From: Pomacea canaliculata
Taxonomy: Eukaryota; Mollusca; Gastropoda; Architaenioglossa; Ampullariidae
Direction: 5' to 3'
DNA: 64,000 bases
Assembly: GCF_003073045.1 (NCBI RefSeq)
Contig: NC_037596.1
Coordinates: 28,122,392-28,186,391 of the forward strand
Made by a program: the position numbers and the translations under genes. Positions within the stretch are counted from its first letter, which is position 1; the number at the start of each line of letters is the position of its first letter. Of the stretch, positions 1-64,000 are shown piece by piece. The notes beneath the pieces were generated by a model. The model did not search any database. It saw nothing but the letters and a program-made list of their open reading frames with translations, and had not been told where the DNA came from.

Positions 1-3000
1 TTGGTACAGACAAAAAGCTAACTGGATCATCAATGTATATAGTGAGTTTCACTAACGAATATTTGTACTAATGTCAATATAAATCTAAAACAATTAGGCA
101 AAATAATTGTAAAATAAAATTCTACACAAATTTGGCAGTGACTATCTGCTGTCTTTAAAATATTTTTCGGAGGTATTAAGGATACTTATTTTTATTTCAT
201 CTCTTATTTTTCTACAAGCTTTTTTCTTTCTAAAGGGATTTTTAAAAGGACATTTTTCGTGTTAAACAGTTTATTATTTTATAATGAATAACATTCTAGT
301 GATATATCTGTGTTGGTTTTTCAAACAGTATTTAAAGCTTTTGGATTTGATATACATTGTTCAAATATAATTCTGTTGCCTTATTAGCCTTTTATAAATT
401 CCCTGCCTACAAAAGTAAATTATTATTATTATGACTTAATTTTATTGTCGACCTTTTTAAACAAATAAACTATGCCTCCTTGTGTTTCAGCTCCTCCATC
501 TATTCCAGTAATTTTTCCACTCGGTGACACAACAGGAAGACCTGTGTATCCTTTCCTGGCGGGTTCGTCGGGTATCTTGAGATGTCAGAGCAATCAGACA
601 GGTCGACCGGAAGCTGCATACACCTGGCCTGTCCCCGCTATAGGCCAGGATTCAGGGAGTAACCTGACTTTCTACAACCTGTCGAGAGAAGATAACGGGA
701 GAACAGTGAAGTGCAGGGCCAGCAACGATTACACAGATAACAGGCGGCCTGTTGATGATGCTACTTTTGTCCTACAGGTCTACTGTGAGTCTCTGGCAAC
801 TTGAAATCCTTACCAATAGTACTGTTTTTTTAATTATCTGGTATACATAAGTGTCCACAAGCAAAGGGTTAGTAGCTTCTATTTAATATCTGCAGTGAAC
901 AATATGTTAACAGGCATCAGAATTTATAATTCAGACCCCATCTCTGATTCCTCTAAGCACAATACATTTTAGTATTTATGTCTTCGTGTCATCTGCATTA
1001 CTTAGAGAATAGATATTGACCATTGACTTTTGACATGAGTATCCCACAAATTTACTTTTCATTTCTGTTATTCATCATTTCACTCTGAAGTCATCGAACT
1101 TAGTTGTAACGGTCTTGCTTCACCGCAAGATGTAGTCTTGTTGATACAGAAAAACGAATCAATTAAATGATACCAAGTCCCCACATAAATTGCAAAGCAA
1201 TTTTTACAAGAGGCACAAGGCCAACGAGCATGACAGATCACAGTCACTTCCCTGTTGGGTCAGAAAGAAAAACCATTATAGCAAGCTTGCCTGGCTTGAT
1301 TATGTGACACGGTAAAAAGTAACCAACACCATATTTCAGGATGTGGCTTGGAAAAAATACAAAATGTTCAGGGTATCGTTTGCAGAGCTTGATAGTCTTC
1401 ACTCATGAAAAGCCAGAGATGCGAGCCTTGTCAGTAAAGCCATCTGTCAAGCTCTCATTTGGGGAGCTTACCAGCTCGGAAGTATTGTTGAGTTAATTCC
1501 ATCAATAAATGAATTGTACACTGGTACATCAGGTCATCACCAATAACGTTTCATGAAAGCCTCATTGCAGCAAGTCTAGAAAGTTTTCCATGTCCTTTCT
1601 CAAACAATTCTCCTCAGTACTTCACAGGTAACATCTACTTCCAGGGCAGTCTGCAAACAGTCGTACTACACTAGTCTGGTAGGGTAGAATTTGATGCATA
1701 GGACATGTGAGGCTAAGAAGCTATCGGGACACCAACAAGGATATTGTGTCATGTCATAAAAATATTTTATTTCGAAATAATTAAAAGCGTAACTAAAAAC
1801 GGAAAGAGAATTTGTAGACATACGGTTTACACTTTATTTGAACAGTGATTTTCCAAGTTTTGTCCAAATTGCATTATGCTAGTATGTGGAAAATTGTGTG
1901 ACACGTGTTGTCTTTACTTTTTTTTAGATGAACCTGTCGTCAGCTTCACACATGTTTTTGATGGCAATGATTGTGTTGAGGTCTCCAGCCTGTCTGATTA
2001 CAAACAGTGTGTTGTTGCCGAAGGAAAGAGGGTTCACATCAACTGTACTGCTGACAGCAACCCATCCCCTTTATCATTCCGGTGGCTGAGTGAAAACAAA
2101 GATGTCTACTCTAACTCAAGCGAGCTGCTAATTACATCTGCTAACCACACCATCCACAACGGTGACTACAACTGTACGGTGGTCACGAAACAAGTGAACA
2201 ACGACAGCCGCTTACCTCTAACATCTTTTGCCATACTGACTGTTATTGTTGGTTGTAAGTAGAAATTAAACTTATCCACTAGTTTTATTACATTATCAAT
2301 ACATAACTATAACATCTTTTTCACATATTATCATTGGCAATGCAATGTTTATGTCTGCAGACTCTCCCAGTGTCCTGAGCTTTACCATAAACAACGTGGA
2401 TGACATGACTGTGAATGTTCAGGAGAAATCTCATGTGGACATGCATTGCGTTTGTAATGGCAGACCTGCTCCGAGCATTCGACTCACTAACTTAACAAAT
2501 CCAGAACAATCTTTAAGCCAAAGTCAACCTACAGACATCTCTGCTAACGAGCAGAGTTCAAAGGTCAACTTCAGCATTGAGCAAGTTCCATGTGAAGCTT
2601 CCGGTGTCTACAGATGTGATGTCAACAACAGTCTTGGACAGGACAGTCAGAGTCGCACGTTACTTGTGTACTGTAAGTTTTATCGGCAGTGCGAGAATTT
2701 ACACTTCTCAAAACAAATTTTAGGGCTACATCTTGAAAAAAAACTTTTACAAAATTAGTAAGTTATTTACAGGAAATCTGCACAACAAAGTATGTTCAAA
2801 ATGGTAATGACATACACACTCTAATCTATGATCATGAAGCAGCATATTCTTCACAGCAAGGCAGTGATGTAAAATTGTCTATAAAATTATGTTTTTAGAA
2901 ACAGTGAATGTTTATGTGATTTTCAAATTTATTAGCGCATATTTTCTATTTTTACTGACAGGTGCTCCCAGAAATGCTGATTTTGATGGAATTCCCCCAT

Positions 3001-5454
3001 CAGTCGTTTCGATAAATAGTAAAGGACATTTCAGTTTTAAATTGACTGCTTACCCCACACCAGTGGTCCAGAAATTAATTTATCTTGGCACTAATGAAAA
3101 TTCTGATGGACATCTCGCGAAGGAAAACAGTATTTCTGTGGAATGTACTGGAAGCTGGTTGGCTCCTGCTACAGTCATCTGCACTATCAGAGTTGTGAAC
3201 ATAACACACCAAGATGAAGGTTTCTACAAAGTTGATTTGAGTAACAGTGAGGGAGAAATGTCTTTCATCTTCTCTGTCAAACGTAAGCGATATTTTACAA
3301 AGAATAATGAACTGTTTGTTGTTCATATGTTTTAGTATTGTCATATAAGGTTGATCCATCGGGTTGATAAATTTATTTTTCCAAAATTTAAAATCATTAT
3401 GGCAACATGCTTACCCTTAAAATGTTTTGGGACTCGTTGACTCGGAAAAAAATAATATAGTTTATTGAACTCTGCCAAGTTAAAAAAATTGTTGCCCACA
3501 GTTCGATTGTTTTCTAGGTTAATGGCATATTTAGAAAAAAGTAAATATTTAAGATATATATATATATCTAACAGATGTATTTTGGATTTAGGTTACAGTT
3601 ATGATTAGCCATCATTAACATAGTAGATGATAACATGGAACTTTAAGATTATTCGAAGGTTTAACGTGTACATGTGCGCACTCGTAAAGATACCGAGTGT
3701 CGTCTGACGACGAAGAAAACTAAAATGAGAATTTTCAGTGTTGATATGTTGACAGAAGCGACGTTAGACGAGGATCAGCCAGCAACAACAACCACAAAGA
3801 CAGACGACAAAGCAATAATCGCCGGACTGGCCGTGGTGTTGGCAGTTGTCGTTGTTGTAATTATCGGTTTTGTCGTCTGGATGTGGCGATGGGGATGGAT
3901 GTTACCATGTGCTAGAGGTTTACAGTTTTATGTTTCTCTGTTTATCTGAATATGTGGCAGGTACAATTCATAGCGTTATTAATGTAAATTAGAATAACTG
4001 GGAATATTTAGCAAAAATCTGATGAATTTTACCTACAGTCTAACCAAGTTCTTTAAGGTGAGTTTGCCTGCGTGCATGGACATGTTTGTGTGTATGTGAG
4101 TCTATATGTGTGAGTTCTAGCCTGTAGGTGTGTGTGACTATCAAATTTATACCAAGAAATACAGGCATGGAGAGGCTTAAAGTCAAATATTGCTCCAGAT
4201 GACTAGAGGCATTTGTTTTGATTCACAGATGGTGTCAACGAAAGACGTCAACATCAAAATCAGACGAAGTAAGCATTTTCTTGCACGGGACGCTGGTGGA
4301 TTTTGATTATTTTGTGCCTAGCACATTCATTTAGCATCTAGACAGAGAGATGTGCCTTACAAACTCAATTACTACTGCGACTGAGACCTTTCTTGGACAT
4401 ATGTGAATAAAATATAAGTATTAAATAAAGAAGGAAACCAGATTAATTCTGTTGTACTGAACATTATTTAATCAAATAACAACACTTTTATTATCATTCT
4501 TTTAGTGGTGACTCATCAGATCAACGCCTATCTTCGGCGATTTCAAAAGCATGCACCTCAAGAGAAGGTAACATCATTAGATGTTGTATAATTTAATCGG
4601 ACATGATGAATGAATTTGATGGCGTCTTCATAATTTATGTTTTTTAATAAACAGTATTGACAGAAGGCATCGTATAAAGATTGGTTACCTACTTTCGTGT
4701 ATATATATATATATTATGCAAGATAATAAAGGAAACAAAATTATATTTTTATTATATGGTCACTGTACAATGTTGTTTAATTAGTCTTTAATACATAAAA
4801 AGTGACATTGATATAGCAAAGATTCTGAATAAGTAAAAACAACAATAACACAGATAAAATTTACAAATAAGTAATACAATTTTTATCTACGTATGAATTA
4901 TATATTTTTGTTTCGTAATACTTTAATCCTTCTCATTGCTTTTTTTAAGAGGTACATTAAAATATTTCAGACAAAACATTCACAACTTTTTCAAAAGACC
5001 TAAGAAAACATATAGAATGAGAAAAGGCAACTGTATTTATGTTTTCAGTCGTAGAACAAGAAACTTCACTGTATGCCGGATTAAAAATGCAGGATGTAGG
5101 CAAGAGGTCCCACTATGAAGAGATCCAGCGATACCAGAATGCACCGGCAATGTCGCCGTACGAAGGTATTTCAATAATTATAATTTCCGTTCACGTTTAC
5201 TTCTTTGATTATTTTCTATTTTAATAATAGGGCACGCACAACTGAGAATTAAACAATCACTTCTTACTAATTACATTCTCGCCAACTCCGTCATTCACGC
5301 TGACATTGAGGGATTTTCTTTTTGCTGGCACAGAATCTGTTCGTCTATCCTTCTCGTCGTTACTCTAGAGAACATGATACTCTTCTTGCCTAAGAACAAG
5401 AACGAAACAGGCAGAGCCCCACGGGACAGGAAAGCCAAAAAAAAAACCACAACA

Positions 5455-5490
<36 letters not shown>

Positions 5491-5793
5491 AATGAACTAA
5501 GAAAGAATAAACAACAGTAATAATGATGAATAAAAACAAATAAAGAAAAAAGAAAGAAGAACCAAATAAGAAGATCATAATAAAGACGAGCAGGGAAGGG
5601 TGTGAAGAAGGACTAGCATGATGGGAAAGGGTGTTAGGAGTAATGTTTAAAGAAGTACACATTTAAATGACAAATAGAACATGTTTCTCATATTGTCTTG
5701 TGTATAATGTTTTGACTAAAATAACAATATTTTGTTTCAGTTGTGAGTGACACATCGGGCACAGAGAAAGAAGAATACAGCTACGTTAACTAA
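1..5793 (+). CDS. Gene A: long Ig-superfamily receptor with tyrosine-motif tail, 3' part
   Basis: Ten exons are visible: 1-41, 491-784, 1928-2254, 2361-2672, 2962-3282, 3756-3917, 4229-4268, 4506-4567, 5049-5165, 5741-5793 (TAA). All have GT-AG borders and matching phases (Ig exons are 1-1), and no stop interrupts the frame. Exon 1 is the end of the Ig domain that is exon 7 of gene C. Then come four Ig-like domains with conserved Cys and D/E-x-G-x-Y-x-C-type motifs and many N-glycosylation sequons. Exon 6 encodes an acidic stalk, a valine-rich membrane helix and the juxtamembrane motif WRWGWMLPC. Four short cytoplasmic exons follow. It is nearly identical to gene C, introns included, so it arose by recent duplication. 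The donor after the membrane exon reads GTTTAC where C has GTAAAC. A cell-surface recognition role is inferred; the ligand is unknown. The 5' half lies outside the window. Confidence 0.85.
1085..1675. repeat. Intronic insertion shared by genes A and C (A copy)
   Basis: The intron between the second and third visible exons of A (785-1927) holds several hundred bases that are also in gene C but absent from the corresponding intron of E, which is only 347 bp long and resumes similarity at the GGTAGGG sequence near 1680. No long reading frame or terminal repeat was recognised, so the class is unknown. It must have arrived before the A/C duplication and after the split from E, or been lost from E. 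Confidence 0.5.
5049..5793 (+). other. Gene A cytoplasmic signalling exons
   Basis: The exon 5049-5165 encodes SLYAGL and SHYEEI; both fit the ITIM consensus, and together they give YxxL-x10-YxxI, close to ITAM spacing. YEEI is the classical Src-family SH2 ligand. A third motif, SPYEGV, forms across the junction to the last exon. The last exon (5741-5793) ends EEYSYVN-stop, giving a C-terminal Y-x-N motif of the Grb2-SH2 type. Binding partners are inferred from motif families, not shown. Confidence 0.75.
5451..5491. repeat. (CAA)n microsatellite in last intron of gene A
   Basis: About twelve CAA/CAACAA units follow an A-rich run. The same intron of gene C (near 36640-36650) lacks the expansion, so it postdates the A/C duplication. 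Confidence 0.9.
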
Positions 5794-6452
5794 GATGGGA
5801 TGGTTTATGTAAATTCTGTTTCTTATGAAACTTAATGACTAATGCAATCTTGCTTGATCTTCAAAAAGTTACTTTCTGTAAATTTAGCAAAACGTCTTTT
5901 TTTCACCTCATTACCTTATAAATGTCAACAGAAACAAAAAGAAAGAGAAACCTGAGAAAAACAATGATAATGAGGATATATCTATATATACGGTGACTAC
6001 TGTTGCATTACTATGAATCATAAGAAGTGTAGACTACTTATTAGATTAGCAGGTACGTTTTATACAAACATGAAATCGTATATTTAATATATATATATAT
6101 TTTCAACCATTTATCTTTGCCTTTTCTCTGTCCCTGTCTCTCTCTATGCGCGTGTGTTCGTGAGTGAATGCGAATTAATGAAAGAAAAGTGAGAATAAAA
6201 TTTAACACGAATCCCTTTTAAATTGTTTGCTGATAGGATATTGTCAGTTTGATTATTAAAGATTTGTCTCCCTTTTATGGTTATATTGGTAATAATAATT
6301 AATTGAAATTTGTTTTCATTCAGAATTTTTGTGCAATAAAGCTTGTGATTTTGTCTTGCAATTATTCTTTGCAATACACACCGGTTGTTACAGTTTGACG
6401 AAGACTTTCAAATATGAATGTGTGCGATTGTTTGCACATATTCACACGAAAA
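5794..6452 (+). other. 3' untranslated region and flank of gene A
   Basis: No coding potential was seen. An AATAAA poly(A) signal lies at 6335-6340 in the context GTGCAATAAAGC. The whole stretch is closely matched by 36968-37612 downstream of gene C, and the match stops abruptly at 6452, where the LINE-bearing insertion starts. Confidence 0.7.
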
Positions 6453-6555
6453 CATCGCGGAACTGGAAGGTGAAACAATCAGAGAGTGTCAGGAAACTGT
6501 TTTAAAACTATTCTTGAAAAGCTGGGACTAAAATAAAAAATATAAAGAGACTTGG

Positions 6556-7127
6556 ATGCTGTCCATCGACTATAGGGAGAAGGCTATACAGCAGAACCAG
6601 CCACGACCGATCATCGTCCGCCTTGTATCAAGAAAGACGCGTGAAGAAATAATCAAGAACAGGAAGAAACAGAAAGCACAGCCAGGACAGAGATCGGTGG
6701 TCATCGTGGAAGACCTCTCCAAGCACAATTACCTTCTTCTTCAGCAGGCCCGGCACACAGAAACAGTCAAGCAGTGCTGGACAAAGATGGGCAAAATCTT
6801 TGTGAAGACTCGCTCTGGAGTTAGCAAGCAGATCAGGGCTCTCTCTGATCTCAACAACGACAAGCCAGCACAGAACTTTACAAGAGAGAGAGACAGCACC
6901 ACCAGACCGAACTGACTGACCAGAGGGAAAGACCTATCAGAGTCCAACAACAGGGTACGGCAAGGACTACTAAATGTCAAGGCCGAGGCCGCGGGCTGCA
7001 CAAGGGGCGGTGTCAAAGGTCGTGTGACATGTCTCAGAGCAGAGCGGGCAGTCAGAGTGACATGAGTGACAGCGAATGGATCTCTCAAGGTGATAGTGAA
7101 GAAAACGAGGCATTCGGATTCCAATAA
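6556..7127 (+). pseudogene. LINE ORF1-like RNA-binding protein remnant
   Basis: The first 119 codons carry the pattern IIVRLVSRKTREEIIKNR, then VVIVEDLSKHNYLLLQQAR and KQCWTKMGKIFVK, which I recognise as the C-terminal RNA-binding region of ORF1 proteins of Tx1/L1-type LINEs. The frame then stops at 6913-6915. A Gly/Arg-rich and Ser-rich end is readable in another frame up to TAA 7125-7127, so at least one frame change is present. It is mobile-element debris rather than a host gene. Confidence 0.6.
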
Positions 7128-7856
7128 TTTAAATGTGTATAGTATGTATGTGTTTAGAATGTAAACTTTCTACCCTTTACCAGATGATTTTTCACCGAAA
7201 GGATGTACTCATCATTTTGATATGCTCCCCCTTCACAAGCAAAAGATCGAGTGACAAGACTTGTTTAATAACCAGGACGGAAGTTTCTTCCAAATACTCT
7301 ATAACAGATTACTCATAATAAACCGTCATATTCAAGAGACAGAGGGATTTGTGCAGGAGAGCTGCGAAACCCTTCTAAATGATTTGTAAGTGCAAGTGTG
7401 TATTGTCAGCGAGAGTGAGTTGTGTGTACCATTATGTGTGTTGGCTATGCGTTTCTATTCTTAACTCCAATAACTCTGCTATCCTCTTTTTGTCTCTTAC
7501 TTCTAGCACTGACATCTCCAGGTCCACTTATGTACAAGCTATATAATTTAATATCTTTCTCTTTATTTCAAAATAATTGTAGAGAGTTTGGGACATTGAA
7601 AAGACCCAGTGAAGTTATAAGAATCATTGCAACATTTCTGATATTATCTCTTATTTAATGTTGCACTCACCGATAACCCCCCTATTTGGTATTAAACCAA
7701 GAGAAAACTTTCTCAACCATAGGCCTTAGCACTATTTTACAGTATTAACTAAAGTATTAGATGTCGATTGTCCAAATAATATTGCATCACATTATTGTAT
7801 ATTTCAAGGTCTTTTGCTAATTATTGTACAGTTGTACAACTTACTTATCTACTATA

Positions 7857-7949
7857 ATGGATACTAAGAAATGCGTTAATATTTGTTCTTTTAACTGTAA
7901 TGGCCTTGGGAACCATATGAAACGCAAAGATGTGTTTGATTATTTACGG
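7857..7949 (+). pseudogene. LINE ORF2 N-terminus (endonuclease start)
   Basis: An ATG opens 31 codons that include NICSFNCNGLGNHMKRKDVF, the typical first strand of an apurinic-type LINE endonuclease (S-x-N-x-x-G-L). The frame runs directly into the hAT-type element at 7950. The rest of the endonuclease and the reverse transcriptase core are absent. Confidence 0.6.
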
Positions 7950-8395
7950 CAGTGATGCCCAACCTTTTTCGGCCTGCGGGCCATACACATTTCCGACATG
8001 CGTGTCGCGGGCCGCTTCACCGCAAAAATACGAAAAAAGAATTAAAAAATAGAGCAGATACCATTTTTATTAGAAACAAGTTGTACCTACCATTAATTAT
8101 GTAGTAACTAGTGGGATATTTGAAATTGTTTTCCCGAAACCAACTTCTGAATGTCCGGCTGCATCGTAGACACCAAGTTGGAGCACTGAATAGAAATGTT
8201 CGTCCATCGAAAAAAAGATTGAGAGACGCCCCTACGTGGGGATAAATACTTCTTATTCCCTTTTTTTCGTTTCTTTAGGTCTTTTTATATTACTAACATG
8301 CCGATTTCCTGCACTGTGGGCATTAGTTTCGCGGGCCGGATGGCACCGCGTCGCGGGCCCGATATGGCCCGCGGGCCGTAGGTTGGGCATCCCTG
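7950..8395. mobile_element. Non-autonomous hAT-type DNA element (MITE)
   Basis: The left end begins CAGTGATGCCCAACC and the right end, read on the opposite strand, begins CAGGGATGCCCAACC. The inverted ends continue into a GGCC/GCGGGCC-rich stretch. CAGxG ends and this GC-rich sub-terminal pattern are typical of hAT (Charlie-like) elements. The flanking octamers ATTTACGG and AGTTAAGG match at 6 of 8 positions, compatible with an aged 8-bp target duplication. At 446 bp it has no room for a transposase. Confidence 0.65.
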
Positions 8396-8396
8396 A

Positions 8397-8930
8397 GTTA
8401 AGGATTCTCCACAGAACTTTGCCAACTAACAGGTTTCTCTTTGTAAGAAAGATCGTAAATTCCCCCAAATGTGCTATATGTCTTAACGATGAAGAGACAA
8501 TAAGTCATCTGTTATGGCAATGCCAACTTGTTAGTGCTTTCTGGATAGATTTACATTCAGTCATGATTAGTAAATGTACAACACTAAGAAATTTTAATTT
8601 TGCTGAAAAACTTATTTTATTTGGTGTACAGGACAACATTTGTACGGACAAAGTGTTAGACCTAATTATCTTGTTAGCAAAATCTTACAATTATGTATGC
8701 AAATGGAAAAACGATATACCGTCTATGCACGCTTTTTTTTTTGAAGACTGTAAAATACAGATATAATATAGAAAGATACCATAGTAGTTTAAGTAATAAA
8801 TTAGACGTATTTGAAGTTATGTGGAAACCATATCAAAAATTATTAATAAAAGCACAGTTAGTAGAAGCTGGGATGAACTCACTAGTTCTATCTTTCACTC
8901 CTCCACATCTTTCCTCTCTACTCTTTTCCC
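8397..8930 (+). pseudogene. LINE ORF2 C-terminal end
   Basis: After the hAT element the frame reads LRILHRTLPTNRFLF, then a zinc-knuckle-like CAICLNDEETISHLLWQC with FW downstream, the hallmark of the region after the reverse transcriptase in Tx1/L1-like LINEs. A run of T near 8731-8740 separates it from a continuing segment (ERYHSSLSNKLDVFEVMW) in another frame, so there is one frame change. Confidence 0.6.
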
Positions 8931-9017
8931 CCCCTTCTATACTGAATGAATGTGTCTTGAGAATGGAAATGGTTTTGTAATAATGTGATAACTGTCATAT
9001 CTAATAATAATAATAAT

Positions 9018-9928
9018 AAATAGTAACTTCAGGTATACAATGGTACCTTGGCACTTAACCATAATCAGTTCTAGAAGGCTCCTGCTGATCAGTTTGAATG
9101 TCGAACATTTTTTCCATAACAAATATTTGGCAAATGTAAAAGAATTGATTCATTTACCTTTCTGTGTTTTAGTATTGCTGATATCGTCGATTTAACCATA
9201 CTATACCGAATGGCGAATTTACACACACTCATGCTCGAGGCAAGTAGCCCTTGGAGTGGAATAAGTAGTACACGGACATCAGTATAAACACCTGGAAACC
9301 GACTACCCATTATATACTACGTAATTTGTCTTTAGAAGTGGGATGTAGATTAGTCCAGTTAAATTAATAAAGACAAACAGGAGCAAGTCAATAAAATAGA
9401 ATAATAATGTTAGAGTAACTTTAGGCACCTGCTAGAGAGAGACAAGAAGCACTTTTGTAAAAGTGTTTGCATGATCGTTTAGTTTTAATTACAGTTTGAG
9501 GAAAATTGCAACGAAAGAATATTGTAGGCTGTCATGGGCCTGGTGTTTGACCCAGTTCTCTAGTGAATATCAGTGTGTAGTGTGCACAGGAATGTGGACA
9601 GGAGAGTGAGCGGGGTACAGAGACATGTCGGGTAGACGCAAGACTGAAATCATTTTGTTGAGTTTTTTTTTTTATTAGCTGTGATAAGCCAGCCAGTGAG
9701 TGTGTGTATGTGAATAATAGATACTATTTATAAAGATTAACATGTATGAATAGATTATTTATATTTCAAAACCCATGAAATGGTGACAGAATAAAGATAT
9801 TGCAGTTGTGTTCATGCATGGGAGTGGGCTGTGGTGATATTTGTGTTTTTGTTAAGCACACACAGCTAATGCCACTGTGTTTGTAAAGTTAAGAAAAAAC
9901 ACTCGGGTATTGATATGACCGCAAGTAA
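9018..9928. other. Intergenic stretch shared with the C-D interval; no gene seen
   Basis: From 9018 to the start of gene B this sequence is similar to 37818-39012 upstream of gene D, including a TAGTAACTTCAGGTA start and an AGAAGGCTCCTG segment near 9073. It is part of the segmental duplication unit. No coding frame or RNA gene was recognised. Confidence 0.6.
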
Positions 9929-10005
9929 TGAAATGTAGGGCATGGCTGTTTGCCAGTAACAACACATACACCAGCTTACTTCCTTGTTTGACAACACACG
10001 TGTCA
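9929..10005 (+). promoter_or_regulatory. Conserved upstream block of gene B
   Basis: The block begins AAATGTAGGGCATGG, contains TTTGCCAGTAACAACACA, and ends with CTTACTTCCTTG, whose complement holds an AGGAAGT ETS/PU.1-type core. It starts about 220 bp before the B start codon. The same block lies upstream of C, D and E at similar spacing to their first exon, while surrounding sequence differs more. A promoter or enhancer role is inferred from this conservation. Confidence 0.5.
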
Positions 10006-10149
10006 TATCGCTTAAATATTTTGTGCTACTTGATAAGAACAGGTCAAGACCGCGAAACAGTCTCACTTAATGACATAAAAATATTACTATGAATATTTCC
10101 TAATTGTTTTCAAGTATTGCAAAGATTTTCTTTCAATTGGATTAAAGCA

Positions 10150-13100
10150 ATGAAGAGCAGTCTAGTGAAGGTTTGCTTGCTACTCGTCCTAGTGAGATTA
10201 ACCAAAGGTAAGTGGAAGACAAATTTCCGGTGGTTTGTTCATATTAGGAGTCCAAGGTATGTCAATGACACATTTCTGCTGGCTTCTAAAGTTTTTAAAA
10301 ACACCAGTCGTGATTATACATGTACTTACTAAGTGCGTCCAGGGAAAAGGAGATAATCTCCTCTACAAACGCAATTAATGCCGCAGGAGTTTCTTCCCTT
10401 TTCCCCCCGCTTGCTACAAACCTGCTGAAAATGTTTAGGGTCTGAGAAAGTTGTACTGATATCAATGAAAATCATTATTACTGTTTCCCTAAACAAAGAA
10501 GCTCCCCAAGAAAAATATATGATAAATATAAGTATCGAAGCCATCAGAAAACCATAAATCATCACTTACATGTATGAAAGATTCTGTAATTACAACTACA
10601 GCACAAGACAGCTCTAGAGGTAGTGTTGAGCGATGGATGGCAGGTAAAGATTTTTTTCCATGCCCACTGTCACATTCAAATCGCCAACAACTAAGGTCTA
10701 GATTTCAAATATGTCACTCGTCCCCATCTAAGGTACCGTTTCTTCTCCTTATCAAAACCTTTAGGCTTAGCTAGAGCTAGTCATTGAGTGGGGTCTTTCT
10801 CTTGTTTGTGCCGGCTGGTTGATGATAGGTGAAACGATGCTAGTTGTATGAATTTGCTCAATCGTATCCTTGTGTGTGTGTCAGTGCTAGCAGAGCATTT
10901 GGTCAACAAACGACAAGTCATCGGTTTTTTCCTAGCCTGGCCACCTCTAGCAAAATAAAAACGTATGTGTTATTTGATAGAAAAATACATACATTTCTGA
11001 ACTGGTATCGAGGAAATGAAGCATTTATAATGATGCAATAATTATCAAACAATTTTTTATCAGGAAACATGACATCGCAGTGTAGCACTAGCGACAGTTA
11101 TTGGGAAGTGCAAACGGACAAAACGAACAACACCTTTACCTGCACTGGACTGACAGCACAGGACACCATAGAGTGGTATGTCTGGAAAAGCATCACTGAT
11201 TATTTTTACCTTGGCAATTGCAAACCTCTAACAGCAGAACCAACTCAGTTTGTTTGTGACAACTCACAAGGGCAACCCATCTTTATAGCAAGCAGAACTT
11301 CTGCTGACACCGGTCTTATGGTCATCAATCCAGTTGCTGGAGGAGATGCTAGTCTGTATCAAGACTCTTGGCTTCTGTGCCAAGCCACGCGATCAGGGAC
11401 TACTGTGGGGAAAGCGGGCTGTCGCTTCGACTATATACGTAAGACAATTTTACTGATTTTAATTTTATATCATCTTTCATTAGAAATCGTTCTTTTGTAC
11501 TGAATATAGTGCAGCGAGATCGCTTGATTAGGGTGAGCTTATCTCTGACTATAGGTTATCCTTATATATATCTCTAATGCATGTTTCTTTGTGTGTGTGT
11601 AAAATAGTGATTGACAAATGTCCGTAAAAATATCTGCATGATATCCTAGAATTTAGTTACTTATCTAATTCTGCATGTCTGACAGATTTTAGCTCTTTCT
11701 TGATGCCAAAACCCTACATTATCATGCTCCCTCTTTAGATAAAAATTGTTTTATTTTACTTATGTCGCATGTCGCCAGATGCTAGTGAAGACACATCATG
11801 CACAGTTCAGTTTCGTAACGACACGTGGTCTGTGTACGGCCAGTGTAACATACAGAAAGCCTATTCCGTGCAGAACAGGTATCGGTGTGAATGGATTCAG
11901 ACTAAAGAGGTAAATACTGATAAGTGTTTATGTCATAAAGAAAACTGTAAAGGTAATTAACTATTAAGCATAACTTTTAAGTTGGGTCGTGTATAACTTT
12001 ACATTGTTGCAGTTATCACATTACTGTAATGACTTTATAATACACACTTTTCTCAAAATTTGTAACAGATGATTATGTTGGTTACATATATATCAAATTT
12101 TGCTACTTATTAGTTATATACTAAAACGAAAATCTTGTTCACCAAGATACAATTCTTAATCCGATATACTTTTTCCTATCTCTATATTAATCTCTTTGAA
12201 GTTTTAAGATTTATTACAGTTTTTTCCCCGTTGTCCATAACCTCAAAATTGCATAAAATGTTTGTATTCTTACCATTTTGATAGTTTATGTTTCAAAAGC
12301 ATATTTTGTGTAAATCTGTTTCCCTGTAAGCAGTACCTGTGTACATGTATACATATATATGTGTGTGCGCGCAAGATTTATCGGAAGATAAATCAAATTA
12401 AGTTTTTAAAGGAAATATTTACAGTTATCTTAACTACTGTCAAAGAATTAGACGCTCAATTTAGTTGATAACTTGAACATTTTTTTCATGTTTATTAGGT
12501 AACAAGGGAAGAGAAACTTTTGGCCAATGTCTCAATGTCGACTGTTTCTTCTGTCGGAATCTATGTTAATGGCTCTTGCAACTTCACCAGCTACCTCCCG
12601 CCTAATGGTCAGTACACTTACTACGTGACTGTTGTTCCAGGAGAAGTCCAGGTGACTGCAAGTTTCATTGGAAGTAATGTAATCCGTAAGTCGTTCTTAC
12701 TGTCACAAGAGCCGTTTGAACTTGCGGGATATTAGTTCTGCATCTTCAGATATTTTCAGATATTTACGGAACCCATCTTTCTTCCGGTCATGCAATTTTG
12801 ACTTCAGAAAGCAAGTGTTTCAAAGTAATGTGACATTGTATACCTTAACCCCTTGTTTTAAACTATTATGCGGTTGATTGTTTTGCTCGAATGTTACTTA
12901 TCTGAGCCATTGTCGAAAGTGGATGGAAAAAAAATTAAGAATTGAGTTTTAATACAAATGTTTACTGATATCTATCATATCAAAACAAAACAATAAAATA
13001 TAAATAAAAACACAAAACTGCTAAGATGGTTTTAAGATACATGCCTGAAATATTAAAAATAAATATAAAGATAGACTATTTCTTTTGGGCTTCTAAAGTA

Positions 13101-16100
13101 ATTGAAAAAAGCGTATATTATCATTTGAATTTGTACAGATTTACAGAAGCGTATTACAATTATTCAAAGTTAGTTGTATGAATAGGCGTGAGTTTTTGTC
13201 TTTTTTTCCTTCCTTTGTGAGCAAGTGAGTAGGTAAGCTTTTGCTTTAAAAAGTTAAATATCTTTTTGATATTGTCAAGAAAGGTCGCCCCTCCGGCACA
13301 CCTTACCACAACTGTCCACAGTATGTACAAGAAGGTGGCGCAATCAACTGCAAATGTTTTATAAGTGACCTGGGCAGCCCACCTGGTAAACTACAATGGA
13401 ATACTACTCTTTCGTCAGAACTACGTCTTCCAAACGTACAACAATTTGATTACGGGACGTACACCTGTCAGCTACTTTGGAACAACACGGTTGTCCAATC
13501 TGTGGAGTATGTCTTAAAAAAGGGATGTAAGTAGACGTTGTCATTATCTTTATGTCCACCTCTGTATTTATTTGTGATTTTTTCTCTCCCTTTCTTTTTT
13601 GAATTAATTGTGAATGTCACTGTTTCCAACAGACTCTGCAAAAGTGCCGATCTTCAATATAAATAGTTTTGACAGCAAGACAGTTAATGTTGATGAGAAA
13701 TCTCATGTGGAGATGAGATGCTATTCTGATGGAAAGCCCACTCCGAGCAGTCGACTGATAAATGCAGCAGAACCTTCTCAGTCTCTCAATCACAGTCAGC
13801 CTGCAGATGACGATGTTGACGAGGAAAGGTCAGGGGAGGTCAGCCTCAGTATACATCAAGTACAGTGTCAGGTGTCAGGAGTGTACAGGTGTGAGGTCAA
13901 CAACAGCATCGGACAGGATAGTCAGAGTCGTACATTACTGGTGTCCTGTAAGTGTTTGAAGCGTAAAATAATAGAAACAAAAACTTACAGGGCTTTTAAC
14001 ATATTTAAATAAACAAAATCTAACTTTCAAGGGGTTTAACGAATATTAGCTAAAAAAACCCATGGTATGAAAATAAACTCACATACAATATTAAGAGCTA
14101 TAAAATGTGTAAAAGAGTGGTGTTGGTAGTTGTGAGAAAAATAACTGTTTTTCCTAGTTAAAAACCATATCATATTTTCTTTTGTGTTGTGCCTTTAGAA
14201 ATGGAAATTGTTACTACAAACGATTTATGATGTAAGCTACAAAATTAATTAGTTTAATTTGTTGTTTTATTCAATATAAATATCTCTACAATGTAAAGTT
14301 TTAATGTCAGTACGTATTATAACAGTCAGACTTCTTGTAATTTTTTTAAAGTAAAATTACATCCTTACAATATAATATTACAGGTGCCCCCAGGAGAACC
14401 AATATCGATGGGAATCCTCCAACAGTCAATGTAAGAAATGGTTCAGGAGTGCTAACAGTTAACATGACGGCTTACCCTACACCACAGATTAAAACATCAG
14501 GCTATCTTGGCACAAACAACAGTTCTGATGGACTCCAAGTAAAAGAAAACAGTGTCTATGCTTCCTGTTCCACAACTTTGCTTGCACCAGCTTCAGTCAC
14601 CTGCAATGTCATAGTCATCAACATGACACACAATGACGAGGGTTTCTACAAAATCGTATTCAGCAACAGCTTAGGAGACTTGCCTTTCACATTCTTTGTC
14701 AAAGGTAATTGTAGCCAGGGGAACAATTTACAAACCCACAAAGGCTCTTTAATAAAAAAAACAAACCTAGTCCTAAATGTTAAATCAAATGCATGACCTT
14801 ATTTAAAGTTAACTGTTTATTATTCTACTTCTTATACACTAATCAGTATGAATTTGTATTTGTCTTGAACTAGTTTAAAATGAAGTATTTAAATATATTT
14901 CATTTTTCGTTTAAGAATCTTATCTTTTCTGTATTATGCTAAAGATTATGTTTGTTCTAATGAAATGGAAAATGGGAAAAATGAAAAAATGAGCTTCAGA
15001 GATTTTCATTGACCTATACAGTGTCAGAGAACGACCAGCAGGCCTGGGCGACCACAAAGACAGACGAGAACATCGCTGGAATCGTCGTGTTGGCCGTGAT
15101 GTTGTCAGTTGTCGTTGTGTTGATTCTTGTGACCGTCATCTGGGTGTGGCGACGTGGATGGACTTTACCGTGTGCTGGTAATGATATACTTTTTTTGTAC
15201 AACTTTTCACAACTGTTGTGTTTTCTTCTTTTTTCTGTGTGCATGTGTGTGTGCTTTCTTTTAGATGTAGTGTTCATGTTCATGTTTATATCTGCATAGA
15301 TAGTTACAGTTAAGAAAGACATGACTGTTATGTCAACAAAATGATATATGTAAATAAACATGATTTAATATACTATTTTTGAATTGCAGATAGAGCTAAT
15401 CAAAGAAACACGCAGCAAAACCAAAGAAGGTAAGTCGTGGTAATATGTACACAGTTTGACAAAATACAGCTTGAAAGACTATGGCAAAACTGTTTACTAT
15501 TGGATAATATTTATACTTTCTCTCGTTATTCGGTTGTAAATCTTTTTAGTTTTTGAGAATAAAAGTTTGGTATACTTGCAGCGGCGTTATATCAGAACAA
15601 TCCTTGACTCCTGTGACCACAGAAACTTCAGGCACAACAGATGGTAAGTCCCTCAAATTATCTCTATACTATCTCAAAATATAGACAGAGACGCAGTTTA
15701 ATGTATTCTGATATATGCGAAGGTGTGACTATGTTCAAGAGTTAATTTAAGTGTCATCAAAGAACAATTTACCTCCTGACTGCATGAGCTGATTGATTAG
15801 TTTATTTAAATGTTGTTTTTTTTTTTACCTAGCGATGACTTCGCGCTTTTAGTGTAAAGGGACATAATAGAAGTGGATAAATAAATGTTCCCCTGATAAA
15901 CTCTAGACTTCCCTCTAATAAATGCAGGTGCTGAGGAAAGATATCATTTACAAGTGAAGTTTCAAAAATTTTCAGAATTCTTTATAAAGAACAATAACTC
16001 TAATATATGTTTAAAGATCTACTCTCTCTTTAAAAATGCTTCAGCAAAACATCGGCATCCTACTTAGTAAAGAAAACAGAAATATTTGTCATTAATTGTT

Positions 16101-16629
16101 GCAGGAAGAGTGACTCCGCTTTATGACGCATTACAAATGAAAGATGTAGGAATGCGATCACACTATGAAGGAATACTGAGACAGCAAAATGTATCGGAAA
16201 TATCTTCTTATGAAGGTAGGACGCATATGAACGAATTTTTAAATTTTGCTTGTACTTTGTGAAAAGGCGATGAATTTTTCTTTGCAACCTTTGCTGAACA
16301 AACTGCAAAATTAAGTTTTAAAGTAAATTCCAATATACTTATAGTATTTGCTGCTTGTCTTTTTTTGTAAGAAAACTTTAAACTAGGGAATTCCGCATTA
16401 CCATCTTTTCACTGAACACATATTGATCATAATTAACCTTAATAAATCATACTTGTAGTATCGCTCTTTTGGTAGTGCAGTGCCTGCTTAGAACTTTTAA
16501 TTGACATATTCTAAATAAATAAAACAGAAAGCTTAATGTTTTTAACAAGTTATAGATTTTTTTAACCGAAATATGGTTTCAGATGTGAGCAGCCGTATGA
16601 CGAGAAACGAACCCACATATATGAACTGA
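10150..16629 (+). CDS. Gene B: short Ig-superfamily receptor, complete, 12 exons, 681 aa
   Basis: Exons: 10150-10207, 11064-11438, 11779-11909, 12499-12685, 13284-13526, 13633-13947, 14384-14704, 15022-15177, 15390-15429, 15582-15643, 16105-16215, 16583-16629 (TGA). All borders are GT-AG, phases match and no stop interrupts. Exon 1 is a signal peptide (MKSSLVKVCLLLVLVRLTK). Exon 2 is a divergent Ig-like domain with CTGLTAQDT and a later LLCQA. Exons 3-4 form a second Cys-containing domain split by a phase-0 intron. Exons 5-7 are three Ig-like domains (exon 5 has the classic GTYTCQLLW). Exon 8 gives the membrane helix and WRRGWTLPC. Exons 9-12 are the tail. Compared with long gene C it lacks the counterparts of C exons 6-9. 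It appears functional and is the best model for the short type. Confidence 0.85.
16105..16629 (+). other. Gene B cytoplasmic signalling exons
   Basis: Exon 16105-16215 encodes PLYDAL and SHYEGI with ten residues between YxxL and YxxI, the same layout as in A and C but with YEGI instead of YEEI. The last exon ends EPTYMN-stop, a terminal Y-x-N (here YMN) that fits Grb2-type SH2 binding. Confidence 0.75.
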
Positions 16630-17029
16630 GGAATGCAGTTGTTTAAGAAGTGTTCCAAGTGCTAAATCAAGATTTTATACACATTAAAAAACTTTTCGCT
16701 ATCCTTAAAAGTTGAAAGAGTTTTTTTTGTAATATTTTCACCAACACAAACAACTTAATTATTTAATGATGCAGCTTAAATTACTTTTAATTCTAAATTT
16801 TAAAGCATTGTTGAAGATTTACAAAGAAATAAAAAGACCTATGAATCCTCCTTTTATTGACCGATAATTCAGTATCGTAGGGGCTATAAATGTTGTTACA
16901 ATATTACTGCAATAGGTACTATGGAACCATCAGAGAAGTAGCCTTCGAGAGAACAAAACAAGATTTAAAAGTCTGATCAGAAAAACACCAAACCAACAGC
17001 TAACCCTTTACAGAGTCGTCGCATCAAGA
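16630..17029 (+). other. 3' untranslated region and flank of gene B
   Basis: An AATAAA signal lies at 16828-16833. Similarity to the region after gene D (45528 onward) continues to about 16930 (AATATTACTGCAATAGGTA against AATATCACCACAATAGGTA near 46070), then stops. No gene was seen. Confidence 0.55.
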
Positions 17030-17123
17030 GCGAGCTATGTTGTACCCGTGATGCAAGCCCACGAGACCCGAAGAAAGTAACCAACAAGCATATATTTTAT
17101 TAGAATATACATTAGTATTCAAA
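17030..17123 (+). repeat. Direct repeat flanking the NERD-helicase locus, left copy
   Basis: The stretch containing CACGAGACCCGAAGAAAGTA and an AT-rich tail with ATATTTTATTAGAAT is repeated in the same orientation at about 25058-25151. The two copies differ at a handful of positions and bracket about 8 kb that holds the - strand gene. The class is unknown. Confidence 0.65.
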
Positions 17124-17136
17124 TACACAGGCCCCT

Positions 17137-17456
17137 GATGTGAATTCCAGTGACATTCCGACACAGGGCGGGAAAAGAAAAAGGAAACTGAGAGGATCTA
17201 GAGGAGGAGTCAGACACAGACTGAAGAGGAGAGGGTGCCGACATCCACTGCCAGCCATCACCTGTCGAATGTGCGTTCTCTTCACAACAAACAGGATGAG
17301 CTCTCTGCGCTCATTAAATTCGATGGAGACTACCGACGCTGTGACCTCTTCTGTTTCACTGAAACATGGCTAACAGAGGAGGAGACATTCGGACTTGAAG
17401 GATACACAACGATTCGATTTGACAGGAATGCACAAGCGACAAATAAGCATGTAGGG
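17137..17456 (+). pseudogene. CR1/Jockey-like LINE fragment: start of endonuclease domain
   Basis: A basic linker (RGSRGGVRHRLKRRG) in one frame is followed in another by LSNVRSLHNKQDELSALI and DLFCFTETWLTEEE, the characteristic beginning of the endonuclease of CR1/Jockey-like LINEs (N-V-R-S-L, C-F-T-E-T-W-L). One frame change separates the two parts. It is cut off at 17456 by a hAT-like terminus. Confidence 0.65.
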
Positions 17457-17495
17457 CAGCGGTTCTCAACCTTTTACTTGTGACGCCCCCCCTTA
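17457..17495 (+). mobile_element. Solitary hAT-like terminus
   Basis: CAGCGGTTCTCAACCTTTT followed by a CGCCCCCCC run matches the familiar end of hAT elements. I could not find the matching inverted end downstream, so only one terminus remains or the other end has been lost. Confidence 0.45.
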
Positions 17496-17520
17496 CGAAC
17501 ACCTGAGATCGAGATTTTGG

Positions 17521-17671
17521 CTTTCGACTCCTGACTCCGATCGTCAATATTGGCCATGTTGTTGAGTCCCTGCCAAGCTACTCGGATGTTACCTGTAGCA
17601 AACTGAGACTCGATTTTGGACTTGTTCTTCACCTTGACCCAACGGATAGCATCATGGACCTCTCTATGTAC
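17521..17671 (-). pseudogene. LINE fragment, linker between endonuclease and reverse transcriptase
   Basis: On the - strand, a segment reading KSKIESQFATGNIRVAWQGL matches the conserved 'ESQF...N.R..WQGL' linker found between endonuclease and reverse transcriptase in CR1/Jockey-like LINEs. It lies in opposite orientation to the fragment at 17137, so the two come from separate or rearranged copies. Confidence 0.55.
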
Positions 17672-17713
17672 AAATCTTCTGTCAGCACAACATTGACAAA
17701 ACACGCATGCATA

Positions 17714-17739
17714 CTCACACACACACACACACACACACT
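17714..17739. repeat. (CA)n microsatellite
   Basis: About twelve CA dinucleotides in a row, between LINE debris and the 3' end of the - strand gene. Confidence 0.9.
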
Positions 17740-17987
17740 GTCATACGCTCCTTGCCAGCTTTTATTAAGATCTCATTAGACTGGACTAGACCCAGGAAGA
17801 CATTTAATTTCACACTGTTATAATTTGAGGTTAAGTAAACAAAACTGAGTGTGTATGATGTTGATGTTGATGCTAGTTGTTGTGGAAACAGAGACACGGA
17901 CTGCACCTCGTGTTGTGAGTATATATATAATTACGTCATGTGTATGATGTCATAAGGTGATGATGTCAGATGATCAGCAGTTTTTCA

Positions 17988-20900
17988 TCAGCGGGAGACA
18001 ATCACAAGCTGTGACGTACACCGTGACATGAAGTGAAGTCGAGAGAAAACATCATCAACATCATTGACACAGACGACGACTTTTCTCTCCAGCCCACGAA
18101 CTAGACCTCCATCAGCCGCCCACACCACGTCACTGCGGGCCGTGGCCACGTCTTCAGTGTTATCATCCTTCATCACCCGCACTGGAATACCCGCTTTTTT
18201 AAGCGCTTTCACCAAACCCGAGTCGTCACTAACTGGCCACCCGTTCAACACTAGCAGGTCTCTCCACTGCAGGCAGGGTGAACAGGGTGATGTGTTGCCG
18301 CTGGTGGTCGTGACGCTCAAGGTAGTTGACGTGACATTCTCTGTTATTAACATACAAAGTGTGTTTCTTGTGTAAGTCACATGTCGTAGATACAGCGTAC
18401 ACACTGACAGACACATGGATATAAACAGTGACGTAATAACGTGGTGACATAACATGAGAGACACACGTGACAACACAGTTTTCTTCACAAGACCGTTTCT
18501 CACCTGCCTGTTATTTATCACATCGTTAACTGTTCACCTGTCAACTGACGTTACACTCCACAACACCCACACCTACCTGTAACACCAACACGGAGACTGT
18601 GTAGGAAGCTGGCCACGTCACGACCGCACGTCACACAGTCAACTGGCCTGCGACATGAGTGACCCTGACCTCGGTGATACAGCCGTCTGACTGACGGGCC
18701 GTCTGTGTGGTCGGGCACACCTCGCTCACTGTACTCCTGCACATTACGGTACTCAGTGATGTTTGCGTCCTGCTCGACTTCCCTGACGACGGACGGTGGA
18801 GAGCGGAGGGGTCTGGTTAAATCTTCCACTCGCCAGCCAGCGGGTGCGTGTCCATAGTAACAACTTGCCGCCCAAAGATGGAGATGAGGAACTTGTGTCA
18901 GCAACTTGTCACATACAGTCTTGAAGAGGTCTGACCTGTCACGTGTGTTACAGAGGCTGATAGACGTGCTACACCATGTACTGTCACTAATATGTGTGTT
19001 TATGTTAGTTCCTTGTCGGTGACGTCATCAATTAATAAAATCATAACTTTATGTAAACAACGTAAACATAATGACACCTGTTGCTATACAATCTGTATAA
19101 CAGCCGATGTAAAAGAACAAATTTACTTTTACCTGTAGTACAACACCTCCATCAGGTGTGCCAGCCATTTAGGAATTATCACCTGTTAAACACCTGCTAG
19201 TCATTATGAGATCAAAAATAGCGCCATCTCCCTGGTTATCATCACATCACAAGCTGTGCTACTCACACCACTTCATCAGCGATGACGTACAAGGACCCTT
19301 CGCTCGACGCCTGTGACAAGTCGTTGACGGCCTTCTCCACGGCTTCATGGTCAGCAAGGTCATACAGCAGAAGGTGAGGCTGACCGGGTGATACACCTGC
19401 TGACTGTTGTGTCTTTACTGTCTGCAGCAACAGGTGATACAGCATGGTGCACGCTGCACGACTCCCCCACCACGTACTGACAACGTAGACGTGGTGACCA
19501 CACTGCAGCCACTGTATGGCCATCAGCAGCAGCACCACAGTTTTACCTGTACCGGGCGGTCCGGTGACAAAGAGTCTGGAAGGCGCCGTGTGTAGCAGGT
19601 GAACTTGCTCCGGGAAGAGTGTTATTACAGCAGTGTAGCACTCTCCTGTCCACCACACGGCCTCACCCAGGGTCTTGACCCTCACACGTGGAGGACTTGT
19701 ACATGGCACAGTCACTGTTGTCGCCGGACCACAGAATCTTGTGCAGTCAGTAAATAATAATGTATATTTCAGATGTTTTCCAAGAACAATTATTAAGAAG
19801 TACAGTAATGAAAGTATTTTAAGTTAATTGTTTGTTACCTGCATTGCCTCTAATAGTAAATTTGCCATTTTTCTCAAATTAAAAAAAAATTCATTTCATT
19901 TAAAACTAAAGAGAACATTTATTTTACCTTATTTATGCTAACTCCAGTTATTTCTGTAGCTTATTTCTATAGTGGACAACACGAACTGCTTGAAATTGAA
20001 CATTTACATACTCCAGTACAATGCAAAGCAACAAACTAAAGAAATTTCAAGGAAAAGTGTGTTTATAATTCAACAAATTTATAGCATGCAATCAGTGAAA
20101 ACAAAAACAACCAAAAAATTTGACGAAATGGAGTTACGATTTACTTGTTGGCAATGATTAATGAATACAGAAATATTAAATGTTATGATTCCAGATAAAA
20201 GCCAAACCTTGAAAACCTGATTTCATTGTCCGGTGACATTTTCCTACTGTACTGCCAGGAAGTGAAGCAGATGACAGTTCAGTGACATAAACACTCACTG
20301 ACCTCAAGTATTAGACATCTTGTGATGTTCTTTGAGCGATGTGAGGTAGGAGAAGTACACAGACAGAATATTTTACAGTCTTACTGTTCATACTCCTCTG
20401 GTGTAAACACAACGTGAGCGGGAAGTAACCTTCGTTTGTTGAAAAATTCCTCCGCGTGTCATCCCACTGACTGTGAATCACTTTAAAGTATTTATTGCAA
20501 GTGCAATAACCTACGGACCGTTCCGAGGACGAAACACTTTGTTTTTTATAAAAAAAATTTTTTTTTGACGAAACATTATTAGACCAGACAGTTTGGTAAC
20601 TGTGTTAACAGGCGCCTAATACAGAGAGTAAAAATTATGTGTGCCTCCGGACAAGATGTGAATTCAGGACCACTGTTCACTCCAGTTGTGACAAGCGAGC
20701 GTCTGACCAATACGCTACCAGTGTGCCTCCGTTCAACCCAGGTGCCTCACATCTGCTTTGATCATCTTTCACATGAACACCTTACGAGATTAGTGAGGTG
20801 AGGACTGATGTAACATCTAAGCAGCGACCTTGTCGTTCACTATAGGGCTTAGACTTCTACAGGGTTATGACTACACATTATTGTAATATTTACCTGGCTA

Positions 20901-23781
20901 CAAGGGTCTTGTACAACTGAGATGTCATGTGACTGTCAGGTCCAGCCCCAGTCACACGTCGCTGCCACCAGTGTCCGAGTTCCCTCAGCACGTGACTACT
21001 GACGTCACACGGTGTCTTGGGGTCAGACAACTGATCAGAACACAGACACAGTCCAGTGATGTCGGTGGGCTCTCTAGTTCCCAGACACCAACACAGGTCC
21101 TGTAAAGGAACCACATGGTCCACATCATGTAATGTGAAATAAGTCAAATATAAGATGACAGATGTAAAATCGAGTAAAAGACAATAGCATTAAACTATAA
21201 CCGAGTGGTGGGGTTTTGGTGTGACAACAAATTTCCAACACTCGAACAAAGTCAGGAACAACCAGGATGTGTGACCCTTTAACACGCGGGCTTGTACGAT
21301 GACCAGGGTTGTGTCGCATCGTCAGAGGCAATAAAGTCAGGCTGTCTCTTCTCTGCCGCATGTCTGTCCTCTCTCTCTCTCACATCCGCCGGACGAGACC
21401 CTCGTCTCGGTTTTTTCAGTAGAAAAGTGCGTCCACCTTACAGCAATTTTGCAGTATAGAGGAAGAGGAAGAGGAAGAGGAAGAGGGAGGAAACCGGAAT
21501 TCCAGGAAAAAAACCCCGACGCCAGTCACTGCCGAGTTTCCTCTCACACGATGCCTCCGCAGGTCCCGCCAAAAACTAACAACAAAACGCCAGCCCACTT
21601 GCCCTCTACAAAACACATTAAGTAGAATTTAAATACGAGTCAGTAATTTCGTAAGGTACTTACACTACAAGAATGTTGTTAAAAGAGCGGTCTACTTGTA
21701 ATGACTTCATTTAAACAAATCATTTATCTCGCACAGGAGATAATGTGCATCGAAAGCGATGCCATATACTGTGTAGCCGCTAATCTAACGTCTTACCGCC
21801 CAGACTGCTTTGTTAATTGACAACATTCATTGGAGAAACACTGTCAGAACCAAAACCAAACACTTTACATATCATATGGTCTACCTGTGTTGAGCCCATT
21901 TCGAATAAATGCTAAATATGTCAGTTGACAAAGCGTTCATAGAAGGTAGAAGGTAACACAAGGGAGGTAAAAACCTGAATGAGGTTGTTGTCGCTGGAGA
22001 TGGCCTGTTGAAGCTGATGACCCGTTAGGTTGGGAAAGGCGATGACCTTAGTGATGCGCAGACCGGGAGCGATGTCAGACACCAGGTGAAACAACATGGC
22101 CTCCGCCTTGTCCAGCTGTGACGCGGCGTCTTTTAGTTTCTTTTTAATGTTATTACTTACATCCTGCTGTGACATCTTCAAAACTCTGATATTATCACCA
22201 AATGCCTTGACCTCACAGACTACCAGTCCGTACTGTCGATGAATCAGAAGAACATCAAAGTCTCCTCGTTTCCAGTTTTGTGGTAAAGAAGAAGGGAGGC
22301 TCGAGGGTAGGGGTAGGTGCATAGCGGCGGCAGCGTAACAAGGTTCCCCCAGGTACTGTCCGAACTGAAGCTGAGTCAGTCCAACCACCACATCTCTGTT
22401 CTCTTCAAACATTTTCTGAAGACAGACAAAAATCCTTTGCATGGATGCATCGTCTCTGACATCACTGTCCTGAAGGCGAGGAGGGTGAGAAATGGATGGA
22501 TGAGCAGCAGAAAATGAACTCGTAGGCACTTGGTTAGACTGACCAGCCTGTCCAGGTGCTGACTGTAGGACGAGAACATCCTGACCAGCAACCGACTGTC
22601 TAGTCACGGGCACGCGGTTGAAGTAGACAGGAGGCAGGAAGTAGGCGCGAGAGTGGAGATCAGGGAACGCGGCCTGGACCCACTGGAGCCAGAATGTCTG
22701 AGCCTGGTCTGATAATGTTTCCTGCATTAATACAATTTTTGTAAATTAAACAATATTTGTCTATAATCCTTAAGCTATTTGGTTTATTTTAGACTATTTT
22801 TATTCAAACATTTCTTGTGTTACCTACTACTATTTAATACTGGAGACGGCCCGTTGTATTATTGTGTCATCCAGTGAGGTAGTTTTGGTTTCTCCTCCGT
22901 TATAGTCTGTTACACTCTGTTGTAATACACGTGTGTTTTGTCAACAAACAAACCTTCGAACCAATCTTCTGACTGACGAGACCGACTGCCGCCTGGATCT
23001 GAGAAGGAGCCCCGCGGATGTTGAGAATTTTCATACCTGGTACAGGTGAGGGGTTGGAGTCCAACTCTACGTCAACGCCTGACTTCTTGACCTCTTCTAG
23101 GGGACTCGTGTTCACTTAAAACAGCCATTTCGTTAGAGATTGTCAATACGCACACACATTTATCTTAAAAATAACAGTTGCTTTTGAAATGGTCACTTAT
23201 CATTACGAAGACCTGTAATGCCCTATTACGCTAACGGTAAGTTTTATTTAAAAATATTTAAGAAATACATCTAATACACACCATCACTACTGTAATCAAG
23301 ATCATCAAGCTCGTCAATATTATTATCATTTCTCTGCAAGCTCTCCATCATTCTCATAGATTTACTGATTATGTTGCTTACATCTGAATGCTATCTTACT
23401 ACTGTGGTATGCTTTTTATCCTACGTTCATCTATAGTTCTTTTAAAACAATAAAGTAAAAATACACTCACATGTATCAGTAAGTAATTCCGCCTGTTCAT
23501 CAGTCACGGCGTGTAGGTATACACTGACCCGGCCACCGCCTCTAGAACTTTGTCTTCCGCCTCCTGTAGGGCGCTGTCCCTGTGATAGTTGTTACAGTGA
23601 GATGACAACATCGTGACACTGAGCGACAGATGCATCACTGAGATGATAATACACAGGGCGGGATATTGAATATGTGTACCAGCTTTACAATAAATCAGTA
23701 GAATAAGAGACTGACGGTGATGATGATGATCTCTACCCCTTGTCTCACCTGTTGTGGAGCAGACGACGGATGAGCAGCCAT
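17988..23781 (-). CDS. KH-like / NERD nuclease-like / SF1 helicase protein, 8 exons, 812 aa
   Basis: Exons in coding order: 23781-23749, 23579-23471, 23114-22954, 22721-21975, 21099-20894, 19737-19267, 18935-18577, 18340-17988. GT-AG borders and phases all fit and the frame is open to TGA. The N-terminus has a Gly/Arg-rich stretch. Exon 3 holds IRGAPSQIQAAVGLVSQKIG, similar to a KH domain. Exon 4 (249 codons) contains DFDVLLIHRQYGLVVCEVKA, the D...E-x-K core of a NERD-type PD-(D/E)xK fold. Exon 6 has a P-loop, GPPGTGKT, and a DE box (YVIADEV). The last exon has GLERKVVV and MSRCTSQLVIV, like helicase motifs V and VI. A nucleic-acid-processing role is inferred; RNA versus DNA as substrate is undetermined. 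It runs opposite to the receptors and has no counterpart between D and E. The start rests on a short first exon, so it is less certain than the rest. Confidence 0.8.
20638..20731 (-). repeat. tRNA-derived SINE-like module inside an intron
   Basis: On the - strand about 72 bases read like a decayed tRNA: TGGTAGCGTATTGGTCAGAC resembles the A-box half, and GGTCCTGAATTC sits where a B box would be. The unit is flanked on both sides by GTGTGCCTCCG, which looks like an 11-bp target-site duplication. It lies in the intron between exons 5 and 6 of the - strand gene. Confidence 0.4.
21411..21490. repeat. Dispersed short repeat with purine-rich end, copy 1
   Basis: AGTAGAAAAGTGCGTCCACC followed by a GCAATTTTGCAGTATA core and a (GAGGAA)n run resembles 62468-62522 (AGTAGAAAAGTACTTCCACC, also purine-rich afterwards). 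The two copies are in the same orientation in unrelated introns. Class unknown. Confidence 0.45.
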
Positions 23782-25559
23782 TGTTGACGGTCTTCCCTGT
23801 ACAGGACACTGTTAGAGGCGGTTTACCTTCTCAGGACAGCAAACCTACAGAATACTTGTGTGCAAGGATTACCTGCGATTGTGCCAATGGCAGGGTATCA
23901 GTGTCGCAGTGTCAGTGTCAGTGTCAGTGACATAGTGTCAGGTCGATATGATGAGAAAGTCGCTAGGTGTCCCCATTCAAACGTGCTAATGAGCTTGGTA
24001 TGTGGTGACTATGGCCGCCTCTTGTCATGGACATCAGCTTCCAAAGAGTAGACCGCCGTGGTCAGCAATATGGTAAATGACTTCACTGCCGTCTGGAAAT
24101 AACGATAATTACAGTGATAATATTGTAACCACAGTGTAATGTTAGCATCACTTCTCGTTAATACCAGTACAGCGGCAATGCTACACCCGCAATGTCAATC
24201 GCTGTACAGCTGTTAGAACAACGTATTAAAGCGGGGATAATTCCACCCGTAATGTCAGAAAGTTTACAGACTGCTAGTACCCACATACTGTAACGACGAT
24301 ACGTACACATGAGGACCTACCTCGAACACCAGACTTGTGATTTTGCATCCCCACTGGTATGTGGCAAAACCCAGAGTCTATCTACATGTGAGTGTATGCG
24401 AGAACAATAACAGTTTCGGGGGAAGTAGGAAGGAAGAGAGTATGTGTGTCAAGTGTTACGAGTGCGTGTGTTCTTGAGAAGATATATAATGTCTATTATT
24501 GAGACAACCCGTCAATGGTAGAGCTGTCTTGTTATGTGGAGTAGAGCATGTAGACGTCAGCGCATGCGTGAGAGTAGGGATGCGTGACTTGACACCCTGT
24601 TAAAGCAAGTGATGAAGTCCTTTATTTAGGTAGAAGGCTCATCCCTCACCTGTTGTAAACAGAACTGATATAGTTTTGCACTTCACCATCTAACAGAGCT
24701 AACACAAACAAACTTTTTAAAATGTAAATAACTGACTAGGGTTCATTGGGATTTTTGAACATTAGTTCAAAAATGTTTGGGTCTTATAGTTTTCGATTCT
24801 CACGAACCTGGGGGCTTTGTTTAAGGGAAGTCACTCGCAGGTGATGACGTTAATCTTTCAAGCCTCATAGGGAACATAAGAAATTATGTGAGTGGTCAAA
24901 ACCGCAATCAAGACCCAAAAGAGCTATGTGTGGCAACGGTACTATCTTTACGGTGTTTATCCCTTCTTCCACCCCTGTACGCGCAGTTTTGGCGCGAAAA
25001 ACGCGTGGGGTTGTGGTGTGATCGATGGGTTCCAGCTTCTGGGAGACGTGGCGAACCCCACTATGTCGTAGCCGTGATCCAACCCCACGAGACCCGAAGA
25101 AAGTACCCCAAAAGCATATATTTTATTAGAATGTACATTAGTATTCAAATATTACTTACTATTATGTTCTCATTTTCGGTTGTTGGAGTACAAATCCATG
25201 TTGAATTGCGTAACCGGCAACTGACTTCAACATTGCGCTTGATCAAATAGACCTTCGCCGACTTTCAAACATAACGAAATACCTTCGGTTGACTTTTTCC
25301 AGGATTTAAAGGGAAGTAATCCGCAGTGAAACAATTTCTAAATATTCCAGTGTTATCTCCCTTATGTATTTATTCATACACGCACAGAATTACAAGCTCA
25401 AGACTTCTATTGTGGTTAATGCATTGCATAGTATTGAATAGGTCACGAGCAAGGCCACCTGCTGTGGTGGCTTAGCCTCTACAGCATCAATAATACAGGA
25501 AAGTACTTACACATTTCCTTGAACAAAAACCAGTTGGCATTGATAAGTTCATAAACATA
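23782..25559. other. Intergenic stretch upstream of the - strand gene; no gene seen
   Basis: It contains a short (TGTCAG)n tract (23898-23942), which may lie near the - strand promoter, and the right copy of the direct repeat. Open frames here are short and have no recognised homology. No counterpart exists between genes D and E. Confidence 0.5.
25058..25151 (+). repeat. Direct repeat flanking the NERD-helicase locus, right copy
   Basis: Same sequence and orientation as 17030-17123, sharing CACGAGACCCGAAGAAAGTA and GCATATATTTTATTAGAAT. Similarity ends on both sides in unrelated sequence. Confidence 0.65.
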
Positions 25560-25650
25560 GAAATGTAGGGCATGTGTCTGCCAGTAACCACACACCTCAA
25601 TTTACTTCCTGATCTAGAAGCGGACATGTCAGATGACTGAGCTCACAGAG
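25560..25650 (+). promoter_or_regulatory. Conserved upstream block of gene C
   Basis: Starts AAATGTAGGGCATG, continues CTGCCAGTAACCACACACC and ends TTACTTCCTGATC, holding a strong ETS core (complement AGGAAGT). It sits about 210 bp before the leader exon at 25773, the same distance as in gene B from block to first exon. Confidence 0.5.
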
Positions 25651-25772
25651 TGCAAGCTCGCGATAAGTCCTGAGCAAATGAGAAAGACAGTGATATGTAC
25701 AGCAGATGACTTACATTTTATATGTTTTTTCCACAATCTGGGACTGTCTGACACTAAGCCAAGACAACGAAG

Positions 25773-25824
25773 AATGGCCTGCTACAGTGCTGCTCCTTTT
25801 TCGTGTTATTAGCTTCAACTCAAG
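25773..25824 (+). other. Leader exon of gene C derived from a signal-peptide exon
   Basis: This matches the signal-peptide exons of F and of the E leader (AATGGCCTGxTxxAGTGCTG, ending CTTCAACTCAAG before a GTAAGT donor). The frame equivalent to a signal peptide has no start codon here, and the only ATG (25774) runs into TAG. A purely 5'-untranslated leader spliced to the acceptor near 26307 is likely. Confidence 0.5.
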
Positions 25825-26340
25825 GTAAGTTCATTTATCATTGGGTGCATTAAGCATGTCGAACACCAACCGCCTGTCTATACATAGCCTGTGTTGGGAA
25901 AAAAGGAGATAAACTCTGAAATGTAAATACTGAAAGAGTTGTTTCCCATATCTTTCTAGATACACGTGGGATAAGAATATTTATCAGCTGGACTGATGTT
26001 CATGACAAACAATCAGGCTGGAAATATCTTGTTATCACCCTTTATCTTATTAAAGGGAGGAAGTTATTCTTCTACGATAAAAAGTGTTTATAGACGAAAA
26101 CTGATTCTAAAAACATTTGACTCTGGCGGTATAGGGATTTAAAAAAAAAATATTTATTTTGCTTTTACTTTCTTCTGCATATTATCTCTGAGTATCTAGT
26201 GAAAATAGACGCTGTTTCTATTAAGTATTCAGCAATATAGTTGACTACGCAATATAATAGTTTGGTAAGTATAATCATTAATATGATATGTTCTTACATT
26301 TCTTCAGTTGAGGTGTGGTCCTGAATATACTTCAACTCAG

Positions 26341-29300
26341 ATGAACCGTAGAATGGCGGGTGAATTACTGAAGTATTTCCTGCTGCTTGATTTGGTGAGA
26401 TTTAGTCAAGGTAAGGTGACACATAATAACTATTACATGTTTGATTTGGGTTAATTGAGTATGTAAGACTACCGGCTTTTATCAAAAGAAGTGATACAAA
26501 GAGCATTTTCTCTGAAATGCTTATCTCTGCTTTTGTATCGAAAACAGTAGGCAAGATTTTCTTAGGAAAGGCGGGGTAAGTTTTAAATGGTACCAGTAAA
26601 GATTGGGAAGCTCAGACGGCATTGCAGTGAAAACTCTCTTTTATCAGTCTAGTGAGAGTTGTTAACATGCGAGTTTAAGTCTCATCTACGCATTCTAGTG
26701 CAAATGTAATTTTAAAATCATTTAAAATCATACTTTAGGCTTATTTTTAAAGTTTTGGCTTATTCTAAGAAATGGTGTGTCTTTATGCGAGTTTCTGCGC
26801 CTATTTATAAGTTAAAAAAAGAAATTAATAAGCGGAAATTACAAGAAAATACCAATAAGTTGTACAAAATCTAAGACAAAAAATGTGGTTAGCAGACACT
26901 GCTTGGCAGATGCTGTAGTGTCCAGATACTTGCCGCGTGTACCAGGAAAGTAAAGTACTGGCCAGTGACGGTTAATAAATTATTATTATATGATCTCTCT
27001 CTCTTCTAGAACCTTCTAAACTACTTGATTACTCATTTAAGACGTAGGGCTCGACCTGCCCGCGCAGTATTCAATCATTCGTTCACTTGCGTTCCAAGCT
27101 ACCCGTGTGTTACATCTATATATGTAAAACTATTTCAATACTGGGTTTTCGTTTCACAGTTGGAGTAGCTTGATGTAAGCTACTCTTTTTTCTTTCCATC
27201 TTGGTCATTAATGGGACTCAGGCCATGTACTAATGCGCATTTCATTCATGCGTGGCATAGGTTTATTGCAGAATTTCTCTCGGACCATCGTTACAGCAGT
27301 TGTCCACAGTCTCTGACTAGGCGAGTACCAATGTTGCTGACAACTCTCAACAAACCCTTTGATCTCACCGCTCTCAAAGATCTCGCCTTCCTTGACCTCT
27401 TGCCGACTGCTATTAGGGAGAAAATAAGAGTGGGAAATGAAAATTTGTGCGATTAAACAAATATTTGTTGATTTCTTCCTCAGCAAGCATTACAGCAGTG
27501 TGTGCTACAAGTGACAGTTACTGGGAAGTGCAAGGGAATAAACAGGATAACACCTTCACCTGCACGGGCCTGTCAGCACAGGACACCGCCCTGTGGGACC
27601 ACTGGGTGCCTGCTACAGGAGCTACCACCAGTCTTGGTGAATGCAAGCCTCGTCTCTCAGGTGGAAGTCAGTATGTTTGTGGACAACCACTCAGCCCAAT
27701 TTTTCTACCGACCAGAACTTCTGATGACACAAGTGTGATGGTCGTTAATGCTTTAAATGTTACAAATACTAGATTATTTGACAATGGGCAACTGCGCTGT
27801 GCTGCTGCTTATGGAACAACACCGAATGGATCAACGGGCTGCCGCCTGGATTACATAAGTAAGGCATTTATTGTAGATGCTTGATTCAAGCGTTAATTTG
27901 ATTATTTCAATGAAACTAAACTTTCTTTTATATTACAAAACTAGGTTGCGAAAACAGGACGAAAACAAGCAAAATAAAGGAGGAGAAGTGGAGAAGTGTC
28001 GACTCAAAATAAAGTAAAATATATTTCCAGATCGATCATTACTGACTTAGATTCTTGTCTCTGATTACATCGCCACATTTTTGCTTTACCTTTAATCGAA
28101 GTTAGTAAAGTTATTTCTCTAATTCAATATATGACTTTTGAAAATAACAATCTGACTGCTATTTATAGTTGCAGGTACAAATATATCATGCACAGTTCAG
28201 TTTAGGAACGACACCTGGAGTGTGTTTAGTCAGTGTAGCACGGAAAAAATCTACTCAGCTCAAAACAGGTACCGGTGCGCATGGATCCAGATTAAAGAGG
28301 TGAATACTGATCCACACAAACGCTGATTAAACAGTTTCAATGACAATTTTATTTACTGAAATGTCTATTAAATTATTCTTTGATTCATGAGCTGATACGA
28401 TGGAAATGGTAATCTACTGAAAATAAAGACCGATATAAAATAAGATTCCTTTACCAGAATTATTCTCACACTATTTTGTGCCTGCACAGTAGACCAATAG
28501 AAAATATGTATCTCTATTCCACCATGACTTAGTTATACAAAATCATTAAATTTATTCTGTACAAAATATTGTTCGTGGTTTGCAGTCAAGAGAAGAAATT
28601 CTTATCGCCAACACATCAATGACAGTTGTACCTAAGGTCAGTGGGTGGTGTAACATGACCAGTTACCTGCCACCTGTCGGTCAGTACACTTACCGTGTGA
28701 CTCTTGTTCCTGGGGAGGTGACAGTCAATGCAAGTTTTGTCGGAAATAACACAATACGTAAGTGTTTATGAGACCCATACAAGGTTTTTTAACTGTCCTG
28801 CCATCTCACTCGTTGGGAGAGTACAAAATATACATTTATTAACGATAAAAGAACAAAAATAGAAAAAAGACTCCGAAAGAAAGAAACATAAACAAACGAA
28901 CAGATTAAAGGACCTAAACGCAACGCCACACAGGCTCAACGCGATTTTCTCCACACCACCTCATACTGCGAGCGCGGTGTCCGCACACCATGGAAAGAGT
29001 CCGCCCTATTCCTCCCAAAGAAAAGGCAGAACTACGGGAGAGAAAGGGTCGCATGGCTCCTTTGTAATGAAGGCTTGTCTACCGTGGCCAAGGGACAGAA
29101 CTAGTGTCGCCATGGCCGTAAGTCCCCCTCCCTCCCTAGTCCCTTACCCCGACCCGTGCTGAGCCAGAAATGCGACACGCGACACACATGAACTCATACA
29201 TAAATGCATAATTCATAAACGTGGATACCAAACACATACAACTTTCGAGGAGCTTCCATCTGTGGTTCGTTTATCTTTTTATGGACAGGTCTCCCTGGCA

Positions 29301-32300
29301 GTAAACCTTCCCACAACTGTCCCCTATACATACCAGAAGGAGAGAATGTCAGCTGCACGTGTTTTGTGAATGACCTGGGCAGTCCTCCTGGTGAACTGCA
29401 ATGGAATAGTACGAGATCATCACAACTGCGTTTTCCAGCTGTTCAACCTGGAGATGCTGGTACACATACCTGTCAGCTCTTGTGGAACAATACAGTCATT
29501 CAGTCCGTGGATTATACCTTAACCGTGGCATGTGAGCTGAGTTTTTGTCTAATTCTCCGTTATGTCTACCTGTGTATGCTGTCCATGAAATTGTGGGAAT
29601 GATCCGATATTATAAATGTTATAAATTGTCTGGGGAGACGCCAAGACCTTGTATTTGTTACCCTTGACTCGCTAACAAACTGCCAGGTGGGTATAAAAAA
29701 AAACCAGTCTTGCTTAGGCTTCCGCGAAACACGCTCTTGACAATAATTACAAAATACTCGTTCTTAAATGTGTCTGTTTAGCAATATTTGTACATCATTA
29801 ATAGTAATTATTCAAGAGGCTTAGCGTTAGTAGTACTTATAGATATGCTTTAGCGAAGTTCTTTTGAGTTATTTCAGATATTGTGAACAACATTGGTACA
29901 AATAATCGACCAAATGTTGATATTTTCCTTGATCTATCCGCTTTAAATCTTTAATAAAACCAAAAACACGTGAATTTTATGAGATTTCTCAAAATTGTTC
30001 AATTTTATAAGCAATTATTAGATAATTTTATACTGTTGTAGGTTAAAATATTCCGTGGTTATCTGGACTGGGACTGAAAAAAAGTCTGGAATGTAGTAGA
30101 CTTTAATTTTGTACAACTTATAATACTTGAAATGTTTATGTAAATTATTTTTTGTTGTCAAGATTATGAAAATGATTACCAAGTGTGTTCTGATACAATT
30201 GTATTAGATGGACCAAGAACTGTGACAGCTACAGTGGTCAGCCCGCAGCCCTTTGATACAAATGGTTCACAGGATATAGCCCTGAACTGCTCAGTCTCTG
30301 GATCAAATCCACCCTCCACTATCACCTGGATGAGATCAGACAACAAGACCATTCTGTGCAACACTCAGCTGTGTACCCTGACCCCCAAACCTCCTGATGA
30401 CGATGGTCTCAAGATTGAATGTTTGGCCACAAATCCTGTCACGAACAGAACCAACTCAAGCAGTGTGACACTCGCACTCAACTGTAAGTATTCAGCATCC
30501 TTCATTGTGTCTCCCTTAAACTGTTGGGACATCAAATAAACATCTACTTATAAAGAAACGGGCAATACCCAGTCTGTGTCATATTTTACTCTCGTGGGTA
30601 GAAGCAAGGCTGTAAAATACTGTTTTGTTCGAGTAGTTCAAATAAAAGAACTACTTTAGAAGTACACTTCTATCAAGAAGGAGACTATTCGTTCACATCA
30701 CAATATTAGCAGGACTCCTTTTTACTTGACTGCATTGTCTCTTCAATTACTTATGCACAGTTTTCTGTCTAAAATGTTGTGCAATGTGAAAGGTTTGACG
30801 AAGAAATATTTTTTTTGCAATAAATAACTTAAATGTTTGCTAGCACCAATAATTTGATATTTGCATTATTTTCTGTAGACCCACCTACATCACCGCCAGT
30901 GATCACAGGAACCCCGACTCTCCATGAGGACCAGCCTGTGTATGAGGGAGACAGCTTGACTCTAACATGTACAGTACGAGGCAGTAAACCTTCTAACGCA
31001 ACTGTCATAACGTTTACCTGCCCCAACAGGACCGACACACCTGACAGCAGCTTGGACTCCTCCAGTGTCACCAGCAGCTTGACCTTTGATCCAATTACTT
31101 CTTACAACCATGGCAACTGCAGCTGTACTGCATCATGGAAAAGTTATGATTGGTACAGACAGAAAGCTAACTGGATCATCAATGTATATAGTGAGTTTCA
31201 TTAACGAATATTTGTACTAATGTCAACATAAATCCAAAACAATTAGGTAAAATAATTGTAAAATAAAATTCTACACAATTTTGGCAGTGACTATCTGCTG
31301 TCTTTAAAATATTTCTCAGATGTATTAAGGATACTTATTTTTATTTCATCTTTTATTTTGAAGTTTCTCTACAAGCTTTTATATTTCTAAAGGGATTTTT
31401 GAAAGGACATTTTTTGTGTTAAACTGTTTATTGTTTTATAATGAATAACGGTCTAGCGATATATCTGTGTTGGTTTTTCAAACAGTATTTAAAGCTTTTG
31501 GATTTGCTACACATTGTTCAAATATAATTCTTTTGTCTTATTGGCCTTTTATACATTTCCTGCCTACAAAAGTAAATTATTATTCTTACTTAATTTTATT
31601 GTTGACCTTTTTAGACCAACCAACTATGCCTCCTTGTGTTTCAGCTCCTCCATCTATTCCAGTAATTTTTCCAGTCGGTGACACATCAGGAAGACCACTG
31701 TATCCTTTCATGGCGGGTACCTCAGGTAGACTGGGATGTCAGAGTAATCAGACAGGTCGACCGGAAGCCACCTACACCTGGCCTGTTCCCTCTACAGGTC
31801 AGGCTTCAGGTATAGTACGAGGCAGTAACTTGACTTTCTACAACCTGACGAGAGAAGATAACGGGAGAACAGTGAAGTGCAGGGCCAGCAACGATTATAC
31901 AGAGAACAGGCGGCCTGTTGATGATGCTACTCTTGTCCTACAGGTGTACTGTGAGTCTCTGGCTACGTGAAATCCTTACCAACAGTACTGTTTTTTTTAA
32001 TTATCTGGTATACATAAGTGTCCACAAACAAAGGGTTAGTAGCTTCTATTTAATATCTGCAGTGAACAATATGTTAACAGGCATCAGAATTTATAATTCA
32101 GACCCCATCTCTGATTCCTCTAAGCATAATACATTTTAGTATTTATGTCTTCGTGTCATCTGCATTACTTAGAGAATAGATATTGACCATTGACTTTTTA
32201 CATGAGTATCCCACAAATTTACTTTTCATTTTTGTTATTCATCATTTCACTCTGAAGTCATCGAACTTAGTTGTAACGGTCTTGCTTCACCGCAAGATGT

Positions 32301-35300
32301 AGTCTTGTTGATACAGAAAAACGAATCAATTAAATGATACCAAGTCCCCACATAAATTGCAAAGCAATTTTTACAAGAGGCACAAGGCCAACGAGTATGA
32401 CAGGTCACAGTCACTTCCCTGTTGGGTCAGAAAGAAAAACCATTATAGCAAGCTTGCCTGGCTTGATTATGTGACACGGTAAAAAGTCTCCAACACCATA
32501 TTTCAGGATGTGGCTTGGAAAAAATACAAAATGTTCAGGGTATCGTTTGCAGAGCTTGATAGTCTTCACTCATGAAAAGCCAGAGATGCGAGCCTTGTCA
32601 GTAAAGCCATCTGTCATGCTCTCATTTGGGGAGCTTACCAGCTCGGAAGTATTTTTGAGTTAATTCCATCAATAAATGAGTTGTACACTGGTACATCAGG
32701 TCATCACCAATAACGTTTCATGAAAGCCTCATTGCAGCAAGTCTAGAAAGTTCTACATGTCCTTTCTCAAACAATTCTCCTCAGTAGTTCACAGGTAACA
32801 TCTACTTCCAGGGCAGTCTGCAAACAGTCTTACTACACTAGTCTGGTAGGGTAAAATGTGATGCATAGGACATGTGAGGCTAAGAAGCTATCGAGACACC
32901 AACAAGGATATTGTGTCATGTCATAAAAATATTTTATTTCGAAATAATTAAAAGCGTGATTAAAAACAGAAAGAGAATTTGTAGACATACGGTTTACACT
33001 TTATTTGAACAGCAATTTTCCAATTCTTGGCCAGATTGTATTATGCTAGTATGTGGAAAATTGTGTGATACTTGTTGTTTTTAATTTTTTTAGATGAGCC
33101 TGTCGTCAGCTTCACACATGTTTTTGATGGCAATGATTGTGTTGAGGTCTCCAGCCTGTCTGATTACAAACAGTGTGTTGTTGCCGAAGGAAAGAGGGTT
33201 CACATCAACTGTACTGCTGACAGCAACCCATCCCCTTTATCATTTCGGTGGCTGAGTCAAAACAAAGATGTCTACTCTAACTCAAGCGAGCTGCTAATTA
33301 CATCTGCTAACCACACCATCCACGACGGTGACTACAACTGTACGGTGGTCACGAAACAAGTGAACAACGACAGCCGCCTGCCTCTAACATCATTTGCTGT
33401 ACTGACTGTTATTGTTGGTTGTAAGTAGAAATTCAACTTATCCACTAATATTATTACATTATCGATACATAAATATAACATCTTTTTCACATATTATCAT
33501 TGGCAATGCAATGTTTATGTCTGCAGACTCTCCCAGTGTCCTGGACTTTACCATAAACAACGTGGACAACATGACTGTGAATGTTCAGGAGAAATCTCGT
33601 GTGGACATGCAGTGCCTTTGTGATGGCAGACCTGCTCCGAGCATTCGACTCACTAACTTAACAAATCCAGAACAACCTTTAAGCCAAAGTCAACCTACAG
33701 ACATCTCTGCTAACGAGCAGAGTTCAAAGGTCAAATTCAGCATTGAGCAAGTTCCATGTGAAGCTTCCGGTGTCTACAGATGTGATGTCAACAACAGTCT
33801 TGGACAGGACAGTCAGAGTCGCACGTTACTTGTGTATTGTAAGTTTTATCGGCAGCGAGAATTTACACTTCTCAAAACAAATTTTAGGGCTACATCTTGA
33901 AAAAAAACTTTTACAAAATTAGTAAGCTATTTACAGGAAAGCTGCATAAAATAGTATGTTCAAAATGGTAATGACATACACACTCTAATCTATGATCATG
34001 AAGCAGCATATTCCTCAGTTAGCAAGGCAGTGATATAAAATTGTCTATAAAATTATGTTTTTAGAAACAGTGAATGTTTATGTGATTTTCAAATTTATTA
34101 GCGCATATTTTCTACTTTTACTGACAGGTGCTCCCAGAAATGCTGATTTTGATGGAAGTCCCCCAACAGTCGTTTCAATAAATAGTAAAGGACATTTCAG
34201 TTTTAAATTGACTGCTTACCCCACACCAGTGGTCCAGAAATTAATTTATCTTGGCACTAATGAAAATTCTGATGGACATCTCGCGAAGGAAAACAGTATT
34301 TCTGTGGAATGTACTGGAAGCTGGTTGGCTCCTGCTACAGTCATCTGCACTATCAGAGTTGTGAACATAACACACCAAGATGAAGGTTTCTACAAAGTTG
34401 ATTTGAGTAACAGTGAGGGAGAAATGTCTGTCATCTTCTCTGTCAAACGTAAGTTATATTTTACAAAGAATAATGAGCTGTTGTTCATATGTTTTAGTAT
34501 TGTCATATAAGGTTGATCCATCGGGTTGATAAATTTATTTTTCCAAAATTTAAAATCATTATGGCAACATGCTTACCCTTAAAATGTTTTGGGACTCGTT
34601 GACTCGGAAAAAAATAATATAGTTTATTGAACTCTGCCAAGTTAAAAAAATTGTTGCCCACAGTTCGATTGTTTTCTAGGTTAATAGCATATTTAGAAAA
34701 AAGTAAATATTTAAGATATATATATATATCTAACAGATGTATTTTGGATTTAGGTTACAGTTATGATTAGCCATCATTAACATAGTAGATGATGAAATGG
34801 AACTTTAAGATTATTCGAAGGTTTTACGTGTACATGTGCGCACTCGTAAAGATACCGAGTGTCGTCTGACGACGAAGAAAACTAAAATGAGAATTTTCAG
34901 TGTTGATATGTTGACAGAAGCGACGTTAGACGAGGATCAGCCAGCAACAACAACCAAGACAGACGACAAAGCAATAATCGCCGGGCTGGCCGTGGTGTTG
35001 GCAGTTGTCGTTGTTGTAATTATCGCTTTTGTCGTCTGGATGTGGCGACGGGGATGGATGCTACCTTGTGCTAGAGGTAAACAGTTTTATGTTTCTCTGT
35101 TTATCTGAATATGTGGCAGGTAAAATTCATAGCGTGATTAATGTAAATTAGAATAACTGGGAATATTTAGCGAAAATCTTCTGAATTTTACCTACAGTCT
35201 AACCAAGTTCTTCAGGGTGAGTTTGCTTGCGTTCATGGACGTGTTTATGTGTATGTGCGTCTATATGTGTTAGTTCTAGCCTGTAGATGTGTGAGTGACT

Positions 35301-36967
35301 ATCACATTTATACCAAGAAATACAGGCATGGACAAGCTTACAGCCAAATATTGCTCCAGATGACTAGAGGCATTTGTTTTGATTCACAGATGGTGTCAAC
35401 GATAGAGGTCAACACCAAAACCAGACGAAGTAAACATTTTCTTGCACGGGACGCTGGTGGATTTTGATTATTTTGTGCCTAGCACATTCATTTAGCATCT
35501 ATACAGAGAGATGTGCCTTACAAACTCAATTACTATTGCGATTGAAACCTTTCTTGTACATATGTGAATAAAATATAAGTATTAAATAAAGAAGGAAACC
35601 AGATTAATTCTGTTGTACTGAACATTATTTAATCAAATAACAACACTTTTATTATCATACTTTTAGTGGTGACTCATCAGATCAACGCCTATCTTCGGCG
35701 ATTTCAAAAGCCTGCACCTCAAGAGAAGGTAACATCATCAAATGTTGTACAATTTAATCGGACATGATGAATGAATTTGATGGCGTCTTCATAATTTATG
35801 TTTTTCAATAAACAGTATTGACAGAAGGTTTCGTATAAAGACTGGTTATCTACTTTCGTATATATATATATATTATGCAAGATAATAAAGCAAACAGAAT
35901 TATATTTTTATTAAATGGTCACTGTACAATGTTGTTTAATTAGTCTCTAATACATAAAAAGTGACATTGATCCAGCAAAGATTCTGAATAAGTAAAAACA
36001 ACAATAACACAGATAACATTTACAAATAAGTAAAACAATTCATATCTACATACTATTTATATATTTGTGTTTCGGAATACTTACTCCTATCCCAATGTGC
36101 CGACATTACATCTTTAATCCTTCTCATTGCTTTTTTTACGAGGTACATTAAACTATTTCAGACAAAACATTCACAACTTTTTAAAAAGACATAAGAAAAC
36201 ATATAAAATGAGAAAAGGCAGCTGTATTTATGTTTTCAGTCGTAGCACAAGAAGCTTCGCTGTATGCCGGATTAAAAATGCAGGATGTAGGCAAGAGGTC
36301 CCACTATGAAGAGATCCAGCGATACCAGAATGCACCGGCAATGTCGCCGTACGAAGGTATTACGAAATAATTATAATTTCCGTTCACGTTTACTTCTTTG
36401 ATTATTTTCTATTTTAATAATAGGGCACGCACAATTGAGGGAGACTGAGAATAAAACAATCACTTCTTACTAATTACATTCTCGCCAACTCTGTCATTCA
36501 CGCTGACATTGAGGAATTTTCTTTTTGCTGGCACAGAATCTGTTCGTCTATCCTTCTCGTCGTTACTCTACAGAACCTAATTCTCTTCGCACCTAAGAGC
36601 AAGAACGAAACAGGGACAGCCCCAAGGGACAGGGAAGCAAAACAAAAAGAAATGAACTGAGAAAGAATAAACAACAGTAATAATGATGAATAAAAACAAA
36701 TAAACAAAACAGAAAGAAGAACCAAATAAGAAGAATATCTTAAGGACGAGCAGTGAAGGGTGTGAAGAAGGACTAGCATGATGGGAAAGGGTGTTAGGAG
36801 TGATGTTTACGGAAGAGGCACGTGTTTAGTACACGTTTAGATGACAAATAAACCATGTTTCTCATGTTGTCTTGTGTATAATGTTTTGACTAAAATAACA
36901 ATATTTTGTTTCAGTTGTGAGTGACACATCGGGCACAGAGAAAGAAGAATACAGCTACGTTAACTAA
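26341..36967 (+). CDS. Gene C: long Ig-superfamily receptor, complete, 16 coding exons, 1089 aa
   Basis: Coding exons: 26341-26410, 27484-27858, 28175-28299, 28586-28757, 29289-29531, 30208-30483, 30879-31190, 31645-31950, 33094-33420, 33527-33838, 34128-34448, 34918-35076, 35390-35429, 35667-35728, 36240-36356, 36915-36967 (TAA). Phases match throughout and no stop interrupts. Exon 1 is a signal peptide (ATG 26341; a second ATG at 26353). Exon 2 is the divergent N-terminal Ig-like domain, exons 3-4 a split second domain, and exons 5-11 seven one-exon Ig-like domains; several show C...W...D-x-G-x-Y/H-x-C patterns, and exon 9 has extra cysteines. Exon 12 has a valine-rich membrane helix and WRRGWMLPC. 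Exons 13-16 form the tail. It is a type I membrane receptor with many N-glycosylation sites. Nearest relative is A. It is the best full model of the long type. Confidence 0.87.
27208..27486 (-). other. Unassigned open frame in intron 1 of gene C
   Basis: A 92-codon frame on the - strand overlaps an 81-codon frame on the + strand just before exon 2. The sequence around GGACTCAGGCCATGTACTAA is more GC-rich than neighbouring intron sequence and could be a fragment of a mobile element, but I do not recognise the family. It is probably not a host gene. Confidence 0.2.
28790..29225. repeat. Insertion-like block in intron 4 of gene C
   Basis: Gene C intron 4 is 531 bp long while the same intron in E is 275 bp. 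The extra part is compositionally unlike its surroundings: an A-rich half (to about 28920), then a GC-rich half with CCTCCCTCCCTAGTCCC. No open frame with known similarity; probably a fragment of a dispersed repeat. Confidence 0.4.
32245..32830. repeat. Intronic insertion shared by genes A and C (C copy)
   Basis: Nearly identical to 1085-1675 in gene A and absent from the corresponding short intron of E (55912-56258). No family recognised. Confidence 0.5.
36240..36967 (+). other. Gene C cytoplasmic signalling exons
   Basis: Exon 36240-36356 encodes SLYAGL and SHYEEI (YxxL-x10-YEEI), the same as gene A. The last exon ends EEYSYVN-stop. The only clear protein difference from A in this part is near the start (VVAQEA against VVEQET), so the signalling part is under stronger constraint or too young to have diverged. 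Confidence 0.75.
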
Positions 36968-37612
36968 GATGGAATGATTTCTGTAAATTCTGTTTCTTAT
37001 GAAACTTAATGACTAATGCAATCTTGCTTGATCTTCAAAAAGTTACTTTCTGTAAATTTAGCCAAACGTCTTTTTTTCACCTCATTACCTTATAAATGTC
37101 AACAGAAACAAAAAGAAAGAGAAACCTGAGAAAAACAATGATAATGAGGATATATTTATATATACGGTGACTACTGTTGCAGTACTATGAATTATAAGAA
37201 GTGTAGACTACTTATTAGATTAGCAGGTACGTTTTATACAAACATGAAATCGTATATTTAATATATATATATATATTCAACCATTTATCTTTGCCTTTTC
37301 TCTGTCCCTGTCTCTCTCTGTTTATGCGTGTGTTCGTAAGTGAATGCAAATTAATGAAAGAAAAGCGAGAATAAATTTAACACCAATGTCTTTTAAATTG
37401 TTTGTTGATAGCATTTTGTCAGTTTGATTATTAAAGATTGGTCTCCCTTTACGGTTATATTGTTGAATGATTAATTGAAATAGGTTTTCATTCACAATTT
37501 TTGTGCAATAAAGCTTGTGATTTTGTCTTGCAATTATTCATTGTAATAAACACCGGTTGTTCAGTTTGACGAAGATGCATGTGTGCGGTTGTTTGCACAT
37601 ATTTACACGAAA
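36968..37612 (+). other. 3' untranslated region and flank of gene C
   Basis: AATAAA poly(A) signal at 37507-37512. Closely similar to 5794-6452 after gene A. No gene. Confidence 0.65.
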
Positions 37613-38761
37613 ACAGTCTTAACTGCGTGCTTTATGATAAACATAGAAAACTCTGTTTTCGTTATTCTCAGCTCGGAGACCTTTACATAAATGAGATTAA
37701 TCAACTATAAACGAATACTTAAACATAGTCACTGGGTGTAAGGTGAAAATAATGTTGCTGTGGGTGGAATTTAAAAGTGAAGAAGAAAGGACAACAGCTA
37801 CCTCAACATTGATACAAAAATAGTAACTTCAGGTAGAGAATAGTACCTTTGGTCTTTGGAGTCAACCACAATTTGTTGTAGAAGGCTCCTGTTGATCACT
37901 TTGAATGTCAAAATTTTTTCCATAATAAATATTTTTGCAAATGTATAAAAATGATCTATGGACCTCTTTGTGTTTTAGTATTGTTGATATTGTCGATTTA
38001 ACCATGCTATACCGAACGGAGAATTCAAACTCATGCTCGAGGTGAGTAGCCTCAGATTAGAAGAAGTAGTACACGGGTATTAACACAAACACCTTAAAAT
38101 CGACTAACCCAAAATATACTACGGTAATTTGTCTTTGCCACGTTGGATGTAGATTAGTCCAGTTAAATTGATAAAGACAAACAGGAGCAAGTAGCTAAAG
38201 TCGAATAATAATGTAGGAGTAACTTCAGGCACCTGCTAGAGAGTGACAAGAAGCTCTGTTGTAAAAGCGTTTGCACGATCGTTTAGTTTTGATTACCGTT
38301 TGAAAAAACTTGCAACGAAAGAATGTTTTAGGGTGTCATGGGTCGGGTGTTTGACCCAGTTGCTCTAGAAAATATCAGTGTGTAGTGTGCACAGGAATGT
38401 GGACAGGACAGCGAGCAGGTTACAGAGACATGTCGGGTAGACGCAAGACTGAAATCACTTTGTTGAGTTTTTTTTTTATTAGCTGTCATGAACCACCCAG
38501 TGTGTGTATGTCAATAACAGATACTAGTTATAAAGATTAATATGTATGTATATATTGTTAATATTTCAAAATCCACCAGCGGGTGACAGAATAAAGACTG
38601 TTGAACTTACAGCAGAGGTTTCGTCTGCTACCTATATTGTCTGTTGTGTTGATGCATGGGAGGGGGTTGTCGTTGGATTTGTGTTTTTGTTAAACACATA
38701 CCTGTCAGCGAACGCCTCTGTGTTTTTAAAGAACGAACACTCGAGTATTGATATGACCACA
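37613..38761. other. C-D intergenic stretch; no gene seen
   Basis: 37613-37817 is unique relative to the A-B interval and stands where that interval carries the LINE block. From 37818 on it is similar to 9018-9928. No reading frame with recognisable similarity. Confidence 0.55.
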
Positions 38762-38836
38762 AGTATGGAAATGTAGGGCATGGCTGTTTGCCAGTAACAA
38801 CACACCTACTTACTTCCTTGTTTGATCAACACACGT
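38762..38836 (+). promoter_or_regulatory. Conserved upstream block of gene D
   Basis: GAAATGTAGGGCATGGCTG, then TTTGCCAGTAACAACACACC and CTTACTTCCTTG, as upstream of B. It begins about 245 bp before the D start codon. Confidence 0.5.
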
Positions 38837-39287
38837 GTCACATTGCTCAAATATTCTATATGTTAGTTGATAAGAACAGGTCAAGATCACGAAATAGTCT
38901 CTGAATAGTTGAAGAAACTGTGACCACTAAATGACACGAAACTAATACTATGGATATTTGCCTGATTTTTTTTCAAAAATTGCAAAGATTCGCTTTCTGT
39001 TGGATTAAAACAATGAAGAGCAGTCTAGTGGAGTTTTGCTTGTTTCTTGTGCTAGTGAGATTAACTAAAGGTAAGAGGATGACAAATTTCTGATGGTTCA
39101 TTGAGCATTATGTTTAAAGTTTAAGTTATGTCGATGACACATATTTGTTGGCTTCTGAAGTGTTAACTTGAAAACACCAGTCGCATGTCTGTTTACAGTG
39201 TTTCTAGGAAAAGGAGATAACCTCAGCTAGAAGTGCAGTTAATGCCGCACGAGTTTCTTCCCTTGTTCTCGCTAGCCTCAAATCAAA

Positions 39288-39428
39288 TCAAGACAGACTT
39301 TATTGTCTGTCGAGGAGACCCAAGACAGAAATTTTTCTTTTGCTCACAAGGGCAGGTATACATACTCATACAGATATTTAACACACAGAGTTAGGGGTAA
39401 AGATACATTATCATGGCAGTTTATCATC
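39288..39428 (-). mobile_element. LINE 3'-tail-like insertion in intron 1 of gene D
   Basis: Read on the - strand, the block ends AATAAAGTCTGTCTTGATTT followed by TTGATTTGA-like repeats, the usual look of a CR1/L2-type LINE 3' end. The intron of gene B joins directly across this position (10415/10420), so it is an insertion specific to D. Confidence 0.5.
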
Positions 39429-42400
39429 CACAGAAAATGTTCAGGGCCTGAATGATCCATATTACATCTCTATATTATGTACAGTTCAGGTTGAGATAAA
39501 ATACCGTATTACAATTTTTGTTTAAAACATTTGTTTTCCTTGGGTTGTTGTAAGTCAAGTATTTACTTTGGTGTTGTGCAGTTTCTAATTCTATCTAAGA
39601 TGAATGAAACCTACTGGTGTAGACCGTAATTGTAGGTTCAGTCAGTTTTGTGTTTCTACTAAGACGTTTGCAGTCTAGGAACATAACTTGTGATGTAATG
39701 GTGAATTATGTGGATTACTCAATTTATTACTGTTTTTAATGCTCGTACATCATGTTGCGGCTGCCAGTTTAGTCTTCCAGAGTAGCATTTTCTTTCTCCC
39801 GTTACTGATCGTTGCATATATAAAAAGTGACATGATATACTGACCAGTGATACCCTTTCCCGCTCCCCCAAATTGCGATGTGAAAGATCAAACCTGGAAA
39901 AAAGAATGTCCAATCCATGCAAACTCATCTGCCATAGACGAGTCGCTTAGCGGATGAGTGTCGGGATTCTTCCTTTCACATGAATTGCAAAATGAAGGTT
40001 GGTCAGAAGTTTATATGACTAGATACAAATATTTCTGGTAATTTTACAAAATATTTTAATATGCAGTGGTAGACAACTCTTAGATGTAAATATAGAATAA
40101 TTATTAACGGTCACTTTTTCAGGAAACATCAAGGCCTTATGTGGCACATCAGACAGTTACTGGGAAGTGAGAGAGGGTAAACAGGACAACACATTCACCT
40201 GCACGGGCTGTCTGCACAAGACACAGTGTCGTGGCTCTTACGAGGGATCACTCAGTGGACACTAACGTTGGCTCATGTCCGCCTCGTCCATCAAATGGAA
40301 GTGAACCTGTCTGTGAGATGTTTTATTTTCCTGTTTTCAAGCCAAGCAGAATTTCCAATGAAGCGGGTATAATGGTTGTTAATACAACGGTAAATTCATT
40401 AACGACATGGTTTGAGAAAGGACAACTGGTCTGCTCTGTTTTGGGGTCAGCTGATGCTCCTTCTGGTTGTCGCTTGGACTACATATGTAAAGTATTTTTA
40501 GTGACTTTGTAACATGTTTATCAAATAGATATATATTAACTCAAAAATAGCTATTCTAATATCTGAATAATATAAAATGTAGAAATTCAAAAAAAAGTAG
40601 AACAAAAAAAAAAAAAAAGATTTTAGACGGCGAACAAATTTTTATTTGGTTTTTCTTTGTGTGATCGAGTATATTCGTTTTATATTTGCTGCTAACTGGC
40701 ATTGATTTTATCATAAATTGTTTAAACTATTCTATAGTAAAATGAGTCACTTCTCATTTTTCCAGATTTGGCTGAAAATATATCATGCACTGTTCAGTTC
40801 AGAAACGACTCCTGGACTGTGTTCGGTCACTGCGACATTAAAAACTCCCGTTCGTCACAAAAGAGATACAGGTGCGAGTGGATAGAGAGAAAAGAGGTGA
40901 GCATTTCAAATCCTTTATTTTAATGTCAGCCTGCCAAGTCGGAAAGGGACTTTTTGATTTTCTTGAGTTACAGTAAACACTTAAAACTTGTAAGAATAAT
41001 CTTTATCCAGGAACAGTTATCGTACAGATATCATAGAACAGAAGAATACTTATATATCATAGTCTACGCTATTGTAAACGTCTTATAATCCCTTCTGGCG
41101 ACTGGAAAGAGCGACACAAGCTAGTCTGGGTTGGAGCATGTCACCAAAATGACATTGTGGAAATCATTTCTTTATGCAGGAGATAGTTGACGAAGATTCG
41201 GACAGAGGGAAACATTGCTGGGTAACAATAAAGAAATGTCTGTCATGGAGTATTTACTTTCCTTTGTAGAAGTGAGGCCTATGTGGCAAACCTTTTTAAC
41301 CCTGCCATCTATACTCTGTTTTCTTCTGATGATGGATCAGCGTAGTTAATACCAGTTATGGCAAATACCAGTTATGGCATAAAATATTAAATCCTGGAGC
41401 TTGCCAGTAGGATGCACTGTCATTGTTTATCCGGGCTTCGACCTCCAGTTCAGCATTTCTTCCTCATTTTGTCAGTCTGAAAGAAATAAAATAATCTTTA
41501 GTAAGAAACATTTTTTTGCGACTTGCAGTCACCAAAAGAAGAGATCATCATCGCCAACACATCGATGCTAGTTATGCCTCCTAATGGGACATACATTAAC
41601 GGAACTTGTAACTTCAGCAGTTACTTGCCCTCTGATGGTCGCTACACTTACAGTGTGACTATTGTTCCCGGCGAGGTGACTGTCAATGCAAGTTTCATCG
41701 AAAGTAATGAAATACGTAAGTAATTTGCTACCTAACATCGTACAAGATATTTTTTTTCACTTTTGTATTGACATCGTTTTACAGAAGGAAGCTTAAAAGT
41801 TTCCGCAAAGCTGAATATTCAATGTCCGTTTGGGTAGACAATTCATAAGGATTAAATAATGCAGTTAATGCAATTTTCCATAACTCCAAAAAAATGTAAC
41901 TAGATGTTTTGTGTATTTCTCTCAAAGAATTATCATGTACGAAGTGTATTAAGAAAATATATTTTATAATTTGTATCAGTGCGATTCTGTATATGCATAT
42001 GCGTGCGTTTCTATGTGTCTCTTTTCCTACATTTGTGATCTAAAGAGAGCAAGTATTAATATTGATAAGCAATTTAATATCTGTTTTAATAATATTGTCG
42101 AGAAAGGTCGCCCCTCCAGCACACCTTACCACAACTGTCCACAGTATTGTACAAGAGGGCGGCGTCATTAACTGCAAATGTTTTATCAGTGACCCTGGCA
42201 GTCCACCTGGTAAACTGCAGTGGAACACTACTCTTTCATCAGAACTACGTCTTTCAAACGTGCAGCAATTTGATTACGGGACGTACATTCAGCTCCTTTG
42301 GAACAACACGGTTGTGAAATCTGTGGAGTACGTGTTACAAAAGGGATGTAAGTCTACTTTATTATTATCTCCCTTCCCTAATCTGTCTTCAATTTTGTTT

Positions 42401-45016
42401 CTGTATCTCTGTTGAATTGATTGTGTTCATCGTGTTTATTATCTATATCATTTTGTCCAACAGACTCTCCAAGTGTGCCGACCTTCAATATAAATAATCA
42501 GGACAGCAAGACAGTCAATGTTGATGAGAAATCTCATGTGGAAATGAGATGTTATTTTGATGGAAAGCCCAAACCAAGCAGTCGACTGATAAATGCAGCA
42601 GAACCTTCTCAGTTCCTCAATCACAGTCAGCCTGCAGATGACAATGTTGGCGAGGAAAGGCCAGAGGAAATCAGCTTCAGTATACATCAAGTACAGTGTC
42701 AGGCGTCAGGAGTGTACAGGTGTGAGGTCAACAACAGCATCGGACAGGACAGTCAGAGTCGTACACTACTGGTGTCCTGTAAGTGTTTCAAAGGCCGAAC
42801 ATGTGTCCTGCCTTTCCCCTGGGTGTAATCCATTTTTTTTTAACCACGAGTAAAAAGTTAAGGGCAGATTAGAAAGTTTTAGTGGTTTTAATGTCTTTCA
42901 ACTAAAAAAAAGATATTTCATGAAATAAATCTTTTCATACACTTTATATATTAGTAGTTTTGAACATAACTGTTATATTGAAATTAATACAAAAGATTTT
43001 CTAATGTGTTATGACTTTTGTAACTGAAATTCTTGCCACAAACGCCTTATGAAGGAAGACAAAAATTTCTTAATTAGAATAAAACCTATCTGTGAATTAG
43101 TTACTTTATTTGGTGTTTACCGTATTATTTATGTTAGTAGAACTTGAATGTCAGTACGCATTACAGCAGTGAGAAGAGCTGTTTTCTAGTATTTAACTAA
43201 GTGAAATTATATGTCACGACACTGTCGTCTTACAGGTGCTCCTAAGAGAATCAACAATGATGAGAATCCTCGAAACTGCGAATGTAACAAATGGTTTAGG
43301 GTTGCTTGCATTTAAAATGACGGCTTACCCGACACCAAATATGAAAAATGTGAGTTATCTTGGAACACATGACAGTTTTGATGGAGTGAAAGTAAAAGAA
43401 AACAGCGTTTTTGCTGCCTGTTCTACCTCTTCATTGGCTCCAGCTTCAGTCACCTGCAATGTCATAGTTGTCAATATGACACACAATGACGAGGGTTTCT
43501 ACAGAATCGTCTTCAGCAACAGTTTAGGAGACTTGCCTTTCACATTCTTTGTCAAGGTAATTGTAGCCAGGAGAACAATTTCCAAACACACAGATCTTAA
43601 TAATGCACAAGGGTTCTTTAAAAACTCTTTTAATAACTTGGCCCAAAATGTAAAACAAATGACCTCATGCAAAATTGACTGTTAATCTACTTCTCACACA
43701 TTAATCACACAAAGAATTTGTATTTATCTAAAACTATTTTAACTAAGGTAAACAAGGTATAAATATATTTTTCTGAGTTTTTTAAAATCTTTTTTTTGTG
43801 TCTTAAGATAAAGATAATGTTTGTTCTAATGAAATCCAAAATGAAACAATTCTAATATGAAAAAATGAGCTTCACAGATTTGCATTGGACCTATACAGTG
43901 TCAGAGAACGACCAGCAGGCCGGGGCGACCTCTAAGACAGACGAGAAAATCGCTGGAGTCGTCGTGCTGGCTGTGATGTTGTCAGTTGTCGTTGTGTTGA
44001 ATCTTGTGACCGTCATCTGGGTGTGGCGACGTGGGTGGACTTTACCTTGTGCTGGTAACAATGTACTTTTTTTGTACAACTTTTCACAACTGTTGTATTT
44101 TCTTCCTCTTTGTCTCTCTCTCTGTATGTGTACGTGTGCATGTGCGTGTATGTGTGTAATTGCTTCAAGGTGTAGTGTTCATGTTCATGTTTATATCTGC
44201 ATGCATAATTACAGCTAAGAAGAAAATGAAAGTTATGTCGACATATATATATATATAAACAGTATTAAATATTTTTAAATTGCAGACAGGACTAATCAAG
44301 GGAACACGTGGCAGAAGCAAAGAAGGTAAGTAGTGGTAATATGTATGCAGTTAGTTTGAAAAAATACAGCTTGAAAGACTATTGCACTTTACTAGTGCAT
44401 AATATTTATTCATTCTTGTTTATTCAACTTTAAATAATTTCTAGTTGCATAGATTCATAGTTTGATATACTTGCAGCGGTGACACTTCAGAACATTCCTT
44501 GACTCCGGGAACCACAGGAATGTTCAACACACCAGAAGGTAACCTTTCCTGGCATTTTCTCCACACTATTCTTAAAATATAGACAGAGAAAAGCAGTGAA
44601 ATTTGTTCTAATATATCGACAAAGGTTTGAGTTTGACTATGTTTAATAGTTAACTCCCCCTGTGTCATCACTTAACTATTTCGTATTGACTGCATAAGCT
44701 GATTGGCTGCTTTATGTAAAATGTTTTTCACCTCGCGATGATTTCGCACTTTAGTGACAGGAAAGATAATATGAGTAGAGAAACTAGAGGTCAACTAGAA
44801 AAATTTATACCTGTCCCTCAGATAAATGCATTAACGAAAGACACATATCATAAAAACACAAATGAAGTTCAGTAAAATTCAGAATTCTTTAAAGAACAAT
44901 AACTCAAACAGATGTTTTAGATACTTGCTTTCTCTTAACTGAAATGCTTCAGAAAAACAACGAAAACCTAGTGAATAAAGAAAACAGAAATATTTCAGAC
45001 ACTGAATCTGTTGTAG

Positions 45017-45527
45017 GAAGAGCGGCTCCGCTTTATGATGCATTGCAAATGAAAGATGTTGGAATGCAATCACAATATGAAGAAATACTGCGACAGCGCA
45101 ATACCTCTGGAAGATCTTCATATGAAGGTAGGAAGAAGATGAATAAATGGTTTTAACTCTGTGTGTACTTTGTGAGTATGCCATACACTTCCTTTACGAC
45201 TTTTGTGGTACTGTTCCGCTTTCAGGTAAATACCAATATATACAGATCGCTTGCTTTTTGTCTCTATTTTGCAAGAAAGTTTCGAGATGTTAGAATAAAC
45301 ACATTTTTGTTAAACAAATTGATCATAACTCGACAATGAATCATGCTTACTTATAGCATCGCTTTTTTCGGTAATATAATCCTGCTTATAATTTTGATGA
45401 ATATGCACCGATAAATATAACAAAAGCAACAATTTCAACAAGTTATAATTTTTTACGGCAATATGTGGTTTCAGATGTGAGCAGCCCTATGAGCCAGACG
45501 AGAATCGAACCCACATACGTGAACTGA
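45017..45527 (+). other. Gene D cytoplasmic signalling exons
   Basis: PLYDAL and SQYEEI are separated by ten residues as in the other genes, and the last exon ends EPTYVN-stop. The cassette remains open although upstream exons are broken. Confidence 0.65.
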
Positions 45528-46532
45528 TAAACGCAGTTGTTAAAGTGCTCTGAGTGCTATGTCGAGATTGTTCACATATTAACGAAGTTTTCGCCATCCC
45601 TAAAACATATACCAAGGAATTTTTACTGCAATAATACACCACAAAAAATTGATATAAAATTGCTAATAAATATTTTGTCTAGATTATACTCAGACTTTTG
45701 AATTGTGCTGGGGGTATTTTTTAACTAGACACTTTTCTATCCATAAAGTGAGTGATTCTTAAGCTATTAAGTGACCTGCGAGCATAGTTATAATAATATG
45801 TAAGGAGATGTTTTACTGTGAAAAAATGATATTGTGGGATTTGAGATAAAAAGGTTTGACATGACTGTAGTGTATTTGGAAACCGCTTAATTTGAAACTC
45901 TTAATTTTACAATTTATTTGTATTACTTCCTATAGACTTTTCCTTCTAGAGAGTCATTAGCATCTCAGTGTCAGAGGACTTCTAATGTGTGACAGTATGG
46001 CAAATAGTTGATCGCAACCAAAGAGGAGACTCTCACCATGGATTATGAACATTTATAAAACGTATTATAATATCACCACAATAGGTAAATGTCAAGTGGT
46101 ACAGCAGAAATACCACGTCATCGGATTTTCCTGATGTTCTTAAATTACACCTGTACTGACAGTTTGATTAAATGATCATGACAAATGCTGGCTATTGTGG
46201 TAGCATGCACGGTGGTTTGTTTTGTATTAACTGCAACTTTCATAGGTCTGACATGAGCGAATATTTTCCCAGTTCTAACTTGTTCTTACTGATGTTTTCC
46301 ACTTGCTGATACTTTACGGTGTCTCGCTGCAACATCTGTTAACACTGCTTTAAAATTAAATTGTCAACTGTTCAAGGCTGTATGTAATTAAGATAAAATC
46401 GCACTTTCTTCATTCCATAAAAAAATTAGGGGCATGTCGATATGAAAGTATAAAACGATACCACAATGTATTATCACAACATTTATTTCCGCCAAACACC
46501 AACCACTTCTGCACTGATACCATTCTCAATTT
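45528..46532. other. D-E intergenic stretch; no gene seen
   Basis: The first part is similar to the region after gene B up to about 46090. Nothing coding was found. This 1-kb gap occupies the position where the B-C interval holds the 8-kb - strand gene region. Confidence 0.55.
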
Positions 46533-46630
46533 AAAAAATGTAGGGTATGGGTCTTTGCCAGTTACTACACACCTCATACACCTCAACTTACTTCCTGATC
46601 TAGAAGCCGACCTGTCAGGTCACCGAGCTA
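46533..46630 (+). promoter_or_regulatory. Conserved upstream block of gene E
   Basis: AAAATGTAGGGTATGG, GCCAGTTACTACACACCTCA and CTTACTTCCTGATCTAGAAG match the blocks upstream of B, C and D, including the ACTTCCTG ETS-type core. It starts about 185 bp before the leader exon. Confidence 0.5.
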
Positions 46631-46716
46631 CTCACAGTACAGTTGATATGACAGTGATATGAACATTACATATATTTTTTTACCAATATCTGGGACTGTA
46701 TCTTAAGTTAGCGAAG

Positions 46717-46776
46717 ATGATGGAGAATGGCCTGTTGGAGTGCTGGATATTTTACGTGTTATTACTTCAACTCAAG
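46717..46776 (+). other. Leader / extra signal-peptide exon of gene E
   Basis: Open from ATG 46717: MMENGLLECWIFYVLLLQLK, then a GTAAGT donor. It resembles the signal exon of F and the leader of C. It ends in phase 0, whereas the mature-domain exon 2 needs phase 1, so direct splicing to E exon 2 would be out of frame. It may serve as an untranslated or remnant leader spliced to the acceptor near 49445. Confidence 0.5.
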
Positions 46777-47655
46777 GTAAGTTCATTGATCTGTTGGCCT
46801 GTTAAAAATTTAGAACACCAACCACCTGCTTATATACATGATCTGTATTAAGAGAAGGGAGATAAATACTGAACTGTAAATACCGAAGGAGTTGCCTCCC
46901 ATCTCCTGCTGGATAGAAATGGGATGAGGATCTTTTTTACCGCACAGCTGTACTGATGATAAAAAAATCAGGTTAAAAACCTGCGTCGAAGAGCCTCATG
47001 ATATTCTATATCACAAATGGGATTAATGGCTATATGTCCTTTAGTTTTTTTTCATCTGTCGGATATTTGATACTGGATGTGATTAATGAGATTAGTATCT
47101 CACGAGAAGTGAATCATGTAAACAAACTGTCAAGGACCAGTCCGTGCCTCCTGTGTTTTTCAAACTGTTTAACCCTTGGTGGCTCAGTGACTAAATGTAT
47201 GTTTGTCGAGTGTTATTCGAATGTATGAAAATATTAGACTGAAAACTGTTAAAAGCGTGACCAAGGTGTTTAGTGAACATGTTCATCGGTAGCTTTGGCC
47301 AGACAGAGGTGTAGAATGTAACTCAGCCCAAAAATACAGAGAAAGAAGACGTGCTGAGTCACGAGAGAGATTTGTCTGTTGTGAAGAGTAGTGTCCATCG
47401 ACGATGGATACCGCGTGGTACTCACCCGTTTATGGAGTAACCTCGTCTAGACGAGGTATGACAACTTTTGTCGGGTTTTTGTTCATGGCAATACAACTTA
47501 TGGTTCTCTAACACAGATACCAGAAGCTGGTAGTAGAGAAGCAGCCAGCGTTTGAATAGCCATCAGCAACCGTAACATGTGAAAAAGGAGACAGATGATG
47601 AGGACAACACTACTCAATCTTTGAAAAAAAATTGAACAAACATCCTGTAACGAAC

Positions 47656-47809
47656 CTTAACGAATTGTGCCCAGTTGCCAGCTATGATTTTCGTGAAGAA
47701 CCAGGAGGTACCAGACTGAATTCGCTGTTCTTCATGCAACACTTCTTTAACAGGCAGAGGACGTAACAAAAAGAAAGCCAAATTCTGCGCTGCTGAAGCA
47801 GCCATGTAA
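47656..47809 (+). pseudogene. dsRNA-binding-domain fragment in the loop of the inverted duplication
   Basis: One frame reads LNELCPVASYDFREEPGG, and a second, after an AACAG acceptor-like site or frame change, reads GRGRNKKKAKFCAAEAAM then stop. The second part matches the hallmark end of dsRNA-binding domains (G-x-G-x-x-KK-x-AK-x-x-AA-x-A-M/L), and the first fits the start of the fold. The domain is disrupted and no catalytic partner is visible, so it is a gene fragment. The parent gene is not identified. Confidence 0.55.
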
Positions 47810-48298
47810 GAGATGCTTGGTTTCAGCTTTGATGAAAACTTTAAAACACGATGTCACCAAACTGTCAAGGCTCAGGTAGCACTACAACACACTCGCACCA
47901 GACTAAATACGCGTTCTTAAAAAAAAACAACACAAAAATGATTGCCTGAGGCTGTCCAAATAATGTTATAAAGTTGTTGAGTGGCTCGAGGACTTTATAC
48001 ACTACCTGACACAGAAGCATAAATAATCATTCGCCTCAGCCACTCTGCTTCTACTGGCGACACACAGTTTAGGATAACTACAATAATTCATCCAAATGTT
48101 ATAAAGTACGAAGTTCCGGCTCTTATCATCTTATCGTTGATAATTGCATTAGCAGTCTTGACAGCCTGGAATACTCTACTTACAGTTCACTGCTTTTCAC
48201 ATGTCTCGTAGCAATAATCCACAAACATGAATAGCACACACCCTGGTCACACACAGGCCATACACACTGGTCACACTCTGGCCGGACACAAGGGTCAC

Positions 48299-48678
48299 AG
48301 GAGAGGTCCCTCAGTGACGTCACGGAGCTCGTAGCTCACGCGGAGCCAAACCGTGATCCCGGAATGGTCCTGTGGTTTTTCTTCTTTCCAGTAGACTTCC
48401 AGCTCTTGTAGTCCATACTCTTGAAACCTGTAACTCAAAGTTACACTATACTTCTATTTTCAACCATATTCTCTAATCCACGCAACTTCCTCTCATACGT
48501 TCGTTCTTTAAAATTTACGTAAGTTGTATTACCATAAACAAAAACCCAACAAAAAGATGTCATACCTCGTCTAGGCGAGGGTAGGTGAGTTGGAAGCTGA
48601 GTGAAAGCCTCCCCTCCACCGGCGTGTTAAACTCGGGCTGCTCTGGTACTCTCACTTCCAGAAAACACAACCAGTAAT
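48299..48678 (-). pseudogene. Two exon-like segments of an unrecognised gene, in the inverted duplication
   Basis: On the - strand, 48678-48566 reads FLEVRVPEQPEFNTPVEG and LSLSFQLTYPRLDE before a GTATGA donor. After an acceptor near 48428, FQEYGLQELEVYWKEEK and HSGITVWLRVSYELRD lead to a stop. Both look like real protein by composition, but their phases do not match across the apparent intron. Family not recognised. The first segment overlaps the right arm of the inverted repeat. Confidence 0.4.
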
Positions 48679-50279
48679 GTACATCCACCGTGGTAGTAGT
48701 ACATCCACCGTAGTACATTCACAGTAATATGTCCAGAAATATCGCGGCCAAACCTATCGGTGAACAGTGTTCACTAAACTCTTTGTCACGTTTTTAACAT
48801 TTTTCAGTCTAATATTTTCATACATTCCACATACACTCGACAAACACGTTTAGTCACTGAGCCACCAAGGGGTTAAACAGTTCGAAAAACACCGGAGGCA
48901 CGGACTGGTCCGTGACACAACAACTGACTGTGTGTTTTGAGTGTTTAAGATTATTTTAAAAAAATATTCTTTTTACTTTTATTTGCTTGCCAGCAACAGT
49001 CCATGTAGCTACACAAGGAAAACAGCCTTGGTGCTGGCAAAGAAAGTAATTATTAAATAATTAAAATAACATTTCCATTAGATTTGAATCGATTTTAAAT
49101 GACATCGAATGAAATCCTTTCTAATAAATATGTCAAACAGTCAGTCTTAAAATATTTTGAAAACTTTTATTAAAGTGTAATGAGATTGAAGAGTTAGCAT
49201 TGCCAGCATAATAAGAAAGACATATCCTATATGAAACGTTCGTTTCGAATTTGTCAAGTCTTAACACCAATGTTGTCAGCTAATTTCGCGAAATGAATTC
49301 AGTAAAAACTCTTTTTAACAAACAGTTTTGGCCCTATTATGTGTGTCTGGTTCAAGTTAACTATGAAGGTAAACATCCTCTCTCGCCCCAATAATATAAT
49401 AATGGTAAGTATAAATCACGTTTACTATTTTTTAAATTTCTTCAGTTGAGGTATGGTCCTCACTATGATTTTCATCAGACGACCCCTAGAATGGCGAAAA
49501 AATTACTGAAGTATTTTCCTGCTGCTTGTGTTGGTGAGATTAAGCCAAGGTAAGTTGACATATCAACCATAACTTGTATTAGTAGGAATACGTATTCAAC
49601 ACTATCCACCTGTACGAACACAACTGATACAAAGTGCATTTTCCATTTTCTTCTATGCAGGCAAATCTTCCCAACGTCTATAACTGCTTTTGTGTGAAAA
49701 CCAGTAGGCAAGGTAAACACTCTCAGGAAATGAGATTGAGAGGAGGAGGGATGATAAAAGAAAAGATTTTTGTATCCTAAGCAACAAGGCGCAAATAGAA
49801 GGATGGGTGGTCAACCTTTCGACGGTTCCAGACCCAGTTTGGTCCCTCGACTGAAGGTAAACTGGACAGTTTACTGGTCTTACAAGGTATCCTCTTCTTT
49901 CTTTTTTTATGTCTTCCTTTTGGAAAAATAGAACTGGGGCTATTTCCATGGTGAACGAAGCTCGCGTCTCTATCTGATGTAGAAAATGGCGCAGACGTCA
50001 GGCCCTACAGACCTCTGAAGCTTCTGGAAGTTGTTACAAATTTTCTGGAGATTATTGGCATACGTATATACAACAAAGAAAGGACGGAGACAGGAAATGA
50101 ATCTTTGATCGCTTGCTGGAGAAACCCACGTGTCAGTCTGAGTGCTCGGGGTGTAGGGTTGAGGGCTGGGAATTACCGGGGTGTACTACAGTCGTGTAGG
50201 TCCGTGACCTGTGTGAGGTCGGACGGTTGGACGGTTGGACGGATTTTATGACAGCCGGTACTCCTTCATATTTCTTCAG

Positions 50280-50500
50280 TAAGAGACATCAGGAGTTACT
50301 GGGTAAATGAGGAAAATTATTCCTGGCGCTATTACATCTGCTCTTCTGACCAAAATGCAGATGTCTATAATGCACGAATGTGGCTGCGAGGAAATATTTG
50401 TGAGGGGATTAGGTGTCTCTGTTACTACTTAGATGTAGCAGACGACTGTGTCAATAAAAACACTGTGAGAGAGGCCCTGGAGGGACAAGCCAAGGAGTAA
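50280..50500 (+). CDS. Orphan Cys-containing exon in intron 1 of gene E, ends in stop
   Basis: After a TTTCTTCAG acceptor, 221 bases stay open to TAA 50498-50500 and look coding: RSYWVNEENYSWRYYICSSD, ARMWLRGNICEGIRCLCYY, then DDCVNKNTVREALEG. It enters in phase 1, the phase at which the signal-peptide exons of this family end, so it could be an alternative terminal second exon giving a small secreted protein of about 73 residues with five cysteines. It could also be the last exon of a lost gene. I do not recognise the family, and C intron 1 has no obvious counterpart. Confidence 0.45.
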
Positions 50501-53500
50501 CATGGGAGATGGAGGACTTCACTCATTGCCAAGGAACATTAAACTGTAATATGTTTTATTTTCCTGCACGCTTTCTGTGTTCCATCGACGCTTTTTCCAC
50601 GACGGATTTTGTTTTGTCGACGCATTCTTATTTAGTGATTGTTAATGCAAAAAATCTTATAAAGATATAAAAACAGAGTATTACATCTTACATATTACTT
50701 ACTCCAAAACATGTGTGTTCTAAAATGACTCTCAGAAAAGCAGTCATCTGAGAATCGCAGAGTTAGCATAATTATGAATAACATAATTTGTAGTGCATTT
50801 TATTGTGTGGAAGCGAACGAAATGCCTTCTGATTAAAGACTAATAACAAAACGACATCTCACCTTACAACGAAGAAACAACAATTGCAGCAAACATTTGA
50901 CATTGAGGCAATAGAAGTGCATGTTCAAAGATGATTAAATGAAGGGAGAGAAGAGCGATATCAAATACCGATATCAAACAGTATGATAATACTTGCAGGA
51001 TGAAACAGACTATAGAATTATCTTATAAATTCTTTAAAGGTAGTTTAAAATGATATTTTATTAAAGTTTATTTCGAACAAAGGTGTTTGAGATTAGGGTG
51101 AAAATCGGGGGACATCGTGTACCGCAAAAGAGACAAACAAGCAATTATTTGTTGATTTTGTTTCCCAGGAAATCTGACATCAGTGTGTGGTACCAGTGAC
51201 AGTTACTGGGAGGTGCACAGTAATAAACAAAATAACACCTTCACCTGCACGGGGCTGTCAGCACAAACACATACCAGTGGGATCGCTGGGAGCCTGTCAC
51301 AGGTGTTAGCACCTATCTTGGTGAATGTCCGCCGTTAGCAGCAGACGGAAGTCAGTCTGTGTGTAAAAGACCAGTCAGCCCCACTTTTATACCAAGCAGA
51401 ATGTCTGATGACACAGGTGTGATGCTTATTAATCCTGTAATAAATCCAGTATATACTCCCTTATACGATAAAGGTTTACTGCGCTGCACGGCTGTTCGTC
51501 AGAATTTACCTGCTGGAACCGCGGGCTGCCGCCTGGATTACATAGGTAAGGCACTTCATATGTTTGATCTAAACTTTAAATCTAAAAGAGATATTGCAGG
51601 CAACATAAAGCTAGCTTTCTCTAATAAACTACTCAAGAGTAATAAACCATTGGTTTGTAAAATCACAACCAAGAAGAATGAAGAAGAAATGGCGACTCAC
51701 AAGAGAAAGAAAAACACATCTAAGACTATTTCTGACTTCGATCTTTGTCTGTGATAACATTAACAACAATTAACAAATATTCTCTTTTTCTGATTAAGTG
51801 TATGACTTTCTAAACACATTATTTCTTCTTTTTTTTTACAGATGCAGGTGCAAATATATCGTGTACAGTTCAGTTCAGAAACTGGAGTGTGTTTGGTCAG
51901 TGTAGCACAGAAAGAGCTTACTCAGCTCAGAGCAGATACCGGTGTGAATGGATCCAGACTAAAGAGGTGATTTTTGATGCATATATATGGTAATAATAGA
52001 GTTCTTATGAAAATATGTTCCATAAAAACAAGTTATTTAACTGATTCGATAAAAATAGTAGCTTGCTCAAAGGAATCGCCGCTATACAAAATTTGAATCT
52101 TCTCGATGAAATGGCTTTGTTGTACACAATCATTTCATTTATCATCCACAAAATAGTGTTCATAGTTCCAATAACGGATATTCATCTTCTTTTCGTAGAC
52201 ATACATTTTGTTGGAACTAAGAGCAACTGTGTACTGCAAAAGAGGCTAAAATACACTTCCTTAATATCTACCCTGACATGCATTTCTTGTAAAAGTTTGT
52301 AAGAAACATTTCTCGTTGTTTTCAGTCAACAAGAGAAGAGATCCTAGTCGCCAACACATCAATGACAGTTGTGCCTAAGGTCAGTGGATGGAGTAACATG
52401 ACCAGTTACCTGCCACCTGTCGGTCAGTACACTTACCGTGTGACTCTTGTTCCCGGGGAAGTTACAGTCAATCCAAGTTTCATTGGAAGTAACACAATAC
52501 GTAAGTGTTTATATCGAAAGAAGTTCGTGTAAAAGTTTCAAGCTTGACCTGCCATTGACTGAGGCGTACTAGATATAAGAGATCCGTCTTTTGGGTGTGG
52601 CTTTGCTTTAAAAAAATCTATAACATCAGCACAACCCATTATTACACCTCTGTAATCCTTATTTGCCTTTCTTTTATTTATATATATATATTGTCTGTGA
52701 CAGATACACAATTAGTTTCACACATAAACAAAAGTAGAAACTTTTATTTGTTCTTTACATTGATTTCTTTGACAGGTCTCCCCTCCAGTAAACCTTCCCA
52801 CAACTGTCCACAATACATACCAGAAGGTATTAACTTCAGCTGCACGTGTACTGTGAGTGACCTGGGCAGTCCTCCCGGTGAACTACAGTGGAATACAACG
52901 GGATCAGCAGAACTGCGGGTTCTAGCTGTTCATGCTGTGGACACTGGGACACACACCTGTCAGCTCCTGTGGAACAATACAGTCGTGCAGTCCGTGGAGT
53001 ATACCTTGACTGTGGCATGTGAGCTGAGATTTTCTCTTATTCTCCGCCGTTTCTTTGGCACGAAGAAATAATTTACAATCTTCTATGTGTGCACACGCGC
53101 TTGTATAAAATCGTCTGGCTGCTTCCACATATTTAATTTATTTGAGATACCAATATTATAAATGTAATAAACTACCTGGAAGGCGTCAAAAGTTAGTGCG
53201 CTTGCTCAAGAACAAACTGACAAATCCTGAATTTGAAAAATGTTTGTCCACCATTTTCTACCCTTTTATCAAGGAAGGTATTAAGTCTACACTGCATAAC
53301 TTTTTATAGTAATTATATAAAATGTGCGATGTTAGTATTTTCAGACAAGCGTTTGCTTTGATGACTTTAGATATTTTAAATATTGCTCACTTCACACTAT
53401 TGCTACAAGCAGGTAATCAAAGTTTATATCTGATTCATACTGTCCATGTTAAATTATTGATGTCCAAAGTGATAATGTTGTGTAGTTTTATAGCTGTTGT

Positions 53501-56500
53501 ATCACTCAATGAATTAGATCCTAGTGCTTGGTTAATATTATTAACAGATATTTTAACATAAATGTTAAATTTTATGAATGTTCAGATAAGTTTTTAATTA
53601 TACAGACAATTATTTAACAGCTATTAACATTTTATATAAGCATTATCCTTAAGCTAATTAAATTGGTAATTCTTTTGTAAACATAATGAGTCCTTTTGTG
53701 ATTATGATTGCGAGAATGATTAACAAATAAAATGATAGTTCTGGTACAATTTACATTTCCAGATGGACCAAAAACTGTGGCAGCTGTTGTGCTCAACCCC
53801 CAGCCATTTTGATACAAATGGATCACAGGATATAGCCCTCAACTGCTTCGTCTCTGGATCAAATCCACCCTCCACTATCACCTGGATGAGATCAGACAAC
53901 AAGACCATTCTGTGCAACACTCAACTGTGTATCATGACCCCCAGGCCTCCTGATGACGATGGTCTCAAGATTGAATGTCTGGCCACAAACCCTGTCACCA
54001 ACAGAACCAACTCGAGCAGTGTGACACTCGCACTCAACTGTGAGTATTCAGTATCTTCAATCGTACTACATCAAATTTTTTACACATTACGATTTCATAA
54101 CTCATCAAAAAAGCACAACTCCATATATTTTTTTAAAAATAACTATTAACGTTAATTTATATAACACTTTACACTACCATCAAAGGCAGGCTCAAAGTAG
54201 CTGAGAGTAAGTACGATGTTTTTTTATGGAACTTCAACTGTCAATCCTTGGTGGAGTTGCTTAAGTTTTGCAGACAGAAATATGATTCCGTAATGATAAC
54301 TTTTGTTAGAGCATCATGCTAACGGTCACAAACTAGTTTCAGAGAGATGCAAAATGTAAACCTATCAGACCTGAGTGTACTCTGTTTTTTTTTCTCTGTT
54401 ATTATCTTGCTACTAACAACTTCTTCTCTATAATAACTTATTAATGAATTTTGGAATTAGCAGCCCGTTAAACTAGTTAGACATACATATTAACAGAAAT
54501 AAACTGAATGAATCTGATGTTGTGTGTTATGTAGGGTCTGTTAAAGAATATTTTTTAGGTAAAAGCAACTAATAATTTTGAAAGCACCATTATCGTCAAC
54601 AGTGCTTTGATATTTGGTTTGTTTTCTGTAGACCCCCCTACATCACCGCCAGTGATCACAGGAAACCCGTCTCCATGAGGACCAGCCTGTGTATGAGGGA
54701 GACAGCTTCACTCTAACATGTACAGTACGAGGCGGTAAACCTTCTAACGCAACTGTCATAACGTTTACCTGCCCCAACAGGACCGACACACCTGACAGCA
54801 GCTTGAACTCCTCCGGTGTCACCAGCAGCTTGACCTTTGATCCCGTTACTTCTTATAACCATGGCAACTGCAGCTGTACCGCCGCGTGGAAAAGTTATGA
54901 CTGGTATACACAGAAATCCTGGTGGAAGATACATGTTTATAGTAAGTTGCAGAATACCGAAATAATTTCTGACTGCAAATTTACGATCATTTTGTAAGAA
55001 TTTCCTTTTTTTTTTTTTTGATGTATTCTGCTCTGCTTAATTTTTTTTATTTATTACACAAAAATCGCTCATCATACAGTCACGAAAGTAAAACTAAGGC
55101 AGTAAATTTCTCCTGTTTTTTTGAGGAATGAATATGAGATTGGATGGAATTTTTGTGTCAAAAGCTGGATAAGCCCTGCCATCTCGACACTTAATGAGAA
55201 ATACCAAAGTTTTAAGCTTTAGTAACTCATTACTTAAAAATATTTGTAAAACAGCTCAATCTTTTCGCAAGTAGTACAGAAGACACTGAAATACTTTCTT
55301 TTCCTTAAACGTCTCTTTCTTTGCCGTTTTTCTGAAAGGGTTTCTTGTAAAGTGTTTTCTTTTAATCAAACTTTTCATCTTAGACATTTTAGTGTTGAAA
55401 AATAACAAATGTGTATCTATTTATCTTAGTTGGTTTTTCTTTTAAAAAAAGTAATTTAAAGCTCGCACATTTATTGTAACAGTGTTCGAGTATAATTACT
55501 ATCTATAATCAAGCATCATATCAGTTTTCCATCAGCAAAAATTCAAACTATTTTATTATAATGATATTTTATATTCTACTTTTTTTTCAAAAATGACCAT
55601 TGTCATCTATGTTCCAGCCTCTCCATCTATTCCAGTAATTTTCCCTGTCAGTGACACACCAGGAACACCTGTGTATCCTTTCATGGCGGGTACCTCAGGT
55701 AGACTTGGGTGTAGAAGCAATCAGACAGGTCGACCGGAAGCCACCTACAGCTGGCCTGTTCCCGCTACAGGTCAGGCTTCAGGTAGTAACCTGACTTTCT
55801 ACAACCTGTCGAGAGAAGATAACGGGAGAACAGTGAAGTGCAGGGCCAGCAACGATTACACAGAGAACAAGCGGCCTGTTGATGATGCTACTCTTGTCCT
55901 ACAGGTCTACTGTGAGTCTTTCGTATATTTCGAAGTTTAAAAGAGGTACAAGTTCTTTCTTTTATTGACTTTATTGACTTTAAATGAAGGAAACACTGGT
56001 AGGGTAAAATTTGGATCTCGGACATGTGAGGCTAAGAACCTTTTGAAACATGAACATAGATATTATGTCTTTCAGTAAAACATATTTTATTTCGAAGTAA
56101 TTTGAACCGAATTCGAAAATTGAAAGAGAGTGTGTATACATACATGATATACTTCGCTTTATACATCTCTGAACAGTAATTTTCCCATTTTTGGCTAAAT
56201 CATATTTATGCTAATATGTGGCAAATTGTGTGACACTTGTTCTCTTTATTTTGATTAGATGAGCCTGTCATCAGCTTCACACGTTTTTCCGATGGAAATG
56301 ATTGTGTCGAGGTCTCCAGTCTGTCTCATTACAAACAGTGTGTTGTTGCCGAAGGAAAAAGGATTCACATCAACTGTACTGCTGACAGCAACCCATCCCC
56401 TTTATCATTCCTGTGGCTGAGTCAAAACAAAGATGTCTACTCTAACTCAAGCGAGCTGCTAATCACATCTGCTGACCACACCATCCATAACGGTGACTAC

Positions 56501-58450
56501 AACTGTACAGTGGTCACGAAACAAGTGAGCACCGACAGCCGGCTTCCTCTAACATCTTTTGCCATACTGACTGTTATTGTTGGTTGTAAGTAGAAATTAA
56601 ACTTATCCACTAATATTATTACATTATCGATACATAAATATAACATCTTTTTCACATAGTATCATCGGCAATGCAATGTTTATGTCTGCAGACTCTCCCA
56701 GTGTCCTGGACTTTAACATAAACAACGTGGATGACATGACTGTGAATGTTCAGGATAAATCTCGTGTGGACATGCAGTGCCTTTGTAATGGTAGACCTGC
56801 TCCAACCATTCGACTAATTAACGTTTCAAATCCAGAACAACTTTTAAGCCAAAGTCAACCTACAGACATCTTTGCTAACGAGCAGAGTTCAAAGGTCAAC
56901 TTCAGCATTGAGCAAGTTCCGTGTGAAGCTTCCGGAGTCTACAGATGTGATGTCAACAACAGCCTTGGACAGGACAGTAGGAGTCGAACGCTGCTTGTGT
57001 ATTGTAAGCACTTGTTAATAATGTTTCTCTTTTTATATCAAAGACATTGGTGTTCTCAGAATATTATACAGTTTCATTAACATTGTAAGCGTCTTTACTA
57101 TTGGTAAATGTGTCTCATGAATTGACTGCATTGGAAATGAATAATTAAATGTTTAATAGATGCAGACCTTACACATGTTCTATACTTATTAGACGATATG
57201 AAATTTTCTTTTCAAACATTAGTAGCAGAGAGGATTTAATAGAACTGATTGTTGAAGCTAGGGTGTTTGTACTGGAGCAAAAAGACATATTTTCAAACTA
57301 TTGATAAATATTTACATAAATGACAACGTATGATTTGCAGGTGCTCCCAGAGGAATATTTGGTGATCAAGATGTAAATATAACTAGTGGGGAGCTTACTG
57401 TTAGAATGACTGCATACCCCACGCCGATGGTCAAGAAAATAACATTTCTTGGAAACAACAAAAGTTTAGATGGAGAACCAGTGAAGGAAAATACTTTCAA
57501 TGTGCAATGTTCTGCCAGCTCGTTAGCCCCAGCTGCGGTCACCTGCAATATTAAAATGATGATGATAACAAACAACAACGAGGGATTTTACAGAATTATT
57601 TTCAGCAACAGTTTTGGAGATCTCTCTTTCACCTTTTTTGTCAAAGGTAATTGCATTTATTTGTGAGACACGCTAAAAGTCTCACACACTCCCACTCTCT
57701 CACATGTCAGCTTTATATTATGAGCAGAAATATAGTGATAGGTCATTTCGATTCAAACGAGAAAATTATATTGGAAAGGGGTTATTTTTTTAAATAGAGA
57801 TGCTCTCACGCACAACTGAATAACATTTTTCCCAAACACTGACATTATTTGTTATTAACAATTTATATTGGAATTTGTAATCCATCAACAAAAATCGTTA
57901 ATGAAAAATTGTATTTTTGTTTTGTCAAACGATCATCTTGCTGGCTATAAGTTAACCTTTATAAAATGACCCCTAAATAAGGTAATAATTTTTATTAGCC
58001 TTTTAATAAAATTTTCAGATAGTAAAGACCAAGACAAGGATCAGGAAAAAGGACCTAACATTCCAGCAATAGTTGGTGGAAGTTTTGCTGTTTTCATAAT
58101 AGTTGTCGGGATTATTGTTACCGCATTTGTAGTGCAGCGTTACAGAAGTAAGTCTCCGATGAACACTAATTTGCATAAGAAAATAAAAAGTGAACAGCAA
58201 GTCTGTCTTGCAACGAAAGAAATTTACCTTATTTAAAGATATGTCAAAAAAGGTATTGCATTCAACATTACAAAAAAAGAAGAGTAAATTTATAAAATTT
58301 AAAATAAACATTTTGGTTTAGAAAAAGAAAACAATTATCCTTCTTTTCATTTATTTATAAATGCATCAGTCTTTACAAGATTTATAACAATCTGCACAAT
58401 TTTATAAATGCTGCCAGACATAAACATGTTTAAAGTTTTATCTTTTACAG

Positions 58451-59747
58451 GAAAGGGGGGACAACAGAGATCAAGGCAAGTAAATAGTTTATATAATTAT
58501 TTTCTGAGCATGACACATTTTGCAAAAACGCTATTTCTATACTCTGAATATGATTTAAGAATTCTAGTTCATCCAGTATGCTTAAACCTTTTAAGAACAG
58601 GCAAAACACACTAAGTTGAATTAAGCTTTAAATAAGCATGCCTCTAATTATGACAGAAAGTGAGACTAAGTCATACTTTGTTATTATTCATACAGAAGTA
58701 ATGATCCTCCAAACATAAATCCACAGAAGACTGCTGATGGTAAGTAACAACTTTTAAATTGTTAGTTCTTAATGCTTTCTTTGTATGTAATTCAATTTAT
58801 TACCAAAACTCTGTCAAGATGTCTTACCAAGTTTGATTTCTTCTAGAAAACGTTGACTGAAGAAAGTCACTGCCTTGATGATATTTCAGAAGTAAAAGAA
58901 ACGGTGACTATTATATAATTCTATTCTTTGTTGTAGAAGGAGGGACAGCTCTTTATGAGGGACTACAACTGGACAATGTCGGGGAAAGATCCCAGTATGA
59001 AGAACTACAGCGATACCAGAACACATCGGCAATATCGCCTCCGAAAAGTATTGAAAATCATCATCATCAATCATCATCATCCATCATCCGTCATCAATCA
59101 TCCGTCATCAATCATCCATCATCATCATCATCCGTCATCCGTCATTAATCATCCGTCATCAATCATCATCATCAATCATCATCACCAAGATTAAAATTTT
59201 AAACTAAGAATTGTAGCGACTTCCATAGTTTCGTTTCTTCATGGTGCTGAGTAGTGGTTCTTGAGTCTAACAACTATAGCTATAGTATTGTGTTGCCAAC
59301 ATGTAGCATCTCCGCTGTATGAAGCTTTACAAGTGCAGGATGTAGGGAAGAGGTCAGACTATGAGGAGCTACAGCGATACACGAACACCTCAGCAATATC
59401 ACCATAGACAGGTATTATTAATGCTACAATTTTGATGTATTTAAATAAATAAACATTGTTGTGATTAACAATTTTATTCTATGAAAGTAGCATATTGACC
59501 ATTCATTTCAATAAATATAAACAGTTGGGCTTTATCATGAACTATGGAAATACGCATAACTTGTAAATACCTTAAAGTGGCTAAGACAGCAAAATGACCA
59601 AATATATAGCTAACGAATGTAACTAAATGAACAAGGGGTGTTTCTGTGTCATTTTTGTTAAAATTATGTTTGAATATAATTTTTGTTTCAGTTATAAGCA
59701 ACAGTATGCGAACAACCACAGATTAACACCTATGTCAACTAAGACTG
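58451..59747 (+). other. Gene E tail: duplicated tyrosine cassette and decayed last exon
   Basis: Exon 58937-59047 encodes ALYEGL and SQYEEL; exon 59307-59411 encodes PLYEAL and SDYEEL. Both have the YxxL-x10-YxxL spacing, so this tail has twice the usual number. The second exon stops at TAG 59405, where A and C have TAC (Tyr). The former last exon (from 59692) would read to TAA in the inherited frame, but INTYVN-stop can still be read in the next frame, so the family's C-terminal Y-x-N is present but unusable. AATAAA lies at 59829-59834. Confidence 0.65.
59055..59195. repeat. ATC/ATCATCCGTC minisatellite in the tail intron of gene E
   Basis: CATCATCAATCATCATC-type units with interspersed CCGTCATCAATCAT repeats begin just after the donor at 59048 and run about 140 bp between the two duplicated tail exons. 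Confidence 0.85.
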
Positions 59748-59751
59748 GATG

Positions 59752-61582
59752 AGCTTTTTCGTGTACACTCCCTGCATCTATGCTTTAATATTTGATGGTA
59801 AAAAAATTGACCGTTAAGGAAACAAATCAATAAACAAAAACCTGGAGAAACAAGTTGTGCAAACAGTTGAAACCATAGAGGCTTTCATAAAACTCTCGAT
59901 ATTCTTTGGCAGTGCCTTCTCTTGTATGTCCATGTGTATGTGTGTGCGTGAGTGTCTTCACGTGATAATACTTATGTACTTTTTTCCATGTGTGTGCCCT
60001 GTATGTGTTTTAATAACATTTGCTTGATACAAGGGAGGCGATTGACTCGCTGATGCATTACTTCCCTTTACCTGCTTGACGCGAAGGTCGTGAAAGTAGG
60101 AGAAGGAGTTAAAGTATCGCTGTGTTTCCTGTTATGTTTTAAATTTTAAAATCACTGTGTATTTATTCCCAATATACTTAATGCATTTTTTAAAAATAAA
60201 ATACATATACAATCATAACTAGAATTATCGCAAACGTCAATTCTTCTGCATACACGGTGAATGTATTTTCTGTTATAAGGAAACCTAGGTTGGTGAGCGT
60301 CAATAACATTTCTTTTTCTTTTTGCCAGTTAGTAACCCACACTGCTGTTAAACTGTATACAGATAGCGTTAAATAGTTCACAACATGTTGATGAAGCGCT
60401 GGTAGCTTTGCAAAACTCACTGATTCTTGTTTACTTTTGCTCGAGGTAAGGTGACAGATATTAACAACACCTAATAAATTTTACATATTTTTAAAATAAA
60501 CAAATGCAAACGTGGGGTACTAGAGGCTCATGACTTATAAGGAAATAAATGTAAGTGGTTCCCTATGTTTAGGATTAGGTGAGAGAAAGGTGGAACAGAA
60601 CCTCTGCCGTTTTCTATCTACACCTTTCCTTGATAACTCCGGTACCCGGACAGCCACTAGACGGGTGGGGAGAAGGGGGATATTTTCAGCCTAGGGTACG
60701 GCAAAAAAAGCCGTGGGTTTATTTGTTTGGTGGAATAAGCCAAAAGAAATTTTTTTCACTATAGACGGATTAGAGTACACTTGAATAGTTTCCCCGAGCT
60801 GACCTCTTTACAGAAGGAAAGTAAACCCTAATCAAATAACCAGCATCACAAACTGCGTAGAACACACAGGTGAGAGCAGGGCATGATCCTAACACACACA
60901 AGCTACCTTCTGTCAGTGGATTTTTTCTCTCCCACAAGTAAGTAAATTATTCCACTACCACACTACCATGCGAGGCGTTCAATGAAGAATGTGTTTGCAG
61001 GTATGAATGTTAGTATCTTAGTAAAGTGGTGGGTAAAGACCGTATAATATAAACACTATTATTTTATGTATTAATATCTAATGAAGAGGTCAGACTTATT
61101 TAGAAACAGTTGCTATTATATACAAACGAAAACCTTAGGGGAGGTCATAGGTAGCGAGCTTAAAAAATGCTGGGACAGCAAAGTTCACGGTGACACCCGA
61201 CGACCAGGTTCAGGGTGGAATGTTTTCCCGTCCGTAATCACCGAAGCGAGACGAAAACTTTCTTAGGATTACGACAGGTGTGTAGTGTGTGCTCAGGTAG
61301 GAGTTGAATAGATGCTGGGGAACTATTCAATCTGTATTGCAGTTTGATAAAAAGATCGAAACACAAAAGTACTGCGGTAAGAGTTTCCTAGGCATTGACA
61401 TCTGACGTATGATAAAGTAGAGATGTAAATATCGAGTATGTAAAACCTGTGAGCTTATACTGTCAATGGTTTGTACAGTTACATGTGGAATACAGCAGTA
61501 CAACGACCGTTCGTACAAATTCTTTTAAACAATTGGCAAGCTGGCACTTCACTGGAAAACTTTAAAAAGACGAGATATATAT
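59752..61582. other. E-F intergenic stretch; no gene seen
   Basis: Open frames are short and without recognised similarity. A GC-richer patch around 60630-60720 (CCGGACAGCCACTAGACGGG) looks like dispersed-repeat debris. I did not find the conserved upstream block seen before genes B-E, so F may use a different promoter. Confidence 0.45.
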
Positions 61583-63997
61583 ATGGGGCCACTCTCTACA
61601 ATGATGAAGATATTGGTGGAGTGCTGCTTCTTTCTCGCAATACTGAGTTCAAGTCAAGGTAAGTCTATAAATATTTATTAATAATTAACAATAAATAATT
61701 ATTTCACAAAACACGTTTGTTGTACACAAATACAGGGTACAACCTTCCGTAGCTACTGAACCGATCAAAAGGTGAATTTTTCATATTGATGTGTGTAAAG
61801 AGTTTGTCTCGCGATTGCTCTGTGTTGGATAATGCGAGTACAGCGAGTCGTCTGTGCGTTTGTGAGTGAGTATTCATGTGTTGATGTGTGGGTTAGCTAC
61901 TCTTGAATGTCCTGAATGTAAAAGATTTATAAAACATCATGTTTATGTGATATGACAAAGGTAGGAGTAATCCTCTAGCCTTTTCATGTCATATAACCCT
62001 AAAATTATTTCCTTTACGGCCTGCCTTTAACCAGGCACATAGACCTCGGTGGTCGGGGTGTATGCCTTCTAGGTCAGATGTAGCGAGATAAGAGACTGAC
62101 GCAGGTACACAGGTACACTCACTCTCGCACATAGCCTTTCACACGTACACACATGCACGCACACATCTACACGTACGCTCACACGCGCGCACGCAGTGGG
62201 GCAGTTGGGTTGAGCACCCGGCGAATTTGATTTCTGCCATCACTGGTCAAGGGTGGGTTACAACAGCGAATATGGTTTGCTCCAACGCTGCAGTGGGGTA
62301 GAGGTAGTGGACTGTTTTCTGGATATTCGAGGGGTAGGGCAGTAAGCAACTAAGTTTTTGTTTCGCTCCCTTCACCCGCCGGGTGCTTCTGTACCCTGTA
62401 CCCCGGTGACCTCAAGTGGCGCTCACTCAGGGCTGTGATACCATTCCCTTAGTTGGCTGGTTTATTTAGTAGAAAAGTACTTCCACCTTAATTTTGCACT
62501 ATAAGGGGAGAGGGAGGGGTAGACATGGAGTACCTGGGGCCCGGTCCCACGGGCTGGTCGGCCTGCTCTGAACCCGACTGGTCTGATGATGTTGACTTTT
62601 TTTTTTACTATTACCTTCATGATCACTTTGCAATAATATAATTCGTGTGAGTATTATTCCCATTTTATTTATCCCTTCAGTCTACAGTGCATGAATTTTT
62701 TTTCTGATTTCTTACCTTTTGTCGCTTAGCTCATAGTCACATAAAAATAAAATTGCAATATCTTTTCAGCAAACATAACAGCTCTGTGCGATTCGGCGGA
62801 CATGTACTGGGAGCTACGAGAAGACAAACAGGTTAATATGTTTACCTGTACTGGACTGGCAGCACAAGATACAGTGCGGTGGGTCCTGCAGGATCCAACT
62901 TTTCGGTACATTATACTGGGTTCCTGCCCTCCTCGCTTGATGGGAGGTGAAGTTGTCTGTGAGTCACAATTCTCCTATGCACCACCAAGCCGAATTTCTG
63001 ATAATACAAGTGTGATAACAATTAACACATCTGGAATATCAACATCAATACTGGATGGAAAAGGACGCCTGATCTGCTCAGTTCCGAATGTACCCGGTGC
63101 TGAAGGAAGCTGTCGCATGGATTACATATGTAAGATGAAGATTTCAATGGTTATAACTTTTTTAACGAATTCAACTTCGTATACGTTTCAGGAAAACAAT
63201 TGTCTCACAAGTCCGATTGTAACCTACTTTAAACACAGAGCAAATAAATTTATATAAAAGGTAAAATCGCTTTCACAACTTTCATTCCTTCTGACTGTTT
63301 TTCCAGATCCAGGTGAGAATATATCCTGCTCAGTTCAAGTAAACAATACCCAGACTGTGTTCGGCCAGTGTACCGTTGGCAAAATCCGCTCATCACAGAA
63401 CAGATACAGGTGTGAGTGGATCCAAACCAGAGAGGTAATAATTTAAGTGTGGTAAACAGAAAAAATAATGATTACCTTACCTGGGCTGGTCAAGTAAATA
63501 AAAATACTGAAAAATACGATCTACAAAATAAATTACTTTAATTACACCATGTAAAATAAAATGTAGATATGCATGAACTCTACCAAGACATTGTATCATT
63601 AGTTTATTTTGTAGGTATCACTTAGTTTCAAATGTGCTGTTAGAATGATTTTTTTTGTTTATTTAAAAAGTGTTGTGATAAAAGCAGACGATACTTTCAT
63701 GTACATTATTAGACTCTATAAAAATTGCTTGTAATATGCCAAAACAATCTGCCTTCAAAGCGATCATATTAATACATAGCTCCATCCATTAAAAAAATAA
63801 TGGTTTGCAGTCGTCATCTGAAGACATCCTCATCGCGAACACATCGATGACAGTCGTTCCTTCTCTCAGGAGTTACTTCAGTGGAAGGTGTAACTTCACC
63901 AGTCACCTGCCATCAGATGGTCTGTACACCTACCGTGTGACTATTGTTCCCGGAGAAGTGACTGTCAATGCAACTTTCATAGGAAGTAGCGAAATTT
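61583..63997 (+). CDS. Gene F: Ig-superfamily receptor, 5' part (4 exons, open)
   Basis: Exons: 61583-61658, 62770-63129, 63307-63434, 63811-63997; the last GT is at 63998, so the gene continues beyond the window. The signal peptide is MMKILVECCFFLAILSSSQ from ATG 61601; ATG 61583 is in frame six codons earlier. Exon 2 is the divergent N-terminal Ig-like domain, with CTGLAAQDTVRW, GSCPPR and LICSVPN. Exons 3-4 give the split second domain, with YRCEWIQ and GEVTVNATF. All phases match B and C and no stop interrupts. Exon 4 is 187 bp, the length found in B and D, which with the alternation of types suggests a short gene; that is a prediction. Confidence 0.82.
62190..62310 (+). repeat. SINE-like dispersed repeat in intron 1 of gene F
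   Basis: GTGGGGCAGTTGGGTTGAGC resembles a tRNA A-box region, but no clear B box follows. It lies in a GC-richer part of the intron after CA-rich sequence (62100-62180). Weak call. Confidence 0.25.
62468..62522. repeat. Dispersed short repeat with purine-rich end, copy 2
   Basis: AGTAGAAAAGTACTTCCACC and the following ATTTTGCACTATAAGGGGAG match the repeat at 21411-21490. Confidence 0.45.
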
Positions 63998-64000
63998 GTA

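Follow-up and report, generated by a model that had tools for sequence, protein, structure and literature searches.

What kind of receptor family fills this part of the Pomacea canaliculata genome, and how did its members come to differ? The stretch of DNA analysed here, 64,000 nucleotides long and hereafter called the window, holds six related genes on the forward strand in the order long (A), short (B), long (C), short (D), long (E) and the start of F, just as the original prediction had it, and their resemblance is far above chance in both blastp and blastn families. Long genes consist of nine domain units, mostly Ig, and short genes of five, lacking D4-D7; in both types one membrane helix (TM) and then a tail lie C-terminal to the domains (Table 1). 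The array extends beyond the window, with gene A beginning 4.7 kb to its left, and we counted 15 good copies of D1, every one of them on a single chromosome between 27.07 and 28.22 Mb, a span of 1.15 Mb in an assembly of 440.16 Mb and 24 contigs. This clustering strongly supports the predicted array and excludes, for this genome, the single-copy, unclustered genes that the prediction had itself named as its refutation. The viral_contigs and genome_contigs collections contained no relatives of the family, an Rfam search at gathering thresholds gave no matches, and a tRNA search found none.

Table 1. Genes and segments of the array, in window coordinates (TM, membrane exon).
Feature	Position	Strand	Details
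Gene A, long type, 3' part	1..5793	+	D5 end, D6 491-784, D7 1928-2254, D8 2361-2672, D9 2962-3282, TM 3756-3917, tail 5049-5165, last exon 5741-5793; 5' exons at -4663 to 41; whole gene a single open frame, 1052 aa
Tandem copy (B and C) of upstream block (Z and A)	9018..37615	+	92% identity over 19.7 kb aligned
Gene B, short type, complete, 645 aa	10150..16629	+	signal 10150-10207, D1 11064-11438, D2a 11779-11909, D2b 12499-12685, D3 13284-13526, D8 13633-13947, D9 14384-14704, TM 15028-15177, tail 16105-16215, last exon 16583-16629, terminus PTYMN
B segment, D1-D2 and flanking introns	10430..13170	+	unaligned with D outside exons
Insert confined to the B-C copy, 8.0 kb	17035..25151		edged by a 91-bp direct repeat (17035-17125 and 25061-25151, 83/91 identical; one copy in Z-A)
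Gene C, long type, complete, 1055 aa	26341..36967	+	signal 26341-26410, D1 27484-27858, D2a 28175-28299, D2b 28586-28757, D3 29289-29531, D4 30208-30483, D5 30879-31190, D6 31645-31950, D7 33094-33420, D8 33527-33838, D9 34128-34448, TM 34918-35076, tail 36240-36356, last exon 36915-36967, terminus EEYSYVN
Gene D, short type, probable pseudogene	39013..45527	+	frameshifts in D1 40123-40486, D3 42107-42347 and D9 43236-43556; readable: signal, D2, D8, TM, tail, last exon (terminus PTYVN)
D counterpart, foreign D1-D2 cassette	39283..41991	+	groups with s1, s2, s3, support 90/94
Gene E, long type, probable pseudogene	49491..59742	+	frameshifts in signal exon 49491-49549, D1 51169-51545, D4 53763-54040 and D5 54632-54941; TM of own type 58019-58147; tail exons 58937-59047 and 59307-59411, stop within the second; last exon disrupted
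E 3' end (D9, TM, tails)	57009..59742	+	parts from C just past D8
Gene F, start	61601..63998	+	signal 61601-61658, D1 62770-63129, D2a 63307-63434, D2b 63811-63998

Complete open frames are present in A, B and C. As both A and E place the start of the D4 exon at 30208, we take the protein of C to be 1055 aa rather than 1070; the Pfam run and motif counts on C refer to the 1070-aa model (D4 from 30163). Genes D and E are both frameshifted and are probably pseudogenes, and the D3 of D is also short of one Cys codon. In F, as far as the D1 of the next gene (window position 69006), tblastn at E 1e-3 detected none of the exons from D3 to the tail, and a laxer search returned a single 32-residue piece at 19-22% identity and no convincing D3. 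It had been proposed that all members share exon phases, the N-terminal domain pair and the tail plan. The domain exons of the B and C models are indeed phase 1-1, but the D2a/D2b junction is phase 0. The common N-terminal pair and tail plan cannot be read for every gene from the window, because the N-terminal exons of A and the tail of F lie outside it, and E has a different kind of membrane exon (46% to that of C across 27 residues) followed by two tail exons.

Profile searches place these proteins in the immunoglobulin superfamily, with matches to Ig_3 (6.6e-36, in 6 stretches) and I-set (1.1e-29) in C and to I-set (5.1e-12) in B. D1 alone matched no Ig family in Pfam, its best hit in a PDB sequence search was at E 0.033, and its model is a weak V domain fold (mean pLDDT 61). 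The fold of D9 matches titin/NCAM/DIP-like domains. The predicted tyrosine motifs are present in the tails, which end in Y-V/M-N and include an ITAM-like pair besides two or three sites resembling ITIMs. Strict ITIMs ([ISVL]xYxx[ILV]) following the single TM number two in B and three in C, and each of these genes has one ITAM (YxxL-x(10)-YxxI), so that both are ITIM/ITAM-bearing; shuffled tails attain their motif counts at 0.0005-0.0085. The ITAM spacing of 10 is inside the allowed 6-12 and wider than the classical 6-8. By analogy, these short motifs would act as ITIMs and ITAMs. In nearly every exon comparison among the intact genes dN/dS falls under 1, the exceptions being D8 between A and C (0.038 vs 0.03) and short exons, signal or last, that lack silent changes, and thus no gene-wide positive selection is seen.

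A two-gene unit of duplication does exist, but its register is short-then-long and its length about 21 kb, and not the long-short unit of about 30 kb (A-B to C-D) that had been suggested. The recent unit is Z and A, copied to B and C at 92% identity, and window 25061-26651 adds another 1.6 kb aligned at 94%. A single duplication of A-B to C-D is ruled out, as A and C are far closer to each other than B and D are, which is explained by the duplication of the Z-A block.

The strongest result is mosaicism, and gene D combines the framework of B with a foreign D1-D2 cassette. Both flanks of the D1-D2 segment align between B and D at 74-78%, while the similarity of introns inside it is at the level of shuffled controls. 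Silent divergence between the two genes is 1.36 in D1, 2.33 in D2a and 1.10 in D2b, and the remaining exons lie at 0.12-0.47 (p = 1.9e-14, with the last exon excluded, D9 at dS 0.47 included, and the exon groupings for the Fisher tests picked after the per-exon values were known). As silent sites and introns differ too, selection alone is ruled out as the cause of this difference. For D3+D8+D9+TM, B groups with D at 100/100; the genes with which the D cassette groups sit about 1 Mb away. The AU test rejects B+D+Z for the D1-D2 cassette (p = 2.7e-5) and weakly rejects it for D9+tail (p = 0.038), where gene X falls inside the group.

Gene E, from the same kinds of comparison, carries a C-like middle on the signalling end of another type. 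Silent divergence between E and C is 0.15-0.19 in D4-D8 and 0.64 in D9 (p = 2e-6), and D9 and the tail of E group with s5, a gene at C7:27.30 Mb (E+s5 support 100/98), the AU test for this region rejecting E with A and C at p = 1e-50. For the ectodomain exons E+s5 is unrejected (p = 0.20) and E matches s5 over the entire gene in DNA alignment; instead of a C-type head joined to an s5 tail, E may therefore represent a gene of s5 type whose middle is C-type. The silent rates of D9+TM versus D1-D3 between E and s5 give p = 0.46, and so do not on their own mark the 3' end of E as nearer to s5.

Two more pairs have breaks comparable to those of D and E. Between Y with its duplicate s4 and the A/C pair, dS is mostly about 1 or more in D1-D5 and introns are unaligned, while alignment is continuous at 84-87% from D7 to the 3' end (in the Y-A silent comparison D7 and D8, with dS of 0.63 and 0.71, were left out and D6 was pooled with the 3' group). 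On these alignments it stands that the two pairs are unlike in D1-D5 and agree from D7 on. We dropped the reading of Y as an s4-type head with an A/C-type signalling end, Y and s4 being alike over the entire gene (DNA identity about 88% up to the TM exon and about 80% past it). The AU test for D9+tail rejected Y+s4 (p = 0.006) and also Y+A+C (p = 0.006), with s4 inside that clade; the s4 tail has the look of an A/C/Y tail that has decayed, and this, with the whole-gene likeness of Y and s4, is why we put the rejection of Y+s4 down to decay of s4. The other pair, s1-s2, differs at 4 of 61 fourfold sites within D1-D2a and at 42 of 89 within D2b-D5 (p = 3e-8).

Such breaks could in principle be artefacts, from misjoined or under-polished PacBio contigs or from haplotypes set in tandem, and the assembly is indeed PacBio-based with alternative heterozygous contigs filtered, and the broken copies D and E adjoin. 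We regard this as very improbable: the 144 kb of locus sequence contain no N, several genes show breaks, which lie in or beside introns, A, B, C and Z are free of stops and frameshifts (by a rough count, a chance of ~3e-6 at the D/E rate), and a divergence of 7-8% is high for haplotypes. Were the genes lineage-specific adhesion or nervous-system recognition molecules without an immune role, their tyrosine motifs serving sorting or signalling, the Ig_3 and I-set matches and the D9 folds would fit equally well, and YxxL motifs can be endocytic. Adhesion families are as a rule conserved and have few members, however, and here there are 15 copies of one domain, partly recent duplicates, mosaic and decayed, with ITIM and ITAM patterns together in the tails, making this account unlikely.

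Allorecognition or gamete-recognition receptors, which discriminate self or mates rather than microbes, seem to us quite unlikely. Hydractinia alr2 likewise exchanges its domain 1 with nearby pseudogenes, but we know of no colonial fusion in apple snails. The fuhc locus of Botryllus contains receptors with V-type Ig domains and ITIM/hemITAM tails at 53 loci. We consider it probable, instead, that the locus is a tandem birth-and-death array of ITIM/ITAM-bearing, Ig-type type I receptors, built by exchange, for which we propose ligand-driven signalling.

Comparison of the genes shows long and short ectodomains on a common framework, block duplication and decayed copies, and single genes contain parts of unlike history, namely the outer D1-D2 cassette, the N-terminal half, the middle domains and the signalling end. 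Judging from the gene models, phase-1 domain exons are exchangeable with the frame kept intact, and the mosaic parts may have arisen through gene conversion or unequal crossing-over. The architecture suggests a role in immunity or allorecognition. The outer V-like D1 and D2 would bind a ligand on a pathogen, a parasite or another cell, and upon ligation a Src-family kinase would phosphorylate the tail. The phosphorylated tyrosines would recruit SH2 proteins, a phosphatase at the ITIM-like sites, a Syk-type kinase at the YxxL pair and a Grb2-type adaptor at the terminal YxN, and this recruitment would determine how haemocytes, or cells of another type, respond. Exchange would alter the pairing of ligand with signal.

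Comparable kinds of receptor have already been published in oyster (CgIgIT2), Botryllus (FcoR), fish (NITR) and dog (CEACAM). The original prediction, which knew of no named molluscan system with this exact architecture, is partly wrong here: according to a review, CgIgIT2 of Crassostrea gigas has five extracellular Ig domains, a TM and an ITAM and recognises microbes and LPS, and the title of a paper cited there terms it an inhibitory receptor. By description it resembles the plan of B, as the short genes B and Z each combine five domain units with a TM and both motifs, but their D1 and D2 are candidate Ig domains and the long genes have nine units. The description treats CgIgIT/CgIgIT2 as an individual receptor and mentions neither a tandem array nor alternation of long and short genes nor exchange of cassettes. 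As far as its account goes, FcoR of Botryllus schlosseri is likewise an invertebrate multigene family of type I receptors at one locus, with V-type and C2 Igs and ITIM, hemITAM and core tyrosine motifs; it differs in having a sushi domain, for which neither B nor C gave a match up to E 1, and in its two C2 Igs and its paired fester gene, it belongs to a tunicate, and its polymorphism and role in allorecognition have been studied, whereas the snail array is known from one assembly. Teleost NITRs are clustered Ig receptors, mostly ITIM-bearing, with extreme V-domain divergence and birth-and-death evolution, but are described with one or two Ig domains instead of five or nine units, and their activating class has a positively charged TM residue, of which we saw none by eye in the TM of B or C. 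In the account of dog CEACAM1/CEACAM28, conversion of the leader and N-domain exons brings a binding domain together with another tail, in a near-identical recent tract of a vertebrate; the snail genes have several older breaks in several genes with nine- or five-unit ectodomains. The GRC/PTC1 and PTC2 regions of Biomphalaria are also snail clusters of single-pass membrane genes, but PTC2 genes are reported as 166-530 codons with no known domains and no Ig array, unlike B and C (645 and 1055 aa, with Ig). The literature searched contained no array with this architecture and, for molluscs, no large ITIM/ITAM receptor clusters, only single oyster receptors.

A more specific reading, which we hold tentatively, is that this is a germline recognition complex of a gastropod that makes new receptors combinatorially, with phase-1 and one phase-0 introns as joints and with binding cassettes, middle domains and signalling ends traded among long and short neighbours and decaying donors over about 1 Mb. 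The locus provides a mapped case, breakpoints included, of domain exchange resembling that of mammalian paired receptors. Two questions can thereby be put directly to the test in snails: is there a polymorphic receptor repertoire that varies from individual to individual, and by what route may a germline array reach specificity without somatic rearrangement? If the combinatorial reading is true, exchange could join one binding head to different signalling ends.

Comparison of the copies shows that duplication, decay and differing histories for parts of single genes have all marked the history of this receptor array. Its exon families, which keep a fixed order, were found by all-against-all comparison of open frames followed by splice sites, so that the exon models come from homology and splice signals. 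Put together, the exons of the six plus-strand Ig-receptor genes of the window (A to F) give a plan that opens with a signal exon, followed by D1, by D2 in two exons separated by a phase-0 intron, and by D3; further domain units come next, then exons for the membrane helix (TM) and the tail, and the last exon is short. After D3, long genes continue with D4-D9 and short genes with D8-D9 only. Short gene B (645 amino acids) and long gene C (1055 amino acids with a revised D4 start) read through completely, as does long gene A (1052 amino acids) once its exons left of the window are included. The window itself is animal, intron-bearing DNA, in which we found no tRNA and no Rfam match at gathering thresholds.

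We also read the window's flanks (to C7 28.08 Mb on the left and 28.234 Mb on the right), and the genes found there extend the short-long order to X Y, Z A, B C and D E. No signal exon of X, Y or G turned up in the DNA read, perhaps because these exons are short. F looks like an isolated unit of signal exon, D1 and D2 that stands upstream of G, and it may serve as an alternative start for that gene. Five further genes (s1-s5), partly read, lie at C7 27.07-27.31 Mb; not all follow the long or short plan, as s5 is without D4-D5 and s3 has only half of D7 between D3 and D8.

Positions of the receptor genes and of associated features on chromosome C7
Feature	Position	Strand	Remarks
Window	C7:28,122,392-28,186,391		chromosome C7 is 30.9 Mb
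X	left of window		short; no D1 found
Y	C7:28096559-28108000, left of window		long
Z	left of window		short; complete frame
A, 5' half	left of window
F	exons at window 61601-63998; stretch read on to ~69006, the D1 of the next gene		without body
G	right of window		short
H	right of window	minus	D1-D3 found
s4	C7:27208502-27219292		3' end decayed
91-bp direct repeat	window 17035-17125 and 25061-25151		83/91 identical; bounds 8.0 kb extra in B-C; single in Z-A
Gene in 8.0 kb extra	window 17991-22745	minus	broken-up or multi-exon
Retrotransposon pieces	window 6532-8763		between A and B
Inverted repeat	window 47128-48917 (arms 47128-47300, 48746-48917)		175 columns, 89%; shorter inner pair
ATC-rich tandem repeat	window 59056-59184		immediately 3' of E first tail exon

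The blocks Z A and B C are 92% identical over 19.7 kb aligned, to which the intergenic stretch adds 1.6 kb at 94%, and by this alignment the short-long block is the recent tandem unit. The B-C copy alone has 8.0 kb extra, and the repeat that bounds it may be a trace of the segment's arrival or loss. The gene inside has a P-loop piece (GPPGTGKT) with a weak match to Schlafen group-3 helicase (E 4e-4) and a better one to AAA_16 (1.2e-4), as well as a NERD-like piece (E 0.0015), all of these matches being below curated cut-offs. Z and A align with D and E at 79% identity over 10.2 kb, in pieces, a likeness that points to an older duplication layer. Y and s4 are whole-gene duplicates, with an identity of about 88% as far as the TM exon and of about 80% from there on; as they stand 0.9 Mb apart, copies travel between two sub-clusters. 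Retrotransposon pieces (zf-RVT, E 5.5e-10; weak Baculo_FP_2nd) occupy a stretch between A and B that is absent from the C-D interval, and the inverted repeat is possibly a fold-back mobile element.

Decay is evident in D, with frameshifts in D1, D3 and D9, and in E, where frameshifts hit D1, D4, D5 and the signal exon, the second tail exon contains a stop and the last exon is broken. A local assembly fault could have caused these disruptions, but a rough Poisson count makes this unlikely; no frameshift or stop was found in A, B, C or Z. Two of the distant relatives also look damaged: stops interrupt the D9 and tail pieces of s4, and a stop interrupts the D7 piece of s3.

Pfam detected Ig domains in both C and B, the best stretch of B being D8. 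D1 alone from B, C and F matched no Pfam Ig family. An AlphaFold model of D1, with three sequences as input, was weak (mean pLDDT 61); among the 50 PDB neighbours shown, nearly all are antibody, nanobody or TCR V domains (E 0.002-0.02) and none has E < 0.001. D9 modelled better than D1 (79), and its fold is similar to that of I-set domains, with a best E of 2e-4. N-glycosylation sequons number 31 in C (1070-aa model) and 16 in B. The tail of B carries LYDAL, SHYEGI, SSYEDV and a terminal YMN, and that of C SLYAGL, SHYEEI, SPYEVV and a terminal YVN, motifs that we take to be ITIM, ITAM, Src-SH2 (YEEI) and Grb2 (YxN) sites. Strict ITIMs number two in B and three in C, each with one ITAM-like pair, counts matched by only 0.05-0.85% of shuffled tails. 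A, B, C, D, Y and Z conserve all four tyrosines; for X and G, the matched tail piece stops short of the third.

All results come from one assembly (440,159,624 bases, 24 contigs). Searching it with D1 of C gave 21 matches, every one on C7 (37 candidates, all scored): 17 fall in 15 exons at 27.07-28.22 Mb; the other four are weaker, with 33-38% identity, and map to 2.6-2.8 and 30.8 Mb. With the Pfam Ig_2 profile (150 scored of 681 candidate places), many of the scored matches were on C7, and related Ig genes may for this reason outnumber the D1 family. These matches include places at 20.83, 22.34 and 28.48-30.16 Mb; other Ig clusters may thus neighbour the array.

Within single genes, the copies show breaks of history in or beside introns, where intron phase keeps the frames joined; the exchange process would be gene conversion or unequal crossing-over. 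Exon dN/dS comparisons gave no sign that amino-acid change is in excess over whole genes. In most gene pairs the dN of D1 ranks first or nearly so, which is compatible with diversification or weak constraint. The array works most like paired receptor clusters: dog CEACAM28 is described as having obtained the N domain of CEACAM1 through gene conversion, and NITRs as subject to V-domain birth-and-death. The nearest system within the phylum, going by a review's description, is oyster CgIgIT2, and the nearest invertebrate array we met is Botryllus FcoR, which differs by a sushi domain; given such differences, we claim no membership in a named family. In our reading of the receptors, D1-D2 would bind ligand and the tail would signal through its tyrosines, probably in an immune setting.
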